From Rhodoferax sediminis (GTDB lineage: Bacteria; Pseudomonadota; Gammaproteobacteria; Burkholderiales; Burkholderiaceae_C), in assembly GCF_006970865.1 (NCBI RefSeq), contig NZ_CP035503.1, positions 2,245,001-2,309,000 of the forward strand: DNA of 64,000 nt, given 5' to 3'. The notes under the pieces were generated by a model, which was not told where the DNA came from, searched no databases, and saw nothing but the letters and a program-made list of their open reading frames with translations. Position numbers and translations under genes: made by a program. Below, piece by piece: positions 1 to 64,000 of the stretch; the stretch's first letter is position 1; every line of letters starts with the position of its first letter.

Positions 1-575
1 ACAACGAGCAACACACCCCCCGTCAATATCACCAGAAATATCTGGGAACTCCAAAGGACGGGATCAGCATTTGCCGGGACGTTGTGTAAAGCGATGAGTA
101 GGCCAGTTAGTGCCTCGGTCAAACCAAAGAAGAAGCGCGCGCGAAGGCGCAACAAAAAAAGGATGTACCCAACAACGACAACCAAGACTCCAATCAAGGC
201 AACGAAGAAGCCTCGCGGTGGAGATTGATGTTCAAGCCACACGTAGCTGTCTCGCATTGCAACCCAGATACCCCAATACATGACTGTAAGAACGAAGATC
301 AATATTGGCAGGTACAGAATAGGTAGTAGGAAGAGATGAACATTCAACTTCGGGTGACCGAACAAGGACCATCTCATCACGAAAAAACTATACGATATGA
401 ATGCCAGAAATGCGGCGATCGGAAATGTTTCGCCAAGGAACTCTTGGGGCGTTCGATGAAAGATGGCGTACAGGGTCGCCCAGAAAATCAGTGGCACCAC
501 AATCGGCGGTTTTCTGGGCAAGCCGCTGGCGGTGTGCGTAATCCGTTTTAGTAAGCTAGAGATAAGGCGGGGCAT
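1..575 (-). CDS. Partial multi-pass membrane protein, unknown function
   Basis: An open frame starts with ATG at 575 (protein MPRLISSLLKRITHT...) and stays open for 191 codons to the window edge, so the C-terminus is missing. I translated it directly from the sequence. It has at least four hydrophobic segments: around residues 24-34 (PPIVVPLIFWA), 50-64 (FPIAAFLAFISY), 77-100 (FLLPILYLPILIFVLTV) and 122-142 (FFVALIGVLVVVVG), with basic loops between them. I recognise no family motif. Codon use is less GC-biased than in the housekeeping genes to the right, in keeping with the accessory character of 1-3250. It lies 250 bp downstream of the HEPN/GGQHR operon on the same strand and could belong to the same element; a shared transcript is only a guess. 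Confidence 0.6.
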   Translation of the reverse strand, partial: MPRLISSLLKRITHTASGLPRKPPIVVPLIFWATLYAIFHRTPQEFLGETFPIAAFLAFISYSFFVMRWSLFGHPKLNVHLFLLPILYLPILIFVLTVMYWGIWVAMRDSYVWLEHQSPPRGFFVALIGVLVVVVGYILFLLRLRARFFFGLTEALTGLLIALHNVPANADPVLWSSQIFLVILTGGVLLV

Positions 576-630
576 ACATGAGCTAACGTAGAGCTAACTG
601 GCGGGTGCAATGATGAATTGCCCCAGGTTT

Positions 631-653
631 TGAGGAGACCGATTCTCTCCTCA
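631..653. repeat. Short perfect inverted repeat between accessory genes
   Basis: Arms tgaggaga (631-638) and tctcctca (646-653) flank a 7-base loop. It lies in the 249-bp gap between the HEPN-like gene and the membrane protein, where no convincing gene is seen. No T-run follows on either strand, so it is a poor intrinsic terminator. It may be a protein-binding site or an RNA hairpin. Confidence 0.4.
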
Positions 654-824
654 GTTTTGACCATGGACGGGGGCGTAGGCATTAGAGGGGTTATGACCCC
701 AGCCGGGCGCGCAGTCCGCATCACAGAGCTGGAAATTGCCTTGGAAGATCTGGAAACCAAAGAAGAAGCTTTGATAACGCAGTCTTCGGAGGGGCTTGTA
801 TGCTAGGCCGCGAGGCATGCTGAA

Positions 825-1367
825 TCAGAATGTCAGCATCGAATCCAGTTTTCGGTTGTATGACGGGTGAGGTCTCTTAAAGATGGCCATGAATAGCGCG
901 TTTAAACATTCAATGATGGCGGTCATAGCTTTTGCAGTCTCCGCAGGAGTGAGTTGCAATGGGTCTTTGGGATGAACCAGTCTGTTCCGCAGATCCATTC
1001 CGCCCTTCAGCTCGCCCCACCAAATATGTGTGGTGGGTTCAACTCCATTTGAGAATCTTGCGAATAGAAACAGCAATCTGTCTTCCAGTCGATACATTTT
1101 TAGTTCCTTCTTGAGTTCAAATGCGCCTTTCCGCAGAATGAAGTCTTTTTCTTGGAGGATCGACTTCTCTAATGTATCTAGACCTTCACGCATACCCAAT
1201 TCATCCGCTAAGGCGTTCATATGGGCCTCCAAAGAACTAAACCCTAAGAGGAGCGAGGCATGACAATAGGCCGTTGCACTAGTTTGATCCGTAGTTTCCG
1301 TTGCTTTTTCAAGGAAGCGTTTGGCTTCTTCCAATAGCGTCGTTGAGAACTTGTCGATGGATATCAT
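825..1367 (-). CDS. HEPN-like protein (putative ribonuclease/toxin partner)
   Basis: A 180-residue, mostly helical, soluble protein. Residues 127-132 read RNRLVH, matching the R-N-x3-H form of the Rx4-6H motif that HEPN-domain RNases and toxins use for catalysis. The segment around 33-52 (YCHASLLLGFSSLEAHMNAL) resembles the first helices of HEPN folds. The start codon overlaps the stop of the upstream GGQHR gene (ATGA at 1364-1367), so the two are probably translationally coupled. HEPN proteins are commonly toxins or effectors in toxin-antitoxin and anti-phage modules. That this one is an RNase is inferred from the motif. It could instead be a non-catalytic HEPN or an abortive-infection-type protein. 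Confidence 0.6.
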   Translation of the reverse strand: MISIDKFSTTLLEEAKRFLEKATETTDQTSATAYCHASLLLGFSSLEAHMNALADELGMREGLDTLEKSILQEKDFILRKGAFELKKELKMYRLEDRLLFLFARFSNGVEPTTHIWWGELKGGMDLRNRLVHPKDPLQLTPAETAKAMTAIIECLNALFMAIFKRPHPSYNRKLDSMLTF

Positions 1368-2647
1368 GCTTCGACTTTCGACTCGGCTCGCTTCACTTCT
1401 AGAAGCGCTTCTTTTGCATGATATTTCTTGATTGCTAGGTCGATCTTTGCCGCGGTGATGCCACTGGCGTCCTCGGCCTGAAGAAAGAAGAGTTCAGCTA
1501 GGCGACCTCTTTCCTTTGCGTCCGTGCGATACCCGAGGCCTCGATAGTTTTCGGCGTCCGTTTTATGGCGACCCTTGGCAAGCGATGCTGCGTTTAAAGG
1601 GTCACGGCCGGTTTGATCCGCCAGGGCGTAATGTCTGGCAAGACGTACCTGGTTGTTTGATAGGACGCCCGCGATAAAGGCCCATGCGCTCAAGACGGCG
1701 AAATTCAAAGCCTTCTCTGCAAAGTCTGTTTGCCCTGCCTTTGCCTTCTTATTGGCATTGGTCGGTGTGAAGGCTTTTCTTTGGGCTTCGATAAGTGCTG
1801 CAAATGCTTTGCCAGCATCTAAAAGTCCCTTATCAGACCAAAGAGCGGGCTTGGCCTTTTTTAGTTCATCCCAGTCAGGATCGTTTGCGCCAGAACGGGT
1901 GATCATTGGGGTCGTCTCAGTAGAGTCAAATGCTTTATCAGGAATGGCGGCGCCGCGGAAGTAGTTCACGATGAAAGTTCGGGCTGACCGCACTGTAATC
2001 GGGTTTGACCGCAGTCGCTTATCCGCAAAATCTTGCTTGGGTGCGAGTAGCCCCACTGCTTGGCACCAATCCCTGAGCGCTGGTCCCGCTAATGTCTCTT
2101 GCATTCGATCGAAGAGATCGGTCGAAACGGCAATGTTGGTGTTCGAGATTAGTTGAACGTCGATACGCTGATCATTGTCCAACCCAAAATAAATTTTTAG
2201 CCCGTGATATTCGTCAACACCTCGATCAAAGGCTTCCTTTATCGCACTGTATCGATGCTGCCCTCCAATGATCTTGATTGGATGCTCGGGGTCGAACGCT
2301 CGACTGAATTCGGAGACGATGTTGCTAAACGTTCTTTGGGCAATAGCGTCTTGCTTCATTTGCTCGAACGCGATATGGTCTTCAACAATGTCTCTGTTGG
2401 CACGGTAGTCTGCTTGGTCGTCTGGATCGATTGGCACGTCAATTGTGGCCAGGTGCATCAGCTTGCTGGCCGCGACATGGCATTCAATATATGCCGCGCC
2501 CGTTCGCTTATCTTGCAACAGTAATAGGCGATCGCATTCTAGCGGCGCGCATGCGTCCGCAAAGTCTTCAACGAGCGCGACAATTTTTTCCTTGTCCACT
2601 GCAGCTGCGAACTCCGTTCTGTCAATGATATTAGTCTTCGTGGCCAT
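1364..2647 (-). CDS. GGQHR (DGQHR/ParB-like) domain protein
   Basis: A 427-residue protein. Residues 127-137 read IIGGQHRYSAI, the hallmark of the DGQHR/ParB-sulfiredoxin-like fold found in DndB and ParB-related proteins. It is followed by a LISNTNIAVSTD stretch (167-178) typical of the same fold. The C-terminal half (about 200-427) is Lys/Ala-rich and helical, with no motif I recognise. It is the first gene of a two-gene operon and overlaps the HEPN-like gene by 4 bp. Proteins of this superfamily bind DNA, act as NTP-dependent switches or regulate DNA-modification systems. Here it may neutralise, regulate or direct the HEPN partner, which is inference. Base composition is less GC-rich than the core genome, suggesting horizontal acquisition. 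Confidence 0.6.
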   Translation of the reverse strand: MATKTNIIDRTEFAAAVDKEKIVALVEDFADACAPLECDRLLLLQDKRTGAAYIECHVAASKLMHLATIDVPIDPDDQADYRANRDIVEDHIAFEQMKQDAIAQRTFSNIVSEFSRAFDPEHPIKIIGGQHRYSAIKEAFDRGVDEYHGLKIYFGLDNDQRIDVQLISNTNIAVSTDLFDRMQETLAGPALRDWCQAVGLLAPKQDFADKRLRSNPITVRSARTFIVNYFRGAAIPDKAFDSTETTPMITRSGANDPDWDELKKAKPALWSDKGLLDAGKAFAALIEAQRKAFTPTNANKKAKAGQTDFAEKALNFAVLSAWAFIAGVLSNNQVRLARHYALADQTGRDPLNAASLAKGRHKTDAENYRGLGYRTDAKERGRLAELFFLQAEDASGITAAKIDLAIKKYHAKEALLEVKRAESKVEA

Positions 2648-2737
2648 CCTGACGCCTTTGGTACCGTGAATATGTTGATAGTATGTCAGCTTGTTGACTG
2701 CCGACTATTAGTACCTAGCGGGCTCGCTGGCGTTTGC

Positions 2738-2869
2738 ATGAATAAAGAATACGAAAAACTCACCGGCGATCAATTAAAGGAGTTCATCGGCAAGCTTCCA
2801 AAACTGCGCTCACTTTTCGCTGACGTGCGCGCTCATGTCGCCACCGTACGCCTCGGGGAGTGCTATTGA
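2738..2869 (+). CDS. Small hypothetical ORF, possibly a gene fragment
   Basis: From ATG 2738 there are 43 codons beginning MNKEYEKLTGDQLKEF and ending TVRLGECY. The first 30 residues look like real protein (charged, amphipathic helix), but I cannot name a family. The frame ends just where integrase-like sequence begins in another frame, so this may be the 5' end of an unrelated gene fused by deletion to the integrase remnant. No strong ribosome binding site is evident. It may not be expressed. Confidence 0.25.
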   Translation: MNKEYEKLTGDQLKEFIGKLPKLRSLFADVRAHVATVRLGECY

Positions 2870-3244
2870 ATGAAGATGCAATTGAGGTGTTGGAAGAGCA
2901 GCGCGGTAAGAACCCGAAGTATTGCTTCACCTTCCGGGGTGAGCGAATTCAAAGGGCGATCACCAACACTGCCTGGTACAGCGCGTTAGAAGCTGCTGGC
3001 ATCGGGAACTTTCGGTTTCACGATTTGCGCCATACATGGGCATCGTGGCATCGCCAGGCGGGAACGTCTTGCGGATGAGCTCAAGGAATTGGGCGGCTGG
3101 AAATCCCGCGTGATGGTGGACCGCTACGCGAAGTACGCGACGGAACATCTGGCTGTCGCGGCCAGTCGGCTCCAGCGGGTCCGTGATGAAAACGTGGTCG
3201 AACTCGTCACGTTTACGTCACGTTCCAATGTGAAAAGGGCCTAG
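2845..3244 (+). pseudogene. Truncated and frameshifted tyrosine (phage-type) integrase remnant
   Basis: Only the C-terminal catalytic part of a tyrosine recombinase is left. From about 2845 it reads LLNEDAIEVLEEQRG, then FRFHDLRHTWASWH (the H-x-x-R box, near 3016-3057). Around 3071 the reading frame shifts. The continuation is in the +1 frame: ADELKELGGWKSRVMVDRYAK, including the W-K-S and catalytic Tyr region (RYAKYA), ending at TAG 3242-3244. Without the shift the frame stops at TGA 3076-3078. The N-terminal arm-binding and core domains are gone. It points at the 3' end of the tRNA-Lys gene 26 bp away, the usual arrangement of an element integrated at a tRNA. It cannot be active. Confidence 0.8.
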
Positions 3245-3262
3245 CCACACGGCTAAGCCCTT
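3233..3262 (-). terminator. Terminator-like hairpin downstream of tRNA-Lys
   Basis: A long stem pairs aagggc (3235-3240) with gccctt (3257-3262) and tagcc with ggcta inside it. On the minus strand it is followed by TTTTC. It lies just beyond the 3' end of tRNA-Lys and contains the stop codon of the integrase remnant. Confidence 0.55.
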
Positions 3263-3270
3263 GAATTCAT

Positions 3271-3346
3271 TGGTGGGACCTGCGGGGGTCGAACCCACGA
3301 CAAACGGATTAAAAGTCCGCTGCTCTACCAACTGAGCTAAGGTCCC
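3271..3346 (-). tRNA. tRNA-Lys (anticodon TTT)
   Basis: The minus strand folds into a complete cloverleaf: acceptor GGGACCT/AGGTCCC, D-arm GCTCAGTTGGTAGAGC, anticodon loop CTTTTAA with anticodon TTT, and T-arm GGTTCGACCC. The CCA end is encoded at 3271-3273. Its 3' end faces the integrase remnant, so it probably served as an integration site. Confidence 0.95.
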
Positions 3347-3416
3347 TCAAGGCTTTCGCCTGATCTTTGCTTTCCAGCAAAGCCATAAATTATAACGTGA
3401 TTGGCGCCTGCTTTTT

Positions 3417-4184
3417 TCAGTGCTGCACCGCCAACTGATCGAGAATCCAGCCCGCCGCGCACTGTCCGAAGGTGGCGGTGACGCTGACCACCGAGCCGTA
3501 GCCGTGGCAGTTGAGGGAGCCGTCACCTTCTACGGCACAACTGGCGTCGGGCGGCATGACGGCTTCGCGGCTGAAGACGCAGGCGACGCCGATTTTCTTG
3601 CCCTCGCGCGGCGCGCCGTGCGCCTTGCGCAGGCGGTAACGCAGCTGGGCCAGCAGCGGGTCGTGCGTGGTGTGGGCCAGATCGTCGATGTCGACCTTGT
3701 GCGCATGGCGCTTGCCGCCGGCCGCACCGGCGCAGATGAACAAGGCGCCGCTCGCGCGCGCCCAGGCGGCCATGGCGGTTTTGGCCTGGACCTGGTCACA
3801 GGCGTCAATCACCGCATCCACCCCCGCAGGCAGCAGTTGCGGCCAGTTGGTCGCCTCGACGAACTCTTCGATGCCGGTAACGTCGCACGCGGGGTTGATC
3901 TGGCCGATGCGCTCGCGCATGGCCAGCACCTTGGCCTGGCCGAGCGTGGCGTCCAGCGCCTGAATCTGGCGGTTGATGTTGGATTCGGACACGTGGTCCA
4001 GGTCGATCAGCGTCAGGCGCCCTACTCCGCTGCGTGCGAGCGCCTCGGCGGCCCAGGAGCCCACGCCGCCGACGCCGACGACGGCCACATGGGCGGCGCG
4101 AATCCGCGCGGCTCCGGCCACGCCATACAGGCGCGCCAGCCCGCCAAAGCGGCGCTCGGCGTCGACAGCGACATCGCCTGGCAT
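3417..4184 (-). CDS. tcdA: tRNA threonylcarbamoyladenosine dehydratase (TcdA/CsdL), ThiF/E1-like
   Basis: A 255-residue E1-like protein that cyclises t6A37 to ct6A in tRNAs using ATP. It opens with ERRFGGLARLYG, the signature start of this family. A nucleotide-binding loop VVGVGGVGSWAAEAL and LIDLDHVSESNINRQ follow, then DACDQVQAKT, GAAGGKRHAHK and C-terminal TATFG. These match E. coli TcdA closely by memory. I chose ATG 4184. A TTG at 4217 overlapping the stop of the upstream transporter gene (TTGA) would add 11 residues and is an alternative. It forms a tight unit with the YeeE/YedE transporter, linking tRNA modification (sulfur relay through CsdA/CsdE) and sulfur uptake only by position. 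Confidence 0.9.
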   Translation of the reverse strand: MPGDVAVDAERRFGGLARLYGVAGAARIRAAHVAVVGVGGVGSWAAEALARSGVGRLTLIDLDHVSESNINRQIQALDATLGQAKVLAMRERIGQINPACDVTGIEEFVEATNWPQLLPAGVDAVIDACDQVQAKTAMAAWARASGALFICAGAAGGKRHAHKVDIDDLAHTTHDPLLAQLRYRLRKAHGAPREGKKIGVACVFSREAVMPPDASCAVEGDGSLNCHGYGSVVSVTATFGQCAAGWILDQLAVQH

Positions 4185-4213
4185 GCTGGCGGTGGGCAGC
4201 GGATCGTGCTGGC

Positions 4214-5329
4214 TCAAGCCGTGCGCTCCATGCGCCATATCTGGTACTTGAGCGCCGCCACGGCACCGGCCAAAATGGCGGCGACGGCGACAAAGCTGGT
4301 CACACTCAGCGTGGAGATGCCGCTCAGGCCCTGCCCCACCGTGCACCCCAAGGCGGTAACGCCGCCCACGCCCATCAAGACGGCGCCCGACATGTGGTTG
4401 GCCACGTCTTCGGTGCTGCCAAAGCCTTCCCAGCGAAAGTTGCGCATGGCGACGGCGCAGGCTGCCGAGCCGACCACCACGCCGAACACCGAGACGATGC
4501 CGAGCGTGAGGACCTTGCTCTTGTCACTGAAAAACATGAGCCAGTCGAGCGTGTAGGCCGCGGGCGAAACAAAGCTCATGGCTTCGGCCCGGCCCGAGTT
4601 GGTGGCCAGAAAGGTCTCCTGCAGGGTCTCGGGGTGTTCGGCCACGTAGCCGAGATGGCCGCTGACCCACCACATGGCAACAATCACCGCGCCAATGCCC
4701 AGCCCCGCGAGCAGGTTGTCGGGGCGGCGAAAGTCCGGCCCCGCCAGCGCCCAGACGATCAGGGCGCCGCCCAGCAGCACGGCCAGAATCAGCCCGGCCA
4801 GCGCGGCTTTAATGCCAAAAGCGGCTGCAGCCCAATTGGGCAGTGCAGTGCCCGCTGCAAAATCAATAGCAACCTGATCCACGGTGTCAACCCGCGCCAC
4901 GGCCGTGATGCCCTTGAGGGTGGCAAAGGCGGCGACCCCCATCACGATAAAAACCATCAGCGACTTCAGGCTGCCGCCGCCGATGCGAATCAGGGTCTTG
5001 CTGCCGCAGCCCGAGGTCAGCACCATGCCGAAGCCAAACAGCGCACCGCCCACGGTGGCCGACAGCCAGATCCAGCGATTCGAGGCATACAGGGTTTTGC
5101 TTGGGTCGATTTGCCCGCTGTACACCAGCACGGCGAAACCGATCATGGCCACGCCTATGGCCATGCCCCACTGGCGCATGCGCGTCCAGTCGCCCATGTT
5201 GACGACGTCGCTGACCGCACCCATGGTGCAAAAGTGTGTGCGCTGGGCAATCGCCCCGAAGATGACCGAGAGAAGGAAGGCGGCCCACAGCACTTGCGTG
5301 GTGAGCGCCTGGATATCAGAAATTTGCAT
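4214..5329 (-). CDS. YeeE/YedE family sulfur-compound transporter (TsuA-like)
   Basis: A 371-residue inner-membrane protein with about nine to ten hydrophobic segments. It carries the paired conserved cysteine motifs of the family: THFCTMGAVSD near residue 32, TSGCGSKTLIRIG near 105 and LGCTVGQGLSG near 331. In thiosulfate transporter TsuA/YeeE these cysteines relay thiosulfate through the membrane, and that role is inferred here. A copy of the dispersed 65-bp repeat lies inside the gene (4808-4872) and encodes a stretch starting VAIDFAAGTALPNW. This should be a loop unique to this lineage. The stop overlaps the possible TTG start of tcdA. Confidence 0.85.
   Translation of the reverse strand: MQISDIQALTTQVLWAAFLLSVIFGAIAQRTHFCTMGAVSDVVNMGDWTRMRQWGMAIGVAMIGFAVLVYSGQIDPSKTLYASNRWIWLSATVGGALFGFGMVLTSGCGSKTLIRIGGGSLKSLMVFIVMGVAAFATLKGITAVARVDTVDQVAIDFAAGTALPNWAAAAFGIKAALAGLILAVLLGGALIVWALAGPDFRRPDNLLAGLGIGAVIVAMWWVSGHLGYVAEHPETLQETFLATNSGRAEAMSFVSPAAYTLDWLMFFSDKSKVLTLGIVSVFGVVVGSAACAVAMRNFRWEGFGSTEDVANHMSGAVLMGVGGVTALGCTVGQGLSGISTLSVTSFVAVAAILAGAVAALKYQIWRMERTA
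4808..4872 (-). repeat. Dispersed 65-bp repeat, copy 1 (inside YeeE/YedE gene)
   Basis: On the minus strand it starts gctattgattttgcagc and reaches aattgggct 42 nt from the start, then gcagcc and tttggcattaaa. It is read in frame 1 of the element (A-I-D-F-A...). See the family description in the findings. Confidence 0.7.
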
Positions 5330-5390
5330 CGCGCAATTTTAAAGGAGCGGTGACGCAGGACCGGCCACCCAACCTCCTCGCCGGCCACGC

Positions 5391-6173
5391 TTATTTCAGC
5401 TTGGCCAGCCGTTCCTTGGCGGCCTGGGCAGCTTCCGATTGCGGATAGGCCTTGATCAGGTCGCCCAGTGTCTTGCGTGCGGATTTCGTGTCGCCCAACT
5501 CGATCTGGCAATTGGCGATCGACAGGATGGACTCGGGTGCGCGCGCATGATCGGGGCTCTGTGCCACCAGCGCGCGGAAGTTGGTGATGGCGCCCTTGTA
5601 GTCGCGCGTCGCGTACTGGGCATTGCCGAGCCAAAATAGCGCGGACGGGTTGTAGCCGCTTTGCGGGTAGCGCTTGACGAAGCCGGCGAATGCGGTTTGC
5701 GCGCCCGCGAAATCACCCTGGCGGAAGGTGCCCAGCGCCGCTTCGAAGTCGGTTTTTTCTGCGGGGGTGGCCGAGAAAGTCTTGCCATCGACCGTAACCT
5801 GCGCCGGCTGGGTCGCGGCCTGCTGCGCGTCCGCGTTCTGCACGATGTCTTTTTGCTTGCGCTGAAGGTCCGCCACGTCACGCGCCAGCTGCTCGTCCTG
5901 CCCGCGCAGGTTGGCCATGTCGGCGCGCATGGCCTCGATCTGGCTTTGCAGGTCGAGCAGGCTGCGGCGCAGCTGGGCGTTGTCGTCCGACTGCTTGGCC
6001 TGGGCCGCGTCGGCCGCCTGGCGGCTGGCATCAACGCGCTGGCGCAGCTCCAGAATGGCGCGGCGCGCTTCGTCGTCCTCAAACAGGCCGGCGTGGGCGG
6101 CGGTCAAGGCCGCACAGGCCGACATCGCGAGGACGAAGCCGCGCAGCAGCTTCAGGGTCGCCACAGATCTCAT
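5391..6173 (-). CDS. cpoB: Tol-Pal system protein CpoB (YbgF)
   Basis: A 260-residue periplasmic protein. A signal peptide (residues 1 to about 28, ending AAHAG) is followed by a heptad coiled coil (about 35-110, many Q, R and L) and a C-terminal TPR region (about 135-260) with AFAGFVKRYPQSGYNPSALF and LGDLIKAYPQSEAAQAA. The protein coordinates peptidoglycan synthesis by PBP1B with Tol-driven outer-membrane constriction. Its ATG overlaps the stop of pal (ATGA at 6170-6173), so it is the last gene of tolB-pal-cpoB. Length is normal for the family. Confidence 0.95.
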   Translation of the reverse strand: MRSVATLKLLRGFVLAMSACAALTAAHAGLFEDDEARRAILELRQRVDASRQAADAAQAKQSDDNAQLRRSLLDLQSQIEAMRADMANLRGQDEQLARDVADLQRKQKDIVQNADAQQAATQPAQVTVDGKTFSATPAEKTDFEAALGTFRQGDFAGAQTAFAGFVKRYPQSGYNPSALFWLGNAQYATRDYKGAITNFRALVAQSPDHARAPESILSIANCQIELGDTKSARKTLGDLIKAYPQSEAAQAAKERLAKLK

Positions 6174-6697
6174 CGGTAGGTAATGTCGGCGCGACGGTTT
6201 TTAGCGCGCGAGGCCTCGTCATCACCCAGCGCGACCGGCTTTTCCTTGCCGAAACTGACCGCTTCGACCTGGTTGTCGTTCACGCCCAGCAGATCCAGCG
6301 CCCGGCGCACGGCCTCGGCCCGCTTCTGGCCCAGCGCCAGGTTGTACTCGCTGCTGCCGCGGTCATCGGTGTTGCCTTCAATCACCGAGTGGCGCTTCGG
6401 GTCGGCCTTCAGGAACCGGGCATGGGCCTCGATGAGGCTCTGGTACTCGGGCTTGACGATGTACTTGTCGAAGTCAAAGTACACGGAGTGGTCCACCCCG
6501 GCCGGGCCCGCAGCATTCTGTGCCGACTTGCTCAGATCGACCGGTGCCACATTGCTCTTGGCCGCGTTGCCGCTGTCGGCGCCCGGCGTCACCAGGCTGC
6601 CGGATTTGTCGTCCACCGGCGCCTTGTTCAGATTAACGCCCGAGCTGCATCCCGCCATGAGGGCTACCATCGAAAATGCCAACAAAATACGTTTCAT
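6170..6697 (-). CDS. pal: Peptidoglycan-associated lipoprotein Pal
   Basis: A 175-residue outer-membrane lipoprotein. The signal peptide ends in lipobox LMAGC (Cys about residue 20). A linker rich in Ser/Ala/Asp follows, then an OmpA-like peptidoglycan-binding domain with VYFDFDKYIVKPEY, GNTDDRGSSEYNLALGQKRA (NTDxxGS..YN..L...RA) and a C-terminal RRADITYR. The start at 6697 is favoured by CAGGAG seven bases upstream. An ATG at 6724 overlapping the tolB stop would put a non-signal extension in front. Pal anchors the outer membrane to the wall and binds TolB. Confidence 0.95.
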   Translation of the reverse strand: MKRILLAFSMVALMAGCSSGVNLNKAPVDDKSGSLVTPGADSGNAAKSNVAPVDLSKSAQNAAGPAGVDHSVYFDFDKYIVKPEYQSLIEAHARFLKADPKRHSVIEGNTDDRGSSEYNLALGQKRAEAVRRALDLLGVNDNQVEAVSFGKEKPVALGDDEASRAKNRRADITYR

Positions 6698-6720
6698 AGT
6701 CAAACTCCTGAAGTAAAAAT

Positions 6721-8007
6721 TCATTGTTTCTGGAACGGGCCCCAGCTCGGCTCGCGGATGTCGCCGCCCTGACCGGCCAGCCGCGCCTTGATCTTGCCGT
6801 CCAGTGTCGTGGTCATCAGCGCTTCACGGCCCTGCTGCTGGGTAGCGTAGACGATGAGGCGACTGTTGGGCGCGAAACTCGGGTGTTCATCGGCGGACGT
6901 GTCAGTGATTGAGTTCACGTTTCCACTTGTAAGTTCCATGACTTGCAGCTTGAACGCGCCATTGATTCGCGATATGTAGGCCAACCAGCGTCCATCCGGG
7001 CTGAGGGCGGGAGACACGTTGTAGCTGCCCGCGAAGGTCACGCGCGTCGCGCTGCCCCCGGTGTTCGCCATGCGGTAGATCTGCGGCGCACCGCCCCGGT
7101 CGCTGACAAAGTAAATGCTCTTGCCGTCGGGTGAATACGCGGGTTCGGTATCGATGCTGGCGTTCTGGTTGAGCCGGCGCGGCTCGCCGCCATTGGCCCC
7201 GATGGTGTAGAGCTGCGAGCCGCCGTCGCGGCTCAGCGTGACGGCCAGCGAGCGTCCGTCGGGAGCCCAGGCCGGGGCGCTGTTGGAGCCGCGGAAGTTC
7301 GCAATCAGGCGGCGCCTGCCGCTGGCAACGTCGTGCACATACACCACCGGCTTGCGCGACTCGAACGACACATACGCCAGTTGGCCGCCATTGGGCGACC
7401 AGGCTGGCGAAATGATGGGTTCGGGGCTCGCCAGCGCCGCCTGCGCATTCTCGCCGTCGGCGTCGGCCACCCACAGGGTGTAGCGCGACCCGTTCTTGGT
7501 CACGTAGGCGAGCCGGGTGGAAAAAATACCCTTGTCGCCGGTGAGCTTTTCGTAAATGAAGTCGGCGATCCGGTGTGCCGCCAGGCGCAGATCGCCCGCG
7601 ACCACGGCGTAGCTTTGGCCGCCCAGGTCCTGCCCGCGCACCACGTCCCACAGGCGAAACCGCACGTCGAAACGGCCATCGGCCAGTTTGGTGACGCTGC
7701 CCGCCGCCAGCGAATCGGCGCCTTTTTGCCGCCACACCGAAACATCGGGGCGCGACGTTTCGTCCAGCGCGACGCCAGCAGCGTCGACACCGCGGAACTG
7801 GCCGCTGCGCTCCAGGTCAGCGCGCACGATGGCGCCAATTTTTTGGGGAGACTGGTCTTCGCCACGAAACGGCGCAACCGCAATGGGCAGTTGGGTCAGG
7901 CCTACGCCTGAGACTTCAACCCGGAATTGTGCGAAGGCGGGTGCCAGGGGAACAGCCAACAAGCCGGCCAGCAGGAGCCGGCGCGATTCGATTGTTTTTC
8001 GATTCAT
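6721..8007 (-). CDS. tolB: Tol-Pal system beta-propeller protein TolB
   Basis: A 428-residue periplasmic protein with a signal peptide (LLLAGLLAVPLAPAFAQ, about residues 11-27) and an N-terminal alpha/beta domain that contains IAVAPFRGE. It then has five to six WD/TolB-type repeats such as SPAWSPNGGQLAYVS, APAWAPDGRSLAVTLS, EPAYSPDGKSIYFVSD, SPALSPDGRWLAYIS and HPSFAPNSRLIVYATQ. It links Pal to TolA. It is the first gene of the tolB-pal-cpoB unit. tolQRA, often directly upstream, is absent here; the upstream neighbour is msbA in divergent orientation. Confidence 0.95.
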   Translation of the reverse strand: MNRKTIESRRLLLAGLLAVPLAPAFAQFRVEVSGVGLTQLPIAVAPFRGEDQSPQKIGAIVRADLERSGQFRGVDAAGVALDETSRPDVSVWRQKGADSLAAGSVTKLADGRFDVRFRLWDVVRGQDLGGQSYAVVAGDLRLAAHRIADFIYEKLTGDKGIFSTRLAYVTKNGSRYTLWVADADGENAQAALASPEPIISPAWSPNGGQLAYVSFESRKPVVYVHDVASGRRRLIANFRGSNSAPAWAPDGRSLAVTLSRDGGSQLYTIGANGGEPRRLNQNASIDTEPAYSPDGKSIYFVSDRGGAPQIYRMANTGGSATRVTFAGSYNVSPALSPDGRWLAYISRINGAFKLQVMELTSGNVNSITDTSADEHPSFAPNSRLIVYATQQQGREALMTTTLDGKIKARLAGQGGDIREPSWGPFQKQ

Positions 8008-8178
8008 CTTGTCTGGTAAAACTCACAAACTGCCGTGTCTGATAATCATCAGGCCAGCCGTCATTATGCCCATTGCGACAATGGCACTGTCTCGCATCCT
8101 TCTTTACCGGAGTCATCTTTTGTTTCGAGCCTTCAAACTGAACCTTGAGCAGCACCCGCAAGCCCCGGTGGCAGCGGC

Positions 8179-9957
8179 GTGACGGCGGACGCCACCGTGC
8201 CGGCACCCTCATCGCCGCCTTTGCGAGGCCTGAAGCGCCTGCTGCCGTATTTCGGACAGGCCCGCCTGGCCTGGTTCGCGGCAGTGGTGGCGACCATCGT
8301 CGGAGCATCCACCGAACCCCTGATTCCGGCGCTGCTCAAGCCCTTGCTGGACCGGGGCTTCCAGCGCGGCGCCTTGCCGCTGTGGCTGGTGCCGGCCGCG
8401 CTGCTGCTGCTGTTCGCGGTGCGCGGCTTCAGCGGCTACCTGGCACAGCTGGCGCTGGCCAAGGTGACCAACGACGGCATGCTGGCGCTGCGCCGGAGTT
8501 TGTTCGCACGTCTGCTCGACGCCGACATGTCGCTGTTTACACGCCAGTCGGCCAGTGCACTGTCCAACACCGTGGTCTACGAGGTGCAAACCGGCGCCAC
8601 CATGCTGGTCAATTCGCTCTCGGGGCTGGCGCGCGATTCCATGACGCTGCTGGCCCTGCTGGGCTACCTGCTGTACCTCAACTGGAAGCTGACCCTGATC
8701 GTCGGCGTGCTGTTTCCAGCGGTCGCGTTCGTCATGCAAACGCTCTCGCGCCGCCTGTACCGTATCACCAAGGCGAGCCAGAACGCGACCGATTCCCTGG
8801 CCTATGTGGTGGAAGAAAACGTGCTGGCGTACCGGATGGTGCGGCTGCATGATGCGCAGGCCTCCCAGGCCGGCCGCTTCGATACGCTGAGCCAGGTGAT
8901 CCGCCGGCTCGCCATGAAGTCGGTCGCCGCGCAGGCGGCCATGACGCCGCTGACCCAGATGCTGGCGGCGGCGGCCCTTTCGGCGGTGATCACCATCGCA
9001 CTGTGGCAAAACAACACCAGCGGCATCAGCGTGGGCAGTTTTGTGGCGTTCGTCTCGGCCATGCTGATGCTGGTGGCGCCGATCAAGCACCTCTCTGAAG
9101 TGGCCAACCCGATCACCCGCGGGCTCGCGGCGCTCGAGCGCGGGCTCGATCTGATCGAGCAAACACCGTCCGAAGCCGACGGGAGCTATCAGGCCAAGAG
9201 CGCTTTGGGCCAAATCACCTTCGATGCGGTCAGCGTCAAGTACAACGACGAGGCAGAGCCGGCCCTGAACAACGTGACACTGAGCATCGCCCCCGGCGAG
9301 ATCGTGGCGCTGGTGGGACCTTCGGGCGCGGGCAAGACCACGCTGATCAACCTGCTGCCGCGCTTTGTGTTGCCCCAGGGCGGCCGCGTGCTGCTCGACG
9401 GCCATGACATCGCCAGCTGGCAACTGCCGGCGCTGCGCCGCCAGATCGCGATGGTCAGCCAGGACGTGACCATGCTCAACGACACCCTGGCGGCCAACGT
9501 GGCGCTCGGCCAGGCAGTGGACCGCGAGCGGGTCATGCATTGCCTGGAGGCGGCCAATCTCGCGAGTCACATTGCCACGCTGCCAGCCGGCATCGACACG
9601 CTGGTGGGGCACAACGCGACCCAGCTCTCCGGCGGGCAGCGCCAGCGCCTGGCCATTGCCCGGGCCCTGTACAAGGACGCCCCGATCCTGATCCTTGACG
9701 AGGCGACCTCGGCGCTGGACACCGAGTCGGAGCGGCTGGTGCAAGAGGCCTTGCAGCGGCTCATGACGGGGCGCACGACCCTGATCATCGCGCACCGCCT
9801 GAGCACCATCGAGCATGCGGACCGCATCGCCGTGATGGCGGCGGGCCAGGTGGTGGAACAGGGAACGCACGCCGAACTGGTCGCGCAGCGCGGCCTGTAT
9901 GCGCGCCTGCACCGCATGGGCTTCGACGAGCCTCACACAGCGAAAATGGTCGCTTGA
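8179..9957 (+). CDS. msbA: Lipid A export ABC transporter, permease/ATP-binding protein MsbA
   Basis: A 592-residue half-transporter. The N-terminal six-helix membrane domain (about residues 20-315) is fused to an ATPase with Walker A GPSGAGKTT (about 380-388), Q-loop MVSQDVTMLND, signature LSGGQRQRLAIARAL (from about 484), Walker B ILILDEATSALD (from about 504) and H-loop IIAHRLSTIEHAD. Length and motifs fit MsbA, which flips lipid A-core across the inner membrane. The start is GTG 8179. It is transcribed divergently from tolB across a 171-bp gap that must hold both promoters. It is convergent with rng, 31 bp apart. Confidence 0.9.
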   Translation: MTADATVPAPSSPPLRGLKRLLPYFGQARLAWFAAVVATIVGASTEPLIPALLKPLLDRGFQRGALPLWLVPAALLLLFAVRGFSGYLAQLALAKVTNDGMLALRRSLFARLLDADMSLFTRQSASALSNTVVYEVQTGATMLVNSLSGLARDSMTLLALLGYLLYLNWKLTLIVGVLFPAVAFVMQTLSRRLYRITKASQNATDSLAYVVEENVLAYRMVRLHDAQASQAGRFDTLSQVIRRLAMKSVAAQAAMTPLTQMLAAAALSAVITIALWQNNTSGISVGSFVAFVSAMLMLVAPIKHLSEVANPITRGLAALERGLDLIEQTPSEADGSYQAKSALGQITFDAVSVKYNDEAEPALNNVTLSIAPGEIVALVGPSGAGKTTLINLLPRFVLPQGGRVLLDGHDIASWQLPALRRQIAMVSQDVTMLNDTLAANVALGQAVDRERVMHCLEAANLASHIATLPAGIDTLVGHNATQLSGGQRQRLAIARALYKDAPILILDEATSALDTESERLVQEALQRLMTGRTTLIIAHRLSTIEHADRIAVMAAGQVVEQGTHAELVAQRGLYARLHRMGFDEPHTAKMVA

Positions 9958-9988
9958 GGCTGCGCTGGCGGCCAACGCGCGCCGTGCC

Positions 9989-11445
<1,457 letters not shown>

Positions 11446-11464
<19 letters not shown>

Positions 11465-12060
11465 GGCAGGCCAAGGGCCCTGAGGAGTTGCGCCGTCTCG
11501 AACATCGGCAGTCCCATGATGCCAGAATAACTGCCTCTCAAGCGGGAGATGAATAGGGCCGCCCTGCCCTGCACCGCATAGGCGCCGGCCTTGCCGAGCG
11601 GCTCGCCCGAGGCGACATAAGCCCTGATCTGCACTGGTGTGAGCGCGGCAAACGTCACGCGAGAATCGCTCAGCGCGGCCAGCCGTTTGCGGCCATGCTG
11701 CGCCGCGATGGCCGTCAGCACGCGGTGTGTGGTGCCGGAGAGCTCACGCAGCATGCGCCGGGCGTCGCGCTCGTCCACCGGCTTGCCGTAGATGGTGCGC
11801 CCGAGCGCCACGGTGGTGTCGCAGCACAGGATGGGCGCGGGCGGCAGGCCGCGGCGTTTGAGCCGCGCCACGGCGGCGTCGAGCTTGAGACCGGTCACGC
11901 GCTTGACGTAGGTGGCCGGCGCCTCGCCTGGCAGCACGGCCTCGATGGCTTCGGCGTCCTCGTCGGCATCGGGCAGCAGCAGCTCGAAGCGCACGCCCAT
12001 CTGCTCCAGCACCTGGCGCCGGCGCGGGCTTTGCGAGGCGAGATAGATAAAGTCACTCAC
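11446..12060 (-). CDS. maf: Maf family nucleoside triphosphate pyrophosphatase
   Basis: A 204-residue house-cleaning NTP pyrophosphatase. It opens [17 protein letters not shown], the Maf S-x-S-x-R-R-x-L-L signature with Ala/Gln replacing the middle residues. [11 protein letters not shown] (the D-T-x-V segment), [13 protein letters not shown] and [15 protein letters not shown] follow. Maf proteins hydrolyse dTTP/UTP or m7GTP and similar. The start is GTG 12060, and another GTG seven codons further upstream is unlikely. It lies in the rlmH-maf-rng run, which is conserved in beta-proteobacteria. Confidence 0.9.
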
Positions 12061-12069
12061 GGCAGAAAT

Positions 12070-12549
12070 TCACTCACGGTGATACGGATGCCCGGCGTTG
12101 ATGGACCAGGCGCGGTAGAGCTGCTCCAGCAGCAGCACGCGCGCAAAGGCATGGGGCAGCGTCAGGTCCGACAAACGGATGCGCTCGTGGGCGCCCTGTT
12201 TGAACGCCGGGTCCAGCCCGTCGGGCCCGCCAATCACCAGCGCAACGTCCACGCCACCCAGCTGCCATTGCTTGAGCTTGGCCGCCAGCGCTGCGGTCGT
12301 GACCGTGCTGCCGCGTTCGTCCAGCGCCACCACGCGAGCGCCTTTGCCGCAGCTGGACTGGATGGCCGCCTGGATACGCTCTCGCTCGGCCGCGTACAGC
12401 GTGTCCAGCGTCCTGGAGCCGCGCGGCTCGGTCTTGACCGTCTTGATCTCGACCTTGCAGTCCGGCGGAAAGCGTTTGGCGTAGTCGTCGCAGGCCGCCT
12501 GCGCCCACTCGGGCAGGCGCTGGCCGACGGCCACGATCACCAGCTTCAT
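12070..12549 (-). CDS. rlmH: 23S rRNA pseudouridine-1915 N3-methyltransferase RlmH
   Basis: A 159-residue SPOUT methyltransferase. It opens [16 protein letters not shown], has the SAM-site loop [16 protein letters not shown] and the knot-forming C-terminal segment [28 protein letters not shown], ending GHPYHRE. These are all near-invariant in RlmH. It modifies pseudouridine 1915 of 23S rRNA in intact 70S ribosomes. It sits between rsfS and maf, 21 bp after rsfS. Length is normal (E. coli 155). Confidence 0.95.
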
Positions 12550-12570
12550 GACACGCGAGCCGGGACGCCG

Positions 12571-13260
12571 TCAGGCCTTGCGGGCCGGCGCTTTTTTGGC
12601 AGCAGGTTTGGCGCGCGATCGCAGCGCGGTCTTGGTCGGTGCTTTGACCGGCACTCTGGCCGGCGTTTTAGCCGCAGTTTTGGCCGCCCGGGCCGCCGTT
12701 TTGACGGCGGACGAGCGGCGCAGTGAAGGCGATGTTTCCACCTTCTCTACTATTTTTGCAGCATGCTTTGCAGATTTGGCGGGGGCTGGCGCCACTTTTG
12801 ACTCGGTCTTTTTCGCTGCCGGCTTCCTCGCGCCAGCTTTTGCCGCCGGCTTGGCTGCCGATTTGGCCGCGGGCGCCACTTCGGGCCGGGCCGCGCCAAA
12901 CTTCAGGCGCACCGGCGTGCCGCCCCAGATTTCTTCCAGGTTGTAGTACGCCCGGATGGTGGGCTGCATGACGTGCACCACCGCGCGGCCGCAATCGACG
13001 ATGATCCATTCGCCGTTGGCTTCGCCCTCCATGCGCGGCTTGGGAAAACCGGCGTCGCGCACGGCATCGCGCACGCTGCTGGCCAGCGCCTTGGTCTGGC
13101 GATTGGAACTGCCCGAGGCGATGATGACTCGTTCAAACAGCGCGGACAGATGCTCGGTGTTGAACACCTGCAGGTCCTGTGCCTTCACGTCCTCCAGCCC
13201 ATCGACGATGGCGCGCTGGAGTTTCTGGGTGTCTTTTTTGGCGTTGGTTTCGGTGGTCAT
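12571..13260 (-). CDS. rsfS: Ribosome silencing factor RsfS with long basic tail
   Basis: The first 110 or so residues are the RsfS/Iojap domain: VDGLEDVKAQDLQVFNTE, FERVIIASGSSNRQTKALA, EWIIVDCGRAVVHVM and YYNLEEIWGG. It binds L14 and blocks subunit joining in stationary phase. Residues 115-229 are an Ala/Lys/Pro-rich, probably disordered tail of histone-H1-like composition, about twice the usual family length. ATG 13260 overlaps the nadD stop (TGATG). A TTG at 13263 is an alternative. A copy of the dispersed repeat lies within the tail in antisense orientation. Confidence 0.92.
   Translation of the reverse strand: MTTETNAKKDTQKLQRAIVDGLEDVKAQDLQVFNTEHLSALFERVIIASGSSNRQTKALASSVRDAVRDAGFPKPRMEGEANGEWIIVDCGRAVVHVMQPTIRAYYNLEEIWGGTPVRLKFGAARPEVAPAAKSAAKPAAKAGARKPAAKKTESKVAPAPAKSAKHAAKIVEKVETSPSLRRSSAVKTAARAAKTAAKTPARVPVKAPTKTALRSRAKPAAKKAPARKA
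12746..12803 (+). repeat. Dispersed 65-bp repeat, copy 2 (antisense in rsfS tail)
   Basis: Reads tctactatttttgcagc, then ggcgggggct ending 42 nt from the start, then ggcgcc and acttttgact. It is more diverged than most copies. It is read in antisense within the disordered tail of RsfS. Confidence 0.55.
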
Positions 13261-13880
13261 CAAGGAGCAAGGTAGAGGTGATGTTGTTCAATATAGCGTG
13301 CAACGGGGCCGGGAACCAGTTGGGCGATCCCCTGAGCCGTATTGTGAGGCTTGGCAGCCAGCGCACGGACCTGGGTGGCGCTGACCGGCATGGGGGGTAG
13401 TTGCAGCGGCGCAAACCGCCCCTGCGGATAATTTTTGGCATCAAATCCGGCGCCAGCCCTTTCCGGCTGTTGGCGTTCAGCTATTGAAATAGTAGCGGCC
13501 CGCAAAAGATCCTGCCACCGGTGCCAGCTCGGCAGGGCGCGTGCCTGGTCGGCGCCCATGATCAGGTACAGCTGCGCGCCGGGCTGCTCCCGCGCCAGTT
13601 CGCGCAGGGTGTCGATCGTGTAGGTGGGGCCGGCACGCAGCATTTCCCGGTCGTCCACCACCACGCCGGGCAGTCCGGCAAACGCCAGCCGCGCCATCGC
13701 CAGCCGGTGCTGCGCGGGCGTCAGCACCCGCGGTTTGTGCCAGGCGTGGCCGGTGGGAAAGATCCGCAGCTCATCGAGCTGCAATTGCGCCATGGCGGCC
13801 TGGACCAGCGCGACGTGGGCATTGTGGGGCGGATCGAATGCGCCGCCGAACATGCCGACGCGCCGCGGGCCGGCGGTCAA
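13260..13880 (-). CDS. nadD: Nicotinate-nucleotide adenylyltransferase NadD
   Basis: A 206-residue enzyme that adenylates nicotinate mononucleotide in NAD synthesis. The nucleotidyltransferase motif [15 protein letters not shown] is at residues 9-24, and [12 protein letters not shown] (the S-x-T/S-x-x-R signature) is near the C-terminus. [16 protein letters not shown] is the mononucleotide-binding region. The likely start is TTG 13880, which overlaps the hemF stop (TTGA) and places the motif at the normal distance; no ATG is available before the motif. A dispersed-repeat copy (13432-13496) encodes the [17 protein letters not shown] segment in a variable loop. Confidence 0.9.
13432..13496 (-). 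repeat. Dispersed 65-bp repeat, copy 3 (inside nadD)
   Basis: On the minus strand it starts gctactatttcaatagc and reaches gaaagggct 42 nt on, then ggcgcc, ggatttgatgcc and aaaaatt. It is read in element frame 1 (A-T-I-S-I-A-E...). Confidence 0.75.
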
Positions 13881-14803
13881 ACCCACTCCCGTCGCGGCAG
13901 GAACCGGGTGTACAGCGCTTCTTCGGGCGAGCCGGGCTCGGTCTGGTGCAGGTAGGACCAGCTCGCCAACGGCGGCATCGACAGCAAGATGGATTCGGTG
14001 CGCCCGCCCGATTGCAGCCCGAAGTGCGTGCCGCGGTCCCACACCAGGTTGAACTCGACGTAGCGCCCGCGCCGGTACAACTGGAAATTGCGTTCGCGCT
14101 CGCCATACGCCATGTCCTTGCGGCGCTCCACGATGGGCAGGTAGGCGCCGAGAAACGCCGAGCCGACCGACTGCATCATGGCCAGGCTGCGCTCGAAACC
14201 GAGCTCGGCAAAGTCGTCGAAAAACACGCCGCCGACACCGCGCGCTTCGCCCCGGTGCTTCAGGAAAAAATACTCGTCGCACCATTGCTTGAAGCGCGGG
14301 TATTTGTCGTCGCCAAACGGCTGCAGTGCCGCCTTGCAGGTCCGGTGGAAATGCACCGCGTCTTCCTTGAAGCCATAGAAGGGCGTCAAGTCCATGCCGC
14401 CGCCGAACCAGCATACGGGCGCCTGGCCCGCCGTGGTGGCGGCCAGCATGCGCACGTTCATGTGCACGGTTGGCACGTAGGGATTGCGCGGATGGAACAC
14501 CAGCGAGACGCCCATCGCCTCGAACGGTGCGCCGGCCAGTTCGGGCCGGTGCTGCGTGGCCGAGGGCGGCAGCCGCGGGCCCGTGACATGCGAGAAGCCG
14601 CAGCCCGCGCGCTCGAAAACCGGACCGTTCTCCAATATCTGCGTCACGCCCGAGCCCTGCAGCGGCTCGCCGGGGGGTTTTTCCCAGACATCGGTCAAAA
14701 AGGCCGTGCCATCCAGCGCCGCGATGGTCGACGTGATGCTTTGCTGCAACTCCAGCAGATAGGTTCGCACCGCGCGCACGGTATCACCGCCGGATGCCAT
14801 CAT
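13877..14803 (-). CDS. hemF: Oxygen-dependent coproporphyrinogen III oxidase HemF
   Basis: A 308-residue enzyme that decarboxylates coproporphyrinogen III to protoporphyrinogen IX with O2. Visible family segments: [59 protein letters not shown] and [19 protein letters not shown], with [12 protein letters not shown] near the end. ATG 14803 overlaps the purD stop (ATGATG, TGA 14802-14800), so purD and hemF are coupled. The hemF stop overlaps the TTG start of nadD. Confidence 0.95.
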
Positions 14804-16104
14804 TTGACCGCCCGATGGCCGATGTCGCGCCGGTACTGCATGCCGTCGAACGCGATGCTGCGCGTGAGCTCGTAGGCGCGCTGCTGCGCCAGCTTGACGT
14901 TGTCGGCCAGCGCCGTCACGCACAGCACGCGCCCGCCCGAGGTGCGCAGCACGCCGTCCTCCAGCGCCGTGCCGGCGTGGAACACCACGGCGTCGCTGGC
15001 CTCCGGCGGCAGCCCGGTGATCACGTCACCCTTGCGCGGGCTCACCGGATAGCCGTGCGCCGCCAGCACCACGCCAAGTGCGGTGCGGCGGTCCCACTGC
15101 AGGTCGACCTGATCGAGCCGGCCGTGCAGGCCGGGCTCGGTGGCGGCCCACAGCACCTCGAACAAATCGGATTTCAACCGCAGCAGGATCGGCTGCGCTT
15201 CGGGGTCGCCCAGGCGGCAATTGAATTCCAGCGTCCTGGGCTTGCCCCTGGCGTCGATCATCAGCCCGGCGTACAAAAAGCCGGTGTAGGCGACGCCGTC
15301 TTTCTCCATGCCCTTGAGGGTCGGCAAGATGATCTCGCGCATGGTGCGGGCGTGCACGTCGGCCGTCACGACCGGCGCCGGCGAATACGCGCCCATGCCC
15401 CCGGTGTTGGGGCCCTGGTCGTCGTCGAGCAGACGCTTGTGGTCCTGCGAGGTGGCCAGCGCCGCCACGTTCTTGCCGTCGCACAGCACGATGAAACTGG
15501 CTTCCTCGCCGTGCAAGAACTCCTCGATCACCACACGCGGCACGGCCTGGCCATCCGCGCCCGCGTTGTGCGTGACACCCAGGCTGTCGCCCAGCAGCAT
15601 GAAGTCGATCGCCGCATGCGCCTCCAGAGCGGTCATGGCCACCACCACGCCCTTGCCGGCCGCCAGGCCGTCCGCCTTGACCACGATCGGCGCGCCCTTC
15701 CTGTCCACATAGGCATGCGCGGCGGCGGCATCTGAAAACGTCTCGTACTCGGCGGTCGGAATGCCGTGGCGCTTCATGAAGGCCTTGGAAAACGCCTTGG
15801 AGCTTTCCAGCTGCGCGGCGGCCCTGGTGGGCCCGAAAATCCGCAGGCCATGCGCGCGAAACTCATCGACCACGCCCGCCGCCAGCGGCCCCTCCGGCCC
15901 CACCACCGTGAGCGCTATCTTGTTCATGGCAGCCCAGGCACGCAGGGCGCTGACTTCCGTGATATCGACGCACTCAAACCGGTGGTCCAGCGCGGTGCCG
16001 CCGTTGCCGGGCGCGACATAGACCTGCTGCACCTTGGGCGACTGGGCCAGCTTCCAGGCCAGCGCATGTTCACGGCCACCGCCGCCAATCACGAGAACCT
16101 TCAT
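14800..16104 (-). CDS. purD: Phosphoribosylamine-glycine ligase PurD (GAR synthetase)
   Basis: A 434-residue ATP-grasp enzyme, the second step of de novo purine synthesis. It begins [19 protein letters not shown], and carries [16 protein letters not shown], the ATP-grasp segment [27 protein letters not shown]-like YSPAPVVT and [15 protein letters not shown] with metal-binding Glu/Asn. Length is normal. The start ATG 16104 overlaps the yebC stop (16101). Confidence 0.96.
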
Positions 16105-16838
16105 GCGCTGCCTGCCTCGTCGATATTGGCGTTGTGGAACACCTCCTGGGTATCGTCCAGGTCTTCCAGCACATCGAGCAGTTTCTGCATGCGCGCGGCC
16201 TCGTCGCCGCTGAGATCAACCGTGTTTTCGGCGCGCATGGTGACGCCGGCCACCTCGGGCTTCAAGCCAGCCGCCTCCAGCGCGTTCTTCACGGCTTCAA
16301 AGTCGGTGTAGGCCGTCAGCACCTCGATCGCGCCATCTTCGTCGGCAATCACGTCTTCGGCGCCAGCTTCGAGCGCGACTTCCATCACCTTGTCCTCGCT
16401 GGTGCCCGGCGCAAAAATCAACTGGCCGCAGTGCTTGAACTGGAACGCCACCGACCCCTCGGTGCCCATGTTGCCGCCAAATTTGCTGAAGGCGTGGCGC
16501 ACCTCGGCCACGGTGCGCACGCGGTTGTCGGTCATGGTGTCGACGAGGATGGCGGCGCCGCCGATGCCGTAGCCCTCGTAGCGGACCTCTTCATAGCTCA
16601 CGCCCTCGGCGTTGCCGGTGGCCTTGTCGATGTTGTATTTGATGCGATCCGCCGGCATGTTGGCCGCCTTGGCCTTGTCCACCGCCAGCCGCAGACGCGG
16701 GTTGGCGCCGAGATCACCGCCACCGGCACGGGCCGCGACGGTGATTTCGCGGATGATGCGGGTCCAGATCTTGCCGCGCTTCTCGTCCTGCCGGCCCTTG
16801 CGGTGCTGGATATTCGCCCATTTACTGTGTCCGGCCAC
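16101..16838 (-). CDS. yebC: YebC/PmpR family protein
   Basis: A 245-residue protein beginning [18 protein letters not shown], the invariant start of the family. [37 protein letters not shown] and [14 protein letters not shown] follow, and it ends in an acidic C-terminal region. YebC proteins were called transcriptional regulators and have more recently been linked to translation of proline-rich stretches. Which applies here is not visible from sequence. It is first in the yebC-purD-hemF-nadD-rsfS-rlmH-maf-rng chain, and is divergent from the HerA-like ATPase gene with an 81-bp gap. Confidence 0.95.
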
Positions 16839-16919
16839 GGAGAATCCTTTGGTATTGATTTAATCTACACCGCCGATTTTACTTTTCAACGACCCGCCTA
16901 CCCCGAGGAAACCCCCACC

Positions 16920-18428
16920 ATGGCCGAACCGCTGCTGATCGCCAAAAACGCCGCCACCCTGTGCGAGCTGCTGCCCGCCCTGGCAAACCGCCATGGACTG
17001 ATCACGGGCGCGACGGGCACCGGCAAGACCGTGACCCTGCAGACCATGGCCGAGGGCTTCTCGAAAATCGGCGTGCCGGTGTTCATGGCCGACGTCAAGG
17101 GCGACCTGACCGGCATCAGCCAGGCCGGCAGCATCGCCGGCAAGCTGGCGCAGGTGCTGAAAGAGCGCGGCATCGCGCCGCCCGAGCCGCTGGCCTGCCC
17201 CGCCACGCTGTGGGACGTGTTCGGCGAGCAGGGCCACCCCGTGCGCGCCACCATCTCCGACATGGGCCCGCTGCTGCTGGGGCGCATGCTCGATCTGAAC
17301 GAAACCCAGGCCGGCGTGCTCAATCTGGTGTTCAAGATCGCCGACGACAGCGGCCTGCTGCTGCTCGACCTGAAGGACCTGCGCGCCATGCTGCAATACG
17401 TCGGCGACAACGCCGGCCAGTTCACCACGCAGTACGGCAACGTCAGTGCGGCCAGCGTGGGCGCGATCCAGCGCGGTCTGCTGCAGATCGAGTCCCAGGG
17501 CGGCGAGAAATTCTTCGGCGAGCCGATGCTCAACATCGCGGACTTCATACAGACGGTCAATGGGAAGGGGGTCATCAACATCCTCGCAGCCGACAAGCTG
17601 ATGAACGCGCCGCGCCTGTACGCCACCTTCCTGCTGTGGCTGCTGTCCGAGCTGTTCGAGCAGTTGCCCGAGATCGGCGACCCCGAGCAACCGAAGCTGG
17701 TGTTCTTCTTCGACGAGGCGCACCTGCTGTTCAACGAGGCGCCCAAGGTGCTCATCGAGCGCATCGAGCTGGTGGTGCGGCTGGTGCGCTCCAAGGGCGT
17801 GGGCGTGTATTTCGTCACGCAGAACCCGCTGGACATTCCCGACAGCGTGCTGGCCCAGTTGGGCAACCGCGTGCAGCACGCGCTGCGCGCCTTCACGCCG
17901 CGCGACCAGAAGGCCGTGAAGGCCACGGCACAGACCATGCGGCAAAAGCCCGGCCTGGACATCGAAGCCGCCATCACCGAACTGGCCGTGGGCGAGGCGC
18001 TGGTGAGCCTGCTCGATGCCAAGGGCCGCCCCAACGTGACCGAACGGGCCTATGTGCTGCCGCCCGGCAGCCAGATCGGCCCGATCACGCCGGCGCAGCG
18101 CCAGGCGCTGATCGCCGGCTCGCTGGTCGCCGGGGTCTACGAAAAGGTCGTGGACCGCGAGTCGGCTTACGAAAAACTCAAGGCCCGCACGGCGTCCGCA
18201 CCTGCCAGCGCGAATCCGCCTGGCAGCACGACGGCGCAGCCCGCGTCCGGCGGCATTTTGGGCGGGCTGAGCGATGTGCTGTTCGGCTCCACCGGCCCGC
18301 GCGGCGGCCAGCGCGACGGCCTGGCCCAGTCCATGGCCAAATCGGCGGTGCGCACGATGGGCTCCACGGTCGGGCGTGAAATCATTCGCGGCGTGCTGGG
18401 CGGCATCTTCGGCAGCAAGAAGCGTTGA
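16920..18428 (+). CDS. HerA-like ATPase, DUF853/YjgR family
   Basis: A 502-residue P-loop ATPase. Walker [13 protein letters not shown] (about 28-37) is followed by [14 protein letters not shown], the Walker B-like [13 protein letters not shown] (about 260-272), [33 protein letters not shown] (sensor and arginine-finger region) and a C-terminal Gly-rich tail. It matches the E. coli YjgR/DUF853 type, related to HerA-FtsK translocases. The biological role is not established. ATG 16920 gives the family start [10 protein letters not shown]. The next gene starts 14 bp after the stop. Confidence 0.88.
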
Positions 18429-18442
18429 AGGAGCCGATCACC

Positions 18443-19411
18443 ATGCCCCCACTGCAACTCCCCACCTATGACGACGTCGCCGCCGCGGCGCGCAGGTTAG
18501 AGGGCCACGCGCACCGCACCCCGGTGCTGCGCTCGCGCACGGCCGACACCCTGCTGGGCGCGCAGCTGTTCTTCAAATGCGAGAACTTCCAGCGCATGGG
18601 GGCGTTCAAATTCCGCGGGGCCTTCAATGCGCTGTCGCAGTTCACGCCCGCGCAGCGCAAAACCGGCGTGCTGGCCTTCTCCTCGGGCAACCACGCGCAG
18701 GCCGTCGCGCTGTCGGCGCGCATCCTGGGCATGCCGGCCGCGATTGTGATGCCGCTGGATGCGCCGGCCGCCAAACTGGCGGCCACGCGCGGCTATGGTG
18801 CCGAGGTCATCACCTACGACCGCTTCACCGAAGACCGCCAGGCCATCAGCCAGCGGCTCGCCCTGGAGCGCGGCATGACCCTGATCCCGCCCTACGACCA
18901 TCCCGATGTGCTGGCGGGCCAGGGCACCGCCGCCAAGGAATTGTTCGACGAGGTGGGCGAACTGGACCACCTGTTCGTCTGCCTGGGCGGCGGTGGTCTG
19001 CTGTCGGGCTCGGCGCTGGCCGCGCGCGCCCTGTCGCCGCGCTGCAAGGTTTACGGCGTGGAGCCGCAAGCCGGCAACGATGGCCAGCAGTCGTTCCAAC
19101 GCGGCGAGATCGTGCACATCAACACTCCCCAAACCATCGCCGACGGCGCGCAAACGCAGTTCCTGGGGCAGTACACCTTTGCCATCATCCGGCGCGACGT
19201 GGACGACATCCTGACTGCGAGCGACGCGCAACTGGTGCAGGCCATGCGCTTCTTCGCCGAGCGCATGAAGATGCTGGTCGAGCCCACCGGCTGCCTGGGT
19301 TTTGCGGGCGCGCAGCATGGCGGCGTGGCGTTAGAGAGCGCGCGCGTCGGCGTGATCATCAGCGGCGGCAACGTGGATCTGGCGCGCTTTGCGCAGTTGG
19401 TGGCGCCTTGA
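18443..19411 (+). CDS. PLP-dependent threonine/serine dehydratase family enzyme
   Basis: A 322-residue fold-type II PLP enzyme. The PLP-lysine motif is FQRMGAFKFRGAFNAL (Lys about residue 56). FSSGNHAQAVALSA binds the cofactor phosphate side, the Gly-rich loop CLGGGGLLSGSALAA follows, and IISGGNVDLARF is at the end. There is no C-terminal ACT domain, so it is the catabolic short form. Threonine dehydratase, serine racemase or threo-3-hydroxyaspartate ammonia-lyase are all possible. AAGGAG nine bases upstream supports ATG 18443 over TTG 18425. It stands just before the urc1-urc4-upp set, but a link is not evident. Confidence 0.85.
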   Translation: MPPLQLPTYDDVAAAARRLEGHAHRTPVLRSRTADTLLGAQLFFKCENFQRMGAFKFRGAFNALSQFTPAQRKTGVLAFSSGNHAQAVALSARILGMPAAIVMPLDAPAAKLAATRGYGAEVITYDRFTEDRQAISQRLALERGMTLIPPYDHPDVLAGQGTAAKELFDEVGELDHLFVCLGGGGLLSGSALAARALSPRCKVYGVEPQAGNDGQQSFQRGEIVHINTPQTIADGAQTQFLGQYTFAIIRRDVDDILTASDAQLVQAMRFFAERMKMLVEPTGCLGFAGAQHGGVALESARVGVIISGGNVDLARFAQLVAP

Positions 19412-19495
19412 ACGCGACCTTGCGTGCCCGCCCCTTTCACCGAGCCTTGTCAGCCCCGACACACCTCTGTACATTGCATTCTTTGAGGAGCCGCG

Positions 19496-20788
19496 ATGCC
19501 CATTGAAGTTGCGCCGAAGTCGCCCGATCCCGTTGCCCCCGGCGCCGCTCCCGGCCCCAGCCATATTCGCCTGACCTCGCATGCCAGCGGGCATGGCGCC
19601 CTGCCCATCCACTGGGCAGCCGCCAGCGCGGCCGAGCGCGGTCCGGTGGTCGGCACCACATCAAAGCGCAGTCACCGCAACGTGATCGGCACGCACAGCG
19701 GCTCGTACAGCGTGTACCGCGCGCTGGCGGTGGCCTCCGGTGCGCTGTCGCCGCACCACAAGGCCGACCTGACCAACACTTCGCCGACCGACGTCATCGG
19801 CCCCTACCCGCAGTGGAGCGAGCCGGGGCGGATCGTCTCGATGGACCCCTGGGGCGCCCGCATCGCCGAAGTGTTCGCGGCCGAGCTGGCGGCCGGCTAC
19901 GACATTCGCCCGACCATCGCCGTGACCAAGGCGCACGTGATCCTGCCCGAGGTGATCGAGGCGCTGCAGTCGGGGCGGCTCAAGGCCGACGGCAAGTTCC
20001 TCACCGCGAACGGCGCGGCCATGGTGACCAAGGCCGCGATCGAGCCGGTCTGGTATTTGCCCGAAGTGGCCAGGCGCTTTGGCTGCACCGAGGCCGATTT
20101 GCGCCGCGTGCTGTTCGAGGAGACCGGCGGCATGTACCCCGAACTGGTGACGCGCAGCGACCTGGAGGTGTTTTTGCCGCCGATCGGCGGGCAAACGATT
20201 TACATCTTCGGCAACCCGCGCGACCTGGCCAACCCGGCGGTCGAACTCACGGCTAGAGTGCACGACGAGTGCAATGGCTCGGACGTGTTCGGCTCCGACA
20301 TCTGCACCTGCCGCCCCTACCTCACGCACGCGATCGAGGAATGCATCCAGGGCGCGCAGCGCGGCGGCGTCGGGCTGGTCGCCTACTCGCGCAAGGAAGG
20401 CCGCGCGCTGGGCGAGGTGACGAAGTTTTTGGTCTACAACGCGCGCAAGCGCCAGCTCGGCGGCGACACGGCCGACCAGTACTTTGCGCGCACCGAATGC
20501 GTGGCCGGCGTGCAGGACATGCGCTTTCAGGAGCTCATGCCCGACACCTTGAACTGGCTCGGCATCACGAAAATCCACCGGCTCGTGTCCATGAGCAACA
20601 TGAAGTTCGACGCCATCACGAAGGCCGGCATCGAGATCGTCGAACGCGTGAATCTTCCCGATGCCCTGATCCCGGACGATGCCCGGGTCGAGATGGATGC
20701 CAAGATGGCGGCCGGCTATTTCACGCCCGGCGCCGTGCCGGATGCCGATGAGCTTAAAAAGGCCAAAGGCCGGCAACTGGATACATGA
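19496..20788 (+). CDS. urc1: GTP cyclohydrolase II-like uracil catabolism protein (URC1 type)
   Basis: A 430-residue protein longer than RibA. The GTP cyclohydrolase II-like part starts about residue 225. CNGSDVFGSDICTC (Cys-x10-Cys-x-Cys) matches the Zn ligands of RibA in spacing, and YSRKEGRALGEVTKF replaces the RibA RQEGRGIG motif. The first 220 residues are specific to the URC1 group. In the yeast Lachancea, URC1 acts in uracil degradation through UMP to urea and 3-hydroxypropionate. Here urc4 follows with a 4-bp overlap and then upp, the same set, so the riboflavin role is unlikely. GAGGAG precedes ATG 19496. Confidence 0.85.
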   Translation: MPIEVAPKSPDPVAPGAAPGPSHIRLTSHASGHGALPIHWAAASAAERGPVVGTTSKRSHRNVIGTHSGSYSVYRALAVASGALSPHHKADLTNTSPTDVIGPYPQWSEPGRIVSMDPWGARIAEVFAAELAAGYDIRPTIAVTKAHVILPEVIEALQSGRLKADGKFLTANGAAMVTKAAIEPVWYLPEVARRFGCTEADLRRVLFEETGGMYPELVTRSDLEVFLPPIGGQTIYIFGNPRDLANPAVELTARVHDECNGSDVFGSDICTCRPYLTHAIEECIQGAQRGGVGLVAYSRKEGRALGEVTKFLVYNARKRQLGGDTADQYFARTECVAGVQDMRFQELMPDTLNWLGITKIHRLVSMSNMKFDAITKAGIEIVERVNLPDALIPDDARVEMDAKMAAGYFTPGAVPDADELKKAKGRQLDT

Positions 20789-22077
20789 AAGATATTATTT
20801 TGATAGCAGACAGCGCAGATGCAACAAGGGCTGCAGCCTTATTACGCAGCACAGACACGATCCGCACGCGCGCCCGGGGCCTGCTGGCGCGCGCGCGCGC
20901 GGGCGAGTCCGTGTACTTCACGGTGCACGACGACGCGCTCGCCCAGGCAGCGGCGCTGGTGGCCGAAGTCACCCGCGAGCGCTACCCGGACCTGATCATT
21001 CCGTACCACAGCCGCTGGCGGCATTTCGAGGCCGGCGGGCTGGACCGCGTGGCGCTGCTGAACGAAGCCCTGGGCAAGGTATCGCCGCCGCGGCACGCGC
21101 GCGCGCAGATCGATCTGGCCGTCGTCAGCGTGCTGCTCGACGCCGGGGCCGGGGCCGACTGGCATTACCTCGATCCGCGCTCCGGGCAGCGCCTGACGCG
21201 CTCGGAAGGCCTGGGCGTGGCGAGTTTCAACGCCTTCAGCAAGGGCCTGTTTTCGAGCAAGCCGACGCAGCGCTGCCAGGCCGACGCGCCGGGCTTGATG
21301 GCGCTGACCGCGCGGCAGCTCGGCGCCGCGTTTCAGGTCAGTGTCGACAACCCGATGGTGGGGCTGGACGGGCGCGCCGCGCTGCTGCGCCGCCTGGGCG
21401 AGGTGATTGCCGATCAGCCCCGGATTTTTGGCGGTGCGGGAGGCTTGTGCCGACCCGGGCGCCTGTTCGATTACCTCACGGCGCCCGGGCAGACCGACGA
21501 TGGCGTAGATACAACCGAGGGCGCTCCCACGGTGCCGGCCAGCCGCATTCTTTCCACACTTTTAGCGGCCCTGGCTCCCATCTGGCCTACACACAACGCT
21601 ATTGAATCCATAGCGCTCGGCGATTGCTGGCGACATTCCGCCGTGCGCGGCGAAGGTCTCTCGGATGGCTGGATGCCCTTTCACAAGCTCTCGCAGTGGC
21701 TGACCTATTCGCTGCTGGAGCCGTTCGAGTGGGCCGGCGTCGCCGTCACCGGCCTCGATGCGCTCACGGGCCTGCCCGAATACCGCAACGGCGGCCTGCT
21801 GCTGGACGCCGGCGTGCTGCGCCTGAAGGACGCGGCGCTGGCCACCCAGACGCACCGCGCCGGCGATGAATTCGTCGTCGAATGGCGCGCCCTGACGGTT
21901 GCCCTGCTGGACGAACTGGCACCGCTGGTGCGCGAGCAGCTAGGATTGAGTGAATCGCAGATGCCGCTGGCTTGCGTGCTCGAGGGCGGCACCTGGGCCG
22001 CCGGCCGTGTGCTGGCGCAGCGCCTGCGCGGCGGCACGCCACCCCTCGCGATCGAGAGCGACGGAACCGTTTTTTGA
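20785..22077 (+). CDS. urc4: URC4/urg3 family uracil catabolism protein (DUF1688)
   Basis: A 430-residue protein of the URC4 group. Family segments include LIIPYHSRWRHFEAGG, VVSVLLDAGAGADWHYLD, EGLGVASFNAFSKGLFSS and CWRHSAVRGEGLSDGWMPFHKLSQWLTYSLLEPFEWAG. The enzyme activity in the URC route has not been fully defined. The start ATG 20785 overlaps the urc1 stop (ATGA). Two dispersed-repeat copies sit inside the gene. One (20791-20848) supplies codons 3 to about 21, so the N-terminus DIILIADSADATRAA is element-derived, and one (21557-21616) is antisense within a variable region. Confidence 0.85.
   Translation: MKDIILIADSADATRAAALLRSTDTIRTRARGLLARARAGESVYFTVHDDALAQAAALVAEVTRERYPDLIIPYHSRWRHFEAGGLDRVALLNEALGKVSPPRHARAQIDLAVVSVLLDAGAGADWHYLDPRSGQRLTRSEGLGVASFNAFSKGLFSSKPTQRCQADAPGLMALTARQLGAAFQVSVDNPMVGLDGRAALLRRLGEVIADQPRIFGGAGGLCRPGRLFDYLTAPGQTDDGVDTTEGAPTVPASRILSTLLAALAPIWPTHNAIESIALGDCWRHSAVRGEGLSDGWMPFHKLSQWLTYSLLEPFEWAGVAVTGLDALTGLPEYRNGGLLLDAGVLRLKDAALATQTHRAGDEFVVEWRALTVALLDELAPLVREQLGLSESQMPLACVLEGGTWAAGRVLAQRLRGGTPPLAIESDGTVF
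20791..20848 (+). repeat. Dispersed 65-bp repeat, copy 4 (5' end of urc4)
   Basis: Reads gatattattttgatagc, then acaagggct ending 42 nt from the start, then gcagcc and ttattacgc. It is translated in element frame 1 from the third codon of urc4. Confidence 0.7.
21557..21616 (-). repeat. Dispersed 65-bp repeat, copy 5 (antisense inside urc4)
   Basis: On the minus strand it reads gctatggattcaatagcg, then cagatgggagcc ending 42 nt from the start, then agggccgctaaaagtg. It is moderately diverged and is encoded antisense to urc4. Confidence 0.6.
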
Positions 22078-22098
22078 AAAAAAGGAAGAAGAGACCCC

Positions 22099-22740
<642 letters not shown>

Positions 22741-22758
22741 GCCGCAAAGACGCGCGCC

Positions 22759-22833
22759 ATGAAAAGCCTCGCAGACCTCGAAACGCTGCGGCGGCAATTC
22801 GGACAAGGCGCGTGCTCGCTACAAGAACAATAG
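22759..22833 (+). CDS. 24-codon ORF, possible amidase-type gene remnant
   Basis: ATG 22759 to TAG 22831 encodes 24 residues, MKSLADLETLRRQFGQGACS and four more. The start resembles the N-terminus of amidase or allophanate hydrolase proteins (leader helix LxxLRxxF..G..S). The TAG stop is part of a dispersed repeat copy, suggesting a gene truncated by insertion or deletion. It is too short to be certain. Confidence 0.3.
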   Translation: MKSLADLETLRRQFGQGACSLQEQ

Positions 22834-22880
22834 CTGTCTGTGTACGTCAGTCAATGGCTGGAGACGAATTCTTTTAATTT
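22818..22880 (+). repeat. Dispersed 65-bp repeat, copy 6 (intergenic)
   Basis: Reads gctacaagaacaatagctg, then gtcaatggct ending 42 nt from the start, then ggagac and gaattctttta. It lies between upp and the GST-like gene. Its left arm supplies the TAG that ends the 24-codon ORF. Confidence 0.7.
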
Positions 22881-22900
22881 CTCTGTGAAATGCAACGCTC

Positions 22901-23604
22901 GTGGCGACACCCTTGACAACCGTTTTGTATTCCTTCCGCCGCTGCCCCTACGCCATGCGTGCGCGCCTCGCGCTGGCGGTGAGCGCACAAGCCTGCGAAC
23001 TGCGCGAAGTCGTTTTGCGCGACAAGCCCCCGGAGCTGCTGCAGGCCTCGCCCAAGGCCACCGTGCCGGTCCTGGTGATTGACGACGGCCGGGTCATCGA
23101 GCAGAGCCTGGAGATTATGCTGTGGGCCTTGCGGCGCAACGATCCGGGCCAGTGGTTGCGGCCCGAACGGGCGGATCTTGAAACCATGCTGGCGCTGGTC
23201 GCCGAATTCGATGACGGCTTCAAATACCACCTGGACCGCTACAAATACGCCGGCCGCCATGAAGATGCGGACGGCGCTGCGGCGCTGACACACAGGGCGC
23301 AGGCCGCGGCCTATCTGGACCGGCTCGACGCGCAGCTCCACACCACCCGCTATCTGTTCGGTGAGCGTGCGGCATTGGCCGACATGGCGCTGGCACCGTT
23401 TGTGCGCCAGTTCGCGCAGACCGACAGCCGCTGGTTCGCCGCACAGTGCTGGGCGCCATTGCAGACCTGGTTGTCCGCCTTCGTGAACTCGGCGCTGTAT
23501 GCGCAAATCATGCTGAAATACCCGAAATGGGAGCCCGGCACAGCAGGCGTTTTGTTCCCGCCAGGCTCTACCCCCGTCAAAAACCAGTTAATGAGGCAAA
23601 CCCC

Positions 23605-23608
<4 letters not shown>
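22901..23608 (+). CDS. Glutathione S-transferase family protein
   Basis: A 235-residue protein. The thioredoxin-like N-terminal domain has LYSFRRCPYAMRARLAL (residues 9-25), a Cys-Pro active-site motif of glutaredoxin or omega-type GSTs, then SPKATVPVLVIDDGRVIEQS (cis-Pro and glutathione gamma-Glu binding). The C-terminal helical domain contains LFGERAALADMALAPFVRQF. Substrate unknown. The start is GTG 22901. The stop overlaps ATG of the EVE-domain gene by 4 bp (ATGA). Confidence 0.85.
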
Positions 23609-24078
<470 letters not shown>

Positions 24079-24126
24079 AGCGAACGGCGCTTGGGCCTGC
24101 TCTTCAGGGCGCACGAAGACGCTGCT

Positions 24127-25041
24127 TTAAGCCTGCGCGTGCTTTGATTCCATCAACTTCACCAACGCCCACAGCACCCGGTTCGCCGGCGTCGCAATCC
24201 CCAGCGCCTCGCCGCGCCGCACCACAAGCCCGTTGAGATAGTCGATCTCGCTGTGCTTGCCGCGCGCCAGGTCTTGCGCGGTGGATGAAAACTGGCTGGG
24301 CATGCTGCCGGCAAGCGTGTCTACCGCCGCCACCGCGTCGCCGGGCACCTGCACGCCCTCGGCCTGGGCCACGGCCAGGCATTCGGCCACCACGTCGCGC
24401 ATCACGTCTTTCACGCCCTCGCCCTGCACGGTCTTGCCGTAGGGCAGCTGGGCGATGGCCGAGACGGCGTTGTAGGCGCAGTTGAGGATGAGCTTGGCCC
24501 ACAGCGCGCCGCGCACATTGCCGGAGACCTCGGTGGGCACGCCGGCGGCGATCAGCGCTCGCGCCACGGCTTGGCTGGAAAACGAGCCGGAACGGGCGGG
24601 CTCGATCACCAGCTCGCCGCGGCCGTGATGCCTGACATGGCCGGGGCCGGCGATCTCGGTGGCCACGTACACCACTGCCGCAGCCACTGCGTGTTGCGGC
24701 AGCACTGCGCGCAGCCGGTCGGCATTGTCCACGCCGTTTTGCAGACACAGCACCAGGGCGTCGGCCGGCAGGTGCGGCCGCATCTGGACGCCGGCCGATT
24801 CGGTGTCGGTGGACTTGACGCAGAACAGGATCAGGTGGGCGCCCTGCACCGCGCCGGCCTCGGCGCTGGCAGCCAGGCGGACGTGCTCGTCGAAGCTGCG
24901 CGTTTCCATGCGCAGGCCGTCGCGGTGGATGGACTGCACGTGCGGGGGCCGGGCGATCAGCACCACGTCGTGGCCGGCGCGCGCCAGCATGCCGCCGTAG
25001 TAGCAGCCCACGGCACCGGCACCCATGACAGCGACTTTCAT
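24127..25041 (-). CDS. panE: 2-dehydropantoate 2-reductase family protein
   Basis: A 304-residue NADPH-dependent ketopantoate reductase type. Rossmann motif VMGAGAVGCYYGGML (residues 5-19). LILFCVKSTDTESA, the catalytic-lysine region GALWAKLILNCAYNAVSAIA and PSQFSSTAQDLARGKHSEIDYLNGLVV are present. ATG 25041 gives MKVAVMGAG. It may make pantoate for CoA, but paralogues that reduce other 2-oxo acids are common, so panE is tentative. Confidence 0.85.
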   Translation of the reverse strand: MKVAVMGAGAVGCYYGGMLARAGHDVVLIARPPHVQSIHRDGLRMETRSFDEHVRLAASAEAGAVQGAHLILFCVKSTDTESAGVQMRPHLPADALVLCLQNGVDNADRLRAVLPQHAVAAAVVYVATEIAGPGHVRHHGRGELVIEPARSGSFSSQAVARALIAAGVPTEVSGNVRGALWAKLILNCAYNAVSAIAQLPYGKTVQGEGVKDVMRDVVAECLAVAQAEGVQVPGDAVAAVDTLAGSMPSQFSSTAQDLARGKHSEIDYLNGLVVRRGEALGIATPANRVLWALVKLMESKHAQA

Positions 25042-25054
25042 GGTTCCACTCACG

Positions 25055-25555
25055 CTACGCCCTGCGCACGGCATCCGCGCTGAAACCGGCCTCGGCCCAG
25101 GCGCTTGCGCTGGCCCGGGTCAGCTTGAAAGAAGGCGCCACGCGGATTTCCGCCAGCAGCTCGCCAGAGGCATCCAGGGCGCGGAGCAGCGCGGACGGAT
25201 TCTCTTCGTCGGGTTCGATGTCGAGCGAGATGTTCAGGCGCTCGGTGTTGTGCGTGATGGCGATCTGCTGGTGCAGCGTGGCGTGCAGTTGCTGCTCATG
25301 CCGCCGCACGAATTCAGCGGCGGTCTTGACCAGGGTGTTGAACGCCGGTACATCCAGCGGCTTGGGGTTTTTCTTGTCGCGCCCCATGGTCCACGGCCCG
25401 ACCAGGGCCGGCTCCGCGTGGCCTTGCAGCGTCATGGCCACGGCCCAGCCGTCGTCGTCTTCGTTCTTGATGACGCGCGCGGTCCAGCCGTTGTCGCGCC
25501 ACAGGCGCGGTTCCTGAATTTTTTCTGTTCCGTCTTCGGCGTCGGTGGTTGGCAT
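25055..25555 (-). CDS. Conserved hypothetical protein
   Basis: A 166-residue soluble protein starting [20 protein letters not shown]. It has no signal peptide or membrane segment. Segments [19 protein letters not shown] and [19 protein letters not shown] look conserved in style, but I cannot assign a family. It is upstream of and co-directional with the panE-like gene, 13 bp apart. Confidence 0.6.
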
Positions 25556-25658
25556 GGTGGGTGTTTTGAGTAAGGGGAGGATTGTAGGAGCCGCTGGCCC
25601 CTGGCATAAACTGCAGGGTTCACGCAGCAATGCGGCAAAACATCAAGGAACCTCACAC

Positions 25659-26372
25659 ATGGGCGCGCAGTGGAAAGCAAAAGGCAAGGCACAGGCCGCG
25701 GATGCCAGGGGCAAGCTGTTCGGGCGACTGGCCAAGGACATCATGGTGGCGGCGCGCGGCGGCGCCGATCCGGCCCTGAATTCGCGCCTGCGGCTGGTCG
25801 TGGAGCAGGCACGCAAGGTGTCCATGCCCAAGGAAACCCTGGACCGGGCCATCAAGAAGGGCGCCGGGCTCACGGGCGAGGCGGTGCAGTTTGAGCACGT
25901 GATGTACGAGGGCTTTGCGCCGCACCGTGTGCCCGTGATGGTCGAATGCTTGAGCGACAACCTGAACCGCACCGCACCCGAGATGCGCGTGCTGTTCCGC
26001 AAAGGCCAGCTGGGCACGTCGGGCTCGGTGTCCTGGGATTTCGACCATGTGGGCATGATCGAAGCAGAACCTGCCACGGCGGGCGCCGATCCCGAACTGG
26101 CCGCGATTGAAGCGGGCGCCCAGGACTTCGAGCCGGGCGAGGAAGACGGCACCACGCTGTTCCTGACCGACCCCACCGATCTCGATCTGGTGAGCCGCGC
26201 CCTGCCCGCCCACGGTTTCAGCGTCTTGTCCGCCAAGCTCGGCTACCGGCCGAAGAACCCGATCGACCCCGCGAGCCTGGGCGCCGCGGAGCTGGAAGAG
26301 GTGGAAGCCTTCCTGGCGGCCATCGACGCCAACGACGACGTGCAGAACGTGTTTGTGGGCCTGGCGGGTTAA
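25659..26372 (+). CDS. YebC/PmpR family protein, second paralogue (YeeN-like)
   Basis: A 237-residue YebC-family protein, starting [19 protein letters not shown] rather than [10 protein letters not shown]. It keeps [27 protein letters not shown] sequence and [16 protein letters not shown], plus [20 protein letters not shown]. This N-terminus is typical of the YeeN subgroup. A second copy of the family, besides 16101-16838, suggests divided roles. The gene ends 4 bp into the convergent sirtuin gene. Confidence 0.9.
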
Positions 26373-27208
26373 GAGCGTTCGCCCAAGGCGCTGGCGAGCG
26401 AGTCCAGCGCCTCACCCACAGGCTGCTCCAGTTTGAGCGTCAGCAGCTCATCCGCCCGCGTGCGCCCCAGATTCACGGCGGCCACGGGCTTGCCGGCCGC
26501 CACGGCCGCCTGCACGAAACGAAAGCCCGAATACACCATCAGCGAGGAGCCGGCCACCAGCACGGCGTCGGCCTGTGCCAATGCGCCCAGCGCCCCTTCG
26601 ACGCGCTCGCGCGGCACGTTCTCGCCGAAGAAGACCACGTCGGGCTTGAGCAGGCCGCCGCAGTGGGCGCACGCGGGAATGTCAAAACCCGAGAAGTCGC
26701 GGGCTTCGAGGTCGGCGTCGCCGTCGGGCGCGGCCGTCGCATCCAGCGCGGCCCATTCGGGGTTGCGGCGCAGCAGTTCGGCCTGCAGCGCCGCGCGCGG
26801 GCTGCGGGCTTCGCAGGCCATGCAGCGCACGCTGTCGATGCGCCCGTGCAGGTCGATCACGCGCCGGCTGCCGGCGGCACGGTGCAGGCCGTCCACGTTC
26901 TGCGTGAGCAGCAGCTCCACGCGCCCGGCAGCCTCCAGCCGGGCCAGTGCGTGGTGCGCCAGGCTGGGCCGGGCCTGGCCCATCACGCGCCAGCCGATCA
27001 GGCTGCGCGCCCAGTAGCGCTGGCGTGTGGCCTCCTCGCCCATGAAGGCCTGCCAGGTCACGGGCGCGGCGCGCTTCCAGTCGCCATTGGCATCTCGGTA
27101 GTCCGGGATGCCGGAATCCGTGCTGCAGCCCGCGCCGGTCAGCACGAACAGCCGCCGGTGGCGCTGCGCGAAATCGGCCAGATCGGTCGTCGTTATCGTC
27201 ATTGTCAT
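26369..27208 (-). CDS. SIR2-family NAD-dependent protein deacylase (sirtuin)
   Basis: A 279-residue class II sirtuin. NAD site [17 protein letters not shown] (about 23-39). [12 protein letters not shown] contains the conserved Q-N-V-D and is followed by catalytic His DLHGRI. Zinc ligands are CMAC (about 131-134) and CAHC (about 184-187), and FFGENVP is present. Reaction: removal of acyl groups from lysines using NAD. ATG 27208 gives [13 protein letters not shown]. It lies downstream of sbcB on the same strand. Confidence 0.93.
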
Positions 27209-27233
27209 CGGGCGCCCGGACACATCAGTGGCC

Positions 27234-28670
27234 TCAGCGCGAGGGCGCGATGCTCTCGGTATAGTCGTACAGCGCGCCCAGGATCTCTTCGCCGCGCTCG
27301 TCGGCCGCTTCCGACAACTGATCGACCTCGGTGAACAGCTGCTCCACCGTGCGCGCACCGCCCTCGCCTTCGAACAGGCGGGCCGCGCGGTGTTCTTCCC
27401 AGCGCCGGGCCTCGTCGTCTGACAAGGTGGCGGGAAAGTTGCGCGCGCGGTAGCGAAACAGCAGTTCCTCCAGCCGCGGGTCGTCAAAACCGGTGCGGGC
27501 AGAGGCCAGTTTCTCCGGGGAGAGGCTGCGCAGCTGCGTGAGCTTGCGCCGGTCGTTGTTGCCGACGAAGCCGCCGTACAAATCCTCGTCCACATCGGGT
27601 GTGGGCTCCGGGGGGCGGCGGAAGACTTCCTGCCAGATCGCGCTCATGTCGGGCAAGCCACGGGCTATTTCGGCATTGGCAAGCGCAGCGTCAATGTCTA
27701 TGCCCCACTTGGCCGCCATCTCAGGTGACAATCTTTCAAGCGTGCGTATCACCATGGGCGACTTATTTAGGTGAACCGACTTCAGTGGCAGGCGCTGCAC
27801 GCCCTCAGGCAAATCAATCGACTTGCTGAACAAACGCTGGCGCAGCGTGGCGACGTCCAGTAACGGCAGCTCGCTTGGGTTACGCGCCAGGTCCCATGCC
27901 AGCAACTCATTTTTATTGGTCGGGTGGTTGGCCAGCGGCCACATGACGGCGAGACAGCCACGCTCGGCCGGGAACATACCCGACACGTGCAAAAACGGTC
28001 GCGCTGTTTGTTGGCTAGTGGGCAAGCCCAACTCTTTAGCGACACGGTCCTTTTTGTGTAGCCTCAAGCAAAATTCAAAAAGATTGGGGTTAGCCGTCCG
28101 AAGCAGCCGCGCCAGCGCGATAGTGGCGCGCACGTCGGACAGCGCGTCGTGCGCTGCCTCGTGGATGAGCCCATTGGCGGCCGTCAGGTCGGTGAGCTTG
28201 AAGCTGGCGCCGCCCTGCGCATTTTTGGGCCAATGGATGCCGTCCGGGCGCAGCGCGTACGCGGTTCGCACCACATCTAACAGGTCCCAGCGCCCGCACT
28301 CGTTTTGCCATTCGCGCGCATACGGATCGATCAGGTTGCGCCAGAACATGAAACGCGTGATCTCGTCATCGAAGCGGATGGTGTTGTAGCCCACGCCAAT
28401 CGTGCCGGGCTCGGCCAGCGCCTGCTCGATCTGCGCGGCAAACTGGTGCTCCGGCACGCCGCGCGCCAGGCACAGCTGCGGCGTGATGCCGGTGATCAGG
28501 CACGACTGCGGGTCGGGCAGGAAATCGGGCGCCGGCTGGCAGTACAGCATCAGCGGTTCGCCGATCTCGTTGAGATCGGCGTCGGTGCGGATGGCCGCAA
28601 ACTGGGCCGGCCGGTCGCGCCGCACCTGGGTGCCGAAGGTTTCGTAGTCGTGCCAGAGAAAGGTGTGCAT
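27234..28670 (-). CDS. sbcB: Exodeoxyribonuclease I
   Basis: A 478-residue 3'-5' single-strand exonuclease of the DEDD family. It opens HTFLWHDYETFGTQ with catalytic Asp and Glu. YNTIRFDDEITRFMFWRN and HDALSDVRATIALARLL carry further acidic residues and His. The middle (SH3-like, about 200-350) and C-terminal helical domain YGGFVGNNDRRKLTQL follow. ATG 28670 was chosen; a GTG two codons upstream is possible. The stretch 27660-28110 is visibly less GC-rich than its flanks. Confidence 0.95.
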   Translation of the reverse strand: MHTFLWHDYETFGTQVRRDRPAQFAAIRTDADLNEIGEPLMLYCQPAPDFLPDPQSCLITGITPQLCLARGVPEHQFAAQIEQALAEPGTIGVGYNTIRFDDEITRFMFWRNLIDPYAREWQNECGRWDLLDVVRTAYALRPDGIHWPKNAQGGASFKLTDLTAANGLIHEAAHDALSDVRATIALARLLRTANPNLFEFCLRLHKKDRVAKELGLPTSQQTARPFLHVSGMFPAERGCLAVMWPLANHPTNKNELLAWDLARNPSELPLLDVATLRQRLFSKSIDLPEGVQRLPLKSVHLNKSPMVIRTLERLSPEMAAKWGIDIDAALANAEIARGLPDMSAIWQEVFRRPPEPTPDVDEDLYGGFVGNNDRRKLTQLRSLSPEKLASARTGFDDPRLEELLFRYRARNFPATLSDDEARRWEEHRAARLFEGEGGARTVEQLFTEVDQLSEAADERGEEILGALYDYTESIAPSR

Positions 28671-28689
28671 GGTCACCCGAGAGTTTTAT

Positions 28690-28750
28690 GGATGAAATAG
28701 GCCTTTAGACCTTACTGGATATCGGCATCTAGCTATTATTAAAATAGCAA
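28690..28750 (-). repeat. Dispersed 65-bp repeat, copy 7 (intergenic sbcB-clpA)
   Basis: On the minus strand it reads gctattttaataatagctag, then gtaaggtct ending 42 nt from the start, then aaaggcctatttcatcc. It fills the space between the clpA terminator and the sbcB start. Confidence 0.75.
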
Positions 28751-28781
28751 AGGGTCGGCAGCTTGACGCTGTCGACCCTTT
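28749..28781 (-). terminator. Hairpin downstream of clpA
   Basis: Strong stem aaagggtcggcag / ctgtcgacccttt (one mismatch) around a 7-base loop, located 21 bp after the clpA stop. The trailing sequence GCTATTTTAAT on the minus strand belongs to the repeat copy, so termination may be imperfect. Confidence 0.5.
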
Positions 28782-28801
28782 GCATTTTGCCGCAGGCAGT
28801 A

Positions 28802-31141
28802 TCAGCCGGTGGTCGCTTCTTCCGACTCCGGTTTGGCGCGGCCTTCCTTCTTGGGCAGCGGCTGGATGTCGAGCACCACCTCGCCGTTCTCGACACCCTT
28901 GTCGTCGGTGGTCACCTTCATGTCCACCGTCAGGCGTCCGCCCTCCATCAGGCGACCGAACAGCAACTCGTCGGCCAGCGCGCGGCGGATCGTGTCCTGG
29001 ATCAGGCGCTGCATCGGGCGCGCGCCCATCAGCGGATCGAACCCCTTCTTGCCCAGGTACTTGCGCAGCGCGTCGGTGAAGGTGACTTCCACCTTCTTCT
29101 CGGCCAGCTGCGTCTCGAGTTGCAGCAGGAACTTGTCGACCACGCGCAGGATCACGGTCTCGTCCAGCGCCTTGAAGCTCACCGTGGCGTCCAGCCGGTT
29201 CCGGAACTCAGGCGTGAACAGGCGCTTGATATCCGCCATCTCGTCGCCCGCTTCGCGATGGGTGGTGAAGCCGATCATCGCCTTGTTCATGGTTTCGGCG
29301 CCCGCATTCGTCGTCATGATGATGATGATGTTGCGGAAGTCGGCCTTGCGCCCGTTGTTGTCGGTCAGCGTGCCATGGTCCATCACCTGCAGCAGCACGT
29401 TGAAGATGTCCGGGTGCGCCTTCTCGATCTCGTCAAGCAGCAGCACCGCGTGCGGCTTCTTGGTGACGGCCTCGGTCAGCAGCCCGCCCTGGTCAAAGCC
29501 GACGTAGCCCGGCGGCGCGCCGATCAGGCGGCTCACGGCGTGGCGCTCCATGTACTCCGACATGTCGAAGCGGATCAGCTCGATGCCCATGATGTAGGCG
29601 AGCTGCTTGGCCGCTTCGGTCTTGCCGACGCCCGTGGGGCCGGAGAACAGGAACGAGCCGATCGGCTTGTCGCCCTTGCCCAGGCCCGAGCGCGCCATCT
29701 TGACGGCACTGGCCAATACGTCCAGTGCCTTGTCCTGGCCGAACACCACGCTCTTGAGGTCGCGCTCCAGCGTCTTGAGTTTGCCGCGGTCGTCGTTCGA
29801 CACATTGGCCGGCGGAATGCGCGCGATCTTGGCCACGATCTCCTCGACTTCGGTCTTGGTGATCGTCTTCTTGCGCTTGTTGGCGGGCAGGATGCGTTGC
29901 GCCGCGCCGGCCTCGTCGATCACGTCGATCGCCTTGTCGGGCAGATGCCGGTCGTTGATGTACTTGGCGCTCAGCTCGGCCGCAGCCTGCAGGGCCGCCA
30001 CGGCGTACTTGACGCTGTGGTGCTCTTCAAAGCGCGATTTCAGGCCTTTGAGGATTTCCACGGTTTCAGCGACGGTGGGCTCCACCACATCCACCTTCTG
30101 GAAGCGCCGTGACAGCGCAGCGTCCTTCTCAAAAATCCCCCGATACTCGGTGAATGTGGTGGCGCCAATGCACTTGATCTGACCCGAACTCAGCGCGGGC
30201 TTGAGCAGGTTGGACGCGTCCAGCGTGCCGCCCGAGGCCGCGCCGGCCCCGATCAGGGTGTGGATCTCGTCGATGAACAGGATCGCATTGGGCTTGTCCT
30301 TGAGGCTTTTCAGCACGCCCTTGAGACGCTGCTCAAAGTCCCCGCGGTATTTGGTACCGGCCAGCAGCGCGCCCATGTCGAGCGAGTAGACGTTCGACTC
30401 GGCGAGGATTTCCGGCACATCCTTTTGCGTGATGCGCCAGGCCAGGCCTTCGGCGATCGCGGTCTTGCCGACACCGGCCTCACCCACCAGCAGCGGGTTG
30501 TTCTTGCGCCGGCGGCACAGGATCTGGATCACGCGCTCGACCTCGTACTCGCGGCCGATCAATGGATCGATCTTGCCGTCCTTGGCGAGCTGGTTCAGGT
30601 TCTGCGTGTACTGCTCCAGCGGCGAGGCCTTGTCGTTGCGCTCGCCGCCCTCTTCGCCTTCCTGGGCGGCCGATTCGCTGCTCTTGGCGGGCTCGGGCGG
30701 ATCGCTCTTCTTGATGCCGTGCGCGATGAAGTTCACCACGTCCAGCCTTGTGACGCCCTGCTGGTGCAGGTAGTACACGGCGTGCGAGTCTTTCTCGCCG
30801 AAGATGGCGACCAGCACGTTGGCGCCGGTGACTTCCTTCTTGCCGTTGCCCGTGGACTGCACGTGCATGATGGCACGCTGGATCACACGCTGGAAGCCCA
30901 GCGTGGGCTGTGTATCGACATCGTCGGCACCCGCCACCTGCGGCGTGTTGTCCTTGATGAAGTTGGCGAGCGACTTGCGCAAGTCGTCGATGTTGGCCGA
31001 GCAGGCCCGCAGCACCTCGGCAGCGCTGGGGTTATCGAGCAAGGCGAGCAACAGGTGCTCCACGGTGATGAACTCGTGGCGCTGCTGCCTGGCCTCCACG
31101 AAGGCCATGTGCAAGCTGACTTCCAATTCCTGGGCAATCAT
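28802..31141 (-). CDS. clpA: ATP-dependent Clp protease ATP-binding subunit ClpA
   Basis: A 779-residue AAA+ unfoldase for ClpP. The N-domain (about 1-145, [22 protein letters not shown]) binds ClpS. AAA1 has Walker [10 protein letters not shown] (about 217) and Walker [16 protein letters not shown]2 has Walker [10 protein letters not shown] (about 500) and [13 protein letters not shown]. There is no ClpB-type middle coiled coil, which supports ClpA. The C-terminus ends in a charged tail. It lies downstream of clpS, 56 bp apart. Confidence 0.96.
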
Positions 31142-31197
31142 GTGATTTCCTTTTTGCCTTGCTGTAATGATGAACTCTATATGGACGCTTGTGTAAT

Positions 31198-31557
31198 TTA
31201 TTCAACAGGCTCGCTGATACATTGCAGCGGATGCCCGGCCTTGTTGGCGGCGTCCATGACCTGGTCGACCTTGGTGGCCGCCACGTCCCTCGAATACACG
31301 CCGCACACCCCCCGGCCGTCCAGGTGGATCTTGAGCATGATCTGCGTCGCGGTCTCGCGGTCCTTGTTGAAAAACTCCTGGATCACCACCACCACGAACT
31401 CCATCGGGGTGTAGTCGTCATTGAGCATCACCACCTGGTGCATGTGGGGGGGCTTGACCTTCTGGGTGCGCCGCTCCAGAACGACCGAGTCGCCATTCTC
31501 CCCGTCGGGCGGCTGAGTCCTCGGCGCAGGGGGTTTGGAGGGGATTTTGGTTGCCAT
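31198..31557 (-). CDS. clpS: ATP-dependent Clp protease adaptor ClpS
   Basis: A 119-residue N-end-rule adaptor. A flexible N-terminus ([15 protein letters not shown]) precedes the core, which carries [24 protein letters not shown] with the Asp and Met residues that form the substrate pocket, then [19 protein letters not shown] and the [14 protein letters not shown] helix. It delivers N-degron substrates to ClpA. Upstream of clpA on the same strand. Confidence 0.96.
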
Positions 31558-31644
31558 GGAATCATTCTATCGGGCAGGCTGCCGCACTGCACCACGAGGG
31601 TAAATTGGTGACGCCCGGGCCACATTCAAGCCCGAAAAACGAAA

Positions 31645-31673
31645 CCGCCCCGCAGAGGGCGCTGCGGGGCGGT
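31645..31673 (-). terminator. Intrinsic terminator of icd
   Basis: Perfect stem ccgccccgcag / ctgcggggcgg with a six-base loop. On the minus strand it is followed by TTTCGTTTTTC. It lies 46 bp after the icd stop. Confidence 0.85.
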
Positions 31674-31718
31674 GATTCGGTGCAGGGCGGCTGTGGGCTG
31701 CCTGCGCCAGTACAAACT

Positions 31719-32972
31719 TTACATGTGATCGATCATGACCTGGCCAAAGCCGGAGCAGCTGACCTGCGTGGCGCCGTCCATCAGGCGGGCGAAGTCGTAG
31801 GTGACCTTTTTGCTCAGAATTGACTTTTCCATCGAGCTGATGATCAGGTCGGCCGCGGCCGTCCAGCCCATGTGGCGCAGCATCATCTCGGCCGAGAGGA
31901 TTTCGGAGCCCGGGTTCACATAATCCTTGCCGGCGTACTTGGGCGCCGTGCCGTGCGTGGCCTCGAACATGGCAATGGTGTCGCTCAGGTTCGCGCCGGG
32001 AGCGATGCCAATGCCGCCGACTTGCGCAGCCAGCGCGTCGGACACGTAGTCGCCGTTCAGGTTGAGCGTGGCGATCACCGAGTATTCGGCCGGGCGCAGC
32101 AGGATTTGCTGCAAGAAAGCATCGGCAATGCTGTCCTTGACCGTGATGTCCTTGCCCGTCTTGGGGTTCTTGAACTTCATCCACGGACCGCCGTCGATCA
32201 GCTGGGCACCGAATTCCTTCGCCGCCAGGCCATAGGCCCAGTCGCGGAAACCGCCTTCGGTGAACTTCATGATGTTGCCCTTGTGCACGATGGTCACGCT
32301 GGGCTTGTCGTTGTCGATCGCGTACTGGATCGCCTTGCGCACCAGACGCTCGGTGCCTTCGCGCGACACCGGCTTGATGCCGATGCCGGATGTGTTCGGG
32401 AAGCGGATTTTCTTGACGCCCATTTCGTCCTGCAGGAACTTGATGAGCTTTTTGGCCTTGTCGGACTCGGCTTCGAACTCGATGCCGGCGTAGATGTCTT
32501 CCGAGTTCTCGCGGAAGATCACCATGTTGGTTTTTTCGGGCTCCTTCACCGGCGAGGGCACACCCTTGAAGTACTGGATCGGGCGCAGGCACACGTACAG
32601 GTCCAGTTGCTGGCGCAGCGCCACATTCAGCGAGCGGATGCCGCCACCCACGGGCGTGGTCAGCGGACCCTTGATGGACACCACATAGTCGCGCACCGCC
32701 TCCAGGGTCTCATCCGGCAGCCAGACGTCGGGGCCATACACCTGGGTGGACTTTTCACCGGCATAGACCTCCATCCAGTGGATTTTTTTCTTGCCGCCGT
32801 AGGCCTTGGCGACCGCTGCATCCACCACTTTCAGCATCACCGGTGTGATATCGGCGCCCGTGCCGTCGCCCTCGATAAAGGGGATCACGGGCTGGTCAGG
32901 CACATTCAGGGACATGTCGGCGTTGACGGTAATTTTCTGGCCCTCGGCGGGCACCTTGATGTGCTGATACAT
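31719..32972 (-). CDS. icd: NADP-dependent isocitrate dehydrogenase
   Basis: A 417-residue homodimeric type enzyme of the TCA cycle, isocitrate to 2-oxoglutarate with NADP. It has [18 protein letters not shown], the substrate loop [17 protein letters not shown] with the phosphorylatable Ser, [34 protein letters not shown] and the cofactor segment [19 protein letters not shown]. Length matches E. coli Icd (416). Confidence 0.97.
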
Positions 32973-33159
32973 GGGGAAACTTCTCCGGTGGTGACTGGCC
33001 TGATTCGGCCGCTTTTGCTATTCGAGTGGAACGTGCGGATTTTAGCTTTAAAAATTTCTGTCGCCTCTGTCAACCAAGCGCAAAGCGGCCCCGTTACAGA
33101 AGAGCCTTCCGATTACTGGGAGGGAGCTTCACCATAACGTTACCTCAAGGAATTCTCAA

Positions 33160-33387
33160 ATGAACAAAATCCTCGGCGCCCTGATCGCTGGTCTGTTTGC
33201 TGTTGGTGCCTATGCACAAGCGCCTGCCGCTCCCGCTGCTGCGCCTGCGGCTCCCGCCGCTGCCGAAGCACCTGCTGCCACGCCAGCCGCTGCCGCTCCT
33301 GCCAAGGCCACCAAAAAGGCCCACAAAGCCAGGAAGGCCCATAAAGCCAAGAAGGCTGCGAAAGCCGCTGCTCCCAAGACTGAATAA
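33160..33387 (+). CDS. Small secreted Ala/Lys-rich protein
   Basis: 75 residues: a signal peptide (MNKILGALIAGLFAVGAYAQ, cleavage likely after AYA), then an Ala/Pro stretch and a Lys-rich tail (KATKKAHKARKAHKAKKAAK). The low-complexity basic tail resembles the two tandem proteins at 36.4-37.3 kb in design. It probably binds anionic surfaces or nucleic acids in the periplasm, a guess. AAGGAA is upstream, and a terminator follows 22 bp after the stop, so it is an independent unit. Confidence 0.8.
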   Translation: MNKILGALIAGLFAVGAYAQAPAAPAAAPAAPAAAEAPAATPAAAAPAKATKKAHKARKAHKAKKAAKAAAPKTE

Positions 33388-33408
33388 GTCCTTTTGACTT
33401 TGCGCGAG

Positions 33409-33434
33409 AATGCCCGCAGCAGCGGGCATTTTTG
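33409..33434 (+). terminator. Intrinsic terminator
   Basis: Stem aatgcccgc / gcgggcatt with loop agca, followed by tttgcgtttg. Downstream of the small Ala/Lys-rich gene. Confidence 0.8.
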
Positions 33435-33456
33435 CGTTTGAGCCCGCCCTTCGAAG

Positions 33457-33927
33457 ATGAACGCCATGAATTTGCGCTCCGCGTCGTTATCCGTCCTCGT
33501 CATCGGCCTCGCCTTGCTGGCAGGCACGGCGAACGCCCAGGGCAGCCCGCAATTGGAGCTGCCGCGCATCAAGCTGACAGCCGACATGTACCAGATCGAC
33601 GTCCAGCTGGCCCAGACCCCCGAGCAGCGCGAATTCGGGTTGATGTTTCGCAAGCAGATGCCCCAGCCCGAGGGCATGCTGTTTGTGTTTGACGTACCGA
33701 CCATTCAATGCTTCTGGATGAAGAACACCATCTTGCCGCTGACAGCTGCGTTTGTGGCGGATGACGGCACCATCGTGAACCTGGCCGACATGGCGCCGCA
33801 GACCACCGACTCGCACTGCTCGACCAGGCCCGTGCGTTACGTGCTGGAAATGAATCAGGGCTGGTTTGCCAAAAGAGCGATCAAGGCCGGTTTCAAGCTG
33901 GGCGGCAAACCGTTCGAGGGGCATTGA
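33457..33927 (+). CDS. DUF192 family exported protein
   Basis: 156 residues with a signal peptide (to about 27, GTANAQ). The DUF192 core has TPEQREFGLMFRKQMPQPEGMLFVF, CFWMKNTILPLTAAFVADDGTIV and SRPVRYVLEMNQGWFAK-like STRPVRYVLEMNQGWF. The function of the family is unknown, though it forms a small beta-barrel. An in-frame ATG is also at 33466. It is followed by a strong bidirectional terminator shared with sodB. Confidence 0.9.
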   Translation: MNAMNLRSASLSVLVIGLALLAGTANAQGSPQLELPRIKLTADMYQIDVQLAQTPEQREFGLMFRKQMPQPEGMLFVFDVPTIQCFWMKNTILPLTAAFVADDGTIVNLADMAPQTTDSHCSTRPVRYVLEMNQGWFAKRAIKAGFKLGGKPFEGH

Positions 33928-33995
33928 CGCCCGTCACCCTGCCGCCTGGCGCGTTCTTTTCGCAAGCGAGGCGTCGCGATACCCGCACTAAAGGC

Positions 33996-34023
33996 AAAAA
34001 AGCCGGCTCGCGCCGGCTTTTTC
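33996..34023. terminator. Bidirectional terminator between DUF192 gene and sodB
   Basis: aaaaaagccggc / gccggcttttt with a short loop. It has a T-run on each strand and stands between two convergent genes. Confidence 0.9.
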
Positions 34024-34039
34024 ATGCGTGAGGGTCGCC

Positions 34040-34621
34040 TCAGCCGAAGTTCTTCTCAGCAAAGCTCCAGTTCACCAGCTTGTCGAGGAAGGTTTCCACG
34101 TATTTCGGGCGCAGGTTGCGGTAATCGATGTAGTAGGCGTGCTCCCACACGTCCACGGTCAGCAGCGCCTTGTCGGCCGTGGTCAGCGGCGTACCCGCGG
34201 CACCCATGTTGACGATATCCACCGAGCCATCGGCCTTCTTCACCAGCCAGGTCCAGCCGGAGCCAAAATTGGCGCCCGCCGACTTCACGAATGCTTCCTT
34301 GAACGCGGCGTAGGTGCCCCACTTTGCGGCAATGGCTTTGGCCAGCGCGCCGGACGGCTCGCCGCCGCCATTGGGCTTCATGCAATTCCAGAAAAAGGTG
34401 TGGTTCCAGATTTGCGCGGAGTTGTTGTAGATGCCGCCGCTGGATTTTTTGACAATGTCTTCCAGCGCCATGTTCTCGAATTCGGTGCCCTTTTGCAGGT
34501 TGTTGAGGTTCACCACATAGGCATTGTGGTGCTTGCCGTAGTGGTACTCCATGGTTTCCTTGGAGTAACTGGGGGCCAGCGCGTCGATCGCGTAAGGCAG
34601 TGCAGGCAGCTTGTGTTCCAT
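34040..34621 (-). CDS. sodB: Superoxide dismutase [Fe]
   Basis: A 193-residue Fe/Mn superoxide dismutase. Metal ligands: His in [11 protein letters not shown] (first helix), His in [10 protein letters not shown], and Asp and His in [14 protein letters not shown]. The Gln in the second domain is absent, and the NGGGEPSG and [12 protein letters not shown] segments ([12 protein letters not shown]) are typical of Fe enzymes. Cytoplasmic. It reads away from xseA, with which it is tandem (46 bp gap). Confidence 0.95.
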
Positions 34622-34667
34622 GATTTCTTTCCTCGTGGTTTGTTGTCGGGATTGTTGATTGTAGGAA

Positions 34668-36011
34668 TTAAATGAGGCGTTGCGGCGATACCGTGAGATC
34701 AACCTCGCCATCCGCAAGGGTGGCACGCAGCGCCTGGCCGATGTGGGTCTGGCTCGCGCGGGTGATGGCGCTGCCCTCCAGGTCCGCCAGCCAGGCATAG
34801 CCGCGCTGCAGGACCAGCCGCGGATCGAGCAGCTCGAGGCGCAAACGCGCGCGCGCCAGCCGCTCCTGCGCGGCGGCCGCCGCGCGCCGCACCTTTTCAG
34901 GGAAATTGGCCTCCAGCCCTTGTACAAGGGACGCTTTATGCTGCAAATTCGATAGTGCGCCGTAGCGCAGGCGCTGCGCCTGATGGCCCAAACGCAGCTG
35001 CTGGCGAGCCAGCAACGCGGATGGCCGGCCAAGCCTGGAGGCCGCCAGATCGACGCGCTGGCTCTGGCTGTCGACCTGCCGCAGCAGCGCGTCGTGCAGC
35101 CGCTCCCCCGCCAGCGCCAGCGCCCCGAGCCAGACCTCGCGCGGCTGCGCCACCAGCTCGGCGGCGGCGGTCGGCGTGGGCGCGCGCAGATCGGCACAGA
35201 AGTCGGCGATCGTGAAATCGGTCTCATGGCCAACGCCGCTGACGAGTGGCACCGGGCTTTGCACGATGGTGCGCGCCAGCTGCTCGTCGTTGAACGCCCA
35301 CAAGTCTTCCATCGAACCACCGCCGCGCACCAGCAGGATCACGTCGATGCAAGGACTCTGCGTCGCGCCTTTCCTTGAAGCCAAATCGGCTGTTAGCCCT
35401 TGTCTGGCGGGCGTGAGCTGATACAAATTTGATAGCGCCCGTACCAGATCCGCCGGCGCGCCGGCACCCTGCACCAGCGCGGGCGAGAGCACCACCGGGA
35501 TGTGCGGCACGCGCCGCCTGAGCGCGGTCACCACGTCGTGCAGCGCGGCGGCGCCCAGCGACGTGACGATGCCGATGCCGCGCGGCATGGCGGGCAGTTC
35601 GCGTTTGCGGGCGGCATCGAACAAGCCCTCCTGCTCCAGCCTGGCCTTGAGTTTGAGAAACTGCTCGAACAACGCGCCCTGCCCGGCCCGACTCATGCTC
35701 TCCACGATCAATTGCAGGTCGCCGCGCTGCTCGTACACGCCCAGGCGCCCGCGCAACTCGACCAGCTCCCCATCGCGCGGTGCAAAGTCGAGCAGGCCAG
35801 CGGCGCGCCGGAACATGGCGCAACGGATCTGGCCGGTTTCGTCCTTGAGCGAGAAGTAGCAATGGCCGCTGGCTGCGCGTGAAAAATTCGAAATCTCGCC
35901 GCGCACCGCGACCGGGTTGAAGCGGGCGTCCAGCGCATCAGCAACGGCGCGGCACAGCGCGCCAACCTGCCAGATTCGCGGCGCCAGGGCTGGGGCGGGT
36001 ACCTCAGGCAC
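34668..36011 (-). CDS. xseA: Exodeoxyribonuclease VII large subunit
   Basis: A 447-residue protein with the N-terminal OB fold [31 protein letters not shown] sequence, then [40 protein letters not shown] and [19 protein letters not shown], and [15 protein letters not shown] before a C-terminal coiled coil. Two dispersed-repeat copies interrupt it. One adds about 19 residues between the VRAL and [11 protein letters not shown] segments, a loop that is only about 8 residues in E. coli; the other lies in the coiled coil. The likely start is GTG 36011, as upstream codons (to 36092) look non-coding. It may still be functional. Confidence 0.9.
34896..34958 (-). repeat. Dispersed 65-bp repeat, copy 8 (inside xseA)
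   Basis: Minus strand: actatcgaatttgcagc, then acaagggct ending 42 nt from the start, then ggaggcc and aatttccctgaaaa. Read in element frame 2 ([14 protein letters not shown]). Confidence 0.8.
35372..35438 (-). repeat. Dispersed 65-bp repeat, copy 9 (inside xseA)
   Basis: Minus strand: gctatcaaatttgtatcag, then agacaagggct ending 42 nt from the start, then aacagcc, gatttggcttcaagg. Read in element frame 2 (L-S-N-L-Y-Q-L-T). It produces an extra loop in XseA. Confidence 0.85.
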
Positions 36012-36350
36012 GGCTTGACCCCGGCGACGGCAAGCGACAACCCTCCACAGAGGCCGGCACCATACCGGATAAAGCACCCAACCCAGACGCAAACGCTGAT
36101 GTTATGGTGCAAGCGATTGATTTCATTGAAATTTCTTCCGCTCAAAATGTAAGCGTTTTGTCACATTCATGCGCTGGCGCGGCTTGTGACAAGGTGCGAG
36201 CCTACTTCTCAACAAAGTTATCCACAATTTCTGTTGGTTTTTCGGGCTCGTCACGGTCCCGCATTATCGGGGCATGGAGAAAGTCGGTGCAGGGGCGGCT
36301 TGGCTGCCCCGCTGACCTGCTGCGCGTAGGGGTCGGGACATAAGCCCATC
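36012..36350. other. 339-bp intergenic region with inverted repeat and DnaA-box match
   Basis: No convincing gene on either strand. It contains an inverted repeat ttgtcaca (36158-36165) / tgtgacaa (36185-36192) and an exact DnaA-box match, ttatccaca at 36218-36226. The only adjacent gene start is that of xseA at the left end. The AT-richer centre (36100-36260) suggests regulatory DNA or a short RNA gene. Confidence 0.5.
36218..36226 (+). promoter_or_regulatory. DnaA-box consensus match
   Basis: ttatccaca matches the high-affinity DnaA box TTATNCACA exactly. A single site far from dnaA is not an origin; it could titrate DnaA or be chance. Confidence 0.4.
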
Positions 36351-36376
36351 AAAAAAACGGACCCGAGTGGGTCCGC
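36351..36376 (-). terminator. Terminator of the 36.4-kb small secreted protein gene
   Basis: Stem ggaccc / gggtcc with loop gagt (36359-36374) and a seven-T run on the minus strand (36351-36357). The same hairpin recurs after the paralogous gene at 36.9 kb. Confidence 0.9.
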
Positions 36377-36397
36377 CGGGTTGCAGCGAATCTGTCG

Positions 36398-36736
36398 TCA
36401 GTACTTCTCGCCGGACTGGATTTCGCCTTTCTTGATGGCTTCGGCAGTCTCGGCCTTGCGCTTTGCACGGGCTTGCGCACGCTCAGCTTTGGTAAACTTG
36501 CGGGCGGTCCCGGCGCTCTTGTCGGAGCCTTCTTGCGGCATCTCGTTCTTGGCAGCGGCAGCGCCTCCAGCCTTGCGTTCCGCTTTGGCCGCAGCCTTCT
36601 CGGCCGGGGTCGCCGGGGCAGAGGGAGCCGCCATGGAGCCGGCAGAGTCGGCTTCGCCGCCCTTGGTCTGGGCAAAAGCACTCACCACCAGCATCTGGGC
36701 CAGGGCGATGCCCAGCGTCAACATGATTTTTTTCAT
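36398..36736 (-). CDS. Small secreted basic protein, tandem paralogue A
   Basis: 112 residues. Signal peptide MKKIMLTLGIALAQMLVVSAF, cleavage after AFA, then TKGGEADSAGS, a PSAPATPAEKAA motif and a Lys/Arg/Ala-rich helical tail (RAQARAKRKAETAEAIKKGE). About half the residues match the next gene, including TKGGEAD, APSAPATPAEKAA, GAAAAK and MPQEG/PQEG. AGGAG lies 5 bases before ATG 36736. I do not recognise a function; the composition suggests binding to polyanions. Confidence 0.8.
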   Translation of the reverse strand: MKKIMLTLGIALAQMLVVSAFAQTKGGEADSAGSMAAPSAPATPAEKAAAKAERKAGGAAAAKNEMPQEGSDKSAGTARKFTKAERAQARAKRKAETAEAIKKGEIQSGEKY

Positions 36737-36909
36737 ACCGGCTCCTGTGTGGATGGTTGAACGAAATTGATCGCGGTTACTGCAAATTCTGCATAACCCC
36801 CCGTGCACCAGTATAGGAAGACCTGTCGCAACAATCAAAAGGATTGACGTCCGTCTTCCACGGCCTCCCCTATTGCATCACCGAGCCCTGTTGACGGGCA
36901 CCCCCCCCC

Positions 36910-36938
36910 AAAAAAAAAACGGACCCGAGTGGGTCCGC
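36910..36938 (-). terminator. Terminator of the 36.97-kb paralogue
   Basis: Hairpin 36921-36936 (ggacccgagtgggtcc), identical to the one after paralogue A, followed on the minus strand by a run of ten T (36910-36919). A C9 tract (36901-36909) adjoins it. Confidence 0.9.
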
Positions 36939-36968
36939 CTTTGTGCAGCGAGTGCGTCTTCAGGCAGA

Positions 36969-37310
36969 TTATTTCTGGCCAGGTACAGCCTGGATTTCGC
37001 CACTCTTGACTGCAGCAGCAGCAGCAGCCTTGCGCTTGGCGTGGGCCGCCTTACGCTGTGCTTTGGTGGTCTTGTGCGCAGTGCCGGCGCTCTGGGGCAT
37101 ACCCTCTTGCGGCGTTTCGCTCTTCGCGGCAGCAGCGCCTTCAGTCTTGCGATCGGTTCTGGCAGCGGCCTTCTCGGCGGGGGTCGCCGGGGCAGACGGA
37201 GCCGCCTTGGCGCCCGTTGGGTCGGCTTCGCCACCCTTGGTTTGGGCAAAAGCGCTCACGGCCAGCATTTGGGCCAGGGCGATACTCAGAGGCAAAATGA
37301 TTTTTTTCAT
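36969..37310 (-). CDS. Small secreted basic protein, tandem paralogue B
   Basis: 113 residues. Signal peptide MKKIILPLSIALAQMLAVSAF, cleaved after AFA, followed by TKGGEADPTGAK, APSAPATPAEKAA, GAAAAKSETPQEGMPQSAGTAHK and a Lys/Ala tail (KAAHAKRKAAAAAAVKSGE). The gene, its signal sequence and its terminator are clearly duplicated from (or into) the neighbour at 36398-36736, 232 bp apart. The ribosome binding site is in gaatcctgtatg-type context, weaker than for paralogue A. Function unknown. Confidence 0.8.
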   Translation of the reverse strand: MKKIILPLSIALAQMLAVSAFAQTKGGEADPTGAKAAPSAPATPAEKAAARTDRKTEGAAAAKSETPQEGMPQSAGTAHKTTKAQRKAAHAKRKAAAAAAVKSGEIQAVPGQK

Positions 37311-37507
37311 ACAGGATTCTCCAGAGGGTTAAGGGAATTGGCCTTGAATACTACCAAGTCTTAATGTACCGAAAAGCGATATATAAAGACCTGTTGTAAC
37401 AACCCAACGGACTGTTACGCATATCCCAAGCAGTGTAACGTCGTATGTGCATGCCCGGTTGACGCAAAATCTCGACCTGATTTCCGAAAACATGCTGTGA
37501 GCCGCCG

Positions 37508-38437
37508 TCAAGGTGGCGATTGCTGGCGCCGGTATTCGCTGCGTTTCATCTCCAGATAGGCCGCCCGGTCCATCTCGTGCAGCTGGCGGGGGTATTTTTC
37601 AGTGGCTGCGAACCAGCTCTGCAACCTCTTTTCCAGCTGATTCGCCGGCGAAGCCGACAGCGCCCCCAGGTAGGCGTCGATGGCCAGGTAGTAGCGCATG
37701 GTGTTGCGCTCCACCAGGCCGCGCATGCCGCCGATGTAGGTTGGCTGGCTCCCGGCCTGGGGCGCGCCCAAGGTCGTGAAGCCCACCTTGCCGCGGCCCA
37801 CGGTCGCCAGGTAGACCTGCAAAGCCATACGGCTCACAGCGCCGTAACCGAAGGCGTAGCCCAGATGCAGGAAGGTGTGGCCGCCCTCGATGGATACGGC
37901 CTCGAGCAGGATGCGGTAGTTGCTCGTGCCGAACGGGCCCGACGGTGCATCGAGCTCGATATCTAAATATTCCGGTGTAACTGTGACTGCGCGATAGGCA
38001 AACACCAGTTCGGAGGCGTCGGCCACTGGCTGATCAAACTTCTTGCCGACCCTCAGGTCCAGTTGGGTCGCCGCGCCCAGGGTCTTCGCGCGGCAGTATT
38101 TGGTGTTCAGGTGCAGGATCAGCACGTCGCACCAGTGCTCGGGGCTGTTCAGCGCATTGCTGACCGTGGCAAACGGGTAATCGACCACGGCATAGATGTC
38201 GCCCTCGCTTTGCTGCGAGGTCTCGACCGAGTCCAGGTACAGCGGTCCGTTGAACTGGTTATTGGCCAGTTGGGGGCCCAGCGCCGCGTACCGGGTGCGC
38301 AAGACGGAGGGGCTGACCGCTTCGAGGCCGCCCGCCACGGCGGCGCCCGCCATGAGCAGCAGCGCGCACACGAACCAGGCCCGAAGAAGGGCCGAGGGGC
38401 CGGCCCGGCGCAGGGCCTTGCGCGAAGCATTCATCAT
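37508..38437 (-). CDS. Exported hypothetical protein
   Basis: 309 residues. An N-terminal hydrophobic segment (ALLRAWFVCALLLMAGAAVAGG, about 16-37) looks like a signal peptide with cleavage near AVAG. The mature part has a single pair of Cys (about 101 and 114; CDVLILHLNTKYC), possibly a disulfide, and aromatic-rich stretches such as YRILLEAVSIEGGHTFLHLGYAFGYG. I cannot name a family, although the layout (START/SRPBCC-like LNSPEHWCD) hints at a lipid-binding fold. GGAGA lies upstream of ATG 38437. It is divergent from exbB. Confidence 0.7.
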   Translation of the reverse strand: MMNASRKALRRAGPSALLRAWFVCALLLMAGAAVAGGLEAVSPSVLRTRYAALGPQLANNQFNGPLYLDSVETSQQSEGDIYAVVDYPFATVSNALNSPEHWCDVLILHLNTKYCRAKTLGAATQLDLRVGKKFDQPVADASELVFAYRAVTVTPEYLDIELDAPSGPFGTSNYRILLEAVSIEGGHTFLHLGYAFGYGAVSRMALQVYLATVGRGKVGFTTLGAPQAGSQPTYIGGMRGLVERNTMRYYLAIDAYLGALSASPANQLEKRLQSWFAATEKYPRQLHEMDRAAYLEMKRSEYRRQQSPP

Positions 38438-38542
38438 CGACTGATTCTCCAAAATCCTGGAACGGTGGGCCATAATCCCATCCCGCACCCACGTACTTTT
38501 CCAGCGCTACCCACGCGCCCTATTCCAGAGCGGAGACTCCAT

Positions 38543-39193
38543 TTGCTGTCCATCATACAAGCCGCCGGCTGGCCGATCTGGCCGCTCGTTGCCGCCTCCA
38601 TCGTGGCGCTGGCCCTCGTCATCGAACGCTTTGCCAGTCTGAAAACCGCCAGGATTGCACCGCCCCGGCTACTCGACGAAGCCATTTCGGTCTCGCGCAC
38701 CTCCGTGCCGACGCCCGACGTGGTGACGCAGCTCGAGCAGAACTCGGCGCTCGGTGAAATCCTGGCCAGCGGCCTGCGCGCACTCAACATCGACCCGCGC
38801 TGCAGCGAGGCTGACCTGCGCGCCACGCTGGAGGGGGCCGGCCGCGCCGTCGCGCACCGGCTGGAGAAGTACCTGAGCGCGCTCGCCACCATCGCCTCGG
38901 CCGCGCCGCTGCTGGGACTGCTGGGCACCGTGATCGGCATGATCGAGATCTTCGGTTCGCAGTCGCCCGGCGGCCTCGGCTCGGCCGTTGGTGGCGCGGC
39001 GGGCGTCGGCAACCCGGCGCAACTCGCGCATGGCATCGCGGTGGCGCTGTACAACACGGCGTTCGGGCTGATCATCGCGATCCCATCGCTGATTTTCTGG
39101 CGCTACTTCCGCGGCCGCGTGGACGAATACCTGCTGACGCTGGAGCTCGCAGCCGAGCGGTTTGTGCGGCATCTGGCGACCTTGCGCCGGTAG
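38543..39193 (+). CDS. exbB: MotA/TolQ/ExbB proton-channel family protein
   Basis: A 216-residue inner-membrane protein with three transmembrane segments: about 7-25 (WPIWPLVAASIVALALV), 110-135 (LATIASAAPLLGLLGTVIGMIEIF) and 155-180 (IAVALYNTAFGLIIAIPSLIFW). LLGTVIGMIE and the conserved TAFGL are the family signatures. With the following ExbD it forms a proton-driven motor. The start TTG 38543 follows CGGAG by 7 bases; no ATG is at the right distance. First gene of the exbB-exbD-lpxK-trm112-kdsB-adk run. Confidence 0.88.
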   Translation: MLSIIQAAGWPIWPLVAASIVALALVIERFASLKTARIAPPRLLDEAISVSRTSVPTPDVVTQLEQNSALGEILASGLRALNIDPRCSEADLRATLEGAGRAVAHRLEKYLSALATIASAAPLLGLLGTVIGMIEIFGSQSPGGLGSAVGGAAGVGNPAQLAHGIAVALYNTAFGLIIAIPSLIFWRYFRGRVDEYLLTLELAAERFVRHLATLRR

Positions 39194-39205
39194 AGGGATC
39201 CCGCC

Positions 39206-39634
39206 ATGAACTTCCGGCCCAAATCGCGGGACGAGCCCGAGATCAACCTGATTCCGTTCATCGACGTGCTGCTGGTGATCCTGATCTTCCTGATGCTCAC
39301 CACCACCTACAGCAAGTTCACCGAAATGCAGCTCAGGCTGCCGGTGGCGGACACCGAGGCGCAGCGCGACTACAACAAGGAAGTCATCGTGGCCGTGAGC
39401 AGCGATGGGCGCTACATGGTCAACAAGACGCCGATCGCGGGCCGCAGCGTCGAGGCCATCGCGGCGGCGCTGACCGACGCGGCGCAGGCCGGCAAGGACA
39501 GCGTGGTCATCATCAGCGCGGACGCCAGCGCCACGCACCAGTCGGTCATCACCGTGATGGAAGCGGCGCGGCGCAGCGGACTGAACCAGATCACCTTTGC
39601 CACCCAGTCCTCGGCCAAGGCAGGCGCGAAGTAG
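39206..39634 (+). CDS. exbD: ExbD/TolR family biopolymer transport protein
   Basis: 142 residues with one N-terminal transmembrane helix. It opens [22 protein letters not shown], with the conserved proton-path Asp in FIDVLLV (about residue 20), then a periplasmic domain. It works with the preceding ExbB-like channel. Which TonB-like partner it energises is unknown; none is in the window. Confidence 0.9.
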
Positions 39635-39638
39635 CGCG

Positions 39639-40640
39639 ATGCGCGATGCATTGCTGCGGGCCTGGACGCGACGCGGCGCGCTGGCCTGGCTGCTGTGGCC
39701 GGTCTCCCTGGTTTTCGGCGTGTTGAGCGCGGCGCGGCGCGCGCTGTACCGGACTGGCCTCTTCAAGACGCACCGCGCCGGCGCACATCTGCCGGTGGTT
39801 GTGGTCGTCGGCAACGTGGTGGCGGGCGGCGCCGGCAAAACGCCGGTCGTCATGGCGCTGGTGCGCCACTGGCAGGCGCGTGGACTTGTCGTCGGTGTGA
39901 TCTCGCGCGGCTACGGACGGCAGACGACCGATTGCCGCGAGGTTCAAAGCGACAGCCTGGCCTCGGAAGTGGGTGACGAGCCCGCCCTGATCCGGCGTGC
40001 TACAGACGCTCCTGTTTTTGTAGCACGCCGGCGCGTTGACGCGGCCCGTGCGCTGCTCGCGGCCTACCCTGCCACCCAGGTGATCGTCAGCGACGACGGC
40101 CTGCAGCACTACGCGCTCCGGCGCGACATCGAGATTTGCGTGTTTGACGACCGCGGCGTCGGCAACGGTTTCCTGCTGCCTGCAGGCCCGCTGCGCGAAC
40201 ACTGGCCGCGCCCGGTCGATCTGGTACTGCACAGCGGAGCGCACCCCGCCTTTGCCGGCTTCACCTCAAAGCGCGCACTGGCAGATTTCGCCATCCGGCA
40301 GGACGGCACGCGGCTGCCCCTGGCGCAGTTGCAGGGCCAGTCGCTGCTCGCTGTGGCGGCCATCGCGCGGCCCGAGGGGTTTTTCAGCATGCTGCGCGAA
40401 CGCGGCCTGACTCTGACGCACACCGTCGCGTTGCCCGATCACTACGATTTTGATAGCTGGATGCCTGCACCCGACAAGGGCTACACCCTGATTTGCACCG
40501 AAAAAGATGCACTCAAACTGTGGCGCGGCCATCCCGCTGCACTGGCCGTGCCATTGCAATTTGCGCCCGAGCCGGCCTTTCTCGCGGCCGTCGATGCGCT
40601 GCTGGACGCAAAGCTATCATCACCGCACACAGCCACCTGA
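39639..40640 (+). CDS. lpxK: Tetraacyldisaccharide 4'-kinase LpxK
   Basis: A 333-residue enzyme phosphorylating the lipid A disaccharide. Walker A-like [15 protein letters not shown] (about 58-71), SRGYGR (about 91), [18 protein letters not shown] (DDGLQ motif), [10 protein letters not shown] and LPDHYDF follow. A dispersed-repeat copy (40441-40505) encodes the [21 protein letters not shown] region, close to the conserved TEKDA motif. It follows exbD by 4 bp. Confidence 0.95.
40441..40505 (+). repeat. Dispersed 65-bp repeat, copy 10 (inside lpxK)
   Basis: Reads actacgattttgatagctgg, then acaagggct ending 42 nt from the start, then acaccctgatttgcaccgaaaa. It overlaps the start of the conserved TEKDA segment. 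Confidence 0.7.
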
Positions 40641-40651
40641 GACACCCGCCC

Positions 40652-40861
40652 ATGGACATCAAACTTCTTGAACTGCTGGTCTGCCCCGTGACCAAGGGCC
40701 CGCTCGACTACGACCGTGCGCACCACGAACTGATCTCGCGCAGCGCCCGGCTCGCCTATCCGGTGCGCGACGGCATTCCGGTCCTGCTGGAGGACGAGGC
40801 CCGCACCTTGAGCGACGACGAACTGGAAAAGCTGCCCAAGCGCACACCGCTGGTTGAATGA
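40652..40861 (+). CDS. Trm112 family protein
   Basis: 69 residues, opening [20 protein letters not shown], with [16 protein letters not shown], both hallmarks of bacterial YcaR/Trm112. Only one of the usual CxxC pairs is seen (CPVTKG), as is common in this group. In bacteria it sits between lpxK and kdsB and its role is unclear. Same operon. Confidence 0.93.
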
Positions 40862-40877
40862 GGCGGGACGTGCGCGC

Positions 40878-41657
40878 ATGAGCTTCACTGTTCTCATTCC
40901 GGCCCGGCTGGCCTCCACCCGGTTGCCGAACAAGCCGCTGGCCGACCTCGGCGGCGTGCCGATGGTCGTGCGGGTGGCGCAGCGCGCCCTGCAGTCCGGC
41001 ACGGCAGGCAGGGGCGGCATGCCGGCGGTACGCGTGGTGGTGGCGGGCGACAGCGCGCGGATCGTTGCTGCCTGCCGGGCCCATGGCGTCGAGGCGGTGT
41101 TGACCCGCGCCGACCACCCTTCGGGCAGCGACCGGCTGGCCGAAGCCTGTGATCTGCTCGGTTTGCCGGACGACGATATCGTGGTCAATGTGCAGGGCGA
41201 CGAACCCCTGATCGAGCCGTTGCTGATCGATGCCGTGGCCGAACTGCTGCTGCAGCGCCCCGAGGCTGCCATGAGCACGGCGGCGCATGCCATCGATACG
41301 CTGGCGGATTTTGTCAACCCGAATGTGGTCAAGGTCGTGCTGGACGCCCAAGGGCTGGCGCTGTACTTCAGCCGCGCCCCGATCCCGTGGTGGCGCGATG
41401 GCGCCGCGCAAGGCGTCACGCAGCTGCCGCCGGTGGCGCCGCTGCGGCATATCGGCATCTACGGCTACCGCGCCGGCTTTCTGCGCGAGTTCCCCAGGCT
41501 GGCGGCAGCGCCGATCGAAGACGCCGAGGCGCTGGAGCAACTGCGCGCCCTGTGGCACGGCTACCGCATTGCCGTGCACGTGACGCAGCATGCCCCCGGC
41601 CCGGGCGTCGATACGCCGCAAGATCTGGAGCGCGTGCGCAAACTGTTTGCGGCGTAG
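40878..41657 (+). CDS. kdsB: 3-deoxy-manno-octulosonate cytidylyltransferase KdsB
   Basis: A 259-residue enzyme making CMP-Kdo for lipopolysaccharide. [24 protein letters not shown] holds the nucleotide-binding SxRLPxKPL motif. [28 protein letters not shown] and FSRAPIPW are standard. It is 16 bp after the Trm112 gene. The stop is followed immediately by a GC-rich intergenic repeat that also separates it from adk. Confidence 0.96.
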
Positions 41658-41740
41658 AGCCCCCACGCTTGCCACTTCGTGTGTTGCGCTGCCCCCCGTG
41701 GGGGCCGAACTTGCTCGGGGCGGCCCTTCGCTGCGTTAGC
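41658..41740 (+). repeat. GC-rich intergenic repeat family, copy A
   Basis: Begins gcccccacgcttgccact right after the kdsB stop, has a palindromic core gcccccac...gtgggggc, and ends ttgctcggggcgg, cccttcgctgcgtt. It is shared with copies at 54.0 and 61.2 kb. The stem could act as a terminator or transcript stabiliser. Confidence 0.75.
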
Positions 41741-41796
41741 ATCGGCGCGGCGTAAGCCAGTCTGAAGCTCCTGCGTGCTATTCTTGCCGCCAATGA

Positions 41797-42525
<729 letters not shown>

Positions 42526-42558
42526 TCGCACGCTGCGTTCGCGCTGCGGCACCCTCAG

Positions 42559-43521
42559 TCAAGCGGGCATCAGCGCCAGCATCAGCGCCACGCGGGCCTT
42601 CGCGGCGGACAGACCCTGCGAATCGGGAATGGCATCACCCGGCTGGCCCAGCACCCGGCCGTTGGGGCAGCGGCTGGCGCGCACTACCTTGACACCGGCG
42701 CGCTGGGCTTTGAGCAGCGCAGCCTCCAGATCGTGGTGCAGCGTGCCGTTGCCGGTGGCGGCCACGACCAGGCCCTGCACGCCCTGCGCCACCAGCGCCT
42801 CCACCACGGCGCCACTGGCGCCGGCGTAGTTCATGACGATCTCGACGCGCGGCCAGTCCATGGTGTTTACTATATTTTCAATAGCATGCTGTTGTGACCC
42901 GACAAGGGCTTCGGGCCAATTTCGTAGCAAACGCAGCGCACCCTCCTCCACATACCCGAGCGGCCCGGCATCACCCGAGTTGAAGGCATTGATCCGGTAG
43001 GGATGCACTTTTTGCACGTCGAACGCGCTGTGGAGGGTGCCCGCACAGACGGCCACCACGCCGCGCGCGCCGGCGTGCATGGCCACCGCCACCGCGTCCA
43101 GCACATTCTGCGGCCCGTCGGGCGCAACGGACGTGGCCGGGCGCATGGCGCAGGTCAGCACCACCGGCTTGGCTGGATTGAGGACGGCCTGCAGGAAGTA
43201 CGCGGTCTCCTCCAGCGTATCGGTGCCATGGGTGATGACGATGCCCTGCACTTCGGGCTGTGCCAGCCAGTGCGCCACGCGGCTGGCCAACTGCTGCCAG
43301 ACGGCAAAACTCATGTCCTTGCTGTCGATCTGCGCCACCTGTTCGGTGATCAGCGCACGCCCGGCGAAGACTGAGGACAGTGCCGGAATGGCCTCCAGCA
43401 ACTGCGCCACGCCGACCTGTGCAGCCGTGTAGCCGATGTTGTCGGCGGCGCTGTCCGCCGTGCCGGCAATCGTGCCGCCCGTGCCCAGCACCACGATTTT
43501 TTTGTCGATTTGTTGTGCCAT
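42559..43521 (-). CDS. Asparaginase family protein
   Basis: A 320-residue L-asparaginase-type amidohydrolase. First catalytic Thr in VLGTGGTIAGTAD (residues 11-23), second in VITHGTDTLEETAYFL (THGTDT). Other segments: KDMSFAVWQQLASR and YAGASGAVVEALV. There is no signal peptide, so it is probably cytoplasmic. ATG 43521 gives MAQQIDKK. A dispersed-repeat copy is inserted in antisense between EEGALRLL and VEIVMNYAGA and enlarges a loop. Convergent with adk, 34 bp apart. Confidence 0.9.
   Translation of the reverse strand: MAQQIDKKIVVLGTGGTIAGTADSAADNIGYTAAQVGVAQLLEAIPALSSVFAGRALITEQVAQIDSKDMSFAVWQQLASRVAHWLAQPEVQGIVITHGTDTLEETAYFLQAVLNPAKPVVLTCAMRPATSVAPDGPQNVLDAVAVAMHAGARGVVAVCAGTLHSAFDVQKVHPYRINAFNSGDAGPLGYVEEGALRLLRNWPEALVGSQQHAIENIVNTMDWPRVEIVMNYAGASGAVVEALVAQGVQGLVVAATGNGTLHHDLEAALLKAQRAGVKVVRASRCPNGRVLGQPGDAIPDSQGLSAAKARVALMLALMPA
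42866..42931 (+). repeat. Dispersed 65-bp repeat, copy 11 (antisense in asparaginase)
   Basis: Reads actatattttcaatagcatg, then gacaagggct ending 42 nt from the start, then tcgggcc, aatttcgtagcaaa. One of the best-preserved copies. Antisense to the gene. Confidence 0.85.
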
Positions 43522-43541
43522 GACTTGCAAACTTTCAAAAA

Positions 43542-43557
43542 CTGGTTAAAAATACAG
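43542..43557. promoter_or_regulatory. LexA-box-like operator 1 upstream of lexA
   Basis: ctgg-N8-acag, one base from the beta/gamma-proteobacterial LexA box CTGT-N8-ACAG. Four bases before a second such site, 65 bp before the lexA start. Expected autoregulation of the SOS repressor. Confidence 0.7.
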
Positions 43558-43560
43558 TTA

Positions 43561-43576
43561 CTGGGTATTAAAACAG
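43561..43576. promoter_or_regulatory. LexA-box-like operator 2 upstream of lexA
   Basis: ctgggtattaaaacag, again ctgg-N8-acag. The centre of this box is 19 bp from that of box 1, about two helical turns, so two LexA dimers could bind on one face. Confidence 0.7.
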
Positions 43577-43622
43577 TAATCGCCATCCGGGCCCTGTTTC
43601 AAGCGCAGTCCAAGGAGTCATC

Positions 43623-44309
43623 ATGATCGACCTGCCGCCGTTCCCACCCAAGCTCACCGCCCGCCAGCAGCAGATTCTGGACCTGATCCAGAGCGCCATT
43701 GCGCGCACCGGTGCGCCGCCCACACGTGCCGAAATCGCCGCCGAGCTCGGTTTCAAGTCCGCCAATGCGGCCGAAGAGCATCTGCAGGCGCTGGCCCGCA
43801 AAGGCGTGATCGAACTCGTCAGCGGCACCTCGCGCGGCATCCGCCTCAAAAGCGACGCGCTGCGCTCCATCAACGAATCGCGCTTCAAGCAGTTCTCCCT
43901 CCCCTTGCAAAGCCTGGCCCAACTCGCCCTGCCGCTGGTCGGGCGGGTGGCGGCCGGCGCCCCGATTCTCGCGCAGGAGCATGTGGACCAGACCTACTAC
44001 GTGGAAAGCAGCCTGTTCCAGCGCAAGCCCGACTACCTGCTCAAGGTGCGCGGCATGTCCATGCGCGACGCCGGCATCATGGACGGCGACCTGCTGGCCG
44101 TGCAAGCCACCAAAGACGCCAAGAATGGCCAGATCGTGGTGGCACGGCTGGGCGACGAAGTCACGGTCAAGCGCTTTCGGCGCAACAAGCACCTGATCGA
44201 GCTGCACGCCGAGAACCCCGACTTCCAGACCATCATCGTCGAGCCCGGCGAGCCGTTCGAAATCGAGGGCCTGGCTGTGGGGCTGATCCGCAACACCATG
44301 CTCATGTAG
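43623..44309 (+). CDS. lexA: LexA repressor
   Basis: A 228-residue SOS repressor. The N-terminal winged helix has [28 protein letters not shown] (recognition region). Self-cleavage occurs at Ala111-Gly112 (RVAAGAPI), with catalytic Ser146 ([14 protein letters not shown]) and Lys183 (VTVKRF). The linker is longer than in E. coli LexA (202 aa). AAGGAG is close upstream. Two LexA boxes precede it. Confidence 0.97.
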
Positions 44310-44439
44310 GTTCAAGTTGCCGCTCCAGGTGACGGGCGTTTGATGGCTGCCGTACTGCAGCAGATCACAACCCTGGCGTGGCGATGTTTCAAGCAATCCT
44401 GTCTGTGTTCGACCCTCTTTTTTGATTGAAAGGTTTCAC

Positions 44440-44784
44440 ATGGGACTCGCATTGTTCACAGCCTCCAGGCTCTTCGCACCGCTTCACAACGCCATCAACT
44501 GGCTGATGCCGGGTATCCCCCGCAACACTTGGGCGCACCAGCCGGCGGCGGATGCCCGGCCTTATCAAGGTGCTATTAGCTCAATAGCTGCTCATGCCCA
44601 TGTCACAAGGGCTTCAGGCCGAAATCATTCGAATACAGGCACGCACAGGCCGCTGCGCGTATTGCGTGTGGTGGACGCGAGTGCAGCGCCGGCCAGTGCC
44701 GGGCGGATGGTCATCTCTGGCCGCATGGCGGATGTATGCGCCGAACTGGAACGGCTGGCCGCCGGGGAAGCAACCCTGCACTGA
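44440..44784 (+). CDS. Conserved small hypothetical protein
   Basis: 114 residues. The N-terminal part is MGLALFTASRLFAPLHNAINW and the C-terminal part RPLRVLRVVDASAAPASAGRMVISGRMADVCAELERLAA looks conserved in Comamonadaceae (from memory). AAAGG precedes ATG 44440. A dispersed-repeat copy (44570-44634) encodes residues 44-64 in frame, separating the two halves, so the ancestral protein was about 20 residues shorter. Function unknown. Confidence 0.65.
   Translation: MGLALFTASRLFAPLHNAINWLMPGIPRNTWAHQPAADARPYQGAISSIAAHAHVTRASGRNHSNTGTHRPLRVLRVVDASAAPASAGRMVISGRMADVCAELERLAAGEATLH
44570..44634 (+). repeat. Dispersed 65-bp repeat, copy 12 (inside 114-residue protein gene)
   Basis: Reads gctattagctcaatagctg, then acaagggct ending 42 nt from the start, then tcaggcc and gaaatcattcgaat. 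Element frame 1 (A-I-S-S-I-A-A-H-A-H-V-T-R-A). Confidence 0.8.
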
Positions 44785-44787
44785 GCC

Positions 44788-45303
44788 TCAGGCCTTTGCG
44801 CCCAGCAAATAATCGCGCTTGCCAATCTCCACCCCGTTATGCCGCAGGATGTCATAGGCGGTGGTCACGTGGAAGAACAGGTTCGGCAAAACCCAGCGCG
44901 TAAGGTAGGCCTCACCCTTCATGGTGTGGGTGGCATCGCGCCCGACCGGGAACGTAAAGTCCTTGTCTTCCGTTCCATCCAGCGCGCCGGCAGGCACCGT
45001 AGCCAGGTAGTCCAGCGTCTTTTGAATTCGCGCCTTCAGCTCGGGGATGGTGGATTCAAAATCTTCAAACTTCGGCGCTTCCATCCCGGCCAGCCTGGCA
45101 ACGCCATTTTTTGCGGTGTCGCAGGCGATCAGGACTTGCCGCGTAAAAGGCAGCATGTCGGGGGCCAGCCGGTACTGCATCAGGATCGAAGCGTCGAATT
45201 TTTTTGCATCGGCACACGCTTGTGCCTTGTCCAGCAAATGACTCAGGTTGCCCAGCATGGTGGTAAAGACCGGCAGGCTGGCAGATGACATGGAAATTGA
45301 CAT
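44788..45303 (-). CDS. DUF1993 family protein
   Basis: A 171-residue soluble protein. LPVFTTMLGNLSHLLDKAQACADAKKFD and YRLAPDMLPFTRQVLIACDTAKNGVARLAG match the DUF1993 (DinB-like four-helix) family, and LPNLFFHVTTAYDILRHNGVEIGKRDYL is its C-terminal signature. No function is known. ATG 45303 begins MSISMSSASL; the second ATG (45291) is equally possible. Convergent with the previous gene. Confidence 0.88.
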   Translation of the reverse strand: MSISMSSASLPVFTTMLGNLSHLLDKAQACADAKKFDASILMQYRLAPDMLPFTRQVLIACDTAKNGVARLAGMEAPKFEDFESTIPELKARIQKTLDYLATVPAGALDGTEDKDFTFPVGRDATHTMKGEAYLTRWVLPNLFFHVTTAYDILRHNGVEIGKRDYLLGAKA

Positions 45304-45404
45304 GGTGATGGGTCCTGGTAACGAATGGAAAGGTATGCAGCCAGCGGTGTGAGGCGCTGGGCAGCTGTGAGCCGGCACGCCTGGAGCCAAGGCACAATGG
45401 CGCT

Positions 45405-46412
45405 ATGAACATTGTGATTCTTGACGATTACCAGGACGCGGTTCGCAAACTGCAGTGTGCCAGCAAACTTGACGCCTACTCTGCCAAGGTTTTTACTAAC
45501 ACCGTGAAGGGCATGGGCCAGCTCGCGGTTCGACTCAAGGATGCCGACGTGATCGTCCTGATCCGCGAGCGCACCCAGTTCAGCCGGCAACTCATCGAAA
45601 AATTGCCAAAGCTCAAGCTGATTGCCCAAACCGGCAAGGTCGGCCGCCATATCGACGTCGCGGCATGCACCGAGCGGGGCATCGCCATTGCCGAAGGCGT
45701 GGGCTCGCCGCTGGCGCCGGCCGAGCTGACGTGGGCGCTCATCATGGCGGCGATGCGCCGCCTGCCGCAGTACATTTCCAATCTCAAGCACGGCGCCTGG
45801 CAGCAATCGGGACTCAAGACCGCCTCGATGCCGCCGAACTTCGGCATCGGCAGCGTGCTGCATGGCAAGACCCTGGGCATCTGGGGCTACGGCAAGATCG
45901 GACGCATCATTGCCGGTTACGGCAAATGCTTCGGCATGCACGTGATGGTCTGGGGTAGCGAGGCCTCGCGCAGCAAGGCCGTCAGCGATGGGCTGCTGGC
46001 AGCGGGTAGCCGCGAAGAATTCTTCTCCAGCGCCGATATCTTGTCAGTGCACCTGCGGCTCAATGACCAGACCAACGGTATCGTCACCCTCGACGATTTG
46101 TCACGCATGCGGCCCACCGCCCTGTTCGTGAACACGGCCCGGGCCGAGTTGATCGAGCCGGACGCGCTGATCTGCGCGCTCAACCGCGGCCGTCCCGGTA
46201 TGGCGGCCGTGGATGTGTACGAGACCGAGCCGCCGCTGCAGGGTCATGCCCTCCTGCGCCTGGAAAACTGCATCTGCACGCCACACATCGGCTATGTGGA
46301 GCAAAGCAGCTACGAGATGTACTTCAGCGCGGCCTTCGACAATGTCGTCAACTACATCAAGGGCACGCCCACCAACATCGTCAACCCCGGCGCGCTACAG
46401 GTGCGTCGATAA
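45405..46412 (+). CDS. D-2-hydroxyacid dehydrogenase family protein
   Basis: A 335-residue NAD(H)-dependent enzyme. The NAD-binding motif is GIWGYGKIGRIIAGYG (G-x-G-x-x-G). The catalytic set Arg/Glu/His is visible as VNTARAELIE, the acidic ETEPP and CTPHIGYVE. Closest in layout to phosphoglycerate dehydrogenase or D-3-phosphoglycerate-like 2-hydroxyacid enzymes; substrate unknown. It starts MNIVILDDYQDAV and is divergent from the DUF1993 gene. Confidence 0.88.
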   Translation: MNIVILDDYQDAVRKLQCASKLDAYSAKVFTNTVKGMGQLAVRLKDADVIVLIRERTQFSRQLIEKLPKLKLIAQTGKVGRHIDVAACTERGIAIAEGVGSPLAPAELTWALIMAAMRRLPQYISNLKHGAWQQSGLKTASMPPNFGIGSVLHGKTLGIWGYGKIGRIIAGYGKCFGMHVMVWGSEASRSKAVSDGLLAAGSREEFFSSADILSVHLRLNDQTNGIVTLDDLSRMRPTALFVNTARAELIEPDALICALNRGRPGMAAVDVYETEPPLQGHALLRLENCICTPHIGYVEQSSYEMYFSAAFDNVVNYIKGTPTNIVNPGALQVRR

Positions 46413-46463
46413 CGACCTCCCTGCCGGCAGAACCCCGGACACCTTTGGCGGCACCTCGGGGTC

Positions 46464-46805
46464 TCAAGGGCCGGAGGGGTCGCTCAAATCAATATCGAGC
46501 CCCAATCGGGGAGACGGCGGCGGCGGTGTCAAGGGAGGCATGGTGTCAGGCAACATCGCGGTGGCACGGGGGGCCTCCAGGTGCTTGTCGGCGCCCGTTG
46601 AAACAGCCACCTCCCTGGCAATCGAGAACAGCAGCAGCAATTCGCGGTAAGCCTCCGGATCAAACGGTTCCCCTTCAGCGTCGCTGGTGCCAGGCCGACG
46701 AAAAATCGAAGCTTCAATGACGTCAAGAACCTGAATGGAGGGCCAGAGCGCTTCTATGCGGGACAACGCGGCCGGGTACGCCTCAAGCCAGCCCTTTGCT
46801 GGCAT
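46464..46805 (-). CDS. Hypothetical protein overlapping the FimV-like gene
   Basis: 113 residues from ATG 46805, MPAKGWLEAYPAALSRIEAL..., through FDPEAYRELLLLFSIAREVA to a Pro-rich end (TPPPPSPRLGLDIDLSDPSG). The first 23 bp overlap the 3' end of the FimV-like gene. No signal peptide or known motif. Translation may be coupled. A gene of this design after a FimV-like gene is plausible as a partner, by position only. Confidence 0.6.
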   Translation of the reverse strand: MPAKGWLEAYPAALSRIEALWPSIQVLDVIEASIFRRPGTSDAEGEPFDPEAYRELLLLFSIAREVAVSTGADKHLEAPRATAMLPDTMPPLTPPPPSPRLGLDIDLSDPSGP

Positions 46806-48345
46806 CGCTGAATGCGCCAAACGGCGGCACCTGCACGTTGAAGGCCCGGGTGAAGTCCACGCGCAGGCGCTCGTAGTCGTCCCTGAGATCGAACCTGTGG
46901 TAGATGCCGAGCAGGTCAAGGTAGGCCAGCGGACTGGTGCCGGCGTTGTCGCCGATGTGCTGCCTCAGCAACTCGATGGCCTGCTCGTGCTGGCCCAGGG
47001 AGACAAAAAAATCGGCCTGCTGCTGGATATCGAACAGTTCTTCGGCATTCACCGCCCGCGCCGCCGGCGCCATGCTGGGAGAGAAGTCCGGGGACGGCCT
47101 GGCAGGGAGATGTTTGAGAGGGTCGTCATCCCCTGACTTTGCAACGCGCCCCGCCATCTGCTGGCTGCCACCGAACCGGCCACTCCCACGAGAAGGAGTT
47201 TGGGGAAATTGCTCGCTGAGCGGACTCACAATGGTGGCGCCAAGGGGGCCCAATGCATCTCCGTCATGAGCCGCCAAACCACGGTCATCGCCCCGCCAGG
47301 ATCGACGGCCCGGGCCTCGCGCCCGACGCATCTGCCACCCAAGGTAGGCCGCCACACCGACTGCTGCCGCCAGCAAGGCCAGCAACGCGTACACCAGCGC
47401 GTTACTGAACCGCCGGTCTGCGGCCCTTTGCAGTTGAGTGCTGAGATCCAGCAGACTGGCCTGGTTTTTCAGGCTCTGGGCGCGCAGCGTGTTCATGTCG
47501 GCCTCCAGCGCCCGCATTCTTAGCGCATCTTGCAATGCATCCTGCGGCTGGACATTCAGGGTGCGCCACATGGCGGCCGCTTCTGCGCGTTTGGGGTCAT
47601 TCTCGGCAGGAGGCGTTTGCAGCACACTGGAAATCCTGAGATCAGGGGAAGGTTCTGCCAGCAGGTCCAGTTTGAGCCGTGCCTTGGAGGCGATCTCTTC
47701 GCGCGCGAGCTTGCCGGCCGTCGGCGTGGCCGCCTTGGGCGAGACAGTGGCATTTGCGACACGGCGCCGCGGCGAACGGCGGGTGTGTGAGCGTGCGATG
47801 CGCCGGGCACCCGAGGCTGCCTTCGGACTTTGCGTGGCGACGGTCTGGCCGATGCCCGGTGAAGTCGGGCCCGAGTCGGGATTCAGGCCGGAAGATGCAC
47901 TGCCGCCGCTGCTCTGCAATGGGCTCAGCGTGGCAAGCGGCGCCGGAGCCACCATGGCGACGTTCGGTGCATCCGCCAGCAAAACGTAGCGCCGCGTCAC
48001 GGCCCCGGCACATCCCACGCGCAGATTCACCGTCACCACGGGCTCGTCCACCGCGACCGTCGAGCGGATCCGAACGATGACATCCTGGCGAGCCGATGCC
48101 GCCTGCGGCGCAATGCTGACCCGGCTGGGCGCCAGCCGGGTATTGGCATATAAAACATTGCCATCAAAGCACAGGGAAGAGGCGTCTTCGCCCGCTTCAA
48201 GTGCCACCGGCACGGAAACGTCAAGTGGCTGACCGACCAGCGCGGCCCCCCGCACGGCGTCCACGGTGAGCGCACGGCCGCTCAACGCAGCAAGCAACAG
48301 GGCGCCGCCAGCGGCAAAGTTACGGATATTCACAGTCGGACCCAT
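46783..48345 (-). CDS. FimV-like inner-membrane protein
   Basis: 520 residues. An N-terminal signal or anchor (FAAGGALLLAALSGRALT, about 10-27) precedes a FimV-like beta-rich domain (LTVDAVRGAALVGQPLDVSVPV). A Pro/Ser/Ala-rich linker and a coiled coil (LEADMNTLRAQSLKNQASLLDLSTQLQ) follow, then a transmembrane helix (NALVYALLALLAAAVGVAAYL, about 345-365) and a C-terminal TPR-like domain (DIQQQADFFVSLGQHEQAIELLRQHI). No LysM domain is visible. FimV proteins act in polar assembly, type IV pili and peptidoglycan binding. The role here is inferred from layout. Confidence 0.7.
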   Translation of the reverse strand: MGPTVNIRNFAAGGALLLAALSGRALTVDAVRGAALVGQPLDVSVPVALEAGEDASSLCFDGNVLYANTRLAPSRVSIAPQAASARQDVIVRIRSTVAVDEPVVTVNLRVGCAGAVTRRYVLLADAPNVAMVAPAPLATLSPLQSSGGSASSGLNPDSGPTSPGIGQTVATQSPKAASGARRIARSHTRRSPRRRVANATVSPKAATPTAGKLAREEIASKARLKLDLLAEPSPDLRISSVLQTPPAENDPKRAEAAAMWRTLNVQPQDALQDALRMRALEADMNTLRAQSLKNQASLLDLSTQLQRAADRRFSNALVYALLALLAAAVGVAAYLGWQMRRARGPGRRSWRGDDRGLAAHDGDALGPLGATIVSPLSEQFPQTPSRGSGRFGGSQQMAGRVAKSGDDDPLKHLPARPSPDFSPSMAPAARAVNAEELFDIQQQADFFVSLGQHEQAIELLRQHIGDNAGTSPLAYLDLLGIYHRFDLRDDYERLRVDFTRAFNVQVPPFGAFSDASKGLA

Positions 48346-48402
48346 CAGGTAACAAGAATTCTGACATACCGCCACGCTACGTGCTGCGTGATAATGTCCC
48401 GA

Positions 48403-49923
48403 ATGAAACCTGTCTATGCAAATGTGGGAATAGTGGGCGCCGGGGCCATGGGTCGGGGCATCGCCCAGATCGCGGCGCAAGCCGGAAGCACCGTCAAGCT
48501 GTTTGACACCCAGCCCGGGGCCGTCGCCAAGGCGCGCGACGCGGTCTTCGCGCAGTGGGACAAGCTGCAGGAAAAGGGCCGCATGGATGCGGCCCAGGTT
48601 GTCGGCCAGAAAGCCCGCTTGCTGGCGACGGATTCGCTGCAGTCGCTGTCCGACTGCGACCTGATCATCGAGGCGGTAGTCGAGCGGCTGGACATCAAGA
48701 AAGCGCTGTTCTCGGAGCTTGAGAGTCTGGTGCGTCCGGGCGCGGTGCTGGCCACCAATACGTCATCGCTGTCCGTCACCGCCATTGCGGCAGGGTTGAA
48801 GCGCCCGCAGCAGTTTGCGGGCTATCATTTTTTCAACCCGGTGCCCCTGATGAAGGTGGTCGAGGCCGTTGCCGGACTCAAAACCGATCCCGCCATCTGC
48901 GCCAACCTGGCAGCCTATGCGAAGCAGATGGGCCACACCGCCGTGCAGGCCCAGGATACCCCCGGCTTCATCGTGAATCACGCGGGGCGCGGCTATGGCA
49001 CCGAAGCCCTGCGCATCGTAGGCGAAGGCGTGGCCGATTTCGTCACCATTGACCGCATCTTGAGAGACCAGGTCGGCTTCAAACTCGGGCCGTTCGAGTT
49101 GATGGATCTGACGGCGCTGGACGTTTCGCATCCGGTGATGGAGTCCATCTACCAGCAGTACTACGAGGAACCGCGCTACCGCCCCAGTGTGATCACGGCC
49201 CAGCGGCTGGCCGCCGGCGTCGTCGGCAAGAAGGTCGGCGAGGGTTTTTATCGCTATGTGGACGGCGTAGCCCAAATCAGCCCCGAACCTGCGGTTGCGC
49301 AAGTGGATGAAATGCCGCCAGTGTGGGTGTCGCCGCGCGCGGCCCGTCGCGCGGAACTGCTCGCGTTGCTGAAATCCCTTGGGGCTTCGATTGAAACCGG
49401 CGCATCGCCGTCGCCCGCCGCGCTGACGTTGGTCGCACCTCTGGGGTTCGATGTCACCACCGTTGCCGTGGTCGAACGACTCGACCCTGCGCGCACCATC
49501 GGCATCGACATGCTGGTGGACGACGCCACGACCAAACGCCGCGTGCTGGCCACCAATCCGGCCACGCGCAGCGACATGCGTGATGCGGCCCATGCCCTGT
49601 TCGCCCGCGACGGCAAGGCGGTCAGTGTGATCCGCGACAGCGGTGGCTTTGTGACGCAGCGCGTCGTCGCCACCATCATCAACATCGCGGCCGATATGTG
49701 CCAGCAGCGCATCTGCTCGCCCAAAGACCTGGAGACCGCCGTGACGCTGGGCCTGGGTTATCCCCTGGGGCCGCTGGCCATGGGCGATCGCTACGGCCCC
49801 GCCAATGTGCTGGAGGTGCTGTTTAACATGCAGACCGTCTATGGCGATCCGCGCTATCGTCCCAGCCCGTGGCTGCGGCGCCGCGGCGCGATTGGCCTGA
49901 GCCTGCTGCATGAGGAACCGTGA
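48403..49923 (+). CDS. 3-hydroxyacyl-CoA dehydrogenase
   Basis: 506 residues. NAD site VGIVGAGAMGRGIAQIAAQAG (about 8-27). The catalytic His lies in YHFFNPVPLMKVVE, and TPGFIVNHAGRGYGTEALRIV precedes the first 3HCDH domain. A second 3HCDH domain ends RDSGGFVTQRVVATIINIAADM. Length and two-domain form match PaaH/PaaC-like enzymes. ATG 48403 is chosen; 48394 is possible. It begins the acyl-CoA degradation cluster. Reaction: (S)-3-hydroxyacyl-CoA to 3-oxoacyl-CoA. Confidence 0.88.
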   Translation: MKPVYANVGIVGAGAMGRGIAQIAAQAGSTVKLFDTQPGAVAKARDAVFAQWDKLQEKGRMDAAQVVGQKARLLATDSLQSLSDCDLIIEAVVERLDIKKALFSELESLVRPGAVLATNTSSLSVTAIAAGLKRPQQFAGYHFFNPVPLMKVVEAVAGLKTDPAICANLAAYAKQMGHTAVQAQDTPGFIVNHAGRGYGTEALRIVGEGVADFVTIDRILRDQVGFKLGPFELMDLTALDVSHPVMESIYQQYYEEPRYRPSVITAQRLAAGVVGKKVGEGFYRYVDGVAQISPEPAVAQVDEMPPVWVSPRAARRAELLALLKSLGASIETGASPSPAALTLVAPLGFDVTTVAVVERLDPARTIGIDMLVDDATTKRRVLATNPATRSDMRDAAHALFARDGKAVSVIRDSGGFVTQRVVATIINIAADMCQQRICSPKDLETAVTLGLGYPLGPLAMGDRYGPANVLEVLFNMQTVYGDPRYRPSPWLRRRGAIGLSLLHEEP

Positions 49924-49973
49924 TACCTTGCGGGACAGATCTTCAGCTCTGTCCTCAACCAACCAAATAAATC

Positions 49974-50753
49974 ATGCCCGCTGAACTCAAAAGCACCAGC
50001 CATGGCCAGACCATGGTGCTCACACTGAGCAATCCGGAGCATCGCAATGCGCTGGGGCCGGATATCTATGCCGCAGGCGTCGAGGCTCTGAATGTGGCGG
50101 AGTCCAGCACGGATGTGCGCAGCGTCGTCGTCGTGGGTGAAGGAGCGATCTTCAGTGCGGGCGGCAATCTGCAGCGCCTGCTGGCCAACCGGCAACAGCC
50201 GCCGGACTGCCAGGCGCAAAGCATCGAAGGTTTGCACAGCTGGATCGAGGCCATCCGCGCTTTCCCGAAGCCGGTGATCGCGGCAGTGGAAGGTGCGGCA
50301 GCAGGCGCCGGGTTCTCGCTGGCACTGGCTTGCGATTTCCTCGTCGCCGCCACCAACGCGGTATTCGTGATGGCGTACAGCAACATCGCCCTGTCGCCCG
50401 ACGGCGGCGGCAGCTGGAGCCTCGCCCGCGCCCTGCCCCGTCAACTGGTCACCGAGCTGATGATGTGCGGTGAACGGATCAGCGCGCAGCGCCTGCATGA
50501 GCTGGGCGTGGTGAATCGGCTGGCCGATGCGGGCGGCGCACTGACCGAGGCCCTGGCGCTCGCCGCGAGCCTGAACGCCCGGGCACCGAATGCGCTGGCG
50601 AGCATCAAGGAGCTGGTCAATGAGGCGTCGCACAACACTTTGAGCGGCCAGCTTGCAGCCGAGCGCGATCACTTTGTACGGAACCTGCACCACGCCAATG
50701 CCGGGATCGGGATCGCCGCCTTTTTAAGCAAGCAGACGCCACGCTTCGAATAG
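49974..50753 (+). CDS. Enoyl-CoA hydratase/isomerase family protein
   Basis: 259 residues of the crotonase fold. GEGAIFSAGGNLQRLL is the oxyanion-hole segment, EGAAAGAGFSLALACDFLVAA the second Gly-rich turn, and ALSPDGGGSWSLARALPRQL the catalytic region. The S-P-D-G-G-G form resembles isomerase/hydratase members such as PaaG rather than classical crotonase. ATG 49974 follows a 50-bp gap. Substrate likely a degraded acyl-CoA of this cluster. Confidence 0.85.
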   Translation: MPAELKSTSHGQTMVLTLSNPEHRNALGPDIYAAGVEALNVAESSTDVRSVVVVGEGAIFSAGGNLQRLLANRQQPPDCQAQSIEGLHSWIEAIRAFPKPVIAAVEGAAAGAGFSLALACDFLVAATNAVFVMAYSNIALSPDGGGSWSLARALPRQLVTELMMCGERISAQRLHELGVVNRLADAGGALTEALALAASLNARAPNALASIKELVNEASHNTLSGQLAAERDHFVRNLHHANAGIGIAAFLSKQTPRFE

Positions 50754-50869
50754 CCGCCGGCATTTGCCTCGGCCTTGAATAAGGCAGACACTCAGGTGAC
50801 ATCCCCAATGCGGGCGCCTGGTCCCGCACGCGACAATGGAGGCGTTATCAGTCACCCAAAAGACAGGTT

Positions 50870-51589
50870 ATGGACGACCCCATTCTTACCATCGAAGAAC
50901 GTGAAGCGATCAATTCCGGTCGCTGGTTTTCATCACTTTCTCCATCGCTACGACACGACATTCTTCGATGCGCCTACGTCAAACGTTACAAGGATGGCGA
51001 GCTGATCGCTGCGCGCGGCGATCCGCCGGAGGAATGGATTGCCTGTGCCCGGGGTGCCGTCAGAGTCAGTTCGACTTCCATCTCGGGCAAGCAGATCACC
51101 CTGACCTACGTGGAGCCAGGCATCTGGTTTGGCGATGTCTCGATTTTCGACGGAGACCGGCGCACCCACGATGCCTATGCGCATGGCGAGACCACCATCC
51201 TGTGCGTGGCCAAAACCGATTTCAAGAAGATTCTCGCGGCGCATGTGGAACTCTACGAAGCCATGCTGCGCCTGCATGCCCGCCGCATTCGCCAGCTGTA
51301 TGGCCTGGTCGAAGACCTCAACACACTGCCCCTGCGCGCCCGTCTGGCCAAGCAGTTGCTGCATCTGGTGCGCAGCTATGGCGTGCCGAGCCTGTCGGAC
51401 AGCAGCGAAGTGCGTATCGGCCTGCATCTGGCGCAGGAAGAACTGGCCCAGTTGCTGGGAGCCTCGCGCCAGCGGGTCAACCAGGAACTCAAGGCCATGG
51501 AGCGCGAGGAAGCCATTCGCATCGAGCCGGCTGGATTGACGATCCGAAACCGCGATGCGCTCATGCGCATCGTTGATGCAGACAACTGA
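50870..51589 (+). CDS. CRP/FNR family transcriptional regulator
   Basis: 239 residues. The N-terminal cyclic-nucleotide-type beta-roll has ARGDPPEEWIACARGAVRVS and YVEPGIWFGDVSIFDG. A long dimer helix (LRLHARRIRQLYGLVEDLNTL) and the C-terminal winged HTH (LAQEELAQLLGASRQRVNQELKAMEREEAIRIEPAGL) follow. No N-terminal Cys cluster is present, so it is not an Fe-S FNR; the ligand is unknown. Placed inside the acyl-CoA cluster, it probably regulates it. Confidence 0.88.
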   Translation: MDDPILTIEEREAINSGRWFSSLSPSLRHDILRCAYVKRYKDGELIAARGDPPEEWIACARGAVRVSSTSISGKQITLTYVEPGIWFGDVSIFDGDRRTHDAYAHGETTILCVAKTDFKKILAAHVELYEAMLRLHARRIRQLYGLVEDLNTLPLRARLAKQLLHLVRSYGVPSLSDSSEVRIGLHLAQEELAQLLGASRQRVNQELKAMEREEAIRIEPAGLTIRNRDALMRIVDADN

Positions 51590-51607
51590 AACCATAAAAC
51601 TCCCATC

Positions 51608-52693
51608 ATGAGCGACTTTGATCATTTCGTCGGCACCCGTTCTGTTTCTGACCAGCATCTGTTCGATGTGGCGGCCCTGACTGCCTGGCTTGATAAAAAT
51701 CTGGACGGATTTGCGGGCCCCTTGAGCGTTGAGATGTTCAAGGGCGGCCAGTCCAATCCCACCTACAAACTGATCACGCCCGGACAAAGCTACGTGATGC
51801 GCGCCAAACCCGGACCCGTCGCCAAGCTGCTGCCGTCGGCTCATGCGGTGGAGCGCGAGTTTGCCGTGATGAGCGGCCTGCAGGGCACCGATGTGCCGGT
51901 GCCGCGCATGTACTGCCTGTGCGAGGACGAGTCCGTCATCGGCCGGGCGTTCTACATCATGGAGTTCATGCAGGGCCGCGTGTTGTGGGACCAAGCCCTG
52001 CCCGACATGGACCGGGCCGGGCGCGGCGCCATCTACAACGAAATGAACCGCGTCATCGCGGCGCTGCACAAGGTTAAATATGCCGAGCGCGGCCTCGCCA
52101 ACTATGGCAAACCCGGCAATTACTTTGAACGCCAGATCGGTCGCTGGAGCAAGCAATACGTGGCCTCCATCACGCAGCCGATTCCCGAGATGGACCAGTT
52201 GATGCAATGGCTGCCCGCGCACATGCCTGCCAGTGCGCTGGATGCAAGCAAAGTCAGCATCGTGCACGGCGACTTCCGGCTCGACAACCTCATGTTCCAC
52301 CCCACCGAGCCGCGCGTGCTGGCCGTGCTGGACTGGGAACTGTCCACCCTGGGCCATCCGCTGGCCGACTTCAGCTACCACTGCATGGCCTGGCACATTC
52401 CACCGGGCGCATTCCGCGGCATCGGCGGACTGGATGTGGCCAGCCTCGGCATTCCGACCGAAGACGAGTACATCCGCCTGTATTGCGAACGCACCGGGCT
52501 GAGCACCCCCGAGGCGCTCAAGGCCGACTGGAACTTCTACATGGCCTACAACCTGTTCCGCCTCGCGGCCATTTTGCAAGGCATCGCCAAACGCGTGGAG
52601 ACAGGAACTGCCTCCAGCGCGCAGGCCGCGAAATCAGCCGCCGGCACCGTCCCGCTGGCGCAAATGGCCTGGAAATTTGCCCGGCAAGCCTGA
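51608..52693 (+). CDS. APH-type phosphotransferase, acyl-CoA metabolism associated
   Basis: A 361-residue protein kinase-like phosphotransferase. It has SYVMRAKPGPVAKLLPSAHAVEREF (ATP-anchoring Lys). Brenner motif VHGDFRLDNLMFHP and the following VLDWELSTLGHPLADFSY are the catalytic loop and metal site. Such proteins next to an ACAD10/11-type dehydrogenase (LvaA-like) phosphorylate 4-hydroxyacyl-CoA in known systems, before the phosphate is eliminated. The substrate here is inferred. It follows the regulator by 18 bp and precedes the acyl-CoA dehydrogenase by 42 bp. Confidence 0.82.
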   Translation: MSDFDHFVGTRSVSDQHLFDVAALTAWLDKNLDGFAGPLSVEMFKGGQSNPTYKLITPGQSYVMRAKPGPVAKLLPSAHAVEREFAVMSGLQGTDVPVPRMYCLCEDESVIGRAFYIMEFMQGRVLWDQALPDMDRAGRGAIYNEMNRVIAALHKVKYAERGLANYGKPGNYFERQIGRWSKQYVASITQPIPEMDQLMQWLPAHMPASALDASKVSIVHGDFRLDNLMFHPTEPRVLAVLDWELSTLGHPLADFSYHCMAWHIPPGAFRGIGGLDVASLGIPTEDEYIRLYCERTGLSTPEALKADWNFYMAYNLFRLAAILQGIAKRVETGTASSAQAAKSAAGTVPLAQMAWKFARQA

Positions 52694-52735
52694 GCACCAT
52701 TCATTCACCTCAACCCCGAGACATCAGGAGCCCTT

Positions 52736-53995
<1,260 letters not shown>

Positions 53996-54174
53996 GCCCC
54001 CACGCTTGCCACTGCGTGTGCTGCGCTGGGCTCGCGCAGCGTCCGTGCGCGCAGCTGTACAGTGGAGCGAGCCCATGCCGGGCCTGCGCTATGCACGTGC
54101 CGAGGCATCACGCTTCGGTCCGGCCCCCGAGGGGGCTGAACTTGCTCGGGGCGGCCCTTCGCTGCGTTCCTGAG
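53996..54174 (+). repeat. GC-rich intergenic repeat family, copy B (expanded)
   Basis: Begins gcccccacgcttgccact immediately after the acyl-CoA dehydrogenase stop and ends gaacttgctcggggcgg, cccttcgctgcgtt, as copy A does. An additional stretch of about 100 bp in the middle (about 54030-54120) contains its own inverted segments (gggctcgc...gcgagccc). Confidence 0.75.
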
Positions 54175-54206
54175 CCAGCACAAGGTGGCAGCCGGGAGGA
54201 AAATGG

Positions 54207-54222
54207 CTCCTTTGCAAAGGAG
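54207..54222. promoter_or_regulatory. 16-bp palindrome overlapping the ribosome binding site of the YfcG-like gene
   Basis: CTCCTTTGCAAAGGAG is a perfect palindrome. Its right half AAAGGAG is the Shine-Dalgarno sequence, 7 bases before GTG 54230. The mRNA could fold to hide the site, or the DNA could bind a dimeric repressor. Confidence 0.5.
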
Positions 54223-54229
54223 TCTCTCC

Positions 54230-54922
54230 GTGATTGAAATTTTCTCCTGGCCAACACCCAACGGCCACAAGATCCACATCATGCTGGAAGAATGTGGCCT
54301 GCCCTACCGGGTGCACCCAGTCAACATCGGCGCTGGCGACCAGTTCAAGCCGGATTTTCTCAAGATCAGCCCGAACAACAAGATCCCGGCGATGACCGAC
54401 CCGCAGGGACCGGAAGGCAAGCCGATTTCGCTGTTCGAGTCGGGGGCCATCCTGTTGTACCTGGCCGCGAAAACGGGCAGGTTCCTGCCCCAAAGCGATC
54501 ACCAGAAATACGAAGTACTACAGTGGCTGATGTTCCAGATGGGCAGCATTGGGCCCATGCTCGGTCAGGCTCATCATTTCAGGACGTACGCGCCCGAAAA
54601 ACTGGAATACGCGATCAACCGCTACACCAATGAAGCCAAACGTCTCTACGGCGTCATGGACAGACAGCTGGGCAAGAACCCCTACATCGCCGGCAGCCAG
54701 TACACGATCGCCGACATCGCCATCTTCCCGTGGCTGCGCAGCTGGCAAAACCAGGGCATCGACTGGGCGGACTACCCGCACCTTAAAGCCTGGTTCGACA
54801 AAATCGCACAGCGCCCGGCCGTCATGCGCGGCGTGCAGGTGCTGGCGGATTTGCGCAGGCCCATTACCGGTGACAAGGAGCGTGAGATATTGTTTGGAGC
54901 AACCCAGTATCAAAAGCGATAG
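54230..54922 (+). CDS. YfcG-type glutathione S-transferase/disulfide-bond oxidoreductase
   Basis: 230 residues. FSWPTPNGHKIHIMLEECGLPYRV, KISPNNKIPAMTDPQGPEG and LFESGAILLYLAAKTGRFLP correspond closely to E. coli YfcG, with PMLGQAHHF and YTIADIAIFPWLRSWQNQGIDW in the C-terminal helical domain. The family reduces disulfides and organic hydroperoxides with glutathione. The start GTG 54230 is set by the AAAGGAG ribosome binding site at 7-base spacing. Confidence 0.92.
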   Translation: MIEIFSWPTPNGHKIHIMLEECGLPYRVHPVNIGAGDQFKPDFLKISPNNKIPAMTDPQGPEGKPISLFESGAILLYLAAKTGRFLPQSDHQKYEVLQWLMFQMGSIGPMLGQAHHFRTYAPEKLEYAINRYTNEAKRLYGVMDRQLGKNPYIAGSQYTIADIAIFPWLRSWQNQGIDWADYPHLKAWFDKIAQRPAVMRGVQVLADLRRPITGDKEREILFGATQYQKR

Positions 54923-55002
54923 CCGATCCCCGCAGGGAGTCGAAAATCAGGCTGTAATTCGCATGAATGCTGGAAGCAAGGGTATTTGCGGATTCATGTT
55001 CG

Positions 55003-55524
55003 TTAATTTATTTCGCCAAAATTCGTTGAGCTCAGGTCAGACTGACCCACAGCGTTCACGCGGGCAAGCGCATCGCGAGTCTCGAAATTCACGCGGGTAG
55101 TGCGAGGGGCCTGCATCACAGCAACCGCACCTTGGCGGTCAACCGAACGCCAGTACATGGCCGTGACGACAATCCCGTGCCGTCTCTCGGCCAGCCGGAT
55201 GACCAGCGATTCGACTTCCACTTGCCGACCTGGGCCGCCCTGCAGGGGTGCCGATGTATCCATCAAAACGGCGAACTTGTTGCCTTTTCGGCTCAACGAG
55301 AGAACCTTGAATTTGTAGCTTCCCGAAAGAACCTCGGACAGGAGCATCGCATCACGCACTATCTTGAACACCAGCTCGCGATTGGCAACCATCCTGGCAC
55401 GTGCCGCTGCCTGTTGCCCATGTTCGGACCGACGAGCCGCAGAATCACCGGCGGCGCGAGAACGATCAGATGTCCTCTTCGCTTGAGACGGGAGTTTGAA
55501 AAACAGATTGAACAAGGAAAGCAA
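55003..55524 (-). CDS. Conserved hypothetical protein
   Basis: 173 residues from TTG 55524, which has GCGGAG at 6-base spacing; TTG 55572 would add 16. LSLFNLFFKLPSQAKRTSDRSR leads into ARMVANRELVFKIVRDAMLLSEVLSGSYKFKVLSLSRKGNKFAVLMD, a soluble-looking alpha/beta segment. VIRLAERRHGIVVTAMYWRSVD follows. I recognise it as something typical of Burkholderiales but cannot name it. Codon use is less GC-rich than its neighbours. Confidence 0.55.
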   Translation of the reverse strand: MLSLFNLFFKLPSQAKRTSDRSRAAGDSAARRSEHGQQAAARARMVANRELVFKIVRDAMLLSEVLSGSYKFKVLSLSRKGNKFAVLMDTSAPLQGGPGRQVEVESLVIRLAERRHGIVVTAMYWRSVDRQGAVAVMQAPRTTRVNFETRDALARVNAVGQSDLSSTNFGEIN

Positions 55525-55572
55525 AGAGAACTCCGCAAGGACGGGACTCGCCCCTGCTTCTTGATCACGCAA

Positions 55573-55894
55573 ATTGCCCCCTCATTTTTCTGGTTTGGAA
55601 AAGTGTACCAACAGGGCCGTGGCATCCGGCGCGCCGCTCGCGAACAGAACGAAATTTAGGCAGCACTGTTGTATAGGCGCACCTGCCAATCGAGCCGGTT
55701 AGAACCTTGGAGCTAATCGCAGAGGTGCTCCGCGAAATGCCCTCCGATCGGTGCAGCGCCATCCGAGAGCTGGCCGGCCACCCACATCGCGACAGAATCT
55801 AAAATGCGTGGGACTCGCCCGAGGCCAGACCTGCACAGGTATCGCACGTGCGATGCATTCCGTGGCGCCGCCGGCGGACCCGAGAGGAACACAC
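55573..55894. other. 322-bp intergenic region, no gene seen
   Basis: Lies between the divergent hypothetical gene and the M20 amidohydrolase, so it must hold both promoters. I see no RNA gene, repeat or conserved operator. Short open frames on either strand have no credible start or composition. Confidence 0.4.
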
Positions 55895-57070
55895 ATGACC
55901 ACTGATAGCGCCCTTTTGCCTGACATCGTCGATAACCTGCCGGAGATGCTGGCGCTGCGCCACCGAATCCATGCGCACCCCGAACTGGCCTACGAGGAGT
56001 TCGCTACGAGCGATCTCGTCACCGAGAAGCTGCGGGCCTGGGGCTACGCCATCCATCGCGGCTTGGGCGGGACGGGCGTGGTCGCCACTTTGACGAAAGG
56101 CCATGGCAGCAAGGCGATCGGCGTGCGCGCGGATATGGACGCACTGCCCATTCACGAAACCACCGGCCTGTCCTATGCCAGTACGGTCGGCGGCAAGATG
56201 CACGCCTGCGGCCACGACGGCCACACCGCCACGCTGCTGGCGGCGGCGCGCCACCTGGCACACCAGAGCGACTTCGATGGCACCGTGCACCTGATTTTCC
56301 AGCCGGCCGAAGAAGGCCAGGCCGGCGCGCGCAAGATGATCGAGGATGGCCTGTTCGAGAAGTTTCCGTGCGATGCGGTCTTCGCGTACCACAACATGCC
56401 GGGCTTCCCGGCTGGCAAATTCGGTTTCCTCGCCGGCAACTTCATGGCTTCGTCCGACACTGTGATCATCACGGTCAAGGGCCGGGGCGGCCATGGCTCG
56501 GCGCCGCACATGTCGATCGACGCCGTGGTGGTGGCGTCGTACATCGTCATCGCGCTGCAGAGCATTGTCTCGCGCAATGTCGATCCACGGCAGATGGCGG
56601 TCATCAGCGTCGGCGCCATCCACGCCGGCAATGCGCCCAACGTGATCGCCGATACAGCCGAGATGCGCCTGACTGTGCGGGCCTACAGCCCCGAGGTGCG
56701 CGCCCAGTTGCGCGAACGCATCACCGCGCTGGTGCAGGCACAGGCGCAAACACTGGGCGCCAGCGCCGAAATCGACTACCAGTGGCGCTACCCGGCGCTG
56801 CAGAACGATCCGGCCATGACCGCGTTCGCGCGCCAGGTCGCGATAGACCACTTCGGCGAGGCGTCGCTGATCCCCGACATGGAGCCGCTGACCGGCAGTG
56901 AAGACTTCTCCTTCATGCTCGAAGAAAAGCCGGGCTGCTACTTCACGATCGGCAACGGGGACGGCGAAGGCGGCTGCATGGTGCACAACCCCGGCTACGA
57001 CTTCAACGACGCGATTCTGCCGATCGGGGCCAGCTACTGGGTCAGGCTGGTCGAGCGCTTCCTTGCCTGA
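55895..57070 (+). CDS. M20 family amidohydrolase (hippurate hydrolase-type)
   Basis: A 391-residue metallo-amidohydrolase. It opens RHRIHAHPELAYEEF and has IGVRADMDALPI with a metal-binding Asp, KMHACGHDGHTATLL with the Cys/His ligands, HLIFQPAEEGQAGARKM (Glu-Glu) and the dimerisation-domain segment GRGGHGSAPHMSIDAV. Substrates are N-acyl amino acids such as hippurate or N-acetyl-aminoacids. AGAGGAAC precedes ATG 55895. Confidence 0.9.
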   Translation: MTTDSALLPDIVDNLPEMLALRHRIHAHPELAYEEFATSDLVTEKLRAWGYAIHRGLGGTGVVATLTKGHGSKAIGVRADMDALPIHETTGLSYASTVGGKMHACGHDGHTATLLAAARHLAHQSDFDGTVHLIFQPAEEGQAGARKMIEDGLFEKFPCDAVFAYHNMPGFPAGKFGFLAGNFMASSDTVIITVKGRGGHGSAPHMSIDAVVVASYIVIALQSIVSRNVDPRQMAVISVGAIHAGNAPNVIADTAEMRLTVRAYSPEVRAQLRERITALVQAQAQTLGASAEIDYQWRYPALQNDPAMTAFARQVAIDHFGEASLIPDMEPLTGSEDFSFMLEEKPGCYFTIGNGDGEGGCMVHNPGYDFNDAILPIGASYWVRLVERFLA

Positions 57071-57162
57071 AGCAGTTGCTCCGGACGTGAGACGAAAAAA
57101 CCGACAACACCGAGAACCATGGGGGAGTTTGAGACGGCTTGATACGGGGTGATATGCCGATT

Positions 57163-57239
57163 TGGTCTGCCCGGAGGGGATCGAACCCCCGACCCACAGC
57201 TTAGAAGGCTGTTGCTCTATCCAACTGAGCTACGGGCAG
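57163..57239 (-). tRNA. tRNA-Arg (anticodon TCT)
   Basis: Acceptor CTGCCCG/CGGGCAG, D-arm GCTCAGTTGGATAGAGC, anticodon loop CTTCTAA with anticodon TCT, T-arm GGGTTCGATCC. The CCA is encoded at 57163-57165. Confidence 0.95.
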
Positions 57240-57243
57240 ATGG

Positions 57244-57273
57244 AAAAAAGGCCCACGGAGTGAGCCTTTTTTT
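57244..57273 (-). terminator. Terminator between tRNA-Pro and tRNA-Arg
   Basis: Stem ggcccac / gtgagcc with flanking A/T runs. On the minus strand it has GGCTCAC TCC GTGGGCC followed by six T, so it should end the tRNA-Pro transcript just before tRNA-Arg. Confidence 0.7.
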
Positions 57274-57283
57274 CATTGATAAA

Positions 57284-57360
<77 letters not shown>

Positions 57361-57497
57361 ACAGCGGGTATTCTACCGTGAGAGCCGTGTGACAAGGGCC
57401 GTATCGGTCCGCAAAATCAGCCCGGGTGCAAAACAACCGCGGCGAGCCGAACGACGTAAAGTACCCGCCAACGCTTGTTATCCAGAAGGAGATTGCA

Positions 57498-57899
57498 ATG
57501 ACCGCACGCATCATCCGGCTCGGCACGCCGAGAACGGCTGACGAGGGCCTTCGCATCGGCACGGTCAGGCGACCACCGCGCGGCGTGCCCAAGGCCGAGT
57601 TCTCATCGCAGAATTGGTATGACGTGTGGTACCCCAATCTCGCCCCCAGCGTGGAAACCATGAAGTTCGCACAGGCCACCCAGCATGACCAGCCTGGTGG
57701 CGCTCGCGAGTGGGCGGCCTTCAGAAAAAAATACCGCGCGGAAATGGCCGAGCCGGATGCCAGCCGCAGCCTGGACCTGCTCGCTGCGCTGTCCCACCAC
57801 GCCAACTTCGCCATGGGTTGCTATTGCGAAGACGAGGCGCATTGCCACCGCTCGCTGCTGCGCGAACTGCTCAGCGAGCGAGGTGCCAAGGTGGGGTGA
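57498..57899 (+). CDS. DUF488 family protein
   Basis: 133 residues of the DUF488 (YeaO-like) type. [44 protein letters not shown] and the C-terminal [26 protein letters not shown] with clustered Cys/His are recognisable. The family is of unknown function. GAAGGAGATT ribosome binding site upstream of ATG 57498. Confidence 0.85.
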
Positions 57900-58029
57900 G
57901 CACCAAACACTACGGTCGCGCGGCGCACCGGTGCCGGAACATCGAGATCGACAGCCCTGGTGACCGCAGGTAGTATCGCGCCTGACTCGCCACCGGCCCA
58001 CGCGGCGCCTCCGTTTTCAGGAACATCCA

Positions 58030-58386
58030 GTGACCTTGATTGCCAATACCCTCGTCGCCCTTCTCGCCTTGCTGCACGTCTACATCCTCATGCTGGAGAT
58101 GTTCCTCTGGGACAAGCCGCTGGGGCTCCGGGCCTTCAACCAGACGCCTGCCTCCGCCGCGCAGACGAAGGTGCTAGCGGCCAACCAGGGGCTGTACAAC
58201 GGCTTTTTGGCTGCTGGGCTGTTCTGGGGTTTGAGCCTGGGTCAGGCCGGGTTCTCGATCAAGGTATTTTTTTCCATATGCGTGTTGGTGGCCGGCGTGT
58301 ACGGTGCGGCCACGGCGTCACGAAAAATCCTGTTTGTGCAGGCCTTGCCGGCCACCTTGACGCTGATTTTTCTGCTGCTGAGCTGA
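58030..58386 (+). CDS. DUF1304 family membrane protein
   Basis: 118 residues with about four hydrophobic helices. It opens LIANTLVALLALLHVYILMLEMFLWD, which is the DUF1304 signature, then AANQGLYNGFLAAGLFWGL, IKVFFSICVLVAGVYGAATA and ILFVQALPATLTLIFLLL. The start GTG 58030 is the only good candidate before the first helix. Function unknown. Confidence 0.85.
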   Translation: MTLIANTLVALLALLHVYILMLEMFLWDKPLGLRAFNQTPASAAQTKVLAANQGLYNGFLAAGLFWGLSLGQAGFSIKVFFSICVLVAGVYGAATASRKILFVQALPATLTLIFLLLS

Positions 58387-58426
58387 TCTCGGGCAAATGA
58401 CCACCCCCTCTTTCGAGAACTGACTG

Positions 58427-58897
58427 ATGAAACTCAAAATCCTGGTGGGAACCATGACGGGCACCGCCGACTACGTCGCGCAGGCCATCCAGATGGATTG
58501 CGCCGATCTGGTGGACGAGATCGAGGTCCTGATGATGGACGGCCTGGATATCCATGCCTTTGGCGATGCGTCCGAACAAGGGCTGCTCCATCTCATTTGC
58601 ACCTCGACCTACGGAGCCGGTGATGTACCCGACAACGCGCGCGCCCTGTACGAGTCGCTCGACGCGCAGCCTCGGTACCTCGGGCACGTCCGCTACGGTG
58701 TGATCGCGCTGGGCGACAGCGCCCACCAGCAGACCTTCTGCTTCGGCGGCAAGAAATTCGACGAGCGACTGCAGGACCTTGGCGCGCAGCGGGTGGGTGA
58801 GGTCTGGTGCCACGACGCCAGCAGCGGCACGATGGCAGAGGCCGAGGGCACCGCCTGGTGCCACGAATGGCTGGCCCGGGCAATCGCAGCGGCGTGA
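58427..58897 (+). CDS. Flavodoxin-like protein (MioC type)
   Basis: 156 residues. LVGTMTGTADYVAQAI is the FMN phosphate loop, TSTYGAGDVPDNA the second flavin loop and GVIALGDSAHQQTFCFGGKKFDERL the third, all in MioC/CysJ order. It probably transfers electrons through FMN. It starts at ATG 58427, 40 bp after the DUF1304 gene. Confidence 0.88.
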   Translation: MKLKILVGTMTGTADYVAQAIQMDCADLVDEIEVLMMDGLDIHAFGDASEQGLLHLICTSTYGAGDVPDNARALYESLDAQPRYLGHVRYGVIALGDSAHQQTFCFGGKKFDERLQDLGAQRVGEVWCHDASSGTMAEAEGTAWCHEWLARAIAAA

Positions 58898-59038
58898 GTC
58901 CGGCTCACGTGTGCCGGCGCATTTCATTTAACCTTCAACAATTCATCTCTAAACTTCGGGTTTTTCACTAGGGTCTGGGGGGCCTGAGGCCGGTAACATG
59001 CAAACACCGTATTTCGCTGCATGACCCAAGGAGTTTTC

Positions 59039-60226
59039 ATGACCTCTCGCCGCCTCGTTTTAACCCAAAGTGCCGCCCTCATCGGCGCCACCTCTACCGG
59101 CCTGCTGCTGCCTGCAATCGCCCGCGCGCAAGGCAACAAGGTGCGCGTCGGCCTGATGCTGCCCTACACGGGCACCTATGCACAGCTCGGCGTGGCGATC
59201 GAAAACGGCTTTCGCATGGCGATTGACGAGCAGGGCGGCAAGCTGGGCGGCCGCGAGATTGAATACTTCAAGGTGGATGACGAGTCCGATCCGTCCAAGG
59301 CCATCGAAAATGCCAACAAGCTGGTGCAGCGCGACAAGGTCGATGTGCTGGTCGGCACCGTTCACTCCGGCGTGCAGATGGGCATCCAAAAGGTGGCACG
59401 CGAGTCCGGCGTGCTCAGCCTGATCCCCAACGCCGGCGTGGAGGCCGCCACCCGCGCCCTGTGCGCACCCAATGTGTTCCGCACCAGCTTCACCAACTCG
59501 CAGCCAACGCTCGCGCTGGGCAAGGTGTTGATGGACAGGGGCCACAAGAAGGCAGTCTGGATCACCTGGAAATACGCTGCGGGCGACGAAGCGTTTGGCG
59601 GCTTCAAGGAAAGCTACACCAAGGCCGGCGGCACCATTGTCAAGGAGCTCGGGCTGCCCTTCCCCAACGTCGAGTTCCAGGCATTGCTGACCGAGATTGC
59701 CGCGCTCAAACCCGACGCGGTGGCCTGCTTCTTTGCCGGTGGCGGTGCCGTCAAGTTCATGAAGGACTATGCCGCTGCCGGCCTCAAAGGCAAGATTCCG
59801 CTGTACGGCTCGGGCTTCCTGACCGAAGGCGTGCTGGACGCCGCCGGTCCGGCCGCCGACGGCATCATGACCACCCTGCATTACAGCGATTCCCTGAATA
59901 CGCCGCGCAACCATTCCTTCCGTCTGGCGTACGCCAAGGCGTTTCGCTCGCAGCCCGACGTTTACGCGGTGCAGGGCTACGACACGGGCCTGCTGCTGGT
60001 GCATGGCGCGAACGCTGTGAAGGGTGATCTGGCCAGCAAGCCTGCGTTCTACAAGGCGATGGAGACCGCCACCATCGACAGCCCGCGCGGCAAGTGGACC
60101 ATGAGCAAAGCCCACAACCCGGTGCAGGACATCTACCTGCGCGTGGTCGAGAACCGCGAAAACAAGGTGCTCGGCGTCGCGGCCAAGGCCCTCTCGGACA
60201 GCGGCGCCGGCTGCAAGATGGTGTGA
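59039..60226 (+). CDS. ABC transporter substrate-binding protein, branched-chain amino acid type
   Basis: 395 residues of the periplasmic LivJ-type fold. A signal peptide with twin arginine (SRRLVLTQSAALIGATS..., about 3-30), then VRVGLMLPYTGTYAQLG, YFKVDDESDPSKAI and VDVLVGTVHSGVQMGIQ. AAGGAG lies upstream of ATG 59039; a TTG/ATG 6 codons further upstream is less likely. It leads the livHMGF set. The ligand may be an aromatic or amino acid, not determined. Confidence 0.9.
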   Translation: MTSRRLVLTQSAALIGATSTGLLLPAIARAQGNKVRVGLMLPYTGTYAQLGVAIENGFRMAIDEQGGKLGGREIEYFKVDDESDPSKAIENANKLVQRDKVDVLVGTVHSGVQMGIQKVARESGVLSLIPNAGVEAATRALCAPNVFRTSFTNSQPTLALGKVLMDRGHKKAVWITWKYAAGDEAFGGFKESYTKAGGTIVKELGLPFPNVEFQALLTEIAALKPDAVACFFAGGGAVKFMKDYAAAGLKGKIPLYGSGFLTEGVLDAAGPAADGIMTTLHYSDSLNTPRNHSFRLAYAKAFRSQPDVYAVQGYDTGLLLVHGANAVKGDLASKPAFYKAMETATIDSPRGKWTMSKAHNPVQDIYLRVVENRENKVLGVAAKALSDSGAGCKMV

Positions 60227-60301
60227 TGCCGCGTTAAACTCGCTTGGTGCGCGGTGCACCGATCAACGGCGGAGCTCATCCGCCGTTTTCATTTCTCACT
60301 G

Positions 60302-61165
60302 ATGGACTTCCCCACCTTCCTCATCCAGCTCCTCAACAGCGTGCAGTACGGCCTGCTGCTGTTCATGCTGGCCGCCGGGCTCACGCTGATCTTCGGCATC
60401 ATAGGGGTGGTCAACCTCGCGCACGGCAGCTTTTACATGCTGGGCGCCTACCTGGCGTATTCGCTCAGCAGCCTGCTGGGCAGCCTCGCTGTGGCCATCG
60501 CCTGCGGCGCCGTGTTGTCGGTCATTTTTGGCCTGGCGCTGGAGTGGCTGCTGTTTCGCCACTTTTACGAGCGCGACCATCTGGACCAGGTGCTGCTGAC
60601 GTTTGGCCTGATCTACATTTTTGAAGAAATGCGCTCCATCCTGTGGGGTGACGATGTGCACAGCGTGCCGATTCCGGATGTCCTCGCTGCCTCCATCCCG
60701 CTGACCGACACCCTGTCGTACCCCGTGTACCGGCTGGTCATCTCCGGTGTCTGCGTGGCACTGGCCATCGGACTGTATTTGCTGATCTCGAAAACCCGCC
60801 TGGGCATGAAGATTCGCGCCGGTGCCTTCAACCGCGACATGACCGAGGCGCTGGGCGTCAACATCAAGCTGATCCACGCGATCGTGTTTGCGCTGGGTGT
60901 CGCGCTGGCCTCGGTGGCAGGCATGATTGCCGCGCCCGTTTCCAGCGTCTATCCCAACATGGGCTCGCAGGTGCTGATCATGTGCTTCGTGGTAGTGGTG
61001 ATTGGCGGCATTGGCTCGGTGCGCGGTGCGCTGATCGCGGCGCTGCTGGTGGGCCTGGTGGACACCTTCGGCAAGGTCCTGCTGCCGCACATATCGGGCA
61101 TGCTGGTGTACATGCTGATGGCCGCCGTGCTGCTGTGGAAGCCGCAAGGTTTGTTCAAGCAATGA
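60302..61165 (+). CDS. livH: Branched-chain amino acid ABC transporter permease LivH-type
   Basis: A 287-residue inner-membrane protein with about eight hydrophobic helices. FGIIGVVNLAHGSFYMLGAYLAY is the family signature near the N-terminus, and the EAA-like loop ALGVNIKLIHAIVFALG plus VVVVIGGIGSVRGALIAALLVG near the C-terminus. Pairs with the LivM-type permease. ATG 60302. Confidence 0.93.
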   Translation: MDFPTFLIQLLNSVQYGLLLFMLAAGLTLIFGIIGVVNLAHGSFYMLGAYLAYSLSSLLGSLAVAIACGAVLSVIFGLALEWLLFRHFYERDHLDQVLLTFGLIYIFEEMRSILWGDDVHSVPIPDVLAASIPLTDTLSYPVYRLVISGVCVALAIGLYLLISKTRLGMKIRAGAFNRDMTEALGVNIKLIHAIVFALGVALASVAGMIAAPVSSVYPNMGSQVLIMCFVVVVIGGIGSVRGALIAALLVGLVDTFGKVLLPHISGMLVYMLMAAVLLWKPQGLFKQ

Positions 61166-61169
61166 GTAA

Positions 61170-61242
61170 CGCAGGACCGCTCCAAGGTACGAAGGCCCCC
61201 TCGGGGGGCAGCGCCGCACGCGCAGCGGCAAGCGTGGGGGCT
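61170..61242 (-). repeat. GC-rich intergenic repeat family, copy C
   Basis: On the minus strand it reads gcccccacgcttgccgct, then gcgctgccccccgaggggg, and continues ccttcgtacc. It lies between livH and livM and is inverted relative to copies A and B. It interrupts the operon, so it might modulate livM relative to livH. Confidence 0.75.
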
Positions 61243-61244
61243 AC

Positions 61245-62258
61245 ATGAGCGCGCCAAAGGCCAATCTGGAGGTTCTGCCGCGAAGCGTGCAGGTGGCGCT
61301 GACGCTCGGTCTGGGAGCGCTGCTCGCCTTCCCGTTTGCCGGCAGCGATTTTTATACGCAGATGGTCACGCGCATGATGATCATGGCGATTTTTGCGATG
61401 AGCCTGGACTTGCTGCAGGGCGTCACCGGCCTGGTGTCGCTCGGTCATGCCGCCTACTTCGGGCTGGCAGGCTATGCACTGGCCTTTTTGACTCCTGCGG
61501 GCGCCGCGGTCAGCCTGTGGTGGACGCTGCCGGCCGCCGTGGCGGCCTCGGGCCTGGCGGCGCTCATCATCGGCTTCTTCGTGGTGCGCACCCAGGGCAT
61601 CTACTTCATCATGGTCACCATGGCATTCGCGCAGATGGTGTTCTACCTGTTCTTCGACAACAAGGTGCTGGGCGGCTCCGACGGGCTGTACATCAACTTC
61701 AAGCCCGATGCCAGCATCTTCGGCTGGGTGCCGTTCGATCTGGACAGCAAGGCGACGATGTACTACGTCACGCTGGCCCTCATGCTGCTGGTCTATGTGT
61801 TCCTGCGCCGCCTGCTGTGGAGTCCTTTTGGCCGCGCGCTCGCCGGCATTCGCGTGAACGAGCACCGCATGCGCGCCATGGGCTTCGGCACCTTTGGCTA
61901 CAAGCTCTCGGCCTTTACGCTGGCCGGTGCGCTGGCCGGGCTCGCGGGCTATCTCTGGGGCTGCCAGACCGGCTACATGAATCCCGAGCTGATGGGTTTT
62001 TACATGAGCGCCGACGCCCTCATGATGGTGATCCTGGGCGGCATGGGCAATTTCGCCGGGGCGATTGTCGGTGCGTTTGCGTTCGAGGTCCTGCTGAACG
62101 TGTTCAAGGATCTGCCGCAGGTCGGCGGTATCAATCTGGGCAAACACTGGCAGTTGTGGATAGGCCTGTTCATCGTCCTGGTCGTGACGTTTGCGCCGCG
62201 CGGGCTGCTCGGCCTGGTTCAACGCCTGCGCCCGCGCAAGGAGAGCGCCGGTGAGTGA
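61245..62258 (+). CDS. livM: Branched-chain amino acid ABC transporter permease LivM-type
   Basis: A 337-residue inner-membrane protein. MSLDLLQGVTGLVSLGHAAYFGLAGYAL is the family motif, RTQGIYFIMVTMAFAQMVFYL and AGIRVNEHRMRAMGFGTFGYKLSAF the cytoplasmic loop, and MVILGGMGNFAGAIVGAFAF the end. Its last bases overlap the livG GTG start (62251). Confidence 0.93.
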   Translation: MSAPKANLEVLPRSVQVALTLGLGALLAFPFAGSDFYTQMVTRMMIMAIFAMSLDLLQGVTGLVSLGHAAYFGLAGYALAFLTPAGAAVSLWWTLPAAVAASGLAALIIGFFVVRTQGIYFIMVTMAFAQMVFYLFFDNKVLGGSDGLYINFKPDASIFGWVPFDLDSKATMYYVTLALMLLVYVFLRRLLWSPFGRALAGIRVNEHRMRAMGFGTFGYKLSAFTLAGALAGLAGYLWGCQTGYMNPELMGFYMSADALMMVILGGMGNFAGAIVGAFAFEVLLNVFKDLPQVGGINLGKHWQLWIGLFIVLVVTFAPRGLLGLVQRLRPRKESAGE

Positions 62259-63024
62259 AGTCCTCCTGTCCGCCACCAACCTCGTCAAACGCTTTGGTGG
62301 CCTGGCCGCGGTCAACGACGTCTCCATTGATTTGTGGCGCAACCGCATTCACGCCGTGATCGGCCCCAATGGCGCCGGCAAATCGACATTGACCCACCTG
62401 CTGTCCGGCGACCTGCCGCCGACCACGGGCTCGGTGTCCATCGGTGGCAAGGACGTGACGGGCTGGGCGCCCGAGCGGATCTCGCACCAGGGACTGGGCC
62501 GCAGCTACCAGAAGACGAATATCTTTCTGCCCTTCACGGTATGGGACAACGTGCGGCTGGCGGCCCAGTCACGCGAGGCCCAAAGCCCATGGAACCCGCT
62601 CGGCTGGTTCTCCGACACCCGCCGTGTCGCTACGAAATCAGTAGCTACTCATGCACGCTGCGAAAGGGCTATCGAGCTTTCCGGCTTGAAAGACCGGCGG
62701 CGTGCGGTGGCCAGCACCATCAGCCACGGCGAGCAGCGCCAGCTCGAGATCGCCATGACGCTGGCCACCGAGCCGCAGGTGCTGCTGCTCGACGAGCCGC
62801 TGGCCGGCATGGGCGTGGCGGAGGCCGAACGCATGGTGGCGCTGTTGCTGCTCATCAAGCGCGAGCACGCCATGCTGCTGGTCGAGCACGACATGGACGC
62901 CGTCTTCGCACTGGCCGACCGGCTCACCGTCATGGTGAACGGCCAGGTGATCGCCAGCGGCACGCCGGCGGAAATACGCGCCGACGCGGGTGTGCAGGCG
63001 GCCTATCTGGGCGAGGAGCATTGA
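62251..63024 (+). CDS. livG: Branched-chain amino acid ABC transporter ATP-binding protein LivG-type
   Basis: 257 residues. Walker A GPNGAGKSTL (about 38-47), Q-loop SYQKTNIFLPF, signature SHGEQRQLEIAMTLA in place of LSGGQ, Walker B LLLDEPLAGMG, then LLVEHDMDAVFALADR. GTG 62251. A dispersed-repeat copy encodes the RRVATKSVATHARCERAIEL part before the signature helix, slightly longer than in typical LivG. Confidence 0.92.
   Translation: MSEVLLSATNLVKRFGGLAAVNDVSIDLWRNRIHAVIGPNGAGKSTLTHLLSGDLPPTTGSVSIGGKDVTGWAPERISHQGLGRSYQKTNIFLPFTVWDNVRLAAQSREAQSPWNPLGWFSDTRRVATKSVATHARCERAIELSGLKDRRRAVASTISHGEQRQLEIAMTLATEPQVLLLDEPLAGMGVAEAERMVALLLLIKREHAMLLVEHDMDAVFALADRLTVMVNGQVIASGTPAEIRADAGVQAAYLGEEH
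62627..62692 (+). repeat. Dispersed 65-bp repeat, copy 13 (inside livG)
   Basis: Reads gctacgaaatcagtagctac, then cgaaagggct ending 42 nt from the start, then atcgagctttccggcttgaaa. Element frame 1 (A-T-K-S-V-A-T-H-A-R). Confidence 0.75.
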
Positions 63025-63025
63025 C

Positions 63026-63739
63026 ATGGCACCGATGCTGATCAACGCCCAAAAACTCAACACCTACTACGGCGCCAGCCACATCCTGCGCGGCATCGAT
63101 TTTGCGGTGGCGCGCGGAGAAACCATCGGCCTGATGGGCCGCAACGGCATGGGCAAGAGCACTCTGCTCAAAAGCCTGATGGGCCTGGTCAAGCCGCGCT
63201 CGGGCTCGGTCGAGATCATGGGCCGATCGATGATGGGGCGCGCGCCCTACGAGATTGCGCAGCTCGGTATCGCCTACGTGCCCGAAGGCCGCGGCATCTT
63301 TGGCAATCTGAGCGTGGTGGAAAACTTGAAAATGGCGGCGCGCGCGGGCACGCAGGGGCAGCGCGACTGGACCTACGAGCGCGTGCTCGACACCTTTCCG
63401 CGCCTGACGGAGCGGCTGAACCACGGCGGCCAGCAGCTCTCGGGCGGCGAGCAGCAGATGCTGACCATCGGCCGCGCGCTCATGACCAATCCCGATGTGC
63501 TGATCCTCGACGAAGCCACCGAGGGTCTGGCGCCACTGATCGCGCGCGAAATCTGGCGCATCTGTGGCGTGATTCGCGAGAGCGGCCTCAGCAGCGTGAT
63601 CGTGGACAAGAACTGGAAGCAGGTCACCCAGATCACCGACCGCAACGTGATCCTGGTCAAGGGCCAGGTGGCGTTCTCCGGTACGTCAGCCGAGCTGCTG
63701 GCCAGGCCCGAGGTGCTGAGCCAGCACCTCGGGGTCTAA
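63026..63739 (+). CDS. livF: Branched-chain amino acid ABC transporter ATP-binding protein LivF-type
   Basis: 237 residues. Walker A GRNGMGKSTL (about 38-47), YVPEGRGIFGNLSVVENL (LivF motif), signature LSGGEQQMLTIGRALM, Walker B VLILDEATEGLAP. VIVDKNWKQVTQITDR replaces the usual LVEQN after the Walker B region. GAGGAG precedes ATG 63026. Last gene of the importer set. Confidence 0.93.
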   Translation: MAPMLINAQKLNTYYGASHILRGIDFAVARGETIGLMGRNGMGKSTLLKSLMGLVKPRSGSVEIMGRSMMGRAPYEIAQLGIAYVPEGRGIFGNLSVVENLKMAARAGTQGQRDWTYERVLDTFPRLTERLNHGGQQLSGGEQQMLTIGRALMTNPDVLILDEATEGLAPLIAREIWRICGVIRESGLSSVIVDKNWKQVTQITDRNVILVKGQVAFSGTSAELLARPEVLSQHLGV

Positions 63740-63751
63740 CGCAACGACCCC

Positions 63752-63892
63752 TCAAGCAGAAGCCGCGGCCGCGATCCGGCCCATGCGGCCGCTCTGAAAG
63801 TCGAAAAACGCCTGCCGGATTTCGGCCTCGGAATTCATCACGAACGGCCCGTAGCCCACGAACGGCTCATTCGTCGGCTCGCCATGACGAAG
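63752..63892 (-). pseudogene. Pirin C-terminal remnant
   Basis: On the minus strand the frame ends [20 protein letters not shown], then [19 protein letters not shown] and a stop at 63752. That is the C-terminus of a pirin-family cupin (GEPxxEP...YGPFVMN..AEI..AF.DFQSG). Immediately upstream (63893) is the stop of another gene in the same frame, so the other roughly 230 residues of pirin are missing. It is a dead fragment. Confidence 0.65.
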
Positions 63893-64000
63893 CTACAACA
63901 GCGGGCGCAGCTCCCGCGCCGCTTCCAGCAACAACGGCAGCAAATCGCGCTGCATCACGCCCGCCTCCAGCCGCTGCGGTGAGGCCACCACGTTGAGTGC
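63893..64000 (-). CDS. Partial C-terminus, possibly IclR-family regulator
   Basis: 35 residues to TAG 63893, ALNVVASPQRLEAGVMQ, then RDLLPLLLEAARELRPLL. The A-L-N-V-x-A and L-x-P-x-L-x-E-A-A-R-x-x-R arrangement is like the end of IclR-type regulators. The remainder is beyond the window. Family assignment is tentative. Confidence 0.35.
   Translation of the reverse strand, partial: ALNVVASPQRLEAGVMQRDLLPLLLEAARELRPLL

Follow-up and report, generated by a model that had tools for sequence, protein, structure and literature searches.

A 65-bp dispersed motif of Comamonadaceae chromosomes as a possible six-turn signal that biases gene transfer or organises the chromosome

Described repeats and the motif of Rhodoferax sediminis

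Among the sequences that bacteria carry in many copies, the uptake signals of the Pasteurellaceae (USS) and of Neisseria (DUS) provide the closest parallel to the motif described here: they likewise occur in hundreds to thousands of copies on both strands, are built in place by point changes, are tolerated in genes while enriched between them, and differ among genera as dialects, with the USS further combining a core with phased A/T tracts. They are held to spread by a bias in transfer. Uptake signals are, however, about 10 to 35 bp in length, whereas the present motif spans 65 bp and carries 41 to 49 bits. The HIP1 sequence of cyanobacteria is likewise over-abundant and kept in coding sequence without insertion, but is an 8-bp perfect palindrome rather than a 65-bp composite, while the palindromic elements of Rickettsia likewise lie in frame inside open reading frames and contain palindromic parts, but are insertions, as most of the sites tested here are not.

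As described in passages of PMC3110155, the Beta-proteobacterial repeat element (BRE) is dispersed, occurs in Comamonadaceae genomes and sometimes lies within coding sequence, and in Bordetella it is 75-91 bp long, 69% GC, can be tandem and is mostly intergenic; it is that description, rather than an alignment of letters, that sets it apart from the 65-bp motif. A separate GC-rich repeat in the window (the whole stretch of 64,000 nucleotides of the R. sediminis chromosome analysed here) resembles BRE as so described. Passages of Tong et al. (2017; PMC5217627) report the pairs ATAGCT(N)22CAAAAG in Polaromonas naphthalenivorans CJ2 (125 copies) and GCTTAT(N)5AAGCG in Acidovorax ebreus (114 copies) as separate, short, mainly intergenic and of unknown function, and those passages link them neither to each other nor to a 65-bp motif, in-gene copies or a taxonomic range. 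The two pairs have the exact spacing of motif positions 13-46 and 25-40, respectively, the A. ebreus pair being set beside the motif by spacing alone. The first pair occurs at 38 places in Polaromonas CG9_12, versus 1 for a reversed control pattern, and the 11 of those places read with their flanks score 35.9 to 52.2 as whole 65-mers. On the evidence of those passages, fragments of the motif were already published in 2017, as motif pairs without a function. The open-licence PMC literature contained no match to the motif strings, nor to DNA uptake sequence together with Comamonadaceae.

A preliminary description of the window listed 13 copies of the repeat on both strands, at coordinates that prove correct. 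A position-weight matrix grown from 6 seeds converged on exactly these, and a covariance model built from them recovered the same 13, each 65 nt long and with E <= 6.1e-7, along with one further weak match (E = 0.95). A scan of shuffled sequence, which that description had proposed as a check, returned 0 copies, ten first-order Markov resamplings of the window giving no above-threshold match to the matrix. The exact 42-nt spacing that it had noted in all 13 copies is correct, and the constancy extends to the whole motif, over which the copies are ungapped for 65 nt. The layout comprises R-CTAY, an A/T tract and RTAGC, followed by a GCGC-type block, a GGGCT- or GCGCT-type block, and two A/T tracts about 10 bp apart. 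The copies are as follows, in window coordinates:

4806..4870, minus strand: in the YeeE/Sulf_transp gene, sense (matrix, covariance model, Pfam)
12746..12810, plus strand: antisense to the RsfS reading frame, beyond the RsfS domain (matrix, covariance model, Pfam)
13432..13496, minus strand: in nadD (CTP_transf_like ORF), sense (matrix, covariance model, Pfam)
20791..20855, plus strand: at the urc4/DUF1688 N-terminus, sense; urc4 site 1 (matrix, covariance model, Pfam)
21550..21614, minus strand: in urc4/DUF1688, antisense; urc4 site 2 (matrix, covariance model, orthologue alignment)
22818..22882, plus strand: intergenic (matrix, covariance model, gene calls)
28684..28748, minus strand: intergenic, with the top refined-matrix score of the window (matrix, gene calls)
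34892..34956, minus strand: in xseA site 2, sense; no net insertion relative to family orthologues
35372..35436, minus strand: in xseA site 1, sense, within an indel-rich loop
40441..40505, plus strand: in lpxK, sense, over the DHYDF...LICTEKDA stretch
42869..42933, plus strand: in asparaginase, antisense
44572..44636, plus strand: in a small fast-evolving ORF
62629..62693, plus strand: in a livG-type ABC ATPase, sense (covariance model, Pfam)

The host genes named in the preliminary description agree with Pfam (sulphur transporter, nadD-type cytidylyltransferase, DUF1688 for its urc4, xseA, asparaginase, livG-type ABC ATPase, LpxK and RsfS), its division into 11 in-gene and 2 intergenic copies is compatible with the reading frames of this analysis, and the copies do lie on both strands, in several frames and mostly in genes, none of the 13 being seen to interrupt a host frame. 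The small ORF at 44572, which has homologues in 26 of 80 adk loci, was scored as intergenic by the crude gene caller and is counted among the 11 in-gene copies.

Insertion or letter changes at the in-gene sites

The preliminary description had taken the repeat for an inserted mobile element, comparable to the in-ORF palindromic elements of Rickettsia, and the frame-preserving in-gene copies would agree with that; the proposal nevertheless fails at most tested sites, where motif-free orthologues align straight through. The orthologue alignment that it had suggested gave no or small length differences at lpxK, xseA site 2, asparaginase, a kdsB site and urc4 site 2. At the kdsB site (a name that we take to apply from position and known motifs, together with a CTP_transf_3 match of the window's copy) each of three motif-bearing genomes aligned without gaps to all of the 74 motif-free loci, and the conserved MSTAAHAI stretch of KdsB is overwritten by the motif with its conserved residues kept. 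With the window's copies as queries, motif-free loci were gapless in 51 of 56 cases at xseA site 2, in 16 of 50 at lpxK (14 more being one residue off) and in 12 of 45 at asparaginase, where most others lay within nine residues; the motif itself was found in 26 of 76 other lpxK loci and 16 of 61 other asparaginase loci. The motif stretch at urc4 site 2 is ungapped in the eight orthologues shown, one with a 5-residue insertion at the edge, while the N-terminus at urc4 site 1 is unalignable to distant orthologues.

Sites of changed length also occur, and count against writing in place under transfer: xseA site 1, whose loop exceeds that of the shortest orthologues by up to 60 nt; the kdsB site of L089, where 7 comparisons give an excess of 60 to 90 nt; asparaginase in L074; and a site between genes in L049. 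Across 1378 motif-free comparisons from 83 queries (pairs being dropped where the flank match ended >45 nt from the motif or the spacing differed by >250 nt), a step of 65 nt was seen 0 times, and one of 66 nt 7 times, all of them at the strongly length-variable xseA site 1; these steps, like the longer xseA and L089 kdsB sites, would favour an insertion. Recent near-identical copies of the kind expected of a MITE were absent from the sampled sets of 94, 46 and 37 copies, in which the top pair identity was 0.75 to 0.77. That identity is a little higher than column permutation gives (in G000 and G016 alike, it is attained by 1 permutation in 200), and rare copying may have occurred, a point against the preferred explanation. 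Outside the motif, conservation is weak at bases -1 and -2 and otherwise slight.

The palindromic arms noted in the preliminary description do not covary in their pairs: in both palindromes of the motif, and in four genomes, paired counts lie close to the independence expectation, and for pair 5:13 in 94 G000 copies the commonest combination is C-A. This indicates that no hairpin is under selection, and a hairpin or RNA function was rejected; neither a maintained palindromic stem nor, at most tested sites, a net in-frame insertion, the hallmarks of the Rickettsia type, was found. Independent variation at the positions of both palindromes is instead as expected of duplex DNA read by a protein. 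The view that the element was selected to be read through is better replaced by that of overwriting under coding constraint; in the two xseA copies, whose phase is such that the TAG of the motif would be read as a codon, the letters there are TAT and CAG. At several sites, as judged from these alignments, the motif has been written over coding sequence under such constraint, by letter changes rather than by insertion.

Once in place, the conserved motif positions change more slowly than their flanks, and the variable ones faster. Substitutions at strong positions, flanks and weak positions numbered 4/247, 339/7775 and 31/286 between the window and G002 (13 sites); 14/228, 627/7165 and 50/264 between the window and G004 (12 sites); 12/247, 660/7777 and 50/285 between G002 and G004 (13 sites); and 15/114, 556/3562 and 35/126 between the window and G005 (6 sites), these counts carrying some ascertainment bias from a first matrix trained on own-genome copies that included the window. 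In the last and more distant pair the strong positions are barely below the flanks (0.132 vs 0.156), which counts against the preferred explanation given below. At lpxK, where ten strong motif positions fall on third bases of codons, conservation of these bases is 0.878 in 23 motif-bearing rows (the L080 copy included) and 0.545 in 33 motif-free rows, the rest of the gene giving 0.58, with 17 gapped and 4 intermediate rows set aside. Decayed lpxK copies persist in motif-poor genomes, with matrix scores of 23.0 (L080), 17.8 (L078) and 15.0 (L095), against -15.9 or less in the 33 motif-free rows.

Abundance and dialects among chromosomes, plasmids and phages

Twenty random stretches of the same chromosome, 400 kb in all, contained 56 copies (0 to 7 each), while 400 kb of order-3 Markov sequence contained 0; the density is about 1 copy per 7 kb, or an estimated 600 per genome, and the window is ordinary for its chromosome in this respect. 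Copies are spread over the chromosome at irregular spacing (0 to 7 per 20 kb), and at least 145 strong matches exist, found among the 150 scored of 1811 candidates. The number of matches in each genome is a lower bound, 105 to 150 candidates being scored per genome; some relatives reach 1 copy per 3 kb, and motif-rich genomes are estimated to hold several hundred to over a thousand copies. The region from 3.07 to 3.51 Mb is poor in motif (2 of at least 145 strong matches); in a 20-kb stretch of it 6 of 8 scanned ORFs match Pfam, all in metabolic, regulatory or transport families, and the low copy number is suggestive of accessory DNA. By crude gene calls, 43 of 69 copies lie inside genes, which departs from the extragenic location of REP/RAYT repeats, and 25 are intergenic (36% vs 18% expected).

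As with uptake signals, copies are numerous and stand in place within genes and between them, on both strands, and they take the form of genus dialects of one motif: a GGGCT dialect in G000 and G008, a GCGCTTG..CAAGCGC dialect in G021 and G016, and the dialect of Polaromonas CG9_12, TGCGCAAAAG. Genomes are mostly either motif-rich or motif-poor, and on a tree of 50 tips (L058, of 51 rows, was left out for gaps) the poor lineages are nested in rich clades, some having lost the motif wholesale; related sets that differ in motif content are L080 vs L045/L052, L065 vs L039/L041/L042, L078 vs L073, and L072 vs L063.

For the Polaromonas strains JS666 and CJ2 the plasmids alone were scanned, and these 250 kb gave 0 matches vs about 36 expected. 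One strict pattern matches 79 stretches of viral contigs; since it recognises 7 of 70 copies from the own genome and none of the 83 from G021 and G016, it gives no estimate of density in phages. Ten motif-bearing viral ORFs comprised 3 of terminase gpA, 1 Mu-like portal, 3 of other families and 3 without a match; the presence of the motif in some phage late genes counts against a role in transfer.

Readings of the motif and candidate trans factors

The motif behaves like a duplex-DNA signal that is recognised in trans and kept in place. The best guess, with a probability of about 0.4, is that the repeat, rather than being an insertion sequence, serves as a DNA signal throughout the chromosome and is maintained by a transfer drive akin to that of uptake signals. 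A putative protein machinery would read the motif as duplex DNA; fragments carrying it would most likely be transferred or taken up better, the bias acting perhaps at uptake or perhaps at packaging, and would recombine into the homologous place, such that motif-bearing alleles would win and the motif would accumulate point by point, while loss of the reader protein would lead to decay of the copies. Stated more broadly, and equally tentatively, the motif may be a 65-bp, six-turn site for a putative machine that would bias the transfer of genes between cells or, alternatively, organise the chromosome; the site would have been lost several times and its sequence retuned into the dialects of the genera. 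If so, no longer DNA signal overlaid in place on genes is known to us.

Unlike that of USS and DUS, the uptake role proposed here is an analogy, and the status of comEC, the competence channel gene and sole competence gene in the comparison, did not significantly predict motif content, which counts against that role. Among rich genomes 3 of 37, and among poor ones 5 of 30, had a comEC that was apparently broken or absent (Fisher p = 0.45), with the duplicates G002 = G040 and G008 = G045 each counted once and ambiguous assemblies omitted (rich G006, G051, G057 and G063; poor G014). The rich genomes with a broken-looking comEC are G009, G050 and G055; G051 and G063 have no comEC match, and counting them as absent gives 5 of 39 rich.

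Close behind the transfer drive, though itself somewhat unlikely, stands a chromosome-organising or replication or segregation site, bound at hundreds of places by a resident protein or complex, each site being directly selected with no transfer drive. The constraint at orthologous sites, the chromosome-wide spread, the missing plasmid copies and the independently varying palindromes would suit it, and wholesale loss in lineages would fit loss of the factor. Set against this are the irregular spacing, the heavy load of hundreds of individually selected sites, and the information content: by arithmetic, 600 places could be marked with roughly 14 bits, but a copy carries far more, 41 to 49 bits in the three genomes sampled best. 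Binding sites of single proteins rarely carry so much. Replichore strand polarity is also missing from 78 of at least 131 matches in G021 (the own genome being tabulated by tenths only): the best co-orientation was 44 of 78, with a random mean of 47, and an orientation signal of KOPS or Chi type was rejected.

The same want of polarity, and a length far beyond that of known marks, make it improbable that the motif marks DNA as self for a defence or recombination system, in the manner of a Chi-like protective site, in spite of its absence from the sampled plasmids and its presence in phage late genes, as expected of an evasion tag. Slightly more doubtful is a REP-like family made by a resident RAYT (REP-associated tyrosine transposase, Y1_Tnp) or a relative and moving as single-stranded hairpins. 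Each motif-rich genome of the relatives set has exactly one Y1_Tnp gene, except G021 with 20 matches, a motif copy overlaps the 3' end of the gene in 8 of 20 loci fetched, and RTAG plus a stem in the G021/G016 dialect recalls the REP layout; but the stem does not covary, in-gene sites are gapless, and recent copies were absent among those sampled. Nor does the correlation with a transposase or other trans factor envisaged in the preliminary description emerge for RAYT: rich and poor genomes are alike in having a relative of the gene, present in 49 of 50 named genomes (the sole miss, G049, being a rich MAG), and RAYT was rejected as the discriminating factor. The inserted Rickettsia-type element is, on the site lengths and copy identities given above, very improbable.

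Ordinary selection on binding sites does not readily account for a signal that carries 41 to 49 bits and is kept at hundreds of places, in part by overwriting conserved genes. The motif offers a natural experiment on whether uptake signals arise by transfer drive or by selection, and on which large complexes read bacterial chromosomes, and the related genomes with and without the motif allow the reading factor to be sought directly. Provided that the estimates of copy number are right, residues of hundreds of proteins would have been shaped by the motif, which would matter for annotation and for protein alignments.

Abundance, consensus and dialects

Matrix and covariance scans agreed in recovering the same 13 copies that the preliminary description had placed in the window, every one ungapped across 65 nt; the comparison with shuffled sequence proposed there yielded no copies: 10 sequences resampled from the window under a Markov model were empty, as were 400 kb generated by an order-3 Markov model and scanned with a refined matrix. 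The same refined matrix identified 56 copies in 400 kb of the Rhodoferax sediminis chromosome (20 random 20-kb stretches), corresponding to one per ~7 kb and, by extrapolation, to ~600 copies per 4.39-Mb genome, and the window (13 copies in 64 kb) is therefore only slightly richer than the chromosome average. At least 145 matches were obtained from 150 candidates scored in this genome. The consensus of the motif here consists of RCTAY, an A/T tract followed by RTAGC, the block GCGCA (positions 23-27), CAAGGGCT (35-42), ATTT (51-54) and AA (62-63); its core contains 41 bits of information, its flanks little. Just two of the 145 strong matches fell at 3.07-3.51 Mb, where one sampled stretch (L133) carries metabolic genes and has an accessory look.

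Related genomes display distinct dialects: two relatives, G021 and G016, in whose sampled sequence the motif recurs at 3.3 and 2.4 copies per 10 kb, respectively, share the central blocks GCGCTTG-N5-CAAGCGC, and Polaromonas CG9_12 carries TGCGCA...TGCGCAAAAG. Within a relatives set of 40 genomes (R. sediminis included), 17 displayed matches, all from the window's own family and one (G022) with only two, and 16 genomes of other families in the same order had none. The profile scan of family genomes that had been suggested found the motif abundant in 27 of 50 named genomes under a pooled model, where 59 to 105 of the 105 scored candidates matched, the remaining 23 being poor (0 to 26). On a three-gene tree the rich or poor state required nine parsimony changes, versus 16.8 for shuffled labels, with poor genomes nested inside rich clades; judging from the decayed lpxK-site copies retained in three poor genomes (L080, L078 and L095), motif loss is part of this history.

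Tong et al. 2017 (PMC5217627) reported two potential novel motif pairs whose spacings match parts of this motif: ATAGCT(N)22CAAAAG, from P. naphthalenivorans, matches positions 13-46, and GCTTAT(N)5AAGCG, from A. ebreus, matches positions 25-40. The former was confirmed as a motif dialect in Polaromonas CG9_12. In the open-licence PMC papers searched, neither the motif as a whole nor its copies inside genes nor its dialects were found described. The Beta-proteobacterial repeat element (BRE; PMC3110155) is, by its description, longer and GC-rich. A GC-rich repeat (CCCCCGAGGGGGC...) distinct from the 65-bp motif, at window positions 41658-41737, 53967-54168 and 61170-61270, resembles the BRE as described in print. 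Positions 36345-37289 hold two paralogous 300-nt segments, 78% identical and separated by 574 nt, with similar flanks.

Insertion or origin in place

The family-wide insertion test employed the adk neighbourhood in 80 named loci. Window sites compared (counts from queries with the window and locus L038):

21550..21614, minus strand: urc4 site 2, compared with eight orthologues
34892..34956, minus strand: xseA site 2, motif in 7 of 63 spanning loci
35372..35436, minus strand: xseA site 1, motif in 13 of 64
40441..40505, plus strand: lpxK site, motif in 26 of 76
42869..42933, plus strand: asparaginase site, motif in 16 of 61

Motif-free loci aligned without gaps in 51 of 56 cases at xseA site 2, in 16 of 50 at lpxK (14 further ones being off by one residue) and in 12 of 45 at asparaginase, where most of the rest differed by nine residues or fewer, and the urc4 site 2 stretch lacked internal gaps in the eight orthologues shown. 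In kdsB the motif overlies the conserved MSTAAHAI region in three genomes representing two separate lineages (L045, and the three-gene-tree sisters L049 and L105), and all 74 motif-free loci were gapless against each. Longer sites were found at xseA site 1 (exceeding the shortest orthologues by as much as 60 nt), kdsB of L089 (60 to 90 nt) and asparaginase of L074 (45 nt), all in length-variable stretches. Among 1378 motif-free comparisons a 65-nt length step never occurred, and a 66-nt step occurred seven times, always at xseA site 1. At lpxK, asparaginase, xseA site 2, the MSTAAHAI site of kdsB and urc4 site 2 the orthologue alignments speak against an inserted element of the kind originally envisaged, and the three longer stretches count in its favour; at most sites tested, the motif is not an insertion. 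Within the copy sets of three genomes the closest pair reached 75 to 77% identity, a little more than column permutations gave, and therefore no recent copying was seen among those sampled copies.

Maintenance of the motif in place

The motif is maintained in place. Relative G002 shares all 13 window copies at the same places and G004 shares 12, and substitutions were fewest at high-information (strong) positions, intermediate in flanks and most frequent at variable (weak) positions: 4/247, 339/7775 and 31/286, respectively, against G002, and 14/228, 627/7165 and 50/264 against G004. In the more distant comparison with G005 (15/114, 556/3562 and 35/126) the gap between strong positions and flanks was small. 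Third codon positions of lpxK underlying ten strong positions displayed a conservation of 0.878 in 23 motif-bearing rows; the 33 motif-free rows gave 0.545, and elsewhere in the gene the value was ~0.58. No broken host frame was seen in the window, as had been claimed, and in both xseA copies the in-frame TAG of the motif is replaced, by TAT and CAG; the overall pattern looks like that of a DNA signal in competition with codon constraint.

Paired counts in four genomes were near independence, with no covariation in either palindrome, and the commonest combination at positions 5 and 13 in relative G000 was C-A. Adjacent A/T-tract bases were exchanged jointly (TT for AA), which points to recognition of duplex shape. 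Copies use both strands, with no replichore bias among 78 listed G021 matches. By crude gene calls, intergenic copies are over-represented (25 of 69, versus 18% expected), with few (2 of 25) lying between divergent genes.

Candidate factors and a possible transfer-based reading

As to the suggested trans factor, a REP-associated tyrosine transposase (RAYT)-like gene occurs both in motif-rich genomes and in motif-poor ones. At 8 of 20 loci (L287, L289, L290, L294, L296, L298, L299 and L306; scores 18 to 33) a motif copy overlaps the 3' end of that gene. The competence channel gene comEC did not separate the two groups significantly: it looks broken or missing in 3 of the 37 rich genomes and in 5 of the 30 poor ones (p = 0.45). 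In the comEC loci examined (L372-L377), its N-terminal third is without a match in four genomes, and the gene is split by ~1.7 kb in Variovorax Sphag1AA and lies in several frames in G009.

Plasmid sequence from Polaromonas JS666 and CJ2, sampled as five 50-kb pieces, contained no copies, versus ~36 expected from the copy density at four chromosomal loci of other Polaromonas. The motif also occurs on some viral contigs: of 10 ORFs scanned, three are terminase gpA genes with a copy in the C-terminal tail, and a Mu-like portal gene has one behind its domain (L255:5995, L244:4419, L212:5668 and L234:10508 for these four).

The preferred reading is a signal in duplex DNA that is maintained where it stands, most likely through transfer drive, a tentative reading with a probability of about 0.4; a chromosome-organising site ranks close behind. 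Under transfer drive, a candidate reader would recognise the motif, and a transfer step would favour the DNA that bears it.
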